A program made the translations under genes and the position numbers. A model generated the notes under the pieces. The model was not told where the DNA came from and searched no databases. It saw nothing but the letters and a program-made list of their open reading frames with translations. A stretch of 64,000 nt of DNA from Antedon bifida (taxonomy: Eukaryota; Echinodermata; Crinoidea; Comatulida; Antedonidae). Of the stretch, positions 1 to 64,000 are shown piece after piece (positions within the stretch are counted from its first letter, which is position 1; each line of letters opens with the position of its first letter). The stretch spans positions 36,272,501 to 36,336,500 of the forward strand of contig OY727094.1 of NCBI GenBank assembly GCA_963402885.1, read 5' to 3'.

Positions 1-125
1 TCAGTAATTTCGGTCAGTATAGTTCACTATGTCGGTCGGTCGGTCGGTCGGTCTGTCTGTCGGTCTGTCGGTCTGTCTGTCTGTCGGTCCGGTATCACTA
101 TGCATTGTAGCACGCGACTTAATGG
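1..125 (+). repeat. GTCG-repeat hairpin element, copy 1
   Basis: A short interspersed element with a core of GTCG/GTCT tetranucleotides, preceded by TAGTTCACTATG and followed by GGTATCACTATGC, GCACGCGACTT and GGCTGTTGGCCTTGTT. It is almost identical to the copy at 18419-18525, including the shared lead-in CAGTAATTTCGGTCAGTA, so it is probably the right end of a longer element cut by the window edge. Related copies lie at 905-1000, 5056-5136, 8789-8925, 17805-17890 and 44297-44389. Confidence 0.8.
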
Positions 126-234
126 CTGTTGGCCTTGTTTTTTTCTGTTCGGGTAACATTTACAAAATTTATCCAAGGGCTAAACATATTGTATAGTTCA
201 TCGGCGAAAGTTCCGTATTTTTAGTTGTATGAAA

Positions 235-330
235 AAAATGTCTCTGGCGAGATTCGAACCTGCGACCTGTTTCTCATACATACATACATCAATTTCAACG
301 TTTGCTAACAATTGAATAATGCATTCATTT
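235..330 (-). repeat. Possible tRNA-derived SINE remnant
   Basis: On the minus strand 248-270 reads as a good RNA polymerase III B box and T arm (GGTTCGAATCTCGCCAG). I see no convincing A box upstream, so this is either a decayed SINE head or chance. Confidence 0.35.
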
Positions 331-669
331 TCTTATAATGTTCTACATTAGAGTCCTTGAGGTTCCAAATGTACAACAAAAAGAAAATAGAACCTGTTAA
401 GAATTGCTTTTTTTAAATATAAAAAGTGAAGTAATTATCTTGCTGTTAAACTAATCAAATTTAAATGTATGTAGTTGGGGAGCCAGAAAGGGGTTACCTG
501 CACCCTCTAGCAAAATATGCCAATAATGGTTTTTGCTTCCTTATATCAATACAAATCAATTTGTTGCTGTTGGCCGAAAGAAAATTGGGATGCTTGGTCA
601 GTACAGGGGCCAAAAGGTCAATATGGTCAAAGTTAAGACTTTGTGTAACTTGGTAACTACTGGGTGTAT

Positions 670-1310
670 TGGAATATTTTTTGAAAGACCCATATTTCTA
701 TTCACTCTAATGAGAAACTTTTGCCAAAAGTTGACGGAAACCCTTTTTCTGACTACTGGTCAAGAAATTGGCCATATGAATATCTCAGCAACCACTGGTC
801 AGAAAGTGATAACTGTGATCTCAAATTACTCGCAAAATATATGTTTATATTTGTTCTAATTTAATAAAAATCATAAAACTGTCAATAAACCCTTAATTTT
901 GACCTTTGGCTCTACAGCTCACTATGTCGGTCGGTTGGTCGGTCGGTCGGTCGGTCGGTCGGTCGGTAAACACTAACTCAAATTTGAGCACGCGACTGCA
1001 GCCATAATAATGGTCTTCTTGGCTTAGAGGACACTTTTCATATCTCAAAAATTGTTGGGCGGATATGGTCGTAGTTGGTGTCAAAATACTCAGAATATAC
1101 TTGATTTTTTACCATTGGTCAAGGAAATGGCCAAATCAACATCTCAGCAACCACTAGTCAGAAAGTTATAATTTTAGACTTAAATTACTCGCAATATATA
1201 TAATTATACTTGCTCTAATACAGAAATACACAAAATGTTTAAAAACGCCTTACTTTGACATTTAACCTATATAGCTGGTACAAACATGCGTGGAGCACAC
1301 TTACACTGTG
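670..1310. repeat. Left arm of a large fold-back repeat
   Basis: This stretch is an inverted, diverged match to 2760-3345. Each arm contains about two related units marked by an 'actggtcaagaaattggcc' type block, a 'tctcagcaaccact' block and a 'cactctaatga' block. A GTCG-repeat element sits inside this arm at 905-1000. It is non-coding; the open frames here are short and unlike any family. Confidence 0.7.
905..1000 (+). repeat. GTCG-repeat hairpin element, second subfamily
   Basis: CTCTACAGCTCACTATG is followed by an uninterrupted run of GGTC units, then TAAACACTAACTC and GAGCACGCGACTGCAGCC. These variants (CAGCTCAC and TAAACACTAAC) are shared with the copy at 44297-44389 and differ from the TAGTTCAC/GGTATCAC copies, so there are two subfamilies. 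Confidence 0.75.
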
Positions 1311-1571
1311 ACTGTTGTGTGAGTATGGTATATACTATGAATACTTTGTATTGGAAGTCCTAAGTAGATACATAATTATATTCATTCTAATGAATAACAT
1401 GACAGTTAAATCTCTCATCACCAAGATCATTATTAATATTTAATATTATAATTACAATCTAAACTAATCACTGTTTAACAATTTTAAAGAGCTCGGTAAA
1501 TGAAAGACAAATGCTATACACTTATTGTTACATATTTTAAAACCATAATATGACTACATATTATGTTATAA

Positions 1572-2047
1572 AGGAAATTGTTTATTTACTCGTCCTCCTT
1601 TTTGTTGGAATCACGAACTTATAGGCCTAATAATTTATAACTAATTAAGAAGCTTACCATGTTTGTTGTGACATTGCACAGTAAACCATAAACATCATAC
1701 TACTCAGTATATGTGATTTTAATTAAAACTAAAAATTAATAATTTAATTCTAAAGAACTTAGGTTTGTTTTATTCAGATGTTCAAATGTTTCCCGCCATT
1801 ACAATAGGCTGTTTAATGCAACATACTTAGTTATATTGAATCTTTTTAATACAAATAAACAAAAATATGTAAATTAGTTGCATAGTAATCTTTATTCACA
1901 AACCTATATTTAGGATACTAGTTTTAATTAAAATCACATTGCGCTGATTTAGTATGATGGTTTATTATGCAATGTTCATTCATTTATTTGCTTCTTAAAT
2001 TAATAGTAAATCCAACAAAAAGGAGGATGAGTAAATAACAATAATGT
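1572..2047. repeat. Inner inverted repeat of the fold-back region
   Basis: 1572-1607 is nearly the exact reverse complement of 2009-2047 (marker CAACAAAAAGGAGGATGAGT on one side). 1661-1735 pairs with 1919-1980 (marker TTTTAATTAAAATCACAT). The central 180 bases do not pair well. The outer arms at 670-1310 and 2760-3345 have a different centre, so the right side has gained about 700 bases. Confidence 0.7.
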
Positions 2048-2759
2048 CCTTTAGGATTATTATAACATAGTCACACAAGTAACGGTTTACTTTGATTTGT
2101 CTTTAGATTTTCATAATTTTAAACACAAGCAAGAAAGAAGCTGGGTATAGTTTTAAAGTGAAATATTGCAAGAATTTAAATTTGGTATTATAGCATAATG
2201 ATTTGGGCAGTCTATGTGTGTGGAGACGGCGTGACTTTCCCTATCCATAAATTAAAAGTATACAGTGTTAATATAAAGAATTGAGAAGTTTGATACGATT
2301 GTACTAACTAAAAGGTCCATGTTTCCATTTCCTTACCTCAGCCCCAACCGTGATGGGACTGAGGTGGTGCAGAAGATCCCTTCACTAAACCGCCCCTACC
2401 ATTGACATTGACTCGACCTATATGTATATTTTAGATTCAAATATCTTTTTAAGGTTTTATACAATTGACTCCAAGCTGGAACTTTGATACGATTTTTACA
2501 TAACTTAATTTCTGGTCAACTATAGGTTGAGAATTCCCTCCTAATCGCCACCTCCTCCACTGAAAACCATCATCCACCTGAGCCGGTGTATTTGAAATTT
2601 AATACACATATAAATTAATCGTAATTGGTTGGTCTATCAAAGGCTTCCAAAAACTAGTTTACGGGCCTGGATAGTCTACCGTATGGTGTATCGTGGACAA
2701 CGCGCGTTTCAATTTATCATGTGAAAGGAAGAAAGGCTCCACTTTTTCATAACTTGTTA
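2048..2759. other. Non-coding spacer in the fold-back region
   Basis: AT-rich sequence with no open frame of note and no clear family. It accounts for the asymmetry between the inner and outer inverted repeats. A more GC-rich patch lies at 2325-2400. Confidence 0.4.
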
Positions 2760-3345
2760 TTTCGTTTTTAAACATATTCATTCCTAGTATTTTGAGACCA
2801 AACCTATCACTTTGTGACGTGGCTGCTAAATATTTATATGGTAATTTTCTTGATCAGTGGTTATGATATGTCTTTTGGCACTTGTTCATTAGAGTGATAT
2901 CAATATGAGTGTACAGTATTTTGATATTAAGGAAAGACAACATTCGCTAGTTATCAAAAATGTAAGTGTGCTCCACGCAAAAATGTCTGTACCAGCTATA
3001 GGTTAAATGTCAAAATAAGGTGTTTTTAACATTTTGTGTATTTCTGTTTTATTAGAGCAAATATAAATATATATTTTGCAAGTAATTTAAGACTAAAATT
3101 ATAACTTTCTGACTAGTGGTTGCTGAGATATTGATATGGCTATTTTCTTGATCAATGGTCAAAAATAAAGTTTCACGGTCATGTTTTGTAAAAGTCGTCC
3201 ATTAAAGTGAATAGAAATATGTATCTTCTGAGTATTTTGACACCAACTATATCCGCCCAACAATTTCTGAGATATGAAAATTGTGCTCCAAGCCCAAAAT
3301 GTTTGTGCCGGCTATATGTCAAAGGTAAAAATTAGGGGTTTATCA
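2760..3345. repeat. Right arm of the fold-back repeat
   Basis: Inverted match to 670-1310. The 'gtgtgctccacgcaaaaatg' block at about 2963 pairs with the 'gcgtggagcacac' block at about 1289. The match runs to the 'ggggtttatcaattt' block, where the 3' end of the LINE at 3350 begins, so that LINE landed at the edge of this arm. Confidence 0.7.
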
Positions 3346-3349
3346 ATTT

Positions 3350-5935
3350 CATCGACATTTTTATTCCATAATCAAAATAAAAACATATACAAATACAATA
3401 CAAATAATAAGATAATGGAATGGGATACAAAATAAGCGTTTAATAAGTGCTTTAAGCATGTAACCTAACAAAAGATCAAACATTAGTACAAACAAAAAGA
3501 ACAAACCAAAATAACATAATGTGATTTACTTAACTTAAATATTTCTATTGTTATAATGTTGCTTTAATCTCTGTTTAAACAAACTTAAAGTGAGGGATTG
3601 TTTTATAAATAGTCTGTTAAATTATTCCAAATATGTGTTCCTTGGTAGGAAATACATTGCTGTCCGACTTTGGTGCGTTTTAGTTGTGGACAGTAGTTTG
3701 ACCTGTTTCTAGTTCAGTAATTATGGAATGAGGCAGATGTACTAAATAAGTTATTAAATGATTCAGGTAATAGATTATGTTTATATTGATACATAAATAT
3801 AGCAGTGTGTTTCGTATAAAGGTCAAAAATATTTAATGTTTGAGTCGAAATAAATGAGAATGATGATGAGAAGGATGCATAAAATGAACATGACAAATAT
3901 TTCTAAGTGCTTTTTTCTGGAGAATATGTATACGGTTTAAATTTTTAGCAGAAGTAGCACCCCATACTGTGATAGCATACGTTATTCTAGGTAATATAAG
4001 TGCATTGTATACCGTTAACAAGATTTTACTTGATAACATAGACTTCACTTTGTTTAAGACACCAATTATTCTAGAAATACTGTTTGCTACCTCATTTACA
4101 TGAAAATTAAACGTTAAAGTTTCATCCAGAAATAAGCCTAGAAATTTAACTTCAGTAGCTTTTACAATACATTCATTTCCCATCCTCAATTCTGGTGAGG
4201 TAGTGTCAGCTGACTTATTTCTAGCCTTAAATATAACATATTTTGATTTGTTTACATTTAGCGTTAATTTGTTAGCAATAAACCAGTCCGAAAGTATAGA
4301 TAACTCCTGGTTCATTGTATCAAAAGCTTGACTAATATCATTGTGACTATAAAACACATTTGTGTCATCTGCATACATAATCATGTCTACATGGTTACAT
4401 GCTAGACTAATATCATTTGAATGAATATAAGAAATAATAATGGACCCAATATGGATCCCTGAGGAACTCCAGTGTTTACTGTCATTTTACTAGATGCAGT
4501 ATTAATAATAAATGTGTATAGTAGTCTTTTTTTAAGATAGTTTGAGAACCAGTTTAGCGGAACTCCTCTTATACAATAAAATCTTAACTTATCTAATAAT
4601 ATATCATGATCGATTGTATCAAACGCTTTTGATAAATCAAGGAAAACTCCTAGTGTGAACTCTTTATTCTCAATAGCGTTTGTGATTTTTTCAATCGATT
4701 GTATTAAAGCATGACTAGTTGAATGGTGTTGTCTAAACCCATATTGTGTTTTACTCAGTACGTTATATTTTGAGAGGTAACAAATCGTTTGATCATACAC
4801 AATCCTCTCAAATATTTTGGAAAAAAGGGAAAAAAGGGTAAAATGGAAATAGGCCGATAATTATTTATATCTGAGATGTCACCATTCTTAAATACCGGGA
4901 TAACTTTAGAAATTTTTATATCAGCCGGGACACAGCCCGATGATAATGACGTAATAATAATATGCAATAAAGGTTTTAAAATAAACGGGGAAGCAGATTT
5001 TATGAGTTGGGCACTTATACCATCATGGCCAGGAGAAGTATTCTTTGTGTTTTTTTATAGTTCACTATGTCGGTCGGTCGGTCGGTCTGGTATCACTATG
5101 CGTTTTAGCACGCGACTTATGGCTGTTGGCCTTGTTAATATAGTGGTTAAGTTCATGTTCAGTAACAGGTTTAAAAAAAAATTGAAGAGGTAAAATTTCC
5201 CTTTAAGAAAGTTCTGTGGGTGATTTGATCATTTTGACATTCATGCCTAAATTTATTATTTAGTTTTTCTCCAATATTAATAAAAAAAGAGTTGAATGCA
5301 TCAACTTTCTCATCATTATCAGAAGAAAGTCTCAGTACCCAATTTTATTTTTGTAGGCACATTGGTAGTCTTTTTCCTACCCATTATATCATTTAGGATT
5401 GTCCACGTTTTTTTAATATCTTGTTTATTTTGTTCAAACTGGACCATATAATATTATTTTTTCCGATTTCTAATAGTAGTGGTTAACTTGTTTCTAAAAT
5501 GTATGTACGTGCTTTTATTAGTAGTGGTGTTATTTTGTTTGTACTTTTTATATAATTTATGTTTTTGAGAGATAGCGCTGGCAATTTCAGCTGTGATCCA
5601 AGGAGATTTTAACTTGTTCGCCTTATTTCTAATTCGTTTTAAAGGGAAACAATTATCAATTGCTTTATTTAAAGTGTTTGTAAAATTTTGATAAGCAACA
5701 TTCGCATTATTTGAGGATAGCACATTATTCCACTGATTGCTTTGTAATTCTTGCAAAAAATAAGTATTTTCGTTTATATACAAATCGAGGATATTGCTTA
5801 TTATGTTTTTCCAAAGTATCTACACAGAATATTGGGAAGTGATCAGAAATATCAGTAATTAGTATTCCACTTTTAAGGGACGTAGTAAAAGAATCGATGT
5901 TGCAATAAATGTTATCAATTATTGAAGCAAATTTG
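3350..5935 (-). mobile_element. LINE, 5'-truncated ORF2 (endonuclease end plus RT)
   Basis: Read on the minus strand, this is the 3' part of a non-LTR retrotransposon. The end of the APE endonuclease is visible at about 5930-5800 (SDHFPIF block). Linker sequence follows at 5783-5454 (WITAEIASA), then the RT core at 4967-4402 (NYRPISILP, FLDLSKAFDTIDHD, GVPQGSILGPLLFLI) and the catalytic MYADDTNVF block at 4384. The C-terminal region runs to about 3714. The reading frame shifts several times, and a GTCG-repeat element is inserted at 5056-5136. RT motifs place it in the broad Jockey/CR1/L2 group. It is dead. Confidence 0.9.
5056..5136 (+). repeat. GTCG-repeat hairpin element inside the LINE
   Basis: An 80-bp minimal copy: TATAGTTCACTATG, four GGTC units, TGGTATCACTATGCG, then GCACGCGACTT and GGCTGTTGGCCTTGTT. 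It interrupts the LINE linker region, so it is younger than that LINE. Confidence 0.8.
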
Positions 5936-5939
5936 AATT

Positions 5940-6780
5940 TGAATTGATTTTAGGACAATTGAGTTAACACTATATAGCCTAAGTTAACAAGTATGTACAA
6001 TAGATTACAATATATACAATGTAATATGAATTGTTTTATCATGACATACCAACAACAACTAAACGACAGGCAGTGAAACAATAATGATGATCATGGACGC
6101 CAATTAAGTACTTGGTTAACTTAAACGATTTTGATCAATCTAACTCACCGATGTCCAGAATGTATTATTATGGCAAGTTATCGTTAGTCACTGGTAAGTC
6201 AAAGCATCACCGGTAAACAGCTACGTTGAAGCGGTCTAGATCATGATGTCTCAATAACGGCGCTCACTTATTAATCACATCAGCCACTTAATGTTGTTAT
6301 TATTTGTCATTATACATCACTAGTAAAGTACGGATAGTATAACTTAAATACATTTAGTTGTGTTGTGTTTCATTAAAATGATGTGTTTAACGTTTACGAG
6401 TTTGATCAACCCAGTAACTCATCGATGAATTACCGGTAAACAACTACGTTCAAACTTACATCATCAACAGCCACTTAATTGTTGTTGGTATTTCTCATTA
6501 TGTAACACTATCGTCGCACACCTGCCGTGGGTCACCTGATTAAAGTATGAATGGACAGAGATATCCAGAACATAACAGCCAGGTGCGCGACATAAACAAA
6601 CAAACTTCGTTTATTTACAATTTATAACGGTAGAAATACTACTATCTACAATCACATAATTAGTCTACGTTCTACAAGACAATGATAGACTGCGGTAATG
6701 TAGGTATGAAATATAATTCATAAACATTAATTAATTGTGTTTAATTGAACATTAATTAATTTGGCTTAATGACTTAATTA
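5940..6780. repeat. Diverged tandem pair of unknown repeat
   Basis: Two related blocks, about 6115-6325 and 6395-6515, share a CCGGTAAACA(G/A)CTACGTT segment and a CAGCCACTTAAT-GTTGTT segment. No coding potential. The stretch lies between the truncated ORF2 and the ORF1 fragment, where a complete LINE would have the rest of its endonuclease. Confidence 0.5.
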
Positions 6781-6783
6781 TAG

Positions 6784-7879
6784 TTATTTTAGTGGCTTGT
6801 ATGGCTTACCGTCGATAAACAGTTGTCCATTTCTGAATACGGGCTTACGTTTTTCAGCATATGCCTGCGCCATAATTGTAGATAATTCTCTCTTTTTCTT
6901 CATGTCCGCGTCAGGTAAATCTTCAGTAATAAATACGTTTTGTGATTTACTTTTTAATTTTACTTTTCCTAGTTTTAGGACTTGGTTTCTTTGTGGACGG
7001 TACAGAAATTTAGCTATTATATGCCTCGGTTTGTTATCTAAACGGCGTTTCCCGGTGCGATGGCAATTTTCAATTTCAATGTCCTCGAGTCCGAGTTCTT
7101 CGCGTAGTACTTTTTGTAATAAGTCCTGGGTGTTTTCTGTAGCATTTTCTATAACTCCTCCAAACCTTAGATTAAAACTCGTACTGTATCTTTCTTGTTT
7201 TAGGATTGAATTTTTCATGTCCGCCATTTTATCCTGATAAGCCGCCATTTTGTTTTCATACTCCTCCATTTTCTTGATTTCATTTCCAAAGTTTTTTTAT
7301 TTCATCCTTCGTTTTGTTAGTTGAATTATGCGCATATTCCACACTTTTTTCTAGATCTTTGACAGTTTATGTATTTATTTATTTATTTATTTCAACAATA
7401 TTTTATGAGGGTGGTCCATCCAGCATCAGCTGATCATTAGGGACCCTCAAACAATACAAACAGTAAATACAAAATAAACTATAAAAACACAAAATTAACA
7501 AAGATATAAAAAATAAATATATATATATATATAAAAATACAGTATGCCAACAATGAAAGAAGGATAAAAAGAAATAAAATCAGAGAGAGAGAAACAGGTG
7601 TTTTTTCAAAAGAGATTTAAAGGAGGAGAAATTGTGTTTCCAGTTTGGTAAGCCTTTTGTTGTAGTTTTGTTGATTTTCTAGGACTTTATCTAGTTTACC
7701 ATTAAGTTGTTCTGATAGCCTACAGTACCTAGTTGTTTAGCAAGCGTTTGAGTTTCCCCCTCTCGATCGCCGGTGGCTTCGATTGGATCATCTGCTTCTG
7801 GACTTTTGGAGGGTCTAGCTTTTGTTGTTAAGTCAATTGATTTAGTATTTGCCCTAGTAGGCCTATTAGTCGCCATCAT
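6784..7879 (-). mobile_element. LINE ORF1 remnant, L1-type RNA-binding protein
   Basis: The minus-strand frame 7269-6784 encodes a coiled-coil end followed by an L1 ORF1p-type RRM (FNLRFGGVIENATENT) and C-terminal domain (NCHRTGKR, PRHIIAKF, NVFITEDLP). The N-terminal start MMATNRPTRAN lies at 7879. About 250 bases of another repeat (7370-7620) split the coiled coil, and at least two frameshifts are visible near 7275 and 7715. Whether it belonged to the same LINE as 3350-5935 is unclear. Confidence 0.8.
7370..7620 (-). repeat. LINE/SINE 3' tail inserted in ORF1
   Basis: On the minus strand the segment ends in an (AAATA)n tail at 7372-7392, preceded by a GC-rich block (GCTGATGCTGGATGGACCAC) typical of LINE or SINE 3' ends. 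Coding of the ORF1 coiled coil resumes on both sides. Confidence 0.6.
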
Positions 7880-8218
7880 GCAGTCTTCTTTTAGTTAGGG
7901 TATACTTTTTAAAAGTTTTTTTATGATTTTTTGTGAAAGTGAATAACTATTATGTGACATTAAAATAACATATTCAACAAAAAGATTAACAATATATCTT
8001 TAAGATAATAATAATCATTGCAGAAATAATGATGCTGAAAGCTGTCCGTTATTTGAAGAAAAAAAAACATTTAAAGAACTGACTACAAAAGATTGCTCAC
8101 GTTAGTTTTATTATAAGTCATCCACCATGCGAAACCTAATAACCTCTAACCTACAGTAGTAAGTAGGCCACGTAGCCTATGTTGGCTAGGTTCAGGACTG
8201 ATTGCCCATAAAACATTC

Positions 8219-8441
8219 GATGTATAAATATCAACACCCCAGACAGTGTAATAATGACCTTTCCAGACCGAAAACCATTCTGGTTTGACTGAGGGTCTGG
8301 GCTTCTCCAAGATTACGCAAGTTGTCTAGGACCTCTTCAGGTAAAGCTTCAATAATGGGGCTATTCGATTCGATTCGATGTATAAATATCAACACCCCAA
8401 GACAGTGTAATAATGACCTTTCCAGACCGAAAACCATTCTG
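8219..8441. repeat. Direct repeat pair, 64 bp, 159 bp apart
   Basis: 8219-8282 and 8378-8441 are nearly identical (GATGTATAAATATCAACACC to GACCGAAAACCATTCTG). The minus-strand frame across them (8476-8231) repeats a 15-residue block for that reason. I do not recognise a protein family. Confidence 0.75.
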
Positions 8442-8788
8442 CCCGAAATTACGATACTCTCTCGATACAACTTCATATTTTATTAGTGGAAAATGCATTT
8501 TTATTTAACATCAATCTTATCAAGCCAGCCAAAGACTGAATACGTACATCAAAAGTACAAAGAACAGTGTAAACCTATAAACAATTATTTGCAATTAGCA
8601 ATGTATAATAAATAAAATCAACCATGAAGTTGTAAAATAAGCATAGAAACATAACATTTATATCTAGCATTTTTAACATTATTATATTCAAACAACAGCA
8701 TAGGACTCTGTTTTCAATTTAAATCGTTTGATTCGTGAGTCGAGGTAAAGAAAGTGCTTTACCATTTTTCTTTCAAAAGCATATAGCA

Positions 8789-8925
8789 AACAAGGCCAAC
8801 AGCCACTGTAAGTCGCGTGCAGTTCAAAGAGTACAGAAAACGCGATAAAACGCAAAGTGATACCGGACCGACCGACCGACAGACCGACCGACATAGTGAA
8901 CTATAGAGTCGCTTTCACGCGACTA
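8789..8925 (-). repeat. GTCG-repeat hairpin element, full-length copy
   Basis: On the minus strand: TTTTAGTCGCGTG, AAAGCGACTCTATAGTTCAC, GGTC units, GTATCACTTTGCGTTTTATC, TGCACGCGACTTAC, GGCTGTTGGCCTTGTT. The terminal AGTCGCGTG and CACGCGACT are exact inverted repeats, and a second AGTCGC..GCGACT hairpin sits at the 5' end. This copy best shows the element's limits. Confidence 0.8.
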
Positions 8926-9592
8926 AAAACAAAAGTAAATATAAAACCTAACTAGATAGAAAAACAGTTAATTTAAATATAGAATCATATACACATATAC
9001 AGATACAAAATGTACATATTTGTAACAAAACATATTTTAAATTTAATACAGACCACATAAATAAATCGAGATAGAATTTTAGAAGGTAAGTTTGCGTTTG
9101 CGGGGTTTTACAAAATAATGCTAATACACGCGTCCACACAAATGGTGCACGTGTAATACGTATCAACAAACCTAACCCTATGAAGGTTTTAAACAATATA
9201 CTGTACTTCAAAAAGTCACCCGAGTGCAGGTGTAATCACAACTCCCTGGTGTTAGGAAGTGTAGGGGTGGGTGAGTATTACGGAGATACTAGAGTAATGT
9301 GGGTAATGATCGGTATCAAAGTGATCAGAATTGTACTGGGAATGTTTTAAATAACATTTGAAACCCGTCCTTGGGCAGGTATACTTGCAAGTAATAATAA
9401 GGGGCTTTCAAAGTTAGGTCTATAAATTGAAAGCAATCGTCATGGATACTCGATTTGGCGTGTATCTTGCAGTTATGAAAGCATGTAATTCGAGACCACT
9501 CCAACAGCACCCCTGTACATAGTCATATAGCTTCACCCTGTCTTGCCCTTTTCACGTTTAAACTCCGCCTTCTAATTTAAATGTTAAAACCG
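8926..9592. other. Non-coding, nothing recognised
   Basis: The open frames here (for example minus 9211-8948) have low-complexity hydrophobic translations with no domain. I see no RNA gene and no repeat family. Confidence 0.4.
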
Positions 9593-9654
9593 AGCCTACT
9601 CAAGCGTGGGACAAAATGTTTTAAAAAACGTTTTGTCCCACGCTTGAGTAGGCT
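9593..9654. repeat. Perfect 24-bp hairpin
   Basis: AGCCTACTCAAGCGTGGGAC plus AAAA at 9593-9616 is matched exactly in inverse at 9631-9654, with a 14-base AT-rich loop. It abuts the 20-bp satellite, and its inner arm (GGGACAAAA/TTTTGTCCC) resembles the satellite's ACAAAAT/ATTTTGT palindrome. Confidence 0.9.
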
Positions 9655-9659
9655 AGGCT

Positions 9660-10075
9660 AACAAAATTCATTTTGTCGCGACAAAATGAATTTTGTTGCA
9701 ACAAAATGAATTTTGTCTACACAGAATGAATTTTGTCTACACAGAATACATTTTGTCTACACAGAATACATTTTGTCTACACAGAATAAATTTTGTCTAC
9801 ACAGAATGAATTTTGTCGTTACAGAATGAATTTTGTCGCCACAAAATGAATTTTGTCTACACAGAATTAATTTTGTCAACACAGAATTAATTTTGTCTAC
9901 ACAGAATGAATTTTGTTTACACAGAATTAATTTTGTCGAGACAAAATGAATTTTGTCCACACAGAATAAATTTTGTCAACACAAAATGAATTTTGTCAAT
10001 ACAAAATGAATTTTGTGTTGACAAAATGAATTTTGTATTGACAAAATGAATTTTGTATTGACAAAATTGTAATAT
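9660..10075. repeat. 20-bp palindromic minisatellite, about 20 copies
   Basis: The unit is ATTTTGTCNACACARAATGA-like with a strict 20-base period. Within each unit ACAAAATGAATTTTGT is a near-perfect palindrome. The spacer dinucleotide between half-sites varies while the ACA(A/G)AAT..ATTTTGT core is kept. Twenty is not a multiple of three, so the open frame at 9960-9757 is a by-product. Confidence 0.9.
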
Positions 10076-10574
10076 TTCGACAAAATTAGCAATGTCCCAA
10101 ACGGCGCCCCGTAGGCTATAGGCCCTTCAAGACCTTTGACAAGATGTCCTAAAATGTATACATTTTAAATTTCTGATACTTACAACTTACTATTGTATAT
10201 TCAGAAATAGCCGCTCCATAATTTCTGTGCTTTTCTCCTTATATAACACTCTTATATAAAATTATTTACACCAACACATATCGTTGTTGTTGTTGAATAT
10301 ACTGAATCTAATTCATAAACTTACAATCCAATCTAAAGATTACATCCAAAAATATAAACTATGTTTAAAAACATTCTATTCTATTTTTACAGAGGAATTT
10401 TTTGCTATACAAATCCTTTATTTGCACATCTTAACCTGAATATTATCTTCAACATTAAAGAGTGAATTTGTCTATTGTCTTTGAATTGCCTATTTGAAAG
10501 AAAAATATTCAGCAATCCAGTTCATACCGTCATCTTACATAAATAAGCAGTATCTTCCTGTGAATTTGTACATA

Positions 10575-11672
10575 TTAAGAAGCTGGTAAAAGAAGTAGGC
10601 CTCTTGTTCTGCGACATACACATTTTTTGCTTACTCCCAGATAGATAAAAAGTATAACTGAAGGTACCAAAATCGCTGGTATAATAATAATGGCATTCTT
10701 AAAATGAGGGTTTGTATGCGTATTTTCAAAATTAGAATATAAGGTAACGCTGTGGTCATCTATTCCAATTGTATTGAATGCGTGAAACTGCAACATTGTA
10801 CCATTGTCATTTTCAGATAACTCTTCTATTCTTAAAATATATTGGTCTTGAAGTGTAGCTCTCTTGCAAATCGTAGTTTCTGGTAATTTATTATTCTTCC
10901 AACAATCCCAGATAATGTCTGCCATGGGATTAGATGTTAAATGTATCTGTATATCTAAATGGTATCCTATTTTGTATGTAAGTGCATTTGGCATACCCTG
11001 AAACCGTGGTGGATATCTAACATTTAATTGGCCTGTGATGCAAACTAAACTCTTTTGAAGAAGACTGTGGTATGCGGCAACATATATTTTTGTCATGTTA
11101 CGTGTTACATATATTTCCACAGTTTGACTCTCAAATTGATTTTGCGGTTGGTTTGACAAATTCTCAACATGATATATGCTTTCTCCACTGTCTATCGTCC
11201 ATATTGTAATATTCGCTGGAACATCACCAATAAATACGTTGTAAGTTAGAGTTACTGTGTCTCCTTCTTCAAGATCATTTTTCTCAATATCACATGATAT
11301 CATTGGATTATCAGGCAAGTAATACACTTTGATATCCACTACACGAAATTGTATAGCAGGCCTTCTACTGGCAGTTTTCTGTTTGCACATGTAACGGCCT
11401 TCAACGAATGTGGTAACCATTTTGATAACCAGCTGATAACGCATATTCGAGTCATGCTCAATTCCAAATAAATCGTCTTCACTGTCACCGAGTAAAGTTT
11501 CCGAAGTGTCAGTGATAAAATACCATCTCGCATCTTCTTCTAGGTCTTCAACGTGACAATCCAACAAAACGTTCTCACTTCCAGAAAGCAATTCCAATGT
11601 CTCAGATGGAATGTTCGACATACTTGATGACATGCAACAAACAAAACAAATAAGTAAGTACAGTACCTCCAT
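10575..11672 (-). CDS. Class B Ig receptor, short tail
   Basis: A single-exon gene of 365 codons encoding a type I membrane protein. I chose the ATG at 11672 because a hydrophobic signal peptide (MEVLYLLICFVCC) starts there; the upstream in-frame ATG adds 34 unlikely residues. Three Ig-like domains follow: about 24-115 (C39, W50, C96), 118-218 (C127, C211) and 222-312. A membrane segment lies at about 327-346, followed by a basic 19-residue tail (KKCVCRRTRG) without tyrosines. Several N-glycosylation sequons are present (NIT, NLS, NMT, NGT). The ELPxxPxILCDIEKND-like opening of domain 2 is shared by all class B genes here. It has no ITIM and no charged residue inside the membrane. Ligand unknown; a role in immune or self recognition is inference from the cluster. 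Confidence 0.85.
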   Translation of the reverse strand: MEVLYLLICFVCCMSSSMSNIPSETLELLSGSENVLLDCHVEDLEEDARWYFITDTSETLLGDSEDDLFGIEHDSNMRYQLVIKMVTTFVEGRYMCKQKTASRRPAIQFRVVDIKVYYLPDNPMISCDIEKNDLEEGDTVTLTYNVFIGDVPANITIWTIDSGESIYHVENLSNQPQNQFESQTVEIYVTRNMTKIYVAAYHSLLQKSLVCITGQLNVRYPPRFQGMPNALTYKIGYHLDIQIHLTSNPMADIIWDCWKNNKLPETTICKRATLQDQYILRIEELSENDNGTMLQFHAFNTIGIDDHSVTLYSNFENTHTNPHFKNAIIIIPAILVPSVILFIYLGVSKKCVCRRTRGLLLLPAS

Positions 11673-11809
11673 GATTAGGCCCTGTATGTAATTCCTCCAT
11701 GAATGTATATTAAGAGTAGTAAGTAAGTAGAGTAGTACGTCAGATACAGTATAAAAATATCGGTGTGACGTCACAACGATAGATGGCGCACGTCACAACG
11801 ATAGATCAG

Positions 11810-12396
11810 AGCCATATATAGAGAGAGTTACGCCATTGAATGGATTAGAAGCCGTGTTTGTGTCCAACTATTCCTATGTAGCGTATATGGAGTTGAGCCT
11901 TTTGTTTTGAAAATGTATAACGTTCAAAAGGCTTTAATTATCGAATTTAATATCAAAACAATCAATTTGATTAAAGGTTTTTGTTAAAATAATAAAAAAA
12001 TTATAAAGTTACTGCGAACATGATTTAAAACAACAAAAATAGCAATTTCGGAACGGCTCTGGTTGTGCGCTCCATGCACGCTCTACGCGTGCGCGTTTAG
12101 TTTGTACAGCGATTCTCTATAGTAATGCATTGTTTTTACATTTTGTTGTTTAAAATCATGTTCGCAGTAACTTTATGATTGCGTTATTATCTTAACAAAA
12201 ACCTTTAAACAAATTGATTGTTTTGATATTAAATTCGATATTTAAAGCCTTGTGAATGTTATACATTTTCGAAGCAAATGACTCGACTCCATACGCAACA
12301 TAGGCATAGTTGGACACAAACATGGCCGGCGTGCACACCACGTGACTTTCTAAAATCCGTGAACGCAATGCCGTAACTCTCTCTATATATGGCTCT
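11810..12396. mobile_element. Long-TIR palindromic MITE
   Basis: The outer 230 or so bases of each end are inverted copies: AGAGCCATATATAGAGAGAG opens it and CTCTCTATATATGGCTCT closes it, with matching inner blocks such as AACATGATTTAAAACAACAA. The middle is GC-richer and unpaired (about 12048-12125). CGATAGATC is found on both flanks, a likely target-site duplication. It lies upstream of the receptor gene at 10575-11672, so it may carry or displace that gene's promoter. Confidence 0.8.
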
Positions 12397-12406
12397 GCGA
12401 TAGATC

Positions 12407-12426
12407 AGAGCCATATATATGGCTCT
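12407..12426. repeat. 20-bp palindrome made of two MITE tips
   Basis: AGAGCCATATATATGGCTCT is a perfect palindrome equal to the two outermost ends of the neighbouring MITE joined together. It is flanked by GCGATAGATC and GCGATAGATG, the same short repeat that borders the MITE. It looks like a minimal deletion derivative or excision scar. Confidence 0.75.
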
Positions 12427-14168
12427 GCGATAGATGATGAGCCTGCGTGGTTGCTAGCCAACCAAAAAATGCTTTCAACGCAATGTTGTTACAGCCGGCC
12501 GAAGGCTAGCTGGATATGTCAAACTGAAATGTTATCGTCGTCTCCATGGAGAGGAGTGAACCATACCAACACAAGATAGTGGTTGCAATCGACCAATCAG
12601 ATATGCCCTACGCAATACACACTACTATTCGCCTGTGTTGAGCCTATCTATCTGCGTGAGAACGTGTAAGCGTATAAACGCGAACGCATTCTATATATAA
12701 CAAAATGCTAGATTACCATGAAATTATTCACACATAGCCCAATTCAGATCCTGCCGCTGCTCTTGCTAGAGTGAACAGGGGGAGGGAGTGAAAGAGTTAG
12801 AAGAAGTGAAATAAGCCGTGACGTATAAGTATTCAATCAGTCCTTTCGAACAGGAATATAATAACATCATTACAACATAATAATATAACTAACGAATACG
12901 TATAATATAATAATGTTGTATGTTATAAAGTAAGGTAAATGCGTTTAATATAATACAATTATATCATAATATAATGAATTTTATTAATAATATAATAGTA
13001 AATGTTCATAATATAATGCTAAAACCAAATAATATAATACAAAACGTCAATAATTTGTTACATTTTTCACATAATATATTAGAAATAGATATAATATAAT
13101 GTATTCTGATACATTATTTTGTATAATATAATGCTAAAACCAAGTAATATAATGCAAAAGTATAATTCATTACAATACAATATATAATATAATAAAACAT
13201 AATATAATAATATAATATTTTGAATACTTCAGACAGCTGAGGCTTGCCATAAATATTCATCAGATGGTTATTAAGTTTGCTCCTATGAAATTTATATCTT
13301 ACTTTTTCTATTGATACTAAAAATCAGTCTTCGTTTTTTTTTAAAATGTTTTTACCTTACCATGTACAATGTACATTCTTTTGGATACTCAGCCCTATAA
13401 AAGCTCTTTTTGGATTTATTTTAGTATCCTCACAACATTGTAATTGGTTACATAACAAGGTTATCTTAAAGTTAAATGATGTATTATTATTATTATTATT
13501 AAATTATTAAATATCCACTACTATAATTTATATATATTTATATTTTAATTTGAAACGCTAAAGATGAGGAAATGTGAAAATGAGCGACTTTTTCTCATTC
13601 TCACAGATTTCCCCATCTTTATCGTTTCAAATTAACTAATTAATTCAATTTTAGTATATCACCGGGCGGTTTAGAATTTATTCTTTGCCTGTGATATTTC
13701 TATAGGCCTATATGTTATATATTTATTACATTAATTTATCATTCAGTTGTCATTCATTCAGTCATCAAGTTTCGTAATGGTATCGCTGCCTTTCTTGCCT
13801 AGGCCTAAAATTGTTTAGTTAGGCTTTTTTCGAGCCTTATTAAAGCTACCGAGAATCTGAAATTTTAACTTATTACTAATCTATTAGTTTAGTTATTTTA
13901 AAATAGTTTTTCATTATGTGTAATGTACTTTAGGCCTATATATACATTTTTATAAAGATCAAAGCAAACTTACATTTACATTATTTACAAATTTAGGCCT
14001 ACTAAACTTAGAAGTTTCAGCAGGTCTCGATAATATATATTTTTCTTCAAATATTTTTTTAATCCGGGTTTACATATTGATAGCCGGTAGCACAATGTTA
14101 CCGTAGTCGCTCTTTTAACTGTGCGTTCAGGTTTAATGTATAGAATTAAAATCATACTTAGAATTTTG
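12427..14168. other. Gene-free spacer with AT repeats
   Basis: 12850-13225 is a degenerate array of ATAATATAAT units. 13548-13632 is an imperfect 38-base inverted repeat (TTTGAAACG..CGTTTCAAA) around a short loop. 13600-13695 matches 22530-22620 (shared GTATATCACC and GGCGGTTTAGAATTT type blocks), so it is a dispersed repeat. No coding sequence recognised. Confidence 0.5.
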
Positions 14169-16364
14169 TCAATTGGTTTGTAGGTTTGAAATCATATCTT
14201 TCTGTTCTTTTACCATTGCTGTCAATGAAACGATATTACTAGCCATGTCTGATATCAATTGCTGCTGATCCGAACTGGTTTGAAGTATAGTTTCAACAGT
14301 ACCCGGCATATTCTTGCAATATGGACACATCCACACTTTGGGTGTCGTAGTTGACTTTATTTTGAGACAAAGTCTATGATATTGTTTTTGGCAAAGTGAG
14401 CATTCCAGCTGACTCTCCTTCATCATAACATGATTAAACTTACATTGTTTGATGCAACTAATTATATCAGTTGTATTTACTATTCTTGTGCTTTTATTTT
14501 GTGTCGTCGTACTACCAGTTGCTGTAGAATGTCCGTCTATTACCTCGGTGTATTCAACTCTTTCAGTTGCTGTAGAATGTTCGTCTATTACCTCTGTGTA
14601 TTCAACTCTTTCAGTTGCTGTAGAATGTTCGTCTATTACCTCTGTGTATTCAACTCTTTCAGTTGCTGTAGAATGTTCGTCTATTACCTCTGTGTATTCA
14701 ACTCTTTCAGTTGCTGTAGAATGTTCGTCTATTACCTCTGTGTATTCAACTCTTTCAGTTGCTGTAGAATGTTCGTCTATTACCTCTGTGTATTCAACTC
14801 TTTCAGTTGCTGTAGAATGTTCGTCTATTACCTCTGTGTATTCAACTCTTTCAGTTGCTGTAGAATGTTCGTCTATTACCTCTGTGTATTCAACTCTTTC
14901 AATTGTTCGTGTCACTCTGGCGTTATGTTCAATTCTTGGATGGTCAATTTCAATGTAATTTTCAATCCTTTCATTGTCTGCTTCATCAGGATCTATATTG
15001 GGCAGATCCAGTACATTTGATCTACCTCTATGTTCACTGACCTCTTTTGACACTGAAGCATAGTCACTGTTTATTTCATACAGTTTTGTTTCGTAGATAT
15101 GTTGTGTCGATGAGTTTGGTATTGATGAACCTGCAGTTATGACATTATGACGATTCATAAGTTGTCTTTTCTTTCGAATTTTTATTATTACAACAATAAT
15201 AATAATGACACTGACCCCAACTAATGTAGCACTTATTGTTAACGGAAGAAGGTAATCATTTTCAATAGTACTATCATAATCATTATGATCATTTTTATCA
15301 GTTTCATAATCAATGTCATCTATCTTGAATGTTGTTGAAGATGTTTTGCGATCCCAAGCCAATGTTAATGATCGGTTGGTAGTACCAAAATAATTATGAG
15401 CCGAAAAAACAATGTCTGTCTTGTTTGTAATATTATAAATATTACATGTATAAGTATATAAGTATTTAGACCTGCCAGATAATATACAGACGATAAAGTT
15501 ACCTCCATTCCTTGACCAAGTTACAATGGCTTCAGAATTGGATGTGATATTCACTGTTATTGTCGCGTTACTTGGGTCATTTATTGAGTCAGCAATTGAG
15601 TAGGTAACATCCGTTGAAAGAACTCTTGGTGAGTAACTAACATTAAATGGACCACTGGTACAGTTTGTTGTTGTATTTGGAGTTTCAAATTTAGCTTCAC
15701 AGTAAATCGTTGCTTTGTCCAAATCTGAAGTCACATTAAGTTGCACATTGATGATCTGCTTCTGATCGGGATTGCTGTTGTTGAAAATCTTGTTCTCAAG
15801 TTTTTCTCTTTTGCCTGGGTAAGTAAGTCCTATTTCTAACGAATTAGGGGGATTTGAAAATTGTTCATACAAACAACTATACTCAATCATTTCATCTTCT
15901 TTAACATCGTAAGTATTTTGTATACATGTGGGAGAAGTTGGTTGTTTGTACACAGAAACATCAGCTGTTTGACTTTCCAGACATTGAGGTTTGGAAGCAC
16001 ATGCTTTACATGTGTATGATCCTGTGTGGTGTGTATCGGCTTGTTCAATTATCAGTTTATGCGTGTTACTTGTAAAGTTGCACTCGACAGTCCAAAGACC
16101 CTTGTAAACTATTACTGTTGAATTTCTACTCACTTCAGTATTATACTTGTACCATGATAAAGTGTAATAAACTGCCTTGCTAAGATCCACTTCACACGTC
16201 AAAGTCACAGCATCACCTTTAATAACATTGTTCTTTAAAGGCGTTAGAGTAATAGTACTTGTTTTACCAATATCTGCACATGATAAACTTATTAACACGA
16301 ATAAAATAAACTGAAGCTTAACCTCCACCTCCATTGTTTGAAAGCTTGTGTGAAATGAATTCAT
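14169..16364 (-). CDS. Class A Ig receptor, ITIM array plus PHD finger
   Basis: Single-exon gene, 731 codons from the outer ATG; the inner ATG at 16334 (MEVEVKLQFILFVLISLSC) gives a more usual signal peptide. Three Ig-like domains: about 35-139 (C57, W71, C119, with extra C122 and C128), 143-243 (C164, C222) and 246-338. Membrane segment about 372-394, then a basic stop-transfer (KIRKKR). The tail carries YETKLYEI, SDYASV, ENYIEI, then eight 16-residue repeats (489-616), each with VEYTEV, which fits the ITIM rule V-x-Y-x-x-V. A C4HC3 PHD-type finger follows (C637, C641, C655, C658, H663, C666, C680, C683), then a coiled coil to 731. Known: phosphorylated ITIMs recruit SH2 phosphatases. Inferred: an inhibitory receptor. 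The finger is unexpected in a membrane protein. Confidence 0.88.
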   Translation of the reverse strand: MNSFHTSFQTMEVEVKLQFILFVLISLSCADIGKTSTITLTPLKNNVIKGDAVTLTCEVDLSKAVYYTLSWYKYNTEVSRNSTVIVYKGLWTVECNFTSNTHKLIIEQADTHHTGSYTCKACASKPQCLESQTADVSVYKQPTSPTCIQNTYDVKEDEMIEYSCLYEQFSNPPNSLEIGLTYPGKREKLENKIFNNSNPDQKQIINVQLNVTSDLDKATIYCEAKFETPNTTTNCTSGPFNVSYSPRVLSTDVTYSIADSINDPSNATITVNITSNSEAIVTWSRNGGNFIVCILSGRSKYLYTYTCNIYNITNKTDIVFSAHNYFGTTNRSLTLAWDRKTSSTTFKIDDIDYETDKNDHNDYDSTIENDYLLPLTISATLVGVSVIIIIVVIIKIRKKRQLMNRHNVITAGSSIPNSSTQHIYETKLYEINSDYASVSKEVSEHRGRSNVLDLPNIDPDEADNERIENYIEIDHPRIEHNARVTRTIERVEYTEVIDEHSTATERVEYTEVIDEHSTATERVEYTEVIDEHSTATERVEYTEVIDEHSTATERVEYTEVIDEHSTATERVEYTEVIDEHSTATERVEYTEVIDEHSTATERVEYTEVIDGHSTATGSTTTQNKSTRIVNTTDIISCIKQCKFNHVMMKESQLECSLCQKQYHRLCLKIKSTTTPKVWMCPYCKNMPGTVETILQTSSDQQQLISDMASNIVSLTAMVKEQKDMISNLQTN
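14517..14900 (-). repeat. 48-bp coding minisatellite, eight ITIM units
   Basis: Eight in-frame copies of a 48-base unit encoding ERVEYTEVIDEHSTAT. All are nearly identical at DNA level; the last has a glycine for glutamate. Paralogs at 37650 and 48877 have only one copy of the corresponding motif (VDYTDI, VEYTEI), so the array is a lineage-specific and recent expansion. Confidence 0.95.
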
Positions 16365-16892
16365 TATACTTTGATTGTTTCATTCTTTTATTACTCTTAT
16401 TAAATTGTACTTTCCAAACATTTGTTTCATTTTCTAAACTAAGCAGTATTTGAATGATTGACTGATTATATTTTATTGAGCAACTAAGTAGGTACATCCA
16501 TATAAAGGAAGAAGGCCTAGTTGATTTGGTCAGAATATCTATTTTTGCATCTAACGAAACTGTTCTTTACCATTTTGTGAATTGTGAATTCCAATGAGTG
16601 AGTGTGCATATCTTTCGAGTTGAGGATTACTGGTGTACTAGTATACACACAGCCACTTTACAGTATGCCTTCTAGTTTTGTAATATAATTTGTACTGGCA
16701 TTTAATTTGTTGTCTGCTATGTACAATAAATAAACATAATAAGTTCAATACTTATTTGTAGTAGTTGGTCTATATTCCATACATAGACAAGTACAATAAT
16801 TGTATTGCTAGTGTGTTCCAGTGCAAATTATGTGCTTTTAGAGTTCTATATTCTTAATGGCATATCATTTTTAGTTCCACAACCTTTGACAT
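16365..16892. other. Spacer between the receptor gene and PELO
   Basis: 528 bases with no coding sequence. They should hold the receptor promoter and the PELO 3' untranslated region, both on the minus strand. I could not identify a convincing core promoter or poly(A) signal by eye. Confidence 0.4.
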
Positions 16893-19800
16893 TTAATCCT
16901 CATCTGAGCTTGAACCAATCTCATCCTCAATATCAGGCATTGGAAATCTTAAAATGGCTGCCACTCCACTCAACAAATCCAATTCTATTGAGAACAATGC
17001 CATATTGGAATAAATGGTGTTATAAATTAATATAATAATTAAAATAATATTGAGAAGAGTTAGGGCAAAAAAAACATCTAAATATTGAGAAGATTGTAAA
17101 GAAAATAAATATCTGTAAATTGTAAGTCAACACTAACAACTTTTAAAATAAAATTCAGTATTCAATTTTCCTTTAGAACCAATAGATTAGAGTTCTGGCG
17201 CCCTCTATTTCACATTATTTTTCTGTCTCTCTGGAACAAAATGTATTTTTCAGTTTGTTTGTACAGCGCATAGAGGTCTCATGACATTAAGCGCTATATA
17301 TAAATCTAGGACATTATTATCATTACTTACGTTCCCCCGATACATGCTGACTTGAGAATATTCGTACCTCTCCTCCGCCATCCCTCACTTCCTCCACCAG
17401 ACCGACATATCGTTTCCTTTGAGTAATATCTGATGACCTATAACATTTATTTTTAGTGTTTAAAATCTTACTCCATGAATCACATTCTGTTACTTGTTAA
17501 TGTAAAGTACATTTTGAACCATATTTCTACTGTTTTTAAAAATACTATGTGATGGTTTTTACTAAAAAGATAAATAAAAAAGTATTGATTTAAAAAAAGC
17601 AAGAACATTGCATGCTAAATTGTTTTGATATCCTTTGATATATATATGTACTATCGATGTTATTCACGATGTTTCATATATTAACTTTTGATTTCATATT
17701 TCAATTTCGAAATGACTCGGTATTGTCACGCAATGCCAAGTCTTCAATTCAACACAGCAAGTTCAGTTAACAAACTTGACTGATACACCGTACCACAGTA
17801 ATAGCTTTTTAGTCGCGTGGAAGCGACTCTATAGTTCACTATGTCGGTCGGTTGGTCTGTCTGTCTGTCTGTATCACTATGCGTTTTATCGCTTTCTGAC
17901 CTTATCTTGATATCAGTTTAATCTAGCTAAGTCAATTTTTCACAGAATATTCCTTATGGCCAGGAATCGATGTGGTTATGTTTTCACGGTGCGCAATAAA
18001 AAATTACGCGGTCTACGCACGATTTAACGAAATCACGTTTGTAATCATATCTTCACAACCATGAATCACAATTAAATAAAATTTGGTACTCATAAATTTC
18101 AGGGCATAAATCATCATATGGCAATACAATTACGTGCGTAGCGCATGTAACGCATGCGTACGCGCGCTTAAAATTTTCAAAATTTATTTTCGATGAAATA
18201 AGAGTACGTTTCAGGCAATTTTAAGCGTTTACAAAATTGCCATGAGTGCGCAGATTTTTGCGCGCGCACGGCGCGTTAAATGTTATTGCGCACTCTTTTT
18301 GCCCGATTTCTGTTTTCTTGACTTACTTTTCAACTCGAAATTACGTTATACGAGCACGTCAAAAGTGTAAATTAAAAAAATATAAATGTTTTTAAACATT
18401 TCAACATTTTTAAACATGTTCAGTAATTTCGGTCAGTATAGTTCACTATGTCGGTCGGTCTGTCTGTCTGTCGGTCCGGTATCACTATGCATTGTAGCAC
18501 GCGACTTAATGGCTGTTGGCCTTGTTGTATAATACCCTGGTATTATTAATATTAAAATATAGAAATGTATAATAAAAGGTAACCTGAAAAGAGTGTCACT
18601 AATCAGTAATGTCTCTATTGCTGATGCCTCATTTGCCTTTTCAACATGTTTTACCCTAAAAGATAAAACAAATCATTATGATTTTATCTGATCTCCATCC
18701 TCCATATTTACACAAGTCTATTAATTTTCAATGGTAGTACACTTTTATTATCATTCAATTTTTAGAAACTGTGTTGATATTAACAATTATTTTAAGCTGA
18801 ATATAAAAATATGGAATAATAAAACATTAGTCACTGACGGCATGTTTGGAGAACAGACAGTTCTAATTGATACAGTAGGTTCAATTTAATTATTAGCTTG
18901 GTCAGTTTGGAGTTGATATGTCTTAACTAGGAATTGAATTGAACTAATAACCATGGGTCCTTAGGTTGTGGAACATACCATATAAAGCCCTATCTTATTC
19001 TGTATTTAACATGGTATAAAACATACCCATATAAAGCTCTATCTTGTTCTGTATTTACCATTGTATAAAACATACCCATATAAAGCTCTATCTTGTTCTG
19101 TATTTAACATGGTATAAAACATACCCATATAAAGCTCTATCTTGTTCTGTATTTAACATTGTATAAAACTGTTCCAGCGCTTTCACCTCTCCTGCTGCCT
19201 TTGTATCAGCCAATCGGGTCGATAGATCTGGGTCTGATAACACTTCTGTAAAAGGAACAAATAGCAGGAAATATTTAGTATTGTGTATTATATTTGTACT
19301 TGTCAATAATAGTTTGTAAAGAGGGATTATTTCTTTTTGCTTACACGGGCTATTAACCACCATAATATGCTAAAAATAAATACATAAAAGCAGTGCTTTA
19401 AAGTAAATATTATTAACAGAGACCTTGCATCATGCATTCATTTAAACAAATACAACAGGTATTCGATCTATACTTTTAGTTATAGTGAGTTTGCAATAAA
19501 GAAAAAAAAATGGCGCTTTAGCATTAACATTTAGACTCATGATATTTTTGTTGTGGGATTTTAATTGAAGTGGTGTTACTAGCCCTGAGTTGATTCTGTT
19601 TTAGTTCAATATACCTTTTAGTGCGTGTTTATGTCCAGATGATGAATGTACCTGAATAAACTTGTGTCTGTTTTCTAATAATATTTTCAAATCTAGTTTC
19701 ACAGCTTGTTGAAATAAATATTCACAGAACTGATCCTGCAATAATACAAATTATATTATTATTAATTAACTTTGATTTGTGAATATAGTAATTAATACTT

Positions 19801-22800
19801 TACACTTTACAGCTATCTAAAATAAAAATGGACTCATCTCACAAACATTCTCATTTGGTATGTGAGCATGGGAGTGTCACCTAAAAGTACTCAAATACCA
19901 CTGTTGAAGTACAGTAGAACTCAATTAAAAAACCCACACAGGTACCAAACAAACGTAACTATTGTACGCTAAACTATCAATCTGAGTTTATGTTTGAAAT
20001 GTCGATACTGTACTATCCCAACTGAATAAACCTTTACATTCATTAGGATTACCCTTTTTAACTTCCTCATTGCGAATGAATACTGGTATCTTTTTTGCCA
20101 TGCATAAGAGTTACTAAAAGTGGGTTTCAGACAATAAGAGACAAAGTACAGTATGACACTGGTACAGTAAATTAAAATCTTGCATCATGTACATTTTAGG
20201 TCAACAAACTTTACAAAAACTCCCAGGTTAGTACCATTACTTACCATAACAGTATCAGGAAGCAATTAGTAAATATTGAAAGAGTAAATTTGTAGGGAAG
20301 TTTTTTGTTTTTTTTCATTGTATTGGTTTGTTTTTATTACCAACATTCAGTTTCAATTCAATGCAAATTAGTATAGTACAGTACTTCAAACAAGCAAAGC
20401 AAACAGTTTTTGTTTTCATTGCTACTTCACTTTTCTAATTTTAGAAACCGGAATAATTAAATGAGTTCCTATTATCAAGACATATTGGAATAATAGCTAA
20501 TTATGTATAAGACAGTTTACAGAAAAACAATTTTGATTGAAAATGTACGTTAATAATGTTTACCTTAACAAATCCTGGGCTTGCTACAATGACACACTTC
20601 ACAACTAGTAAATAAATAAGAAAGAAGTGCAGTGGGGTGGGTTAGTTATTGAGAGCAACCTTATCATTTTTCACTCATTTTTAGCCAGCTGCCCTAAATA
20701 ATAAAAGTTAGGTGGTGGAGGTGTTGTTGTAAATCCAAATACTGTAGAAGAATAAACTAATTTATCCGTCGATTAACTAACTAACCCTATTGAAGCAGGC
20801 AAAATGTGGAAAAACTAACTTTCAAAATTAATATGCCTCTGCACAGCTTGTAGAACAGAATCGTAAAACTTAAGCAACGCTTTATCGTGTTGCTGACAGA
20901 ACCCTTTGCGTTTACGTGGAATATTCTGTTCCAGCTTGGCACGTATGACTGTCATACTAGACGTCACAAGACAAACGTGTGCTAGACCTTCTTGAAGGAT
21001 TACAGCTGCTACATCCGCTGATTGCGCAACATCGCACGCCATCTCTGTATGATTGAAAGGTAAATATAATAGCAAATAATAGTGTTACTGTAAATAAGAC
21101 TTTGCCAAAAATTTTACAATTAAACTGTAAGTAGAATGGACAGTAAACACATCAGCATGTATTGTTTGTGTTTGTATAAATACAGTGTAAATATATTCAG
21201 AGATTACTCAGACACAGTATCATGTATACTACAATTACATTATTAAAGAAAAACAGAAAAAGTGTGAAAGAGTATGAGGTATTCTAAACTAAATTCTGTA
21301 TATGAAAAATGTGTTTTTTGTTTGTTAAGTTTATTGAAGTAGATACAAATTGCATATAAAACTAAAAGAAAAGAATAATTCAGTTTTAGTTTAACAAATT
21401 TATAGTTTCATTTTTACAGTCAAATTATATTGGCTAAAAATCTAAAAGTTTATATAAAAAATAGATTTCTTAATTCCAATTATGAATTATGCAATAAAAC
21501 GTGATAAATAATAACTGAATTTCAAGGACAATACATTTGAAAGTGAAATTGTAGGATCACAAGACAAGCATGTAAATATATCAAATGGTTTCAGTATCCT
21601 TTGAATTGAAAGTGTCTCGCGCAATCAATTGTTATCTTTGTTAAAAAATCATATTTGTTATTTGTTATTTGTTATATTATCAGTTGAACACTGTTATATC
21701 AAACATAGAAAATAAAAGAAGTTGTTATTTGTATTGTCATATTAAAATTTACTATTTTACGTTACTAACCAATTCTTTCTAGTGCTATGATATCCCAGCA
21801 TTCTTTGGCAAGTGTGAATTTTCGGTTTAGTTCCAAATCTAATGTGTGATAAGCTCCCATCTGCAAGCGTGAGTGAAAAAAACAGAAGGTGAATTATATC
21901 ATGCCTTCTGAAATAAGAAATTTCATGATTTAAGACACTGTATACAATCCTTCACTTCTGTCCCATTTTGTATTCAAATCTTCAATTCTCACTCTAGTTT
22001 CACATTTAGTAATTACCTTGACATACTGGTTTTCTTGTATATTTCTGCCTTTAACTCTTAACATACAGCCTTGGGTATCAAAGTCTATATCTTCAATTGA
22101 AATGGTCAAAGTGGTACGAACACGGCTACTACTGCTACTCCCTGTTGCTGATTCCGTAGTGACCTTTCGTACCGTTGTTGACCTCAAACTGTCTCCGACA
22201 CCAATAAGGTTGTATGCGTGCCACATATCCTCAGCTTCAACTGGTATTAAGGTCACCTGACTGACAAAAGAAAAATACTGTTTATTAAAAATTGAAAGGA
22301 CATGTCAATAAAGAATTGCTATTTTTTATTCACATATACTATAAATAATATAAAAAAATTACGAAAAGCAGACATACAGTAAGTCGGAAAATATTGGAGG
22401 GACAAATTGAATGTGGGTAAAATAAAAGCTGACTTATATTATGGTTGTGAGAATGTTAACAAAAATGATATTAAAGGCCTATAGTATACAATCACTATGT
22501 ATTCAATTCATAAAATATTCAAATAATAGGCCTAATTCTCACAGATTTTGTTTCAAAATTAATTAATGAATCAATTAATTCAGTATATATCACCAGGCAG
22601 TTTAGAATTTCCTCTTTTCCTTTTTGATTTGCAACGACCGCAGGATGTTATGTGCAAGTGCAAAGTATTTCAGTATTTGATAAACAAAAGTTTGATAACA
22701 ACCTAGTCCTAACTGTACTATGATATCCTACATTTATAAATAATGCAAGTAATAATATTATTTATTAATAACAATAAAAGATATTAATTATTATTATTAA

Positions 22801-23209
22801 TTACAGTGTGTAGGCCTAGTAGTAGTAGGCCTACTAGGGGCTACTTATTATAAAATAAACATATTTATTTTAATTAATATTAAAATTATTTAGCCTATAG
22901 CCTATTTGTTTATTTTTTTTGCAACTTTTTTTTGTTTGCAATTTCATAAAATCCTTGTGCGATTTCAAATTGCACAAAGAAAGTCCAACACAACCTAGGC
23001 CTACTACTGCCTAGTACTAGTAGTAAGTAGGAGGCCGGACGGACGGTTAGGCCTACACCACCAGTAGTAATAAATAAGTATTGCCAAGGAAGGAAGGTTA
23101 GCCTGTAGGGAGCCATCCAACTGACTAGCCTAGGCCATAGGCAGGTTTTTGTTTTTATTAGAACTCACCCTGATCCATCTTTTTCTACTTCTTTACTCAC
23201 AAGTTTCAT
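16893..23209 (-). CDS. PELO: PELO, protein pelota homolog (ten exons)
   Basis: Pelota is the eRF1-like factor that, with Hbs1, splits stalled ribosomes in no-go and nonstop decay. Coding exons in transcript order: 23209-23169, 22260-22017, 21860-21770, 21044-20820, 20604-20564, 19735-19615, 19245-19125, 18655-18584, 17437-17331, 16984-16893. All introns are GT-AG and phases agree. They sum to 1155 nt, or 384 residues, against 385 in human. Landmarks: [15 protein letters not shown] start, [110 protein letters not shown], and an acidic SSSDED end. Intron 8 has gained a GTCG-repeat element, and intron 7 begins with tandem copies of the exon 7 end. PELO sits inside the receptor cluster on the same strand. 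Confidence 0.95.
17190..17330 (+). repeat. LINE 3'-end remnant in PELO intron 9
   Basis: Contains GTACAGCGCATAGAGGTCTC and AAGCGCTATATATAAAT followed by an ATTATTATC tail, matching the 3' end of the LINE at 47325-48870 (AAAGCGCATTGAGGC, ATGCGCTATATCAAGT, ATT repeats). Its tail reaches the exon 9 splice donor at 17330. Confidence 0.65.
17805..18525 (+). repeat. Long composite GTCG-repeat element in PELO intron 8
   Basis: Starts with TTTTTAGTCGCGTGGAAGCG and a GTCG/GTCT block (17836-17875), continues through 530 bases unusually rich in CpG (for example CGCGCGCACGGCGCG near 18260), and ends with a second GTCG/GTCT block and GCACGCGACTTAATGGC plus TGTTGGCCTTGTT at 18525. The ends are inverted (AGTCGCGTG/CACGCGACT). 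This may be the long parent form; the 80-145 bp copies would be internal deletions. Its right end matches 1-125. Confidence 0.6.
18971..19170 (-). repeat. PELO: 49-bp tandem array duplicating the PELO exon 7 end
   Basis: Four units at 18979, 19028, 19077 and 19126, period 49. Each repeats the last 43 or so bases of exon 7 and its splice donor (TATATGG followed by GTATGTTT). Only the first donor (after 19125) keeps the frame joined to exon 8. Reading through the first duplicate meets a stop at 19088-19090. The other three are decoy donors. Confidence 0.9.
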
Positions 23210-23435
23210 TTTTTGGTAGGCCTGGGGTTTTATTTCTGTTAGAGAGGCCCACAAACACGTCACTAGCCTAGGGCCTAATATTTAAGATAGGTCACTCTCT
23301 GACATCTTTACAGAAACATTTGTTACGGAAGTACGTAATCACTACGTAATAATATTGAGCCTATGCCCTCACACACGGGCGTTGTGTAATTTTTCTACAA
23401 ATCTGGTAGTTTTAAACAAACAATTAATTTAGTCT
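23210..23435. other. PELO upstream region
   Basis: Sequence just upstream of the PELO start, with several TAGGCCTA-like palindromes and a moderately GC-rich patch. No coding sequence seen; presumably the promoter and 5' untranslated region. Confidence 0.4.
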
Positions 23436-23776
23436 TAAAGATGTATTGTCCTCCAAAAACATAAAAAATGAAGATTAATTAATTCAGACGTTGGATAGGT
23501 TATTTTGTAGTTTTAATAAAGTTAATCACTTCCGTAGAAAAAAAACCGAAAAAATATAATGTTTTCACTTATAAAATAACATTATAAATGGTTAATTTCA
23601 ACCAAAAAAGATGTATTGTCCTCCAAAAACATGAAAAATGAAGATTAATTAAATCAGACTTTGAATAGGTTATTTTGTTGTTTTAATAAAGTTAATCACT
23701 TCCGTAGGCAAAAAAACAGAAAAAACATAATGTTTTCACTTATAAAATAACATTATAAATGGTTAATTTCAACCAA
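23436..23776. repeat. Tandem pair of 170-bp MITE-like units
   Basis: Two head-to-tail copies (23436-23606 and 23607-23776), each starting AAAGATGTATTGTCCTCC and ending GGTTAATTTCAACC. The unit is one half of the terminal-inverted-repeat element at 58275-58612, so half-elements have been tandemly amplified here. Confidence 0.85.
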
Positions 23777-23834
23777 TTAAATCCTATCCCTCCCTACGTT
23801 ATAATTTGCAGTTTTTTGGCGATAACTTTTGAAA

Positions 23835-24090
23835 TCTATGAAATAGGCCTATAAAAAAGATCGCTTATGTAAATAACTGTACGAGTGAGTGGGTATGCGA
23901 TAAACTTAGTGGGACAGAGTGCCCTCGGGTTCCTTTGTAAAACATACGTCAAGAAATGGTAAACTGTGGTCGTTTTCCTCTTCCATGGTGAATGCAATAT
24001 TACGATGTTGAGGTGTATTAGAAAACTATCTAAGTCCACCTTATTGTGCTGCCAGATGATAAAAGTGTCATCTACATATCGAAGTAATAT
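23835..24090 (-). mobile_element. Penelope-like element RT fragment (fossil)
   Basis: A short minus-strand remnant with the RYVDDTFIIW catalytic block and downstream sequence typical of Penelope-like reverse transcriptases. It is a broken fragment of one end of the gene with no other parts of the element recognisable nearby; old. Confidence 0.7.
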
Positions 24091-24305
24091 ATTTATATTA
24101 GCGTAATATAATATTTACTACGTGATGATGCATATACTATATACATCGACCATTTATAATTATACCAGGCATGGACATTAATGTCGACAAAGCGCAAGTA
24201 ATTTAACATATTTAATTTTCACCAATCACAAGCAGTTCGATCCGTCACTTGTGGCCATGTCAAATTACTTCCGTTGCGTGTTTTTGTGTGAACTCTAATA
24301 TAATA

Positions 24306-24811
24306 GGGAGGTTTCGCAACCTTACGAATACGATAACGAAAACGGATACGTCATACATTTGTGAAATTTTTGAGCTGATCCCCATTTCATATTCGTAAAG
24401 CGTATTCGTGTTGACGAATATCACCAGTCATATTCGTAACTACAAAACGAGTATAGTTTTTGATCTATTTTGCACATTTTGCATTTGAATTAGGAATGAT
24501 TCATGATTATAATATAATTATAGATTTATTGAAAGTAATTTACTAAAGTAATTTACTAAAATGCCAGGTCAATTTAGATAAATAGCAGTTTTTAAAGTCC
24601 TCACTCGCTTTGATGTTACGCTAGGCCTAGGCAGCCAAGCACCAAGCAACACGTACCTGCGCTTCGCTCAAATTTACCGCAGTCATATTTTGGACGCGCC
24701 TCAATATTTCGTTGCCATGCGAAACTGATTTTTTTATGGCTTACGAAAACGAATACGTGTGCGTGACGTATCCGTTTTCGTTATCGTATTCGTAAGATTG
24801 CGAAACCTCTC
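24306..24811. mobile_element. 506-bp MITE with TA target duplication, copy 1
   Basis: Terminal inverted repeats of about 46 bases (opening GGGAGGTTTCGCAACCTTAC, closing GTAAGATTGCGAAACCTCTC), flanked by TA on both sides, with no open frame. The TA duplication suggests mobilisation by a Tc1/mariner-type transposase. A near-identical copy lies at 46084-46590. Confidence 0.92.
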
Positions 24812-24833
24812 TAATGATGAAGAAAAGAATAAA

Positions 24834-25545
24834 TCAACTATACACTGAGACTGCAGCGTCAATAAACAAACGATTTTTAAAACAAAATCGTTGGAAATTC
24901 CAAAACCACAAACATATTAGGGCTAAACAGACTGGATATAGGCCTATAAAGATGAAGTTATGGTATAACTCTGGTTGAAACATTCTAGAATATCCAAATC
25001 CATTAATAACAATCATTTGTAGGCCTATAGCGCATATATTATACCATGGTGTTAAAGGCATGTAAAATCGATTCTTTCAACCATAAGAATTAAATTGTAT
25101 TTCAATAGAAATATTTATTTAGGGCCATGACGGATGAATTTGACTCACTTGTGCGTGCAATCGATGAATGTGTCATTGTTCGTTTATGGGAGAGTAAGCC
25201 TACGCATGTTCCAATTTCCAACAATCATAATTGTGTGTGAACAATCGATTGTTGTGTCTCCATGTCGTCAACAAATACGTACACGAATAACACCGACAAA
25301 AGTATTACTCATACGACACTAACATCATTTTATATAACTCATTTATTTGTAACAATAATCTAATAAGGAATATAATATAATAATAATCATTTGGATGAAC
25401 ATTTTATATCATGGGCAATCAACCACGTGAGACGTGCATCCATGAAAGAAATGGAATTTGCAGAACAACATGCAAACCAAAAAATAGCATGATAAAACGT
25501 ATACTCTCCCAAACAGACCCATCTCCCCCCCCCCCCCCACACCCA
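24834..25545. other. Gene-free spacer
   Basis: Short open frames only, none recognisable. A pure C run of about 15 bases lies near 25525, and the block ATTGGAAATTCCAAAACC near 24890 recurs near 27485. Confidence 0.35.
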
Positions 25546-25910
25546 CTTTTCTTCCATCTAATAATATTCTTATCCGTCTGCCTCGAAGCCGTACTAAACG
25601 CTATAATAAATCATTTGTCCCACAGTCTATTGTCACCTATAACAAATTTGTCCAACGCTAACTCATGGAGAGAACACCTGGATTGTAGACTTTTTTGATA
25701 TTTTATATGTGATTTTATATAGATTTGTATTTTATATGTATATTTTTTATTATATGCAGTGTAGATAAGAAGAATTTCTGATTATTTTGTTTATATTGGA
25801 CCAAATAAAGAATAATAATAGTAGACACATCAAGTAGCTAAATTTCAAGAAAAGAAATTCACAAAATTGAGCCACAAATTGAAATGAAAATGTCATTAAA
25901 TGGTTATAAT
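25546..25910 (+). repeat. LINE-like 3' end, duplicated copy 1
   Basis: 365 bases nearly identical to 25993-26360. On the plus strand the beginning encodes a basic RT-like C-terminus (PRSRTKRYNKSFVPQSIV) and ends with a stop and an AATAAAG(AATAATAATA) tail, as in a 5'-truncated LINE. The similarity extends past the tail, so this is a segmental duplication of LINE end plus flank. Confidence 0.7.
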
Positions 25911-25991
25911 CGTTAATGGTGGTCAGTTAGTTAGTTAGTTAGTTAGTTAGTTAGCGTCTTTTCTTGAGAAAGTGATATCAACGCTTCGATG
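25907..25991 (-). pseudogene. Tail fragment of a class A receptor gene
   Basis: Two short blocks match the cytoplasmic-tail coding sequence of the gene at 28052-30802: ATAATCGTTAATGGTGGTCA (as at 28287-28306) and GATATCAACGCTTCGATG with its lead-in (as at 28437-28484). About 130 bases between them in the gene are replaced here by a TTAG tetranucleotide run. The patch sits exactly between the two copies of the duplicated LINE end. Confidence 0.8.
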
Positions 25992-25992
25992 A

Positions 25993-26360
25993 CTTTTCTT
26001 CCATCTAATAATATTCTTATCCGTCTGCCTCGAAGCCGTACTAAACGCTATAATAAATCATTTGTCCCACAGTCTATTGTCACCTTTAACAAATTTGTCC
26101 AACGCTAACTCATGGAGAGAACACCTGGATTGTAGACTTTTTTGATATTTTATATGTGATTTTATATAGATTTGTATTTTATATGTATATTTTTTATTAT
26201 TATATGCAGTGTATATAAGAAGAATTTCTGATTATTTTGTTTATATTGGACCAAATAAAGAATAATAATAGTAGACACATCAAGTAGCTAAATTTCAAGA
26301 AAAGAAATTCACAAAATTGAGCCACAAATTGAAATGACAATGTCATTAAATGGTTATAAT
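25993..26360 (+). repeat. LINE-like 3' end, duplicated copy 2
   Basis: Second copy of the block at 25546-25910, differing by a few bases and a 3-base indel in the ATT run. Followed by unrelated sequence. Confidence 0.75.
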
Positions 26361-26514
26361 AAAGAACTAAAAGTGTTTCTCTATATGCATGGGTATTGAT
26401 GACGAAATGTACTATATATTGGTGTATCAAAGTGACTTCACCCTAAATGTGTACATTAAGCCCAGGAGGCGTGGGTGGTAATTTTCAAAATATTGAACGA
26501 AATACCCATTTAGT

Positions 26515-27080
26515 TAGGTATCTTTATTCAATAAAATATAAAAATACAAAGGCAGCACAAGTGCTAAATTGACGTATTCTGTACAAAATATGGAACAATA
26601 AAAAGATAATCACATTTTACAAAAGTAAAATTTATATCAAAGGTAAAATTTATATCAGAATGAAAATTGGTTGCAATTGGTATACAACAATATACACCAA
26701 TATTTAATTTATTTACAGTACTACTATTTTCTAATACTTTCATCAAATAGAGGACAGGACTATTTTTAAATCTTTAAGTTTTTGCGACAGGGATTTCGTA
26801 TATCCTTTCATTCCTAAGTTGCATTGATGAACATTGTTTGTCAGTGATTTTGTTTGTGCAAAACTTATGCACAGGTTGGTTCTACGTTGAGAAAGGGTCT
26901 CTAAATGTAATTCTTACAGGGCCTGTTGATAGTTTTTGGTAAGAATAAACCTACAAATACGTTTTTTAACTCTTTCAAGCGAAAAATCATGTTTTACAGA
27001 AAGCCTACCGGAGCATACAGGGGCATTATTTTTTGTTGAAACCAAAGTCTTTCTTAGCATAAACATTTTGTTATTTGCCA
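26515..27080 (-). mobile_element. LINE 3' fragment (RT C-terminus)
   Basis: Minus-strand translation gives a degenerate RT C-terminal region (RVKKRICRFIL, then LHLETLSQRRTNLCISFAQ), followed by an AATAAAG-type 3' end at about 26525. Several stops interrupt it. It is an ordinary dead, 5'-truncated non-LTR element. Confidence 0.6.
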
Positions 27081-27536
27081 TTTTTATCATTTGGTTAATT
27101 AAGGTCATCACTTAGCACAACACCTATTTGACATCATGGCTAACAATCGGTAGAAAAAAATAGTGCAAATTTGTGTTTAATTCATTCATTCTGCTTTTAT
27201 TCAATATTTCTCTTTGCAGTATATATAAAATAAAACTGAATTGCGAGAGATTTTACATATAAAATTGGTACAAGCTTTCAAACATCAAAATTCACAACAT
27301 TAAAAAGTTAAATAATTATTTTTAAAAGGAGATATTAGGCCTACACATGGAAAAAACTGATGAAAGTACATTACGACCAAAATAAATTTGCATTACCTGA
27401 CACATGGGTTCAGCGCAAGTTTGTTTGTTCATTTTTGTTGTTTATTAATCTGAGGTGGAATTTAATCCTCTTGTAATGATTTTATTGGAAATTCCAAAAC
27501 CCATAGGAAACAAATGTTCGTAAACAGGTTTAAAAA

Positions 27537-27986
27537 CTAGGGCGAGCACAATGGGTAACCAGGTACGTATAAATTATAGGCTTTATTCAGTGTCATTTTT
27601 AAAAAGCCTCCCAGGCTACCCATTGCTGCACATACAAAGAAATACTGAGTTTCAATTGTTAAACAATATCCTTTAGAATTTAAGGTGCCTATTTCAAATG
27701 GAGAGCAATTCCATGTTTTAAGACTACGGCTGGTATGTACAGTTTGTTTTCTAAACAAATACACAAATATATTTAAAAGCAGACCTTGCCATGTTGAGTC
27801 AATACTCCCATCTAGTCTAGGTTCTAGACTGAATTTTAACTTAATATTAGTACATTTTGGCATACATGGCGTTTCATACATATAATATAATTTTTCCAGA
27901 CAAAAATCGAAACTTCGAATGGTGGAATAATAACATAAAGACAAATAATACATTTCTTCAAACATTACAATGATAGGTAAACACAT
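27537..27986 (-). other. Unrecognised 149-codon open frame
   Basis: Open frame with several cysteines (TPCMPKC, TWNCSP, YPLCSP) and no family I know. There is no signal peptide, no clear splice context and no paralog in the window. It lies just downstream of the receptor gene at 28052 on the same strand, so it may simply be 3' untranslated or intergenic sequence. Confidence 0.15.
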
Positions 27987-28051
27987 GAGGTAAACTGATT
28001 TTTGCTAATACATAAAGGACTATAACAATCTGTAAATATCTATAAATTTTG

Positions 28052-30802
28052 TTAAGGAGATTTTTTTAAATTATCAAACACAACCTCTGCGTAATCTACA
28101 TTTTCAGTTGTTCTTATTACTTGGAGTCTTGTATTGTTTATTCTTGAATGATCTATTTCAAGATATGTCAGGTTTTCAGCATTATAGGTATTTCGTTCAA
28201 ACAGATCGTTTTCATTGTCTATCAGGTCATCTGCTGCTGCTGGATCTATGTTTGTATCTATTGGTTTACCTTCTCTATCAGTAGCATAATCGTTAATGGT
28301 GGTCAGGTGTGCTGGTCGATACGATTGAATTTCAGCTAAATCTGAATTTTCCCTTGAAGCAGAAACATTCACACGGCTACCATCAAGTGGGGGTCGTGAT
28401 CGGTTATTCAGATGATTTTCGTAGATATTTTCCCTTGTTGAGTTAGCGTCTTTTCTTAAGGAAGGGATATCAACGCTTCGATGGTTTCTGTCTAATGGGC
28501 TTTCTTGGTGCTGTTCCATTTCATATATGTTTTCTCTTGTAGAATGTGTCTCTTCTCTTGAGTAAGGGGTATGAACATGGCCTCGACCGCTTCTGTCCAA
28601 TGGGCTTTCTTGTTGCTGTTCCATTTCATATATGTTTTCTCTGGTAGAATGTGTCTCTTCTCTTGAGTAAGGGGTATGAACATGGCCTCGACCGCTTCTG
28701 TCTAATGGGCTTTCTTGGTGCTGTTCCATTTCATATATGTTTTCTCTTGTAGAATGTGTCTCTTCTCTTGAGTAAGGGGTATGAACACGGCCTCGACCGC
28801 TTCTGTCCAATGGGCTTTCTTGTTGCTGTTCCATTTCATATATGTTTTCTCTTGTAGAATGTGTCTCTTCTCTTGAGTAAGGGGTATGAACATGGCCTCG
28901 ACCGCTTCTGTCCAATGGGCTTTCTTGTTGCTGTTCCATTTCATATATGTTTTCTCTTGTAGAATGTGTCTCTTCTCTTGAGTAAGGGGTATGAACATGG
29001 CCTCGACCGCTTCTGTCTAATGGGCTTTCTTGGTGCTGTTCCATTTCATATATGTTTTCTCTTGTTGAGTGTGGCTCTTCTCTTGCGTAAGGGGTATGAA
29101 CACGGCCTCGACCGTTTCTGTCCAATGGGCTTTCTTGTTGCTGTTCCATTTCATATATGTTTTCTCTTGTAGAATGTGTCTCTTCTCTTGAGTAAGGGGT
29201 ATGAACATGGCCTCGACCGCTTCTGTCTAATGGGCTTTCTTGGTGCTGTTCCATTTCATATATGTTTTCTCTTGTTGAGTGTGGCTCTTCTCTTGAGTAA
29301 GATGTATGAACATGGCCTCGACCGCTTCTGTCTAATGGGCTTTCTTGGTGCTGTTCCATTTCATATATGTTTTCTCTTGTTAAGTGTGGCTCTTCTCTTG
29401 AGTAAGATGTATGAACATGGCCTCGACCGCTTCTGTCTAATGGGCTTTCTTGGTGCTGTTCCATTTCATATATGTTTTCTCTTGTTGAGTGTGGCTCTGT
29501 TCTTGAGTAAGGGGTATGAACACTCTGATTGATTGTGTCAAATGGGATTTCTTGGTACTGTTCTGTTTCGTAGTAATGTTCGGTTGTAGTGGGGGCTGAT
29601 GCACCAAGGCGAACACTTTGTTGACGACTTTTTATGTGGGCAATCCATTTGATTTTTACTATAACAATAATGATAACGACCACAACTAATGCAAGAGATG
29701 CTACACTTATCGTCATCGTAAAGATATGCTCATTGTCATAATTAGGTAAATCATCATTAGCAGTTACATAATAACCGTCATTGAAAGTTGCGGATGTGGT
29801 TGTACCAGGGAGTTGTTTGGTTGTACTATATTCTGTAGATGTTTTGTGAGACCAAACTAACGTTAACGCTTCACTATAGCTGCCAAAATAATTATCAGCT
29901 GAAACATTAACTTCTGTCCCGTTTGTGACATTATAAATGTTACACATGTAATGCATTGAGTTTTCTGAACTTCCAGATGAGTTACAGAAGAAAAAGTTGT
30001 TGCTAAACATTGACCAACTCACAGTGGCTTCTGGATTCGATGTAATATTCAATGTTATTGATGCGTTGCTTGGATCATTGATGCAGTCTGCAATTGAGTA
30101 GTTCACACTCGTTGAAAGAACTGTTGGTGAGTAGCTGACGTTAAGTGGTCCACTCGTACAGTTTACTATCGTATTTATTGGAATTGAAAATATGGCTGTG
30201 CAGCACAGCACAGCATTATTTAGATCATCCGATATTGTTATATTGTGTGATAAACGGTTGAATGTCGAGGAGGCCAGTTTTTGTCTGTTGTTTTTGTAAA
30301 GAATCGATAATTCTAAGTTACTTGCAGAGCGTTTGCCGTCATCTAGGAAACACCCAAACGTTATTACGTCCCCTTCTTTGACGTCGCGTTTAACACCAGT
30401 ACATGTAGGACTTGCAGGCATCGAGTATGCAGTTACATTTGCAACATTGCTGAATGCACACGTTTTTATTTTGAGATCGAAACACACTTTACATTTGTAC
30501 ATACCTGTATTGAACCATACAGCTTCATCAATCAATAGTTTGAAGGTTTTACTCGTAAAGTTCTCAACAATATAATCGAAATCTAGTGTATTTTTAATTT
30601 CATCAATTTTTATATTGTCTTTAAACCAATCCACCTCATATACATCCATGTCTTCTTGTACTACACAATTCAGCTCCACTTTGCTAAACAAGGGTAAAAC
30701 ACTCATTGAAGGCGTTATAGTTACGTTATAGATCGCCTTAACTTTTAATAAGCCTATCAAATAAAACAAGAGTAACCACCAGATATCCATACTGAGCAAC
30801 AT
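28052..30802 (-). CDS. Class A Ig receptor with 35-residue tyrosine repeats
   Basis: Single-exon gene, 916 codons from the ATG at 30802. The 19-codon upstream extension to 30859 is not kept in the paralog at 37650, where that ATG is ATA. Signal peptide MLLSMDIWWLLLFYLIGLL. Three Ig-like domains (about 24-125, 128-225, 228-318) with conserved C46, C104, extra C107 and C115. Membrane segment about 361-386. The tail holds nine 35-residue repeats beginning ENIYEMEQ (442-756), two degenerate ones (757 onwards), then two ITIM-like motifs, LTYLEI (Y880) and VDYAEV (Y904), and ends at KKSP. Unlike its paralogs it has no PHD finger and no coiled coil. Each repeat offers Y-E-M-E plus a second tyrosine (TPYS), so the tail has about 20 more tyrosines than its relatives. 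Inhibitory or scaffold signalling is inference. Confidence 0.88.
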   Translation of the reverse strand: MLLSMDIWWLLLFYLIGLLKVKAIYNVTITPSMSVLPLFSKVELNCVVQEDMDVYEVDWFKDNIKIDEIKNTLDFDYIVENFTSKTFKLLIDEAVWFNTGMYKCKVCFDLKIKTCAFSNVANVTAYSMPASPTCTGVKRDVKEGDVITFGCFLDDGKRSASNLELSILYKNNRQKLASSTFNRLSHNITISDDLNNAVLCCTAIFSIPINTIVNCTSGPLNVSYSPTVLSTSVNYSIADCINDPSNASITLNITSNPEATVSWSMFSNNFFFCNSSGSSENSMHYMCNIYNVTNGTEVNVSADNYFGSYSEALTLVWSHKTSTEYSTTKQLPGTTTSATFNDGYYVTANDDLPNYDNEHIFTMTISVASLALVVVVIIIVIVKIKWIAHIKSRQQSVRLGASAPTTTEHYYETEQYQEIPFDTINQSVHTPYSRTEPHSTRENIYEMEQHQESPLDRSGRGHVHTSYSREEPHLTRENIYEMEQHQESPLDRSGRGHVHTSYSREEPHSTRENIYEMEQHQESPLDRSGRGHVHTPYSREETHSTRENIYEMEQQQESPLDRNGRGRVHTPYAREEPHSTRENIYEMEQHQESPLDRSGRGHVHTPYSREETHSTRENIYEMEQQQESPLDRSGRGHVHTPYSREETHSTRENIYEMEQQQESPLDRSGRGRVHTPYSREETHSTRENIYEMEQHQESPLDRSGRGHVHTPYSREETHSTRENIYEMEQQQESPLDRSGRGHVHTPYSREETHSTRENIYEMEQHQESPLDRNHRSVDIPSLRKDANSTRENIYENHLNNRSRPPLDGSRVNVSASRENSDLAEIQSYRPAHLTTINDYATDREGKPIDTNIDPAAADDLIDNENDLFERNTYNAENLTYLEIDHSRINNTRLQVIRTTENVDYAEVVFDNLKKSP
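28433..29479 (-). repeat. 105-bp coding minisatellite in receptor tail
   Basis: Nine in-frame 105-base units (28535-29479) and a tenth degenerate 102-base unit (28433-28534). Units differ at a few linked positions (EMEQHQ or EMEQQQ, EETHS or EEPHS), which alternate along the array. This pattern suggests expansion by blocks of two or three units. Confidence 0.95.
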
Positions 30803-32175
30803 TTCTATTGAAAGTGTTCCGTGAGATGCGATAGCTTCGTTTGTAATACGCGAATTCATGTTTCGGTTTTGAGGTATGTTATGATGGCGTCTACGATTTA
30901 AAAAGTTTAATTATAAAGTTAAAATATAATTGTTCATACTGTCAGAATTTCTATTCCTGTATAGCCTACGTTGACAGTAGGCTTAATATATGTAGGCCAC
31001 AAGCTACTAATATTTTATATCAACCTATTTTGACGATTAATCGAATTAAGTGTATTTATTGTGGTTTTATCAATTGTCCCTAATATAAATAATTGAAGTT
31101 TAGTCAAAGTTATAACAAGAATTAAGATTCAATAAACTTTATTGTTCACAGTTATTAATATTACATACTGTATAGTTTTGTATAAAAAATTATTGTATTT
31201 GACTACCACACAACAGACCCTTTAGCCTTAATTTCAAGGTAATTCAAGGTAATTCTATATACATTATATATACATCTATATATATTATTTAAATGTAATA
31301 AATTGGGGACAAAATAAACCTGACTACAAACATGAATCAAAGAGTTCATTTCTAATGTTTGCTTATATATGGCCTTAAATGTCCATCATTACAATTGTAT
31401 CTAGACCTGTAAATAAAACTGGCTGCTGGTTGAATGAAAATTTATGCGCTTCAGCATGAGTTGCATCATGCATGATACTGCAAACTTCATACAACCTTTT
31501 CGTCCACCACTTATTGAGTATAAGCCTAGTTGAAAGGAAAGAGGTAATAATGATTCCGTCAGTTCACATAAGGGCCTGACAGGGCATTCTACAGTGGTTT
31601 GGCGACGATGAAATTAATGCTACAGTGTTTACATAATTTCGTTTAGATTTGGTCCATGAGCAAAAACGCTTTGGACTGTATCAAGATCATTAGAAATTGG
31701 GTTAAGCTAAATATTTAAACTTGGATAGTATTTTTAATTTTCTTATGCCACCTTAAAACATTTTTTAAAATCCTTTTTTATCTTTTGTGGTTCACCATCA
31801 CCAATTCATTCAATGTTTCATTACATAATTTCTAAACATTTTTACCTTTTTTCATTATTATTTTTCTATTTTTCCCCTTATTAATATCATCATATTAGTA
31901 TCATACCATTAGTAAATATTAACATTTATTTAGTATTTTTGTTTTCTGAATTACTAAACATTAATACAAAGTATTTACTTCTTAACATTCTTTTTTTTTT
32001 TGTTAAATCCTCTATTTACAAAACCAATCGTATATTAATTCAAGCTACAAAAATTGATACATTTTCAAACATCGAATCGAAATTCAAATTAGTCAAATGG
32101 AATTACTATTGGGTGAATTCATAGTTACTGTCCTACCATTGTTGTGTTGATGCCAGTGATAATAAACATAAAGCA
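30803..32175. other. Spacer; upstream part duplicated at 39501-39995
   Basis: 30803-31330 matches 39501-39995, the upstream region of the gene at 37650 (shared GATTCAATAAACTTTATTGT and GGGGACAAAATAAACCTGAC). The promoter was therefore duplicated with the gene. 31331-32175 is AT-rich with nothing recognised. Confidence 0.6.
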
Positions 32176-33243
32176 TTAAAAATAAAATCGAAATACAAAC
32201 GCACAAATGAATGCTATGTAGTAAATAGTCGTACAAGTATTATTTACTTCGCTTGTATTAGAGGGATTAGAACTACAGTATAAATTGATAACATGGCTAT
32301 CTTCACCGACATCATTAGTTGCGTTAATCGTTATCATGGTACCATTCTCATGTTCAGTAAATTCTTTTCTGTTAGATAAAGTATAAAATCCTGGAAGTTC
32401 ACTGGTTAATTCAGCTTGACTGCAATCTATCGATTGATTGTTCCGCCAACAATCCCAGGAAATGTTTGCTTCAGGGTAAGAAATCACATTTATTGGTATG
32501 TATAAATGATCTCCTATGTTATATTCTATTATATTTGACATAGTTTGAAAACGTGGTGGATAGTAAACAGTAAGTTTTGGTGTAGAACATATCACACTAT
32601 GTTGAAGGAGTTTATGTGATACTGCAAAGTGAAACATTTTCATATTACGAGTTACATTAATTTCCAAAGTAACTTCATCAAATTGATTGTGCGGTGGGTT
32701 ATGTACTTCCATAGCACGGTATGTTCCATTGGTATCCACTGTGAATATTGAAACATTTGCAGGAAGGTTACCAATAAAGACATTGTAATATAGAGTCACT
32801 ATTTCGCCTTCTACAACATCATTTTTCTCGATATCACACAATATTTTTGGGTCCACGGGCAACTCATACAATTCAACATTTATTTTCACTACATGGGAAA
32901 ATACTGATGTTTCTGATGTTAATAATTTGCAGATGTACAAACCCTCAAAATGTCGACTAACCTTTTTTATAACCAGACAGTAATTCTGTGTTTTTACGTC
33001 ATGCTCGAGTTCAAATAATGTTTTAAACTTTAAGTTTGTTGTTTTGTTGATACTTAATTGGGTTACGGCGTATTCACTGACATGATGCCAAGCCACGTCA
33101 TAGTTACCTGAATGTTCAACTAGACAATCTAGATTAACGTTCTCAGTTCCAGTAAGCAACTGTAATGTTCGTATTTCAGACGGGTTGCTTTCTGACAAAC
33201 AGCAATACAAAAGACCAAGGTAAAATATCTTGAATAATAGCAT
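32176..33243 (-). CDS. Class B Ig receptor, no tail
   Basis: Single-exon gene, 355 codons, with signal peptide MLLFKIFYLGLLYCCLSES. Three Ig-like domains: about 25-123 (C40, W52, C105), 127-225 (C136, C219) and 230-322. The protein ends in a hydrophobic stretch (about 338-355: TTIYYIAFICAFVFRFYF) with no cytoplasmic residues after it, so a GPI anchor or tail-less membrane form is possible; the arginine near the end would be unusual for a GPI signal. Domains 1-2 are closest to the gene at 44333 (FEGLYICKL, NDVVEGEIVT, VTRNMK). It lies 1.4 kb upstream of the class A gene at 28052, same strand. It may act as a decoy or as the ligand-binding half of a pair; that is inference. Confidence 0.85.
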   Translation of the reverse strand: MLLFKIFYLGLLYCCLSESNPSEIRTLQLLTGTENVNLDCLVEHSGNYDVAWHHVSEYAVTQLSINKTTNLKFKTLFELEHDVKTQNYCLVIKKVSRHFEGLYICKLLTSETSVFSHVVKINVELYELPVDPKILCDIEKNDVVEGEIVTLYYNVFIGNLPANVSIFTVDTNGTYRAMEVHNPPHNQFDEVTLEINVTRNMKMFHFAVSHKLLQHSVICSTPKLTVYYPPRFQTMSNIIEYNIGDHLYIPINVISYPEANISWDCWRNNQSIDCSQAELTSELPGFYTLSNRKEFTEHENGTMITINATNDVGEDSHVINLYCSSNPSNTSEVNNTCTTIYYIAFICAFVFRFYF

Positions 33244-36200
33244 AATTTACGTATTTGAAGATATGTATTCAGACAGAATGTTATGGCAACACTAATATCG
33301 GCCGAGTAATGTACGTCTGTGACGATTTCAAAATTTATCGAATAACGTTTCTCGTTGTTTCAGAACAAAGGATGTATCAACTGGATCGAAAATAATAAAC
33401 AGGGGACTTACATTTATTGACGATCCAGTAATATTATTATCATCACTCAGTCAGGCATATACTGTAATTGTTAATTGATGTGACGAAATATAAAGAATAT
33501 AAAGAAAAAAAATACCATTAAATCTATGATAACAAACTTTAGAGTCGGTTCTGAGTAAAGTCCGTGTCCAAGTCTGCTTTCCAGCAAAGTGACAAATATA
33601 TATTCAAGGTGAAATTCATCGGTGATCATTGCGAAATACAAAGTGGCGATTGTGGGATACATGTGATTAAATTTACATATGTATTTATAGCCTAGACATA
33701 TCAATAACTATTATACTTATTAAAGTTATTAGTAGAATTGTGGTTATTGGTAGTTGTTGGATGTAGTATTCTATTCATTTATTCATTCATATATTTGGTC
33801 AAAACAACAATATACTATAGCAAAATACATTATAGGAGTTTAAAATGTTTAAACCTTCCATTACAAGCAGACATGATATGAAATATTAACTGTTAAACAA
33901 TATAGCCAGGTTTATTTCCGTTAAGGTCCTGAAAAAAAAACGTTTTCAGAATAATTAAGTTACCTCGTTTAATCAAATTATTGTTTATTATTATGAACCT
34001 AAAGCTAAAGAGAAATAAATGTTACCGTACGTTTGATTTAGATGGAATGAAATTTCCACCACTTTGTCTAGTATTTGTTAGTACCTTTTTGTATAGATTG
34101 GTGTGATGTGTCTTTATTGTTCAAACACTTTAAAACTGACATATTTTCTTCAACTTTTAATTTCAAAAGAGTAGATTAATAGTCAAATGTTTTTTTTTTA
34201 CTGTGAACAATCTTTTATTATTTATTTTATTATTCTTTATCTTTATTTATTCATTTATTTATTTACTATCTTCAGTTATGATAACAGAAAATAGGTTCAT
34301 GTTCAGGCGCTATTGAAAGGACCCGTCACGTCTCTAATTAATTACCTATTACTGTATTACGACAGAGGGCGCTCTATTTAATATTTCGGCATGGCTCTGT
34401 ATTTTGGACTCTATTAAATGATATTATTTTGTGACGTCATAGTCTTTTGTGGTCTGTAAAAATAATACATGTACAATCGACAACAACAAATTAATGTAAA
34501 TATTATTTTTTCCTTGTTACCTCTGCCTAGGAGATTGTGTTTTCGCCCCTGTCTATGGGTTTGTTTTCTAGGTTGTAGACGTAGTTTCAAATTTAATATT
34601 AGTAAAACTACAGATTTGGGACAAGTCTATTCAATTGACGTACATTTCGAGTAGGATAGAATCCTAGTTTTACCTTGGGCATGAAAACAAAAATAAAATG
34701 AAAGAATTGACAGTAAGTTTAATATAGAAGTTGACTCTTGATATGAAGTTGAAATATGTGGACAAAACATAATAAATTTAGAAACAAAATAATCTGAATC
34801 TATTGAGGACTACTTAACTAATACTATGTACTGCTAGTGCTAACAGCTACAATAATGTTCTATTTATTTTTAGTGGATTCTTAAAACGCAATTTTCTCGA
34901 AACGGAATACATCTTCGATCGATGACAAACAATGATGTGCAGGAAAGCTTAACCAACATAAATAACATAGCGTATTGGCAGGAGTATTAACAATAGAAAT
35001 TAAACGTTTACGTAGGCCTAAATTTCTCACGAATTTGGAAACCTTCCTCTAGATGTTCGTAATCATTCTGTGCAAGAATGAATTGGGTCTTCCTAAATAT
35101 ATTGTATTATATATTGTGATTTGATTTGTTTATAGATTCCAATTATAAAAACAAAGAGTCAAGCTTGCTTTGTAAAAGTTCTGAGAAAAGAACAAGAAAA
35201 TTGATTACAATACAGTATTTTATAGGCCTATCTACAGGTACTTATTACCTGAGAAAACCAATTAAATGAATACATTTGTTAAAAATCGGTATCATTGTTA
35301 TTTTGTTTATTACTGCAGGGAGTCTAGGCTTAAAGTTTATTTGTTTGTAACAAAAAACTTATCTAGGCTTCCTTCTACACATGCTTTTTACTATGTTTAT
35401 ATCTTGTGTAGAAAATTGTTGAATAAACGAAACGAAACGAAACCGAAATTTATTTTTAATATACATTGCAATTATTTTATTACAACGTGATGGTAGTACA
35501 GGTATTAATAATATTCTGAAACATTTTTATCTAAGTAAGAATTACCGGTATAGGTTGATCCAGCTAGCAGTAGCGAAATTGTTCTTCGTTCAAACCAAAC
35601 CGCTTAAGAGGTTTACAGTATCTGTATCTACCACCTAATCAAGATATCCATAAGTTTAATGTTTGATATCATTTTCTTTATTAACAAGTATTTAAAGGAA
35701 GATGTTGTTTAAACAAAAATCACTAAATATAATAATAGTTAAATTGAAAATTACCCAAAACTATTCCTAAATTATATAATTGCGCTTCCTGAACAAAATT
35801 ATTAAATACATGTTTAGAAAAAAAGATAATATTAAAAAATGTTAATTTGATTATTTGCTCTAAAACTAAACTATGTTCTGTTCTAAATTCTTAACTGCAA
35901 AAGAAAACTTGCCATCATTGACATTACGTCTTCTATTTGCAAAGCAGCAATTATTTCTTTGCATTACAATGAAGGTGAAAATATTTGCTAAAGCTTTAAA
36001 ACCCGTTAATTAAATGTCGTTCGTTTCCATATTCGTTTACCTAATGAACTAATTCATTCTTCACCTTTGAAAAACCGCATATGTATATTTAAAATAATAC
36101 TTTTAATCACTCTCTATGTTTTTGGTGAGGTAAACTTTGCATTCTATTGATCTTAGCGCAAAACCTCCCACATTTAAGAATACCACCGTGCAGGGGCGCG

Positions 36201-36654
36201 GCCAGTGGGGTCCTGACCCCCATTGTCCCCTTCACAACGAATCGTCACATCGCAATATTCTCAACTTTTTATCAACAAAATAGAAACAAACGACGTATCG
36301 ATGCAAAGTGTCGTATTGCGTAATCACAAGTGGGAACAGTGCTGTAAACATCGCTACGGGCAGTTTGATTTCACGCAAGAACAGAGAAAAGTATGCGGGG
36401 ATGAAGTCTACGGCAACTAACATTGACGAGCAAGCCGAGCAGGTTTGATTTCACCGAAAGGACGTGACGCAACACAAGCGAGTTGACACAGTTCGAATAA
36501 TAATCGCTTGTGAATGGTCAAATTATTTACCTTGCGTTTACGTCTTTGCGTAACGTTTACGTTGCCTAGGTTACGTTGCTAGTGGGAAAACCACGCTTAC
36601 GGCGGGCCGGGAATCAATTACTTTTGATTTCACGCAACAAACACAATTAAGGCA
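33244..36654. other. 3.4-kb gene-free spacer
   Basis: AT-rich, with T runs and TTTA repeats (33775-33800, 34190-34270). A block at 36190-36640 is more CpG-rich; it opens CAGGGGCGCGGCCAGTGGGG, reminiscent of hAT-type transposon ends, but I find no matching far end. Short open frames here are not recognisable genes. Confidence 0.4.
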
Positions 36655-37649
36655 AGAACACTAGAGTAACATAGTAGGCCTACATCGCGTATTCGGGTTC
36701 GGGGTACGTGGGGTGAATCGGGTCAAAGTCTATGGCCGGAAACTAATTTTGGGTTTACAACCCTCTCTACCCAAAACAACAAACAGGCAAAACAAGATAA
36801 TAATAATAATAAATGTGGTTATAATTATGTTTGGCAGGAATATAGCAAGTTCTGTTATTAGTGTTAAAATTGTCATATTTGTGTGCGCGTAAACTGATTC
36901 AAATGATCTAGATTGATAAAGCTTCCAGGGGCTTCGCTTTCAGTGCCTTTTTTTATGTTAGTTAATCTCACTTTGAACATTGTTGTTGTCGTCGCCGACA
37001 TCGTCGTCGTTATTCTTCTTTTCAAAATAACAAAATAAACATGGCAATAAAGTATATACTTCATTCAAACAAGCACCATAACATTTGTACATTCGTAGAC
37101 AACGGCTAAATTGCACTAATAAATATAATATATAAAAATGAACTATACATTAAAATTCATTTGCAAATCCTCTAGATAAAAGAGTAAACAATATTCTCAT
37201 AATATCAATAGAAACTTGCTTTAAAATACATATAATAAAATATCAGCCTCAAACAGCAAGAGGATAATATTGATGTTAAGAAGTTTAATTTAAAAAGGAA
37301 TGGAGCTATTAGTAAAAAGTTTAGTTCGAGTTGGGGACTTGAGATACAAATACGGTTGCGAAGGTTTCTACCGTTAGTTTGGAGACGGGTAGGGGGAATT
37401 AAAAGTCATTTAAGATTCATAACGGAAACACTTCTTCCAGAAAAATACACAACAATCACATTAATATTGATTTTTAAAAAGATTTTTGTTTAGCATAACA
37501 ATGAAAACGTATAACAACGCTGACACCTTTTCCTAACATAATAAAAATTAAGTGTTTTAATGTGGTTCGAACCCTCCTTTGGTAGTTTCTTGTTTTCAGA
37601 AAGTGAAGCAAGAAAGTGGATAATGCGATGAATAACATCTTCACCAAAA
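36655..37649. repeat. Segmental duplication, downstream flank, copy 1
   Basis: Matches 42942-43870 with small indels (shared GGCAAGAACACT, TACAACCCTCTCTACCCAAA, TCAGTGCC, GTTGTTGTCGTCGCCGACAT). It is the 3' flank of the class A gene at 37650, and the other copy is the 3' flank of the class A pseudogene at 43880. The gene and its flank were duplicated together. Confidence 0.85.
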
Positions 37650-39500
37650 TCAGTTATCACTTTCTAGTTGTTTCGATAAAATACGCATTGTTAATTGTTG
37701 TCTTTCAATCATATCTTGCTGTTCTTTTACCATTGCCGTTAATGAAGCGATATTGCTAGCCATATCCGACATAGTACCAGGCATAGCTGTGCAATATGGA
37801 CACAACCACACTGTGGGTATCGTGGTTGACTTAATTTTGAGACAAGGTTTATGGTATTTTTTTTGACAAAGCGAACATTTTAGTAGATTATCATTCATTA
37901 AGACATTGTCAAACTTACACTGTTGGATACAAATACGTCTTCCGGTATTAGATATTGTACTTTCATTTTCTATCTTTTCATTGTCGGTGCCAGTAGGTGT
38001 AGCATGTGTATGTACTATATCTGTGTAATCAACTCCATCAATTGTTCGTATCACTCCGACTTCATTTTCAATTTTTGGATGATCAATATCAATATATGTT
38101 AGATTTTCAGTCGTTTCTTTGTCATTTATTATGTCTGTTTCAAGATCTAGGCCTATGGGTAATTTTAGTCGCATTGTTTCACTGTCGTGTTCATTGATGT
38201 CTCTTGAGCCCGAAGCACCGACAACGTTTACCTCATACAGTTTTGTTTCGTAGATATGTTGTGGGGTCGAGTTAAACGTTGATGAACCGTCTACAACACT
38301 CATGGTTTTTCGATTGTTAAGTTGTTTCATCTTTCGGATGCTTATTATAACAATAATTATGATAACCACTCCTATCGATGTAAGAGATACACTTATAGTA
38401 ATCGTAAACCTATAATCACCATAGTTAATATCATCTTTATTATAATTTTCAGTTGATTGGTTATTTATTCCAAGCGTTGTTACAGGTTTGATTGTAGTAC
38501 CATTGGTTGTGCTATATTCTGCATATGTTTTGTGATCCCAAACCAAAGTTAACAACTGACTGATATTACCAAAATAATTATCAGCTGAAACAATAACATC
38601 TGTTCCGTTTGTAACATTATAAATATTACACATGTAATGTATAGAGTTGTCTGACCTTCCAGATGAGTTACAGGAGACACGACCGTTTAAACCGTAATTA
38701 TTTGACCAACTCACAATGGCTTCAGGATTTGATGTGATATTCACTGTTATTGTCGCATTACTTGAGTCATTTATTAAGTCAGCAATTGAGTAGGTAACAC
38801 TCGTTAAAAACAGTTTTGGAGAATAGCTGACATTAAGTGGTCCACTCGTACAGTTTACTGTCGTATTTATTGGAATTGAAAATATGGCTGTGCAGCACAG
38901 CACGGCATTATTTAGATCATCCGATATTGTTATATTGTGTGATAAACGGTTGAATGTTGAAGAGGCCAGTTTTTGTCCTGTTCTGTTGTTTTTGTAAATA
39001 ACCGATAATTCTAAGTTACTTGCAGGGCGTTTGCCGTCATCTAGGAAACACCCAAACGTTATTACGTCCCCTTCTTTGACGTCGCGTTTAACACCAGTAC
39101 ATGTGGGACTTGCAGGCAACGAGTATAGAGTTACATTTGAAACATTGCTGAATTCACACGTTTTTATTTTGAGATCGAAACACACTTTACATTTGTACAT
39201 ACCTGTATTGAACCATACAGCTTTATTAATCAGTAGTTTGAAGGTTTTACTCGTAAAGTTCTCAACAATATAATCGAAATCTAGTGTATTTGTATTTTCA
39301 TCAATTTTTAGATTGTCTTTATACCAATCCACCTCATATACATCCATGTCTTCTTGTACTACACAATTCAGCTCCACTTTGCTAAACAAGGGTAAAACAC
39401 TCATTGAAGGCGTTATAGTTACGTTATAGATCGCTTTAGCTTTTAATAAGCCTATAAAATAAAACAAGAGTAACCACCAGATATCCATACTGAGCAACAT
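37650..39500 (-). CDS. Class A Ig receptor with ITIMs and PHD finger
   Basis: Single-exon gene, 616 codons, with signal peptide MLLSMDIWWLLLFYFIGLL. Three Ig-like domains: about 24-125 (C46, W59, C104 plus C107 and C115), 128-227 and 230-322. Membrane segment about 365-388, then IRKMKQ. The tail has YETKLYEV, two ITIM-like motifs (LTYIDI with Y469, VDYTDI with Y492), a C4HC3 PHD-type finger (C524, C528, C542, C545, H550, C553, C567, C570; VWLCPYC), and a coiled coil from about 574 to the end. This is the cleanest representative of the class: one copy of each signalling module. Domains 1-2 are almost identical at DNA level to the gene at 28052, whereas domain 3 and the tail differ. Predicted to be an inhibitory receptor; the role of the finger is unknown. 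Confidence 0.9.
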   Translation of the reverse strand: MLLSMDIWWLLLFYFIGLLKAKAIYNVTITPSMSVLPLFSKVELNCVVQEDMDVYEVDWYKDNLKIDENTNTLDFDYIVENFTSKTFKLLINKAVWFNTGMYKCKVCFDLKIKTCEFSNVSNVTLYSLPASPTCTGVKRDVKEGDVITFGCFLDDGKRPASNLELSVIYKNNRTGQKLASSTFNRLSHNITISDDLNNAVLCCTAIFSIPINTTVNCTSGPLNVSYSPKLFLTSVTYSIADLINDSSNATITVNITSNPEAIVSWSNNYGLNGRVSCNSSGRSDNSIHYMCNIYNVTNGTDVIVSADNYFGNISQLLTLVWDHKTYAEYSTTNGTTIKPVTTLGINNQSTENYNKDDINYGDYRFTITISVSLTSIGVVIIIIVIISIRKMKQLNNRKTMSVVDGSSTFNSTPQHIYETKLYEVNVVGASGSRDINEHDSETMRLKLPIGLDLETDIINDKETTENLTYIDIDHPKIENEVGVIRTIDGVDYTDIVHTHATPTGTDNEKIENESTISNTGRRICIQQCKFDNVLMNDNLLKCSLCQKKYHKPCLKIKSTTIPTVWLCPYCTAMPGTMSDMASNIASLTAMVKEQQDMIERQQLTMRILSKQLESDN

Positions 39501-39995
39501 TTCTATTGAAAGTGTTCCGTGTGATGCGATAGCTTCGTTTCTAATACGCTAATTTATGTTTCGGTTTTGACGTATGTTATGGCGCCTACGATTTTAAAAG
39601 TTTAATTATAACGTTTAAATAAAATTGTTGATACTGTCAGAACTTCTATTCTATAGCCCACTGTATAAATAAAACAAATAACAATAAATAAAACAGTAGA
39701 CTTAATATATGTAGGCCTATACAAGCTACTAATATTTTATGTCAACCTATTTTGACGATTAATCGAATTAAGTGTATTTATTGTGGTTTTATAAACTGTC
39801 CGTAATGTAAATAATTGAAGTTTAGTCAAAGTTATAACAAGAATTAAGATTCAATAAACTTTATTGTTCACAGTTATTAATATTACATAACGGTACAGTT
39901 TGGTATGAAAGAGCATTATAACAATTGTATATAATAGTCTATATAATTATTTAAATGTAATAAATTGGGGACAAAATAAACCTGACTACAAACAT

Positions 39996-42205
39996 TCAAT
40001 TCAATTCAATTTTATTTTCATAAGATACATCATTGTGAAATAACATGACAGTTTTTTTTAAAAGTAGAATGCACTTATGCTGGAGAAACATAAATAAGCC
40101 CAAAGGGATTTAAGGCTAGTTTCACCAAAAAAAAAAAAATTCAAAAAGTATATATAATAAATGTTTCAAAAGTAGTCAATAAATAAATGAAAATAATGGT
40201 TAATAATTTTAAATTTATATAGCGCAAAATACAAATAGTCTATATGCGATGTTTAGCACAAGTGTAAAAATGAAAATGTTGATGTAAAATAAACGACGAA
40301 ATAGCCTAAGAAAACAGAATAAATTGACCAAGACAACAGAAAAGAAAGTCCGAAAACGGAATCTCACATCACCACACTGTTTCACTAACTTGTCACGACA
40401 AGCTAGCTATTTATTCACAAGTGTCATAGTGATGTGAGCATCTGACTGTCTTGCCTAACAAACAATAAATGAATAAAATGTATATGAAAAAATAATGAAT
40501 TCACACAGAACGAAACAAGTGAGTCTTCAAGTGAGCTTTGAAGATCGAAACGGACGGAGACTCACGAATCACCAAAGGCAAAGAATTCCAGAATTTTGGA
40601 GCAGCGACCACGAAAGATCGATCCCCACATGACTTCAATCTACACCGTGGATAGTCAAGAATGGTTAAGTTAAGTTAACGAGTACAGGTCGCCGAGCGAA
40701 ACTTGATTAACTCTGAAATATACGCTGGAGACAAATGGTGAATGGATTTGAAAACAAATAAAAGAACTTTGAAAACAATACGCTTTTCAACAGGGAGCCA
40801 ATGGAGACGACGGAGAACAGGGGTGATATGTTGCAATTTAGGTGTTCGAGTGATGAGACGGGCAGCACTATTCATTAGTAGTTGAAGTATTCTAATAGAT
40901 GTTTGAGGCAATCCATAAAGAACTCCATTACAATAGTCCAATCTTGATGTTACTAGGGCATGCAGTAGCTTTAATGTAGCATCCTCGTTTAAGAAACGTC
41001 TAACTACCCTGATGTTTCAGAGTTGAAAAGATACTGCTCGGCTAGTATTGGTGATATGCCCATTCATGGATAAAGCGGAGTCAAATGTTACGCCGACATT
41101 ACGTACCTCAGACGATGGAATGATATAGGCGTCTCCCACACGAATGGTTTCAATTATGGGCATGTTTGCATGTCGTTTGGGCTTTATATGAAGGACTTCA
41201 GTATTATCGGTGTTACAGCGAAGCATGTTGGAAGACAGCCACGAATGTACATCATCAATACATGCCTCTAGGATGCGGACTGACTCAGTGGTATTCTCTG
41301 GATTAAAAGAAGTATACAGTTGAGTATCATCAGCGTAAATGTGATACTTGATTGCATGTTTATATTTCGGTATCTTTTATTCATCAACAAGTATATACAT
41401 AAAACAATTCATGGCAGTATAAACTGAATTGCGAACTGAGTAGTTAAATACATTATACAAAATATACAGAATTAAACAAAATGAGCAAAATGAAGATTAA
41501 TACAATAGTTTGTGAATAATATCACCGAGAGGGCGCATGTAAATTAAGAACAAAATGGGCCCCAGGGTGGAACCTTGGGGGACACCAAAATCTATAGAAA
41601 CAGGATCGGAGATAGCTGATTCCACTCTAACAGACTGTTTTCTCGATGTTATGTATTAGAGTTGAACCATGCCAACACTGTACCAGAAAGACCTAAGTCT
41701 GAAAGTCGATCTATGAGGATACAATGGTCAATTGTATCGAAGGCCGCAGACAAGTCCAGGTACACAGACACTGTACAGTGTCCCTTGTCGAGGGCCTGCA
41801 AAATATCGTTATTTACTTTCAGTACAGCAGATTCTGTGCTGTGTGCCTTTCTATAGGCTGACTGGTAAGGATCGAATAAATTATTTAGATTTAAAAATTT
41901 AACCAAAATTGAACAAACTACCTTCTCGATAACTTTAGATACAAAAGCAATGTTAGTGACAGGCCGGTAATTAGCAAAAGATTGAGGATCTACTGTAGAT
42001 TTCTTTAATAGCGGAGTTATAACACCAATTTTCAAAGCATCAGTAAAAATGACAGATAAAGAGATGAATTGATTAGGGAGCGTAATATCGAGACGGTACA
42101 GCCCAGTCTACAAATAATCTTGGTAGGGAAAGGGTCTAAATCGCAGGATTTAGACATCATAGATTTAATTATTTCCGCTACCTCGTTGTTAGTGACTAAT
42201 TAAGC
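39996..42205 (-). mobile_element. LINE (CR1/L2-like), 5'-truncated, dead
   Basis: Minus-strand RT: DPFPTKII block near 42110, KIGVITPLLKK and SFANYRPVTN at 42035-41950, VYLDLSAAFDTIDH at about 41760, GVPQGSTLGPILFLIY near 41560, IYADDTQLYTSF near 41330, and the C-terminal LITRTPKLQHITPVLRRLHW block at 40850. The 3' end at 39996-40010 is a TTGAA repeat. It is broken by frameshifts and by an unrelated 160-bp insert (41358-41520) between the GVPQGS and YADD motifs. It landed where the duplicated receptor upstream region ends. Confidence 0.9.
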
Positions 42206-42309
42206 TACATACACAAGCACAAGGCACAGGACAAAAACACGTGACAAAACGAGGACAGAAGGGACGAAGACGCTGGACAAGAGTTAAAAAACTGGGTTAG
42301 AGGAGAACG

Positions 42310-42860
42310 ATTGAATTCTTAGGGCAGATCGATTGAATACTTTGATACCAACGATGATTTGTAGCTAAACTTGAAGGATTCGAAAGAGCGGTTAGTTAGG
42401 GAGGTGTGAAAAGAATTCCATAAACTGGGGCCAGTGGATTTAATTGAGTTTCTTGCTGTGGAATGGTTATTGATAGGGATATATTTGTTAGAGTTGCGGG
42501 TGTTATAATTGTGAACTTCGTTGTTTTTTGTAAAGAATCGGTTAAATGTGAGAAGTTTCTGATTACTAAATTTGTGCATGAACAAAGCCGTCTGTAATTT
42601 ATTTATGTCGAAGATGTTAAGAATTTTTACTTTTTAGAAAAGGGGTTTGGAATGAGTGAGGTGTTGGGAATGGGTACAGATGCGGATCGCCTTTTTTTGT
42701 AATTTAAAAAGTTTGTCTTGTTGTTTCTGTGGTAGTCCATGGACAAAGTGTTTGGTGTTTGGAATGTGTGACAGCCCAAGCAATGTTGCAATAATTAAGA
42801 TGTGGCATCAAAAAAGTTGCACATTAAATCAAATTATGTTTTAAAATTACAAATAACAAA
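42310..42860 (-). mobile_element. Second LINE 3' fragment (RT C-terminus)
   Basis: The frame 42585-42319 encodes HNYNTRNSNKYIPINN and GPSLWNSFHTSL, the typical C-terminus of a Jockey/CR1-group RT, different in sequence from the neighbouring LINE. Upstream codons to about 42860 (NIAWAVTHSKH, LYPFPTPHS) belong to the same element but are interrupted by stops. Confidence 0.75.
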
Positions 42861-42941
42861 TTACTCTTGCCTCTTGTACAAAAATGAAGTATTTTGGACA
42901 AGTAGTTCTCGGAAAAATGCAATTTCAGTTTACTTGTTCAG

Positions 42942-43870
42942 GCAAGAACACTGGAGTAACATAGTTGGCATACATCGCGTAGTCGTGTTCAAAGTCTATG
43001 GTGGGCAACTGATTTCGGGTTTAGGCCTACAACCCTCTCTACCCAAACAACAAACAAGCAAAACAACATAATAATAAATGTGGTTGTATGTTTGGCAGGA
43101 ATATAACAAGTTCTGTAATGAAAATGAGAGTTGTTTTTTTGTTGAAGTGTATTAGTGTTAACATTGTCATTGTGTGCGCGTAAACTGATTCAAATGATTT
43201 AGATTGCCACAGCTTCCAGGGGCTTCGCTTTCAGTGCCCTTTTTTGTGTTAGTTACTCTCACTTTGAACATTGTTGTTGTCGTCGCCGACATCGTTGTCG
43301 TTATTCTTCTTTTCAAAATAACAAATTAAACATGGTAATAAAGTATATATATATCACTTTATTAAAAAAAACATAACTTTGTACATTCATAGACAACGGC
43401 TAAATTGCACTTACAATTACAAGTATAAAAATATATATAACACAGAACTATATACTGTACATTTTAATTTACAAATTTACAAATCATCTAAATAAAAATA
43501 GTAAAAAACATTCTCATAAAATCAATAGAAACTTGCTTTTAAAATACATATAGGCCTAATATACAGAATATAAAATCAGTCTGGAACAGCAGAGTGGATA
43601 ATATTGCTGTTAAGAAGTGTAGGCCTAGTGTAAACAGGGAATTAAATGTAATTTAAGATTCATAACGGAAACAGTATTTCCAGAAAAATAATCACATTAA
43701 TATTGATTTTTAAAAAAGACTTTTGTTTAGCATAACAACGAAAACATAAAACAACGCTGGCACCTTTTCCTAACAAAATAAAAATAAAATGTCGTTTTTG
43801 AATGTGGTTCATTGGTAATTTCTTGTTTTCAAAATGTGAAGCAAGAAAGTGAATAATGCGATAAATAACT
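42942..43870. repeat. Segmental duplication, downstream flank, copy 2
   Basis: Counterpart of 36655-37649. Being truncated and slightly shorter, it marks the 3' flank of the class A pseudogene next to it. Confidence 0.85.
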
Positions 43871-43879
43871 AACAGAACC

Positions 43880-44180
43880 TCCTCAGTATCGTGGTTGACT
43901 TAATTAAGACAATGTTTATGGTATTGTTTTTGACAAAGCGAACATTTTAGCTGATATCTCCTGAGACCGATTCATTAACACTACATACTTCATATAGTTT
44001 GGTTTCGTAGATATGTTGTATCGGGTGTTGTCTGTTCGGTGTGGATGAATCTCTATTTACATTAAGACTTTGATTCTGACGATTGCTCTTTCTGAGTTTT
44101 ATTATAATGTTAATAATAATGGTAAATGTGTTCCCACTTGCACGCCAAACTTTAAAAAAATTAAAGTTTTTAAATCCCAT
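43880..44180 (-). pseudogene. Class A receptor pseudogene (membrane, tail, PHD scraps)
   Basis: The minus-strand frame 44180-43947 keeps the end of a membrane segment (IIINIIIKLRKSNRQ), then RDSSTPNRQHPIQHIYETKL and YEVCSVNESVSG, almost the same as residues 388-437 of the gene at 48877. Directly after it, 43960-43890 retains a scrap of the PHD finger (CSLCQKQYH-like with the KCSLCQ block). Ig domains, ITIMs and coiled coil are gone. It lies just downstream of the class B gene at 44333, repeating the B-then-A order. Confidence 0.88.
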
Positions 44181-44296
44181 ATATATAGCTCATCGGATTG
44201 AAAGATGACCCCCGTTTTTCACTTATCACTTATTTATGGAAGCCAATGATAAAATTGCTGTGAATCCTCATATGGCCACCGGATTTAAACAAGGCC

Positions 44297-44389
44297 ATAT
44301 ACATGGCTGCAGTCGCGTGCTCAAGTTAGTGTTTACAGACAAACTGACCGACCGACCAACCGACTGACATAGTGAGCTGTAGAGTCTAT
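44297..44389 (-). repeat. GTCG-repeat element overlapping a receptor 3' end
   Basis: On the minus strand: GACTCTACAGCTCACTATG, GTC-type units, TGTAAACACTAACTTGAGC, ACGCGACTGCAGCC and GGCCTTGTT. It is the same subfamily as 905-1000. Its first 57 bases are the last codons and the stop of the class B gene at 44333-45499. Confidence 0.85.
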
Positions 44390-45499
44390 GAGTTTTTTTA
44401 GAGTGTATAAAAAGACTGCAAAAACCACTAGAATAGACATTGCTCCAAAAATAATAAATGTTATAGGCCTATTATTATCTTTACCATTTTCATTTATAGA
44501 AGTAATAATGGAAGCATATAAAGTAATAATGTGGCTATCTTTACCAATAGTATTAGTTGCGGTAAACTTAATCAAAGTACCATTATCAAATTCTGTAAAT
44601 TCACTGTCTTTTATATATAAGTAATAAATACCGTGAAGTTCACTTGGAAATATTTCAGATTGAGGGCACGCTATCGATTGATTGTTCCGCCAACAATTAA
44701 AGAAAATAGTTGCTGCGGGGTAAGACGATACATTTATCGATATGTTGAGATGATCCCCTATGTGATATTCTATTCCACTTGGCATACTTTGAAACCGTGG
44801 TCGATAGGTAACATTAAGTCGTGGTGTAGAGCAATTCAGGCTATGTTGAAGTAGTTTATGTGATGCTCCAAAATAAAATGTTTTCATGTTACGAGTAACA
44901 GCAATTTCCAAATTAAATTCATCATACTGAATTTTCTTTAGGTGTTTACCTTCCACATCATGATATTCGCCTTCGGTATCCATCATCAAGATCGAAACTT
45001 CAGCAGGAACGTCGCCCATTAAGGTGGTGTAGGTTAGAGTAACTATTTCGCCTTCTACAACATCAGTTTTATCAATGGAACACAATATCTTGGGGTTAGT
45101 AGGCAACTCATATACTTCGACGTCATATATTTCCGCTTTTTCGGAAATAGTAGGCCTACCTGTTTCAGATATTAATTTGCAAATGTACAAACCTTCAAAA
45201 TCTCTCGTAACCTTTTTTATAACAAGACAATAATTCCGTGTTTCCCCGTCATACTCAATTTTAAATAAGGATTCAAAAGATGTTGTTTGATTGTGACTCA
45301 GTTTAGTTACAGCGTATTGAGTGACATGATACCAAGCCACGTAATAATCACCTATATGATCAATCAGACAGCAGTCTAATCGAACATTCTCAGCTCCAAT
45401 AAGCGTCTGTAATGTTTCTGTTGGTATCTCAGACTGGTTTTCTGACAAACAGCAATAAAAAAGACCAAGAAAGTAAAATATCTTGCATACGGAATTCAT
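44333..45499 (-). CDS. Class B Ig receptor with transposon-derived tail
   Basis: Single-exon gene, 388 codons. Signal peptide MNSVCKIFYFLGLFYCCLSE; Ig-like domains at about 27-126 (C43, W56, C107), 131-228 (C140, C223) and 233-328. Membrane segment about 345-366, then LKKLI. The last 17 residues, from D372 to L388 (ending SRLVGRSVCL), are encoded by a GTCG-repeat element, including the TAA stop. The natural 3' end has therefore been replaced. The ectodomain is intact, with many sequons (NQT, NGT, NIS, NVS, NCS), so the protein could still reach the surface. Its closest relative here is the gene at 32176. Confidence 0.87.
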   Translation of the reverse strand: MNSVCKIFYFLGLFYCCLSENQSEIPTETLQTLIGAENVRLDCCLIDHIGDYYVAWYHVTQYAVTKLSHNQTTSFESLFKIEYDGETRNYCLVIKKVTRDFEGLYICKLISETGRPTISEKAEIYDVEVYELPTNPKILCSIDKTDVVEGEIVTLTYTTLMGDVPAEVSILMMDTEGEYHDVEGKHLKKIQYDEFNLEIAVTRNMKTFYFGASHKLLQHSLNCSTPRLNVTYRPRFQSMPSGIEYHIGDHLNISINVSSYPAATIFFNCWRNNQSIACPQSEIFPSELHGIYYLYIKDSEFTEFDNGTLIKFTATNTIGKDSHIITLYASIITSINENGKDNNRPITFIIFGAMSILVVFAVFLYTLKKLIDSTAHYVSRLVGRSVCL

Positions 45500-46083
45500 G
45501 GTTGTTACGATATTTAATGAAACTCTGTGACGATTTAAAAAAGAAATACTATAGAACCTTTCCGTGGCGAATAATAGTGAGATTTGCAGCTACGCAATTG
45601 ATTACATTGTGATTGTTTGTATAAGGTAGCATTATAATATAAAACCATTCTCTTTTCTCGTATTATTGTTATTCATCAAACCATGTTCGAAATTGGTAGA
45701 CCGTAAGAATCTGAAAATGATCAGTACCATTATATAAGCCTAGGTTTCAGCAAAAACGTTTGATATTATACAGATTTTCTGATTATTACGGTCATTTCAA
45801 CTATGGTCCCATCTTTTATAAAATGTGTAAATGTGTTATATCGTAGCTCAGAATAACTTAGTGGTGTTCTTAAACGCTTTATTACACACAAAGGCATCTA
45901 CACCGTATAGCCTATATTAATACTACTAAATTGGTCGCGTAATTTGTTCTCCTCCGAAAACTCTGAATGGTACGTGCTCACATTTTGCACACTGATGTTT
46001 CTTATTTATTATCTTAATTAAAACAATGTTTAGTATCGGCAGGCGGCCAACTGTATCGACTGATCGCGTCGTTGTAGTTAATA
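45500..46083. other. Upstream spacer of the class B gene
   Basis: No coding sequence recognised. Presumably holds the promoter of the gene at 44333-45499. Confidence 0.35.
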
Positions 46084-46590
46084 GGGAGGTTTCGCAACCT
46101 TACGAATACGATAACGAAAACGGATACGTCACACATTTGTGAAACTTTTGAGCTGATCCCCAATTCATATTCGTAAAGCGTATTCGTGTTGACGAATATC
46201 ACCAGTCATATTCGTAACTACAAAACGAATATAGTTTTTGATCTATTTTGCACATTTTGCATTTGAATCAGGAATGATTCATGATTATAATATAATTATA
46301 GATTTATTGAAAGTAATTTACTAAAGTAATTTACTAAAATGCCAGGTCAATTTTGATAAATAGCAGTTTTTAAAGTCCTCACTCGCTTTGATGTTACGCT
46401 AGGCCTAGGTAGCCAAGCACCAAGCAACACGTACCTGCGCTTCGCTCAAATTTATCGCAGTCATATTTTGGACGGCGCCCTCAATATTTCGTTGCCATGC
46501 GAAACAGATTTTTACTGGCTTACGAAAACGAATACGTGTGCGTGACGTATCCGTTTTCGTTATCGTATTCGTAAGATTGCGAAACCTCTC
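46084..46590. mobile_element. 507-bp MITE with TA target duplication, copy 2
   Basis: Near-identical to 24306-24811, with the same 46-base inverted ends and TA flanks (46082-46083, 46591-46592). The very high similarity of two copies 22 kb apart implies recent movement. Confidence 0.92.
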
Positions 46591-47324
46591 TATTTACCTA
46601 TCCTTGTAACGGTTATATCAGTGAGTAAAACTTTTGATCAATGCTTATAGTACATTCGAATCCGCAAATGTGTAAATAATAAGTATCACCGGTTTAAGCA
46701 AAACATCAAAACAAGACCACAATGTAACTGCAAAAGTAGCAAAAAAGATACCAAACCTCCTACAAAAAATTTGCAAAATATCAAAAACAATTGAAATTAA
46801 AAAAAAGTACATTAATATAATAAACACAAACATACCGAATCCAAATGATTTGATTGATATTATTGTTGAACATGGAAACAACACTTACCACCACAATTAC
46901 GGCAAACAATTTAATTAATGTGTTTACTGGTCGTGTTTCCGCAGCAATGTAGGCCCTATTTCTTTTATTTTATCCATATTTATTCATATTGCATACCACC
47001 CTGTTTCTAAGCATAATTATAAAAACAAAGCTCTCACACAAAAAACAACAAAATATCAAATAATACACCACGAAAAACAATATGTAGTTTGGTATTTTAC
47101 TTTCGTTAGTCTCCTCGCGCATCATCTAATTTCGACTACCACCACCATGTGCACTTTTGGTGTTGATTGCAGCTGTAGTTTTAGTATTCCAATACTTCAG
47201 ATCTTATTTCTATAAATTACCAATTTATATTTTAAAACTGAGTGACTAATTGACAAAGTTCAACGTGGATGTCCCTCTCATCTACTTCTTGTTTATAAAA
47301 TGAATGAGAGCGCGTTATAAATGT
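46591..47324. other. Gene-free spacer
   Basis: AT-rich and A-rich on the plus strand, with short open frames that match nothing I know. Confidence 0.35.
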
Positions 47325-48870
47325 TAGTAAAGTTGTCAACACCTCACTGAGCTCAGGTATCTTTCCATCTTCACTCAAACATGCCTGCATAACACCATTG
47401 TTAAAGAAGCCATCTTTGGATGTTGAGGAATTTGCAAGTTACAGACCCATTTCCAATCTTCCATTTCTTGGAAAAATTATTGAGAGGGTTGTGTCCAGTC
47501 AGCTGCAATCATATCTGAATAGAAATGGGTTATTTGCCACTAGACAATCCGCCTATCGTCCAAACCATAGTGTAGAATCTGCACTTCTTCTTGTGCATAA
47601 TGATATTAGCATTGCACTTGACAACCATAATGAGGTTCTTATGGTCCTTTTGGACTTCAGTGCTGCTTTTGACACCATCAACCATAAGCAGTTATTACAT
47701 CGTCTATCATCACGTTACGGTATCTCTGGAATTGGTCATAATTGGTTTGCATCATATCTAAATGATAGGTCCCAGTCCATTGTCATCAAGGATGTTTTGT
47801 CGAACCCGACTCTGCTTACAGTTGGTGTTCCACAAGGGTCTGTGGTTGGTCCTCTTCTGTTTATTTTATTTACCGCCCCACTACTTGACCTCATTGAATC
47901 TCACAATGTGAAGTGTATGGCGTACGCTGATGACACTCAGCTTTATGTCACTTTCAACCCTAATTAGCGTAATTCTGCTGTCAGTGAACTTGAATCCTGT
48001 ATTGCCGAAGTCAGAGCATGGTGTCAATCTAACAACCTGGTTATGAATGATGCTAAAACAGAACTTATTCATTTTTCTTCTCGTTTTAAGCCTGCGTGTT
48101 GGACTGCCTCTGTTAAGATTGGTAATTCTTTCATTCAACCTTCGTCATCCTGTAGAAACCTTGGAGTTGTCATGGATTCAACGCTTAGTATGTCCAATCA
48201 GGTACATAACATCTGCAAAGCTGGGCTTCACGCTATTCGTAAAATTGGAAGCATTCGGAAGTACCTGGATTCAAGATCAACTGAGATTCTTGTTCACGCC
48301 TTTGTTACATCAAGGCTAGACTGTTGTAACTCTATACTTTATGGCTTACCAGCAAAGGATATCTCTAAAATTCAGCGAGTCCAGAACACAGCTGCCCGAT
48401 TGGTCGTTCAAAGCCCCATAAGGCAACATATCACACCTGTGCTGAGACAGCTTCACTGGCTTCCGGTAACACAAAGAATTACATTCAAGATCCTGCTCTT
48501 TGTTTTTAAAGCTCTTCATAATTCTTCATCTAAGTTCATTTCTGAACTTATTCAACCTTATGTTCCTAAGCGGTCTCTGAGATCTAGATCTGAGTCTCTT
48601 CTTGCCCATATATTTCATCCCTCCACTAAGTTTTATGGAAATCGTTCATTTTCTTCGGCATCCGTTTCTCTATGGAATGCGTTGCCTATTGAAATCCGTC
48701 AGGCTACTTCCACCAGTGTCTTCAAATCTCTCCTCAAAACCCACCTTTTTAATTTGTAATTTTTCAAAATTTTCTGTCTTTGTAAAGCGCATTGAGGCTT
48801 TCAGCATAATGCGCTATATCAAGTACCAGTTATTATTATTATTATTAGTATTATCATTGTTATTTCAAAA
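47325..48870 (+). mobile_element. LINE (CR1/L2-like) RT, nearly intact 3' half
   Basis: Plus-strand RT frame from about 47339 (NTSLSSGIFPSSLK) through RPISNLPFLGKIIERVV, LLDFSAAFDTINHK, GVPQGSVVGPLLFILF and AYADDTQLYVTF. One in-frame TAG at 47965-47967 interrupts it. The same frame resumes and runs to the stop at 48759 (LHWLPVTQRITFKIL, SLWNALPIEIRQ). The 3' end has an AAAGCGCATTGAGGC and GCGCTATATCAAGT block and an ATT repeat tail. It is 5'-truncated, with no endonuclease or ORF1. It ends within about 10-40 bases of the stop codon of the receptor gene at 48877, in the opposite orientation. Confidence 0.92.
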
Positions 48871-48876
48871 CTGCTA

Positions 48877-50742
48877 TTATTTATCACTATCTAATTGTTT
48901 CTCTAAAATACTTTGCATTGCTAATTTTTGATTTGCAATCATATCTTGCTGTTGTTTTACCATTGCACTCAACGAAGCAATGTTTTTAGCCATATCCGAC
49001 ATGGTACCCGGTATATCTTTGCAATATGGACACAACCACACTGTAGATGTCGTCGTTAGCTTCATTTTAACACAATGTCTATGGTATCGATTTTGGCAAA
49101 GTGGACATTCTACCTGATTATCCTTCATCGTGATATGATCGAACTTACATTGTTTGATGCAACTAATTCTATCAGGAACTAGACCTACATTGTTATCTTG
49201 TGTTGTCTTTTTTCCAGCCGTAGAATGTTTGTCAACTATTTCTGTGTATTCAACTCTTTCAATTGTTCGTGTCACTCCTACTTTATTTTCAATTATTGGA
49301 TGATCAATTTCTATGTACGTTAGATTTTCAGTCGTTTCGTTGTCACAAAAGTTTTCTGCTTCTGAATCCGTATTGTGCAATTCCACCACTTGCATTGGTA
49401 GGTCTACATGTTTGTGTTCATTGAGCTTTCCTGAGACCGATTCATTAACACTACATACTTCATATAGTGTGGTGTCGTAGATATGTTGTATCGGGCGTTG
49501 TCTGTTCGGTGTGGATGAATCTCTATTTACATTACTTTGACTTTGATTCTGACGTTTGCTCTTTTTTCTGAGTTTTATCATAACAATAATAATGGTAATA
49601 ATCAACACAAGCGAAGAAACAGATACAATAATGAGTGTTATCGTGAACATATTATATTCACTGTAATTAATTTGATAATCAGTAGCATTATTATTAATAT
49701 CATTTATCTCCGTTTGTTGATTATTTATTCGCAACGTTTTTGTAGGTCTGACAGTGTAATTGGCTTCTGTGTTACTTCTGTGAGACCAAACTAACGTTAA
49801 CGCTTCACTATGGTTACCAAAAGAATTATTAGCTGAAACAATAACTTCTGTCCCGTTTGTAATATTATAGATATTGCACACATAAAGCATAGAGTTTTCT
49901 GAACTTCCAGATGAGTTACAGAAGAAAAAGTTGTTGCCAAATCTTGACCAACTAACAGTGGCTTCTGGATTCGATGTAATATTCAATGTTATTGATGCGT
50001 TACTTGGATCATTGATGCAGTCTGCAATTGAGTAGGTCATTGAAAGAACTTTTGGAGAGTAGCTGACATTAAGTGGCCCACTTGAACACTTTAATGTCGT
50101 GTTTATTATTGGAAATCTGGCAGTGCAGCACAATACAGCGTTGTTTAGATCGTAAGATATTGATATATTGTGTGATATGCTTTTGTCTGTTGAGGTCGGC
50201 AGATTTTGTCGAGATGTGCCGTTTTTGTAAATAATCGATACCTCCAAGATACTTGGGAAGCCTGTACCGCCAATCATAAAACACCCGAAAGGTATGACTT
50301 TCCCTTCTTTAACGTCACGTTCAACATCAATGCATGTTGGACTTGCAGGAATCGAGTAAACAGTCACATTTGCATCATTGCTAAATGCACACGTTTTTCT
50401 TTCCAAATCGAAACATACTTCACATTTGTACATACCTGAATTTAATCCTGCAGCTTTATTAATTAACAGTTTGAAACTTTTACTCGTAAAGTTACAATTC
50501 ACAGAATATGTAGGCTCAAGTATATTTGTATTTTCAATAATTTTGTTCTTGAATTTATACCAAATCACCGCATGCACATCTATGTCTTCTTGTACTATAC
50601 AACTTAGCTCTATTTTGCTAAACACGGGTGAAATAGTCAATGAAGGTGTTATAGTTACGTTGTTGATCGCTTCGGATTCGAAGAGGACTAAAACAAATAC
50701 GAATGAGATGTAGGAAAGACAGGCATTTATACGGAGCAACAT
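48877..50742 (-). CDS. Class A Ig receptor with ITIMs and PHD finger
   Basis: Single-exon gene, 621 codons, with a signal peptide through about residue 22 (MLLRINACLSYISFVFVLVL). Three Ig-like domains: about 26-128 (C48, W61, C107 plus C110 and C118), 131-228 and 233-320. Membrane segment about 364-390, then LRKKSKRQ. The tail has IYDTTLYEV, two ITIM-like motifs (LTYIEI with Y476, VEYTEI with Y499), a C4HC3 PHD-type finger (C528, C532, C546, C549, H554, C557, C571, C574), and a coiled coil to 621. Domain 3 is nearly identical at DNA level to that of the gene at 28052. A LINE occupies the position of its 3' untranslated region, so its poly(A) site may now be inside that LINE. Confidence 0.9.
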   Translation of the reverse strand: MLLRINACLSYISFVFVLVLFESEAINNVTITPSLTISPVFSKIELSCIVQEDIDVHAVIWYKFKNKIIENTNILEPTYSVNCNFTSKSFKLLINKAAGLNSGMYKCEVCFDLERKTCAFSNDANVTVYSIPASPTCIDVERDVKEGKVIPFGCFMIGGTGFPSILEVSIIYKNGTSRQNLPTSTDKSISHNISISYDLNNAVLCCTARFPIINTTLKCSSGPLNVSYSPKVLSMTYSIADCINDPSNASITLNITSNPEATVSWSRFGNNFFFCNSSGSSENSMLYVCNIYNITNGTEVIVSANNSFGNHSEALTLVWSHRSNTEANYTVRPTKTLRINNQQTEINDINNNATDYQINYSEYNMFTITLIIVSVSSLVLIITIIIVMIKLRKKSKRQNQSQSNVNRDSSTPNRQRPIQHIYDTTLYEVCSVNESVSGKLNEHKHVDLPMQVVELHNTDSEAENFCDNETTENLTYIEIDHPIIENKVGVTRTIERVEYTEIVDKHSTAGKKTTQDNNVGLVPDRISCIKQCKFDHITMKDNQVECPLCQNRYHRHCVKMKLTTTSTVWLCPYCKDIPGTMSDMAKNIASLSAMVKQQQDMIANQKLAMQSILEKQLDSDK

Positions 50743-52429
50743 TTCTAACTAGTTAAGATGTTCTCGCACTCGATGAGAATAATGTGATATTTTCAATTTC
50801 TCCGTACTAATTCACATTTTTTTAGTTTCTATGCTAAAGCATATTAAGATTTTATGATTAGGTCTTTGTTTGTTTTCCACCGCTACCCTGGATATGCGTA
50901 GATGCCGATGAGTCGTTATGTCGACCAGGAACTGAAAGCAACTAAACTCAACTGTTACGCAAGACCATCATGTCATGTTTTAACGTAAAATATTGATTTA
51001 GTAACCATAAGTGTAATCAAGCATATTGTACTGTGGCTTTCATAACTCTATTAGGTCCAGTGTAAGTATTATATACAGTACCGTTTTGATTTTACGATCA
51101 TTCGGGAAACCACCTGACGACGGTAAACTCCAGTATGCAATGAAAACAATTATAATGACTCTCCATCCCCACAAAAGATGCATTACAATTTGTTTTATGT
51201 ACTAAAAAATCCGGGCGATTTCCACTGAACGGCGCGAAATCACCGAAAAACAGCTATTTTAGAGTGGTTTTTTCAATGTAACTCTGTTATTATTTGACCG
51301 ATTTTTATGGCTGTTTCGGCATTGTTATGCCTAATTAATTAGCAACAGCTTCATGTTTGTTTTAATTCTTAATTATGAAATATCGTCGGCATTGATTTTT
51401 AAAGTAAGATGATCCCAAATCGTCCTATGAAAGTATAGGCATTTTCGTAACATTTTCTGATCCTGATACGAAAACGTCTATCATTTTTGACATAGATTTC
51501 CGATTTTGATGGCTGTTTCACCATGCTAAATTGGGGGTGGGAGGAGCGTGATGGGTTTGTACAGATCGGAGTACTTATAGTGCCATAACAATAGTACAAG
51601 ATAGCTCACAAATATCGTTTTGTTAATGCAACGCTTTTCATTTAAAACAAATTGTACATGGAAACAAAACAAATGAGATAAAGAATGTCAAATATGAGTA
51701 TAAAAACTTGATCGGTTCTTTATTTCAAATAGGAAAATAAAACATTTTCATCACAAATATTGTTGGTATCTTTTAAAAATGTGTACGTTACATTGGACTG
51801 TCATAGTTGAATTAACATAATATTATCTATAAAACAACCGATTTGTTTTAATAAAATGTGTGAGGTCTTAGTTCACCCGCGGGAAATTCAAAACTTATTT
51901 AAAAGTGTTTTAAAATATATTGTAATATACGCCGACTAAACTATAGTATTGTGGTAAATTTAATTTTATTATATAATTATTTTTTTTTTTACTTACCCAT
52001 TTACTTACCTATTGTTAAAAATAACAGAGAATGTCTAATTTTGTAAAGCAATCCTACACCTGTACCTTTGCTACGTTTTAATATATAATAATATATTAAT
52101 AGTTGATACCGTAAAACATAATTTTATTATTATTATAATATAAACAGTTTAATATTTTTTTATACATGTTTACTTTTAGGTAAGAATTCAGCTCTTCCCG
52201 GGAAAAAATAGAAATAGTTTTGAGAAATTTAAAAAATAAAAATAAAAAACTACATTCGACATAGGCCTAATCCGACATTGTAGCATATTTCATTAAAATT
52301 GAACCGTCTCTCTTCCAACGGAATTGACCTCTCTTTCAATTCAAGTTACTTTTCTACAATCATCCGTAGAGGAAGTGTGAATTGTGGACCACCCAGACAT
52401 AAACCGTACTACCTGAAGACTTCTATACA
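50743..52429. other. 1.7-kb spacer between B and A genes
   Basis: No gene seen. 51170-51560 contains two GATTTT(T/G)ATGGCTGTTTC blocks in a diverged direct repeat. The rest is AT-rich. Confidence 0.35.
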
Positions 52430-53587
52430 TTAGATGTCATCCATGGGTATGGCTTGGTGCTGCACAACGCTAGTACCTCGGTTATCTATCACCCTATACA
52501 CTACCATTATTATTATTATCAATATTAGTATTACCGATAAAATGGAATCCCCCCATGTGTACTGTTTCTCCTGTTTGTCGTTTTCCTTCAACTCTTCCGT
52601 TTTATTGAGTTTAATGCTGTGTATAACATTTCCAATATTGTTGTTTGCTTTGAATACAATGTATGTGGCACTACCAATATCTGATCCTTTGATTGAAATC
52701 ATAAAACTGTTTTCAGATGTTGCACTTAATTTATTATAGAAGTTTACATTATCTACCGACAACTCATGATTCAACAACTTCCAATATACCTCCGCTTTAG
52801 GGTTAGAATCTACGTTAATCGGTATCTTCAAAACGGTCTCTGTGTCATATGTTAAAATCGTCGACATGTTCAAGAATGTTGGCGGATAACTTACGTTAAT
52901 ACTTCTCGTGTCATTGGTTATCTCGTTTAGTAGAAGATCACTTTGGACAACACACTGAAATGAATCCATACTGCGAGTTATGTTTACTTCCACTGTGACG
53001 CAATTGAATCCGAATTTATTCATTGTTGTAGAGTTCAGAATAGCGGACATAGGCCTAGATGAATTTCTATAAACAATCGATATTTCACATTTCGCTGAAA
53101 CACTTACTTTGCACTCAACAATATATATTTTCCCTTCTATGACATCAGTTTGTGCAATACTGCATACAACTTTCGGTAATATTACGTACAATCTTGTTAC
53201 AGATATCACCTCATTGTCACAAGATCTTGTAGCTTGGCATAGATACCGTTCATCATTTAGCAAGTTCATGTTTTTAATGATCAGTTGATAATTTTCATAA
53301 GTCTTGTTATTTCTAATACAATTGCCGTATTTAACACCATACAAACTTTCGTCTTTAATCCAAGTGTCATGTGTCAATCGATCTTCAGATTCTGTATTCA
53401 ACATATACCAACTTAACGTCTTCTCATGATAGGGAACTATGCAATCCAGTGTCACATTCGTGTCACCTGCAGTGACTAACTTTAGTTCTTGATGTTCTTC
53501 AAATTGTTGAGGTAATGGCCATGATAAACTCGGTGTACACAGTAAACAAAAATACAAAATGAGGTGTAATGAGAAAATGAAAGACAT
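52430..53587 (-). CDS. Class B Ig receptor, short tail
   Basis: Single-exon gene, 385 codons, with signal peptide MSFIFSLHLILYFCLLCTPS. Three Ig-like domains: the first with LDCIVPY, LSWYML and ERYLCQA; the second with VVCSIAQTDVIEGK and VEVNITRSMDSFQC; the third opening YPPTFLNMSTILTYDTETVL. Membrane segment about 346-364 (SILSVILILIIIIMVVY), then a 21-residue tail ending AIPMDDI with no tyrosine motif. It shares TRSMDSFQC and FGFNCVTVEV-type blocks with the gene at 55166, its closest relative. It lies 1.7 kb upstream of the class A gene at 48877. Confidence 0.86.
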   Translation of the reverse strand: MSFIFSLHLILYFCLLCTPSLSWPLPQQFEEHQELKLVTAGDTNVTLDCIVPYHEKTLSWYMLNTESEDRLTHDTWIKDESLYGVKYGNCIRNNKTYENYQLIIKNMNLLNDERYLCQATRSCDNEVISVTRLYVILPKVVCSIAQTDVIEGKIYIVECKVSVSAKCEISIVYRNSSRPMSAILNSTTMNKFGFNCVTVEVNITRSMDSFQCVVQSDLLLNEITNDTRSINVSYPPTFLNMSTILTYDTETVLKIPINVDSNPKAEVYWKLLNHELSVDNVNFYNKLSATSENSFMISIKGSDIGSATYIVFKANNNIGNVIHSIKLNKTEELKENDKQEKQYTWGDSILSVILILIIIIMVVYRVIDNRGTSVVQHQAIPMDDI

Positions 53588-54239
53588 TACAAACTTGTGT
53601 TATTAGTATACCAGAAATGCACTGAATAATTTCAGATAAAGAGTTGCACTCCTTTGAGTTACAATTACTATGGTGCAGGAGCTTAGCTTGTTGTTTGGAA
53701 TTGCAAAAATCCTGTTTACATTTTTCACACACTGGCCTATTTTACGTTTCGTTTAGGCTTTTGTTAGAAATTAATTTGAATTATCAATACAATAACACGG
53801 ATGGTGATATTTCATGAATAACAATCACACAATGTGGGGTATAGAGCGGAATGATAATACTGTTTTATTACGAGTGAACAAATTATTAATATTATACTAA
53901 TTCTCTCTACCCCAGCCGATCATAATATTGTCGAAATTCTCTATAAATTCTATCTTTCTTATCGGATTTAAAAATGTTTTTATATCGTTGGAAAGCTTAT
54001 CTTCTGCTGATAATGTGATTTCTTGCACATTGTATTATTATAGGTAAAATGTTTTGCTATGAGAATGTACCCCTCTGTTTATATGCGTTCAATACGTTTC
54101 GATTAAGTCATCTTTCATGATGAATGAATTGAATCATTATTAATTTTCATTTCTACATGAAGCATATGAGCAAACAGAAAATTCAGAAAAGAACCAGAAA
54201 TCTACAGCGTGCAATTATTATTGGCAAATGGGTATAATA
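53588..54239. other. Spacer upstream of the class B gene
   Basis: Non-coding as far as I can see; should contain the promoter of the gene at 52430-53587. Confidence 0.35.
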
Positions 54240-54870
54240 AAATTTAGGCCTACTATCAAACAATGTGACCCTTTGAACGAGAAACGCTCCTCCTGCTCAT
54301 GGTTAATCGAGTTTTCGTTACCGGTGTCTAAAACTGTAAATGTATATGACGAATTGTCAATAGTGTTCTCTGCTATTGTTTCAACTTTGTTGATCCAGTA
54401 TTTTTTATGTCGTCAGTGATGCAATATTTACCGAATGCCAGTATATAAGACATCTTACATAAGTTCACGAAGACGAATGTTTGGTTTGGAGTAGAGCCTT
54501 ACATTACTGTTTTTAAAAATTTGCCAATACACAGATGCTTCGAGATTCGCTGAAATATCAACTGTTATGGGTGAAATTACTTAAAACTTAGAAGAAAAAA
54601 ATAGTTTCGGTGGAAATGTAATGTTTAATGGCAAAGTGGTACAGGTTGTTGGTGTTTCGACGTTTGCTGTGTAAACATTTCATCATCAGTGTTGGACCAA
54701 ATTCGTTATTATTATTGTCCAGAATTGTCCAAGCTCTGATACTTGTTGAAATGAAGTTGGGACACGGTAAGGTAAATATAACCTGAGTATCTTAAATTTC
54801 ATTATACTGTGAATCAATGTAACATTCAGGAATGTTCGTTCTTGAATAATGGTAGTTATTGAATATCATG
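54240..54870 (-). pseudogene. Decayed copy of the 56935-58113 receptor
   Basis: Collinear with 57140-57735 of the gene at 56935-58113 (shared TTTATGTCGTC, ATACCGAATGCCAGTA, CAGATGCTTC, CATCAGTGTTGGACCAA, TTGTCCAGAATTGTCCAAGC and ATATAACCTGAGTATCTT), but with many indels and no open frame. It covers parts of domains 2 and 3; the signal peptide, domain 1 and membrane segment are missing. Confidence 0.88.
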
Positions 54871-55165
54871 TGACCAACCATCCTCCATTTAAATGACAAT
54901 TGTCTACTCAGGTGTGTTTGTGTCTAATTTATAGTACTTTATTTCGATATATTACATGATCAATCCGAATATGAAAAGAGACCATAGCAACAGCCAATGG
55001 CTGAATTGAGGCTTTCATTTACAATATTAAAACAGCAGTATACATGATAACGATCAAACATAGTTTAAAAATAGAAAAGTATATATACCGATAACTATAT
55101 CAAAAAAATGTAATAAATAATAACATTATAAAGTAGCAGAATAAAAATAAAAGATGGTATATCAT

Positions 55166-56296
55166 TTAAGGTATATTTTGAGGATTCTGATTTACACGAT
55201 GATTGCGCCGTGTTATCCACCATATTGTTATTAGGCCCACAGGTATTGCTAGAACTAGTAACCACCAGTACCTTTTATCATACTTATCACTTTCTTTTGA
55301 ACAACACTCTTTTTTATAGAGCTTGATGATGTGCGTATCATATCCAATACTGTTAATCGCTTTGATTATAAAGTATGTGGTTTCACCTATTTCTGATCCT
55401 TTGATTGAAAGAACAAAGCTGTTTTCAGTTATTTCACCTAATTGTCTAATAATGTTGCTGGAAGGTGTATTAGCTAACAACTTTTTCCAAAACTCCACAT
55501 AAACATGCGCTTTAGGATTAGAATCCACGATAATTGGGATATTCAAATCGGCTTCTCTGTCATACTCTACCGTCTCAGGAATATTCTGGAATGTTGGCCG
55601 GTAACTTACATTAAGATGCGGCGTGTAACTTATTATATCGTTTGGTAGAAGATCGTGGAAGACAGCACATTGGAATGAATCCATTCTACGCGTTATGTAA
55701 ACTTCAACTGTGACACAATTAAACCCACATTCATCCATTGTAGAGTTGGTGAAAACGGGATCGGGGGAATTGCTATAAATAATCGATATTTCACATTCCG
55801 CTGGAATACTACCAATAGATGCATTGCACTGAACTATAGATGTCGTCTCTTCCATGACATCAGTTTCTACAACACTGCATGCAACCTTTGGTTCAGAAGG
55901 TAATTCATATACGATCAGTCTTGTTAATCCCATAGATATAATTTCATTGTTATACAATGTAGCTTCGCATAAATACAATCCTTCAAATGACATTTTCATG
56001 TCTTTGATAACTAGGTGATAATTACTCACGTTTTGACCAGAAGTGTCTTCCACTTCATATAAACGTGGGTATTTAACCCATGTGTCTGTCGTCAGTAGAG
56101 TTTCAGATTTTTTGTCCACCAAGTACCAAGATAGCTTGTTAGTCGGATTGGAACGTATACAATCCAGCTTCACGTTTTTTTGTCCAACATATGCTTGTAA
56201 TATTTCTATTTGTGGTTCAGTTTGGAGCATTGACGGTACACCGTTCGCAAACAGCACCTTCAAGCACAATATAAGGTATACAAATATACAAAACAT
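55166..56296 (-). CDS. Class B Ig receptor, short tail
   Basis: Single-exon gene, 376 codons, with signal peptide MFCIFVYLILCLKVLFANG. Three Ig-like domains: domain 1 (KLDCIRS, LSWYLV, EGLYLCEA), domain 2 (VACSVVETDVMEE to VYITRRMDSFQC), domain 3 (PTFQNIPETVEYD to KAINSIGYDTHIIKL). A short linker holds paired cysteines (ECCSKES), followed by a membrane segment at about 343-361 (YWWLLVLAIPVGLITIWW) and a 15-residue basic tail (TRRNHRVNQNPQNIP). No ITIM and no charge inside the membrane. The membrane-proximal CC could support a disulfide-linked dimer, which is inference. Confidence 0.86.
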   Translation of the reverse strand: MFCIFVYLILCLKVLFANGVPSMLQTEPQIEILQAYVGQKNVKLDCIRSNPTNKLSWYLVDKKSETLLTTDTWVKYPRLYEVEDTSGQNVSNYHLVIKDMKMSFEGLYLCEATLYNNEIISMGLTRLIVYELPSEPKVACSVVETDVMEETTSIVQCNASIGSIPAECEISIIYSNSPDPVFTNSTMDECGFNCVTVEVYITRRMDSFQCAVFHDLLPNDIISYTPHLNVSYRPTFQNIPETVEYDREADLNIPIIVDSNPKAHVYVEFWKKLLANTPSSNIIRQLGEITENSFVLSIKGSEIGETTYFIIKAINSIGYDTHIIKLYKKECCSKESDKYDKRYWWLLVLAIPVGLITIWWITRRNHRVNQNPQNIP

Positions 56297-56934
56297 GACA
56301 AATTTGTGCTTAATCTGTATGTAAGAAGCTATATAGCTTGTTGCTAGCTGTTAATGATCATTCAAACATTTTGTTCTGATTTCTGAGTCGACGATTTTAC
56401 AGGACAAAGGTGATGTAATGGATGATTGGTACATTACAATCGCTCAGTCAACATTGTCATTCTTATTTATCTTATCGGAAAATATAGCAATCGATTTTTT
56501 TTCTCATGAATTATTCATAATTCCATTAGCTTAGTGCAGCGTTCCGCAACCTTTTTTGACCACGACCCCATGATTCTATTTTGGGAATTCTCGCGACCCA
56601 ACATTGCGTATTTGAGCTTACAGATTTCACGACAGTCTATTATTTCAAATAACGAACGAAAGATTTCTAATAGGCCGATACTTAATTCATATTCAATTTC
56701 ATTACAACGTAACCATGCCTCTGTTATACAGTAGGCCTAATTTAATTTATCATATTAAGACATACTTCAGGTCCGATTTCGGACATACTTAAGAGGTAGT
56801 ACCTCTGTTCATAATATACATCCTAATTATGTTTCATTTGTGTTAATTATGGAATAATAAAGTAAATAAAATATCTTATTTATAATTTACGGTATCTCAG
56901 ATTGTTATGTTTTCTGGTAAATTTGGCAATGCAC
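56297..56934. other. Spacer with a possible hAT-type end
   Basis: 56536-56580 reads CAGCGTTCCGCAACCTTTTT then TGACCACGACCCCATGA, resembling the terminus of many hAT transposons. No matching far end was found. No gene seen. Confidence 0.35.
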
Positions 56935-58113
56935 TTAATTACTCACGTAAAATATAAACTTTTTGAGGCACATGATAAACAGGACATATACAACAAGAAC
57001 CAGTACACCACCACGTGCTAATATTATTGACAAGAGTGTAAAATCCAATTTACGACGGTCAGTTGATAACAATGTGATATTAGCAGACTTAGGCTTAATT
57101 ACTTTAGTGGAAACTGTACTCATGTTTGTTGACCTAACTGAGTTACCGGTATCTATAAAAGCTGAAAATATATAAGATGCATTGCCAATAGCATTCTCCG
57201 CGATTATTTCAATAATTGATCCATTTTTTATGTCGTCGTCAATGAAACAAATATACCGAATGCCAGTAGACGGCTTACATAAGTTTACGACGGCGAAAGT
57301 TTGATTTGAAAGCAAATAAGCCTCTCTGTGTTCATCATACCGTCGCCAGTACACTGCAGATGCTTCAGGATTCGCTGAAATATTAACTGTCACTAACCCG
57401 GCAGATGAAATTACATGAAACTTAGAAAAAAATATTTTCGGTGCAAACATAACATTTAATGGTAAAGTGGTGCAGTTTTTCGATGTAAAAACTGGAAGTT
57501 CATACTTAACTTCACATGCAAATGAAATTCCGTTTGCTGTGTGATTCAAGTCGATTGGATAAGTAAAGATCTTCTCCCCCATCAGTGTTGGACCAAGTTC
57601 GTTACGTTTATTGTCCAGAATTGTCCAAGCTTTAATACTTGTAGGAGTAGGGACACGGTAAGCCTCACAGGTAAATATAACCTGAGTATCTTCAATTACA
57701 TACTCAGAATCAATGTAACATTCAGGAATTTTCGGTCGTGAGTAAACATTAACATCAACATTATTACTCCAAGCACATCCATTACTACATACGCCACATC
57801 TGTATGTCCCAGTGTGATGAGATGTCGCTCCATTGATTATCAACGTATGTGTGTTAGTGTTGAAATTACAATTTACTGTAAATAAAGAAATTTCCACATC
57901 TTCGTTTGTACTTATTGTGTAAAAATCAGCGCTTCTTCGTTGAGCAAACTTTACATCATAATTTGTTTGATCCGTTACGTAACACGTCAACGTCACCGAG
58001 TCACCAGCGTAAATGTCATTTATTGTAGAGTTTAATAAAATGTTTCCATTGCATGGCAACAACAATTTAGATAAGATAATAAAAAGCGTAAAGTTGTGTA
58101 AAATGACCGCCAT
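56935..58113 (-). CDS. Ig receptor with arginine in the membrane segment
   Basis: Single-exon gene, 392 codons, with signal peptide MAVILHNFTLFIILSKLLLP. Three Ig-like domains. The first has the class A pattern of extra cysteines (TYRCGVCSNGCAW) and the ATSHHTGTY F-strand block, so the ectodomain is closest to class A, especially 14169. After a long stalk, the membrane segment (about 358-383, FTLLSIILARGGVLVLVVY and on) has R367 near its middle, followed by a short tail (LKKFIFYVSN) without tyrosine signalling motifs. Known: a basic residue inside the membrane is how many activating immune receptors bind ITAM adaptors. Inferred: this is the activating partner of the ITIM receptors. A decayed copy lies at 54240-54870. 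Confidence 0.86.
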   Translation of the reverse strand: MAVILHNFTLFIILSKLLLPCNGNILLNSTINDIYAGDSVTLTCYVTDQTNYDVKFAQRRSADFYTISTNEDVEISLFTVNCNFNTNTHTLIINGATSHHTGTYRCGVCSNGCAWSNNVDVNVYSRPKIPECYIDSEYVIEDTQVIFTCEAYRVPTPTSIKAWTILDNKRNELGPTLMGEKIFTYPIDLNHTANGISFACEVKYELPVFTSKNCTTLPLNVMFAPKIFFSKFHVISSAGLVTVNISANPEASAVYWRRYDEHREAYLLSNQTFAVVNLCKPSTGIRYICFIDDDIKNGSIIEIIAENAIGNASYIFSAFIDTGNSVRSTNMSTVSTKVIKPKSANITLLSTDRRKLDFTLLSIILARGGVLVLVVYVLFIMCLKKFIFYVSN

Positions 58114-58274
58114 GACAATAGCACAAACTTCCTACGGGAGCTGATAATCTTTTCTAATAACAAATTTCGATACTGCAGTTTTGTTTATACGACGGTTTAA
58201 ACGAAACTAATAAAACAATATGAAACATTAAGATAAATTAATAATATGAGAGTAGTAAAGACGGTTTCTCTCAT

Positions 58275-58612
58275 TTAAAGATGTATTGTCCCCCTGAAAA
58301 AAATATTTTTTTCAAACGTTTTTGGTACACTATATGCCATTTTAATGTCACAAGAGTTATCCATTATGACCAAAGATTGGATCGAAAAGAAATTGTTTAT
58401 CTGAAGAAAAAAAACTGTAATTAAAAACCAAAAATAGTCAAATTGGTTGACAGCAAATGAGTTTTTGGCTGAATTTAACCATTTATTTTGTCATTGTTTT
58501 TCCCAGTTTTTTTCTACTGAAGTGATTAACTTTATTAAAACTACAAAATAACTTATTCTATGTATTATTTAATTTTCATTTTCTATGTTTTTGGTGGACA
58601 ATACATCTTTAA
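58275..58612. mobile_element. 338-bp MITE with 18-bp inverted ends
   Basis: Opens TTTAAAGATGTATTGTCC and closes GGACAATACATCTTTAAA; no open frame. Its right half matches, in inverse, the tandem units at 23436-23776 (TTTTGTAGTTTTAATAAAG, TTAATCACTTC). Confidence 0.88.
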
Positions 58613-59098
58613 AGAATGTAATAAACTCATGACTTAATAACAAATCAACTCATCTGTTAGCGCCGATCCTTTCTTTTCGCATCATTATCCACATTAAAAT
58701 ATGTATAACAAGATATAATTTTCGGCTACTATTCACATTTTTAATTTTCACTAATAAAATACAACCAATTTTTGAATTTGTAGCTAACATTTGCTAACAG
58801 TAGTAGGCGCCTAGTATGCCTAGGCCTACTTAATAAATCAATTTTCTTTAAATTCGAAAATGTAAATGTAATTTTTTGTTTCGACTATAGGCTACATTGG
58901 GCAAATCTGTGCAATGTTCTGGCAACCTCGGCAAGCATGGAGCACCGCGAAAACGCTAACTGCTAGCTAGGCCTAGCCTGCTGATGCGCTCCTGCTGAAA
59001 ACAAACGGTCTGTGCGGCGTACGTTTAGCAGAGGAGGAAACAACAATTTATGAGAATTGATACGAGTTTATCAAAGTCTGGTACAATTTAATTAGAAA
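58613..59098. other. PRPF19 upstream region
   Basis: No coding sequence. Becomes more GC-rich near 58900-59030, with several CpGs and AGGCCTA palindromes, as expected for a housekeeping promoter. No TATA box that I would defend. Confidence 0.4.
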
Positions 59099-62000
59099 AT
59101 GGCACTTATTTGCTCGAGTAAGACCATAGTTATTCATTTGATTGATGTTTAGATTCAAATATATACTGATAAAATCGTGGCTTATTTTATTTTCGCTAAG
59201 CTAGCCTAACTTTGACTAGGCCTAGCCTAGGGCCTAGTTAAGTTAGTGACGAGGCCCAGGTAGGCCTAGACCGGATCCTACTTAGTAGCTTAGTTATATG
59301 CTGTTCACTAGTTTATACTAGACAACACTGTACACACACGTCCCGACCTAGCATCGCCATATTATAGGTCCTAAAATCAATAATATAAAGTGTTTTGTTC
59401 TTTGTGACCTGTTGATCTTTTTAATTTTGCCAAAACGACGAAATAAATTAAGTATAATAAATTAAATATTGATGTTTCTTCAACTGAATATCCAACATAA
59501 ATTTCAAATCTCAATTTGGCTTTGTTTGATTGTGGGTAATTAATAATTATGGTAACTTAACTTAATTAATCATACTATAATAGGCCTACTTCGCTGCTAT
59601 GTACGTTTAAATAGATAGTTGGATCATCATTTTAATTAAAATATGATTTGATTTAATATTTCAGTAAGTCATGAGGTTCCTGAACACCCTGTCGTATCAC
59701 CGGTGTCTAACAACATTTTTGAAAGACGGTTAATCGAAAAATTCATTGCTGAAAATGGAGTGGACCCAATTACAGGAGAGGTGCTCACTGAAGATATGCT
59801 TGTTGATGTCAAAGGTTGAGAAATAATAATTGTCCTATTTTAAAAAGCCTGGCCTTGGATCAGTTTGCCATGATGATCTGTTTTTTTCTGTAACTACTGT
59901 ACAGTACAATTATGCAAATTAACAGCAATAATAAAGAAAATACAATCCAAAAGATAAACAAAACAAAAAATAGAAAAAAACATGAATGTATGTACTGTAT
60001 TAACTATTTTTAAATTATATTTTATATAATTATGTACATTTTATTTTCTCTGACAGTGAGCCCAGTAGTGAAGCCTCGTCCACCTACGGCCACCAGTATC
60101 CCAGCAATTCTTAAGCTTCTCCAGGATGAATGGGATGCTTGTATGTTACACAGTTTCACCCTTCGTCAACAACTACAAACAGCCCGTCAGGAACTCTCTC
60201 ACGCCCTCTATCAACATGACGCAGCTTGTCGTGTGATTGCTAGACTTACAAAGGAAGTGACAGCAGCTCGTGAAGGTTTGTGGGTAGATTTGTTTTCCTG
60301 TTCTGTTTATTATTATTGTTTGTCCATTCAAAAAAACTATTTGAAATTGACCACTGGTAAATGTTGCCAACCATCAGTATAGAGTGAAGTTGTGGCTTGG
60401 TGGTTATGATGCCGGCTACCAATCAAAGGGTGCTTGGTTCAAGTCCTGTCATGTCAGGATTTGTTCTAATGACAATTTACAATCCCAAAGACTAATAGTA
60501 ATATGACTTTGTTTATGTAGAGCACCATGTGTATGTTTGTATTGTAAACAGATTGCCACCTTTAAGAAGGATAGTGAATTAATTCACTTATGGTTATCCT
60601 TGGAAATTTGCCTAAATTAAAAAAATCATTGTATGATAAGCATAGTTTCACTTGTTTCCACAATGTTTTAAAATCAGTAATGTTGTTTACACAAGCATTT
60701 TGTAGACATTTTAGTACTTGTTTTATTCTTGTTTTCTATCACGCATTTTTGTTTTAGATTACAAATTAAGTTGTTTTTATCTCAATTGAAAGTAGAGTGT
60801 GCGTGCAAGTTCTTTGAAGATATTATTTTAGTAGATTATTTTTAGTAAATGAAACTAAATGGGGTTTTTTTGTAATAAAAGCCATTTAGTTTAGATTTAA
60901 AAGTTTATTCTTCAATTTGCTGCCACCAGTGTTTTAAATAAAATAATAGTTTGTAATTGTTTTAGCGGTTTGTGTTTGTGGTTCTTCACTATAGCAAGTT
61001 ATAAAGAGTTCTAGATCCTTAATTGTCCAAAACAAGTGAATCAATATAATACTATATTAAACTTTCCTAAGATGTTAATTGTAATCTAGAATTATATCTT
61101 GTAGTTTAAAATAATTACATTTGAACACTGTCAGGTTCATTCTGAAAATTTCATTCTTGACATTAACTCTTTAAAATTCCAACCTAAACGATTTATTTTT
61201 TTGTATTACATATCCATCAAATGTTAATGTACAGATTGAGATATACAGTAGCTTTTGTTCACTATGGGCCTGTTTCTGCTGCAACTGCTCAAAATACGGT
61301 ATAAAAATACGGTATTTTTTATACCGTATTTTTTATACCGTATTTTTTAGTACCCCGTTTCTGCTAACAATACTTCTTGGGTGGTCGTGTTAAATTTCAT
61401 CCTTTTTACCCAAATTGCCATTCATTTATTTGGTCGATAATTAAAAGTCGCAATAAAGGAAGTTACGCCTCACTTTCAGGGCCGGCTAGCCCTAGTGATA
61501 GAGATGTTGTGAGAGCACAGAAAACATCGTAATGGGGACAAGTAATTCGTTCCCTCCCCGAGTTATTGTCTTTTGCAATGTTGTACTGCTTTCGCAGGCT
61601 CTTCAGCTTTGAGTTTATTTGCTTTGGAAACAAGTCTATTCCGTACTCCTGCTTAATTTTGTTAGAAATGTCTTTATAAATGTGGTTGTCCCTTTTATTA
61701 CCTTTTAGTTGGCCGGACATTTAGCTCCCCCTCCTTCCCCACACAGATTTATATAGTAAATAGTGTGACGTCTTCGCTCCACATTTTCGCCGAATATATC
61801 TATACACGTGTGTAAAACAGCTGACAGCGACAGAAAATAAAAACACAATGTTGACCTCATGTCGCAGGTAAAAAAAAATACGGTATTTTTTATTGGCAGC
61901 AGAAAAGGGTACAAAAAATATGGTATAAATTTACAAATACCGTATTTTATCCACAAATTTTGTGGGGAAAATACGGTATACAAAATACGGTATTTTTTTT

Positions 62001-63805
62001 ATGAGCGCAGTTTCTGTTGCCAAAAAAATACGGTATAAATACGGTATTCAAAAAATACCGTATAAAATACGGTATTTTCTTGGCAGCAGAAACAGGGCCT
62101 ATTTATATGTTTGTATGTATTTATAAATTTTATTGAGGGCCCTATGATCAATTTCAATGGAATTGAATAGTCCACCCATTCCATTAATGAAATTAAAAAT
62201 CCATAAATAAAACACATTCCATATGTTTATTTCCAGCGCTTGCTACTCTGAAACCCCAGGCAGCACCAGGTATTGCCCCTATTGGGAGTATGGTACAACC
62301 CAGTCAGCTGGCTGAGCCAATGGAAGCGGAGGAAGCTGGGATGATTGGCATGTCAGAAGAGGTCATCCAAAAGGTGCCGCTTTATTTTTGTTTAATTTTA
62401 ATCCAATGAATATGTCCTTAAATGTACCAGATATTATTGCTTCATTTAAATACAACTGTTAAGTAGGTGTATAAGTGTTAAGTAGGTTAATTATAGTTCT
62501 GATGATAAGAATAGATTTCTCGTAACATGTCACATAATGTTATGACTGTTTGCATTTTCATTAAATGCCTTATGATTGATTCTCACTCGTAATTTTGGTG
62601 GTATTTTTATATATGATTATAAAATTAATGATACAATTTAGCATATTTATCTTGATTTGTTCTCCTTTTCAGTTACAAGACAAAGCTGCGTTGCTTACTG
62701 CGGAGCGTAAGAAACGCGGTAAGAAGGTTCCAGAAGACCTTATGCCCGCCGAAGAGATCCGCAGTTTCCGTGCCCAGTCTTCGCATCCAGTAAGTTTTAT
62801 AACTCCAATCTGCTAAGTTGCTTTCTTTGATGTCAAATTCGTTTGCATGGTGAATAATCACCATGTGTTTTTAAAGTGAAATGAGGTAGGGTTGAGAATA
62901 TCTGTCGGTTGTTATTCTACAACCGACTTTTGTGAAATTTTTAATATGTTTTAGATTATTATTTGATTTTGTGTTTCATAGGGTTTACATAGTGCTAGTA
63001 ATCCTGGTATATTAGCCTTGGATATCCAGGCTGCCAACACCAACAAGATTCTGACTGGTGGCGCTGATCGTAATGTGGTGGTGTTTAACAAGGAGACTGA
63101 ACAAGTGGAGACGATCTTAAAAGGTCACACCAAGAAGGTCAACCATGTTATCTACCATCCCAACAAGGTGAACAATTCTAAGCATTTTGTTTCCATTCTT
63201 TGTATTTATTCTAATGTAGTTTTTTGAATAGATTAAGTTAAATTACTGGTTTTAGAATGTTTATGGAAGGTATCCTTAAAGTACCAAATACCTGCTTCTA
63301 TCAGAACCATGTAATTTTAATATTGTCAAGGAATGTACAGATGTCAATTGTCATTATTATCATTTATTAGCTCTGTAATATCAATTTTTTCTGTATACTT
63401 ATTTGTTTTATCATATTTAGATTTCAAAACAATATCAAAACATTTTTATAATCTTTTAACCTCAGACTGTGTAATATCACTTAAATATCCATTGTTTATC
63501 ATATGTGCAATAAAAGTGAACTGCCCCCAGAAAAGAGAAAAATAATTATCAATTAATTAATTAAAACATTTTATTTCAGGATGTTGTTTTCTCGTCTTCT
63601 CCTGATTCAACCATTCGTGTATGGGCTGTGGCCAGCGGCTCATGTGCTCAGACAATCCGTGCTCACGATGGCGCTGTGACTGGGCTTAGTCTTCATGCAA
63701 CCGGTGATTACATGCTAAGTTGTTCTGAAGATCGTCACTGGGCATTCTCGGATATCAATGTTGGACGTGTTCTTACTAAAGTTTCTGATGATTCCATTGG
63801 GCATG
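59099..63805 (+). CDS. PRPF19: PRPF19, pre-mRNA-processing factor 19 (partial)
   Basis: Prp19 is the U-box ubiquitin ligase and scaffold of the spliceosomal NineTeen complex. Exons: 59099-59117, 59665-59814, 60057-60275, 62237-62373, 62673-62789, 62982-63167, 63580-63805; all borders are GT-AG, phases agree, and the gene continues past the window. The start [20 protein letters not shown] and [14 protein letters not shown] form the U-box (about 1-70). [20 protein letters not shown] to [20 protein letters not shown] is the coiled-coil tetramerisation region. [20 protein letters not shown] follows, then WD40 repeats begin ([50 protein letters not shown]). About 351 of roughly 505 residues are present. 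Intron 3 (60276-62236) hosts a SINE and a Harbinger-type element. It is transcribed away from the receptor cluster. Confidence 0.97.
60387..60560 (+). repeat. tRNA-derived SINE in PRPF19 intron 3
   Basis: Begins with a polymerase III A box (TGGCTTGGTGG at 60393) and, 33 bases on, a B box (GGTTCAAGTCC at about 60427), the spacing and sequence of a tRNA head. The following body is unlike any tRNA and fades out near 60560. It is not a functional tRNA: the acceptor ends do not pair. Confidence 0.75.
61266..62099. mobile_element. PIF/Harbinger-type DNA transposon in PRPF19 intron 3
   Basis: Opens GGGCCTGTTTCTGCTGC and closes GCAGCAGAAACAGGGCC, one mismatch between the inverted ends, with a 3-base TAT duplication (61263-61265, 62100-62102). 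The GGGCCTGTTTC-type end and 3-base target duplication fit PIF/Harbinger. Subterminal regions are filled with AAATACGGTATTTT palindromes on both sides, probable transposase or Myb-like binding sites. No DDE transposase gene is present, so it is non-autonomous. Confidence 0.85.
61463..61720 (-). CDS. Myb/SANT-like protein of the Harbinger element
   Basis: Open frame of 85 codons inside the transposon. [33 protein letters not shown] and [13 protein letters not shown] match the Myb/SANT-like DNA-binding domain encoded by the second gene of PIF/Harbinger elements. In this family that protein carries the transposase into the nucleus and binds the ends. The first helix with its tryptophan is missing, so this looks like a truncated remnant rather than a working protein. 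Confidence 0.7.
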   Translation of the reverse strand: MSGQLKGNKRDNHIYKDISNKIKQEYGIDLFPKQINSKLKSLRKQYNIAKDNNSGRERITCPHYDVFCALTTSLSLGLAGPESEA

Positions 63806-64000
63806 GTAAGAATTATTAATTAATCTTTAATTTGTGTCAAGAGAAACACTGTACAAGTCCAGTTTTATTTAAATTTTATTTCTAATTTCTAGCAGAATAA
63901 TAATCGCTTTCATTAGAAGTTTTTATAACCAAATAGAGTAAATATCACTACATATTCAGGAAGACTTTATACTATACTTTATACAGAAAATAATTTATAT

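Follow-up and report, generated by a model that had tools for sequence, protein, structure and literature searches.

How did an immunoglobulin-type (Ig) surface receptor with ITIM motifs come to end in a PHD-like zinc finger, and what might the finger do there? The question is raised by a 64,000-nucleotide stretch of contig OY727094.1 of the crinoid Antedon bifida (the window), in which an earlier inspection of the DNA alone, which we call the sequence-only reading, had described three paralogs with a common plan of Ig domains, membrane pass, ITIM-like motifs, finger and coiled coil. Inspection of the reading frames in the window bears this out for all three ORFs. R1 (14169..16379, 736 codons between stops, with its first ATG at 16364), R3 (37650..39548, 632 codons) and R4 (48877..50748, 623 codons) are on the minus strand, and each is open end to end. 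After the Ig domains they encode a single membrane pass, then ITIM-like motifs, the C4HC3 finger and finally a coiled coil. Also in the window is R2 (28052..30910, minus strand, 952 codons), a paralog with the same kind of front and no finger; its cytoplasmic tail contains a 105-bp tandem array (28486..29522, minus strand, 9.9 copies, 95% match) and the C-terminal ITIMs LTYLEI and VDYAEV. The interval originally assigned to the family (28052..58113) includes R3 and R4, but it opens with the fingerless R2, closes with short-tailed Ig ORFs and omits R1.

By searching the genome we found three more paralogs, R5 and R6 with the finger and R7 without it, and all seven lie inside about 130 kb close to a chromosome end. 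In the mitochondrial contig of this genome, with genes named by eye, AAA stands at sites where Asn is conserved, in keeping with the echinoderm/flatworm code. At the DNA level, a single ORF runs from the Ig domains through the finger in five of the seven long-tailed paralogs. The genes appear to form a tandem family of type I Ig receptors of the inhibitory (ITIM) type, each a single ORF and apparently free of introns. A chimeric assembly artefact is ruled out because five paralogs at separate places carry the same fusion. Five other Ig ORFs from the genome's family list have tails of different kinds, and their sequences contain no such finger.

Signal peptides were called by eye rather than by a predictor, and the transmembrane segment and tail were placed by hydropathy. 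Pfam Ig models score above their cutoff in R1 and R3 and slightly under it in R2 and R4, and for the most part recognise only the first Ig domain. The three Ig-like domains originally described for each receptor are probable, given where cysteines are conserved and how strands are arranged in a structural model whose third domain has low confidence. In Foldseek searches this ectodomain model, of modest quality (pLDDT 65), matches domains D1-D2 of Roughest (E = 1e-9), SIRP-gamma and Siglec-10.

All seven tails contain at least one canonical ITIM ([SIVL]xYxx[IVL]), a motif that typically comes in twos some 20-30 residues apart. The number of ITIMs per tail is weak evidence when compared to shuffled tails (P = 0.01-0.31); a canonical pair spaced 15-30 residues apart is present in five of the seven family members (with repeats collapsed) as against 0.5-1.5% of shuffled tails, the seven paralogs not being independent of each other. 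Two ITIM-like motifs had been described for each of the three original paralogs, and this description fits R3 (LTYIDI/VDYTDI) and R4 (LTYIEI/VEYTEI), where the motifs are 23 residues apart and the first is LTYI[DE]I. In R1 the counterpart of the first motif, ENYIEI, is non-canonical, but R1 has a 48-bp tandem array (14516..14905, minus strand, 8.1 copies, 99% match) encoding ERVEYTEVIDEHSTAT, that is, eight 16-residue units with one ITIM (VEYTEV) in each; the canonical pairs of R1 are confined to this array. R5 has one canonical motif, the second ITIM tyrosine being gone (VDNTEV). Because R5 lacks this tyrosine and R1 lacks the first canonical ITIM, strict pairing is not universal. In their predicted features–Ig domains, single transmembrane segment, tail and canonical ITIMs–the receptors fit the plan of ITIM-bearing members of the Ig superfamily. 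The array was absent from the sequence-only reading, as were the retrotransposon origin and the swapping of tails described below.

The finger spans 14316..14456 in R1, 37791..37931 in R3 and 49021..49161 in R4 (all minus strand), and the spacing claimed for it, C-x3-C-x13-C-x2-C-x4-H-x2-C-x13-C-x2-C, is exact in all three. All five finger-bearing receptors have the eight zinc ligands, in C4HC3 order, and a Trp two residues ahead of the seventh ligand. The assignment to the PHD type, for which a profile search and a structure prediction had been proposed as checks, stands with qualifications. The Pfam PHD model (PF00628) does match in R1, R3 and R4, but below its curated cutoff (E = 0.003-0.015; 16-18 bits compared to 24), and five fingers from LINE ORF1s likewise fall short of it (18-21 bits). 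A model of the R4 tail, including the finger, gave PHD fingers as nearly all of the 50 Foldseek matches listed–for example PHF13, where the probability is 1.00, with 1.0 A across 34 columns–at probabilities of 0.80-1.00, but with E-values of 0.05-0.26 and a pTM of 0.41 for the model. We also considered a RING-type finger, for which there are weak Pfam matches (zf-RING_15, zf-ANAPC11); the Foldseek result and the relationship to LINEs favour PHD. At the level of the predicted fold, the finger is supported as a PHD finger, with modest E-values.

After the finger come a linker and coiled coil in R1 (14172..14315) and a coiled coil in R3 (37653..37790) and R4 (48880..49020, a 40-residue helix in the model), again on the minus strand. 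The coil register is non-random in all five finger-bearing tails (P = 0.0016-0.0046). In R3 and R4 the start of the coil differs from that in the other receptors by exactly two heptads; the R3 coil starts 14 residues shorter than those of R1, R5 and R6, and its end is extended.

Where the finger and coil came from is indicated by the crinoid's own genome. A search with the R3 tail returned 46 rows at E <= 0.01, of which seven are from the five finger-bearing receptors and 39 are others. We read 19 finger loci among these 39 rows, and all 19 have a homologue of LINE ORF2 downstream on the same strand, with pieces (the best listed) 748-2393 nt beyond the finger match. In two of the elements, L009 and L011, Pfam identifies PHD and Lipase_GDSL_2 domains in ORF1, and Exo_endo_phos, RVT_1 (E = 1e-35) and zf-RVT in ORF2; the GDSL domain is present in four of the five ORF1s scanned. 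These elements encode a PHD finger, a coiled coil and a GDSL esterase in ORF1 and an endonuclease-reverse transcriptase in ORF2. According to one study, a PHD finger is found in ORF1 of LINEs of the CR1/L2 lineage, often near the N-terminus (PMC4120745), and the receptor finger and coil resemble ORF1 in having that finger and in aligning with it.

By BLASTP, 11 LINE ORF1s match the five finger-bearing receptors in all 55 pairs, with 25-41% identity through the finger and coil, and the same 11 give no match to R2 or R7. The best match (E = 1e-23, 39% over 110 amino acids) stops two residues short of the C-termini of R1 and R6. Ligand order is shared by receptors and LINEs, close LINEs having C-x3-C-x12 or 13-C, and the coils are collinear. 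A tree groups the five receptor tails weakly (31 bootstrap, 86 SH-aLRT) and names no donor LINE family. Unlike LINE ORF1s, the receptors have Ig domains and a transmembrane segment and form a tandem cluster rather than dispersed copies. Pfam finds no esterase or reverse transcriptase in the receptor ORFs of the window, and TBLASTN with the 11 ORF1s (E = 0.1) finds no LINE remnants in about 2.5 kb past the stop codons of R1-R6, so the receptor tails are probably derived from ORF1 rather than being members of the LINEs. Taken together, these alignments make it very likely that the receptor finger and coil originate from a LINE ORF1.

The module appears to be maintained as a protein. Among the five receptors its dN/dS is 0.14-0.36 (10 pairs), and in all 10 pairs it is lower than the dN/dS of the ectodomains of the same pair; in the nine pairs that are not near-identical it is 0.14-0.28, at dS of 0.45-0.81. 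These values support purifying selection on the module, apparently stronger than on the ectodomain. The two halves of the receptors have had different histories. R1 and R6 have only 41% identity in the ectodomain (dS = 1.11) and 94% in the tail (dS = 0.06), and R1 and R7 have 79% identity in the ectodomain and tails that are unlike. Judging by these comparisons, the paralogs have exchanged ectodomains and tails.

On balance we favour a reading in which an ITIM receptor family captured the PHD finger and coiled coil of ORF1 as a cytoplasmic assembly module. An in-frame fusion at the C-terminus would have given an ancestral ITIM Ig receptor the N-terminal finger and coil of an ORF1 of the PHD-coiled coil-GDSL esterase type, leaving the esterase behind. 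The coil would oligomerise receptor tails and the finger would dock a partner; in this way ITIM tyrosines would be clustered for tandem-SH2 phosphatases, SH2 phosphatases being what phosphorylated ITIMs recruit. Signal strength would be tuned by multiplying the ITIMs, as in R1 and R6, and tails moved between ectodomains would couple different ligands to different outputs. For the assembly function itself, we consider the case evenly balanced. A more far-reaching version, which we find doubtful, is that the domesticated module gathers ITIM tails through self-assembly of the retrotransposon type. It might bind LINE ORF1 proteins as well, linking inhibition to retroelement load, and halves would be exchanged in such a way that many ectodomains share a single tail.

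If the favoured reading is true, a LINE ORF1 finger and coil on an ITIM receptor shows that retroelement proteins can provide signalling hardware. Some host proteins are known to be built of retrotransposon parts, most of them with nuclear or capsid-like functions, and the donor to LAP2alpha and ZNF451 is said to have been a retrotransposon ORF. Both are described as host proteins holding sequence derived from transposable elements (PMC4495291). The crinoid genes would likewise be fusions of element and host, but with surface receptors as the host part and a LINE ORF1 PHD finger and coil as the donor. The receptors could also help to reveal the function of the PHD domain that is widespread in LINE ORF1s, because in them the module stands without the other parts of the element and has been selectively kept; the authors of PMC4120745 state that they were aware of no functional studies on it.

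Other roles for the module are less well supported. It could act as a retroelement sensor or decoy, with the coil still pairing with LINE ORF1s and either coupling retroelement activity to inhibition or trapping ORF1 at the membrane. We think this unlikely. The receptor finger and coil are collinear with the ORF1s of L009, L011 and L012, elements of this genome in which both reading frames (ORF1, ORF2) remain open, but they share no more than 31-46% identity with four LINE ORF1s, which makes pairing uncertain, and a plasma-membrane receptor is an odd site for retroelement sensing. It is quite unlikely that the module is a passenger, a piece of LINE joined by accident and tolerated or merely adding length or stability. 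Some paralogs can dispense with it, since R2 and R7 have none, but all five copies retain the eight zinc ligands, and both the low dN/dS of the nine diverged pairs and the two-heptad difference in coil start count against this explanation.

The sequence-only reading had offered two options for the finger: a tail cleaved off as in Notch, which would go to the nucleus and read histone tails, or reuse in cytoplasmic protein binding. The second appears to be the better one and the first improbable. The fold and the histone readers among the Foldseek matches are consistent with a nuclear role, as are basic juxtamembrane clusters in six of the seven receptors (R1 and R3-R7), but such clusters resemble ordinary stop-transfer sequence. 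In PHD fingers that read histone H3K4me3, a Trp before Y/F-H is part of the aromatic cage. All five receptor fingers have K, R or Q in its place (the LINE fingers L021 and L026 have W), which bears on the reading of methylated tails and is compatible with binding to unmodified ones. Moreover, the relatives of the finger found in this genome, among the rows read, are LINE ORF1s and not chromatin proteins. Origin of the finger from a cellular PHD protein, with the LINE likeness due to parallel descent from the same fold, is highly improbable: PHD fingers are plentiful in nuclear proteins and a PDB sequence search matches PHF21A (E = 0.005), but the LINE ORF1 matches are much stronger and reach through the coil, and all 19 loci read among the 39 rows are LINEs.

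An ITIM receptor with a captured ORF1 module, as we favour, has partial parallels elsewhere. The SIRP, Siglec, KIR and LILR families similarly include inhibitory long-tailed members beside short-tailed ones and have swapped ectodomain and tail halves. These vertebrate genes are multi-exon and to our knowledge encode no zinc finger, whereas the genes here are single ORFs with one. The claim that no receptor with this plan has been described agrees with our literature search, which found none. Among 5.8 billion proteins, of which few are assumed to be from animals, so that a negative carries little weight, a whole-receptor query found no homologue at E = 0.001 (7994 candidates scored) and a tail query none at E = 0.01 (14 candidates); NCBIfam profiles gave nothing useful for the receptors. 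Clustered type I receptors of the Ig superfamily, with long tails carrying ITIM or tyrosine motifs, include the fester co-receptors (FcoR) of Botryllus (PMC12065747) and the similarly clustered Alr genes of Hydractinia cited there. By their published descriptions, they share clustering, type I Ig structure and tails with ITIM or tyrosine motifs with the crinoid receptors; FcoR differs in having V-type Ig, sushi and C2 domains, and the paper on it never mentions PHD.

The cluster may be a compact case of how inhibitory receptors evolve when ITIMs multiply and tails are exchanged. As in paired receptors, the membrane segment of one short-tailed neighbour includes a basic residue: the nearest short-tailed paralog (56935..58131, minus strand, 398 codons) is Ig-type, with an Arg in the predicted transmembrane segment, an 11-residue tail and no finger. 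The window also contains a decayed fragment of a receptor tail (43861..44072, minus strand), with 84% identity over 38 amino acids to the juxtamembrane part of the R4 tail, followed by an internal deletion into the finger and by stop codons.

Three stop-to-stop open reading frames on the minus strand of the window, R1 (14169-16379), R3 (37650-39548) and R4 (48877-50748), encode the complete receptor plan described in the sequence-only reading, and all of its parts were found again: a leader (a hydrophobic stretch called by eye), Ig-like domains, a transmembrane (TM) segment, tyrosine motifs, a C4HC3 PHD-type zinc finger and a C-terminal coiled coil. By Pfam the first Ig domain scores best and the others are rarely matched; the cysteines, together with an ectodomain model whose confidence is modest (mean pLDDT 65, with values under 50 across a large part of domain three), suggest three Ig domains per receptor. 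In a further minus-strand gene, R2 (28052-30910), the ectodomain matches that of R3 at 86% identity; R2 has the ITIMs LTYLEI and VDYAEV and no finger. Positions 43861-44072 (minus strand) contain a decayed receptor tail in which a piece of the finger survives. The window (C7:36272501-36336500) ends about 0.32 Mb short of the end of its contig, C7 (36,660,255 bases), in a 315.6-Mb assembly made up almost entirely of eleven contigs longer than 19 Mb.

Searching the genome with R3 and with the R4 ectodomain, we found seven closely related long-tailed receptors, which all lie within C7:36,194,054-36,323,248. The three besides R1-R4 are R5 (L022, 602 aa, with a finger), R6 (L024, 667 aa, with a finger and three VEYTEV repeats) and R7 (L023, 554 aa, without a finger), so that five of the seven carry the finger. 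The R4 ectodomain query gave 38 matches at E ≤ 1e-5, and the 31 outside this group (22-34% identity) are for the most part ORFs without interruption, about 350-700 codons long, on C7 and C12, a large family of apparently intronless Ig receptors. Five of these weaker Ig ORFs were read further, and no finger of the receptor type was found in the sequence read of their tails, which differ. A second run lies at C7:24694907-24756531, where at least 11 ORFs of 471-534 codons match the R4 ectodomain; the one gene read from it (L052) bears a different tail.

The finger and coil are related to the first protein (ORF1) of LINE retrotransposons. With the R3 tail alone as the query, 46 rows were obtained at E ≤ 0.01, of which seven come from the five finger-bearing receptors and 39 from elsewhere. 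We read 19 of these 39, and all 19 have a LINE ORF2 homolog downstream on the same strand. In the two elements where both ORFs were typed by Pfam (L009 and L011), ORF1 has a sub-threshold PHD finger and a GDSL-type esterase, and ORF2 has an endonuclease, a reverse transcriptase and zf-RVT; among three more ORF1s, the esterase is present in L015 and L021, and L019 has a weak SGNH match only. In BLASTP comparisons of 11 ORF1s with the seven receptors, all 55 pairs involving finger-bearing receptors match, at 25-41% identity (best E = 1e-23, 39% over 110 residues), and R2 and R7 match none of the 11. The best matches of R1, R5 and R6 begin before the first cysteine and end 2-3 residues from the C-terminus; those of R3 and R4 end some residues sooner. 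The second and third cysteines are separated by 12 or 13 residues in the close LINE fingers and by 13 in the receptors, and the last loop of R5 has 14 residues instead of 13.

In a maximum-likelihood tree of 17 tails the five receptor tails group together among the LINE ORF1s, with weak support (31/86) and long branches. ORF1s with PHD fingers are known from many CR1 and L2 subgroups (PMC4120745). Because they are so widespread, and are more diverse in this genome than the receptor tails, which are found in one cluster only, the transfer was probably from LINE to receptor. A case of host genes containing transposable-element sequence has been reported (PMC4495291). No described receptor of the Ig-ITIM-PHD/ORF1 plan was found in literature searches on ITIM with PHD finger, ITIM with retrotransposon ORF1, transposon-immune receptor fusions and echinoderm ITIM receptors, with most subscription journals outside their scope; the papers listed for transposon fusions concern cancer therapy.

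The finger-coil module is under selection. Among the five receptor tails its dN/dS (Nei-Gojobori counts, own script) is 0.14-0.36 over 10 pairs, and 0.14-0.28 in the nine pairs with dS ≥ 0.45; in each of the 10 pairs the ectodomain gives a higher value than the tail (ectodomain range over all 21 pairs, 0.26-0.57). The eight zinc ligands are all kept in each of the five fingers, and the a/d hydrophobic pattern of the coil is non-random in all five finger-bearing tails; its start is shorter in R3 and R4 by 14 residues, exactly two heptads. AlphaFold2 predicts a 40-residue helix after the finger with good local confidence (mean pLDDT 72.7, pTM 0.41). The top Foldseek ranks are PHD fingers (PHF8, UHRF1, PHF13), with high probabilities and E-values of 0.05 or worse, and the Pfam PHD score is below the gathering cutoff in receptors and LINEs alike.

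Identity per 50-column window reveals mosaic paralogs. For R1 and R7, identity is 82-92% in the first two Ig domains (D1-D2), drops to 14-35% in the stalk, TM and proximal tail, and recovers to 47-58% near the ITIMs. For R1 and R6 it is 23-33% in D1-D2, against 88-98% in the finger-coil windows, and for R2 and R3 84-96% in D1-D2, against 33-46% in the TM and proximal tail. The ectodomains fall into two broad types (R1/R7 and R2-R6) and the tails into two (with or without the finger), and all four combinations exist, represented by R1, R7, R3-R6 and R2. Recombination or gene conversion among paralogs offers the simple explanation; possibly, R2 and R7 instead lost the finger.

A canonical ITIM is present in all seven tails. 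Motif number per tail is weakly above chance (P = 0.01-0.31), and five of the seven tails (repeats collapsed) contain two motifs spaced by 15-30 residues, compared to 0.5-1.5% of shuffled tails, the seven being related and not independent. The motif lies in eight near-identical 16-residue units in R1 (a tandem array of 8.1 copies, 99%) and in three units in R6; R5 has lost its second ITIM tyrosine. R2 provides a second example of tyrosine-bearing tail units multiplied in tandem: a 105-bp array (28486-29522, minus strand) of about ten 35-residue units repeats the tyrosines of ENIYEMEQ and YSREE, neither a canonical ITIM. A tyrosine-bearing tail unit is also repeated in L050, an Ig ORF on C12.

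Established for the family are a single ORF, a LINE-related tail, selection on that tail, and mosaic paralogs. The coiled coil is known to act in LINE ORF1 assembly, as in L1. Because of this, and because the module is placed after the ITIMs, we suggest that the coil oligomerises receptor tails and the finger docks a protein partner, so that together they would concentrate ITIMs for tandem-SH2 phosphatases. The tail may possibly sense LINE ORF1 proteins. Several LINE copies (L009, L011, L012) retain an intact reading frame for each of the two proteins. A chromatin-reading role for the finger is disfavoured, because the cage tryptophan, present in two LINE fingers (L021 and L026), is replaced by K, R or Q in all five receptors.

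The window also has short-tailed Ig genes, all on the minus strand. The ORF at 56935-58131 has an arginine within its predicted TM segment (IILARGGVLVLVV), a feature of activating receptors that associate with adaptor chains; with the ITIM genes, it looks like part of a paired-receptor cluster. Five other Ig-type single-ORF genes (10575-11792, 32176-33246, 44333-45589, 52430-53599 and 55166-56350) have tails of 4 to 24 residues; the one at 32176-33246 stops almost at its hydrophobic stretch, which would fit a GPI-anchored or a secreted product. Reverse-transcriptase-like ORFs from a different LINE (47308-48759, plus strand, by eye) lie tail to tail with R4, about 120 bp from its stop codon. 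Three retroelement-like fragments on the minus strand (3833-4860, 41649-42107 and 6784-7296), named by eye, comprise two reverse transcriptase pieces and one L1-type ORF1-like ORF. Two tandem arrays (9670-10056, 19 copies of a 20-bp unit; 18972-19169, four copies of a 49-bp unit) are outside the listed long ORFs. Elsewhere in the assembly, the 15.8-kb contig C27, half of which was read, is mitochondrial by its reading frames: three genes identified by eye (cytb, nad4 and nad5) have AAA at conserved asparagines, the echinoderm/flatworm code.
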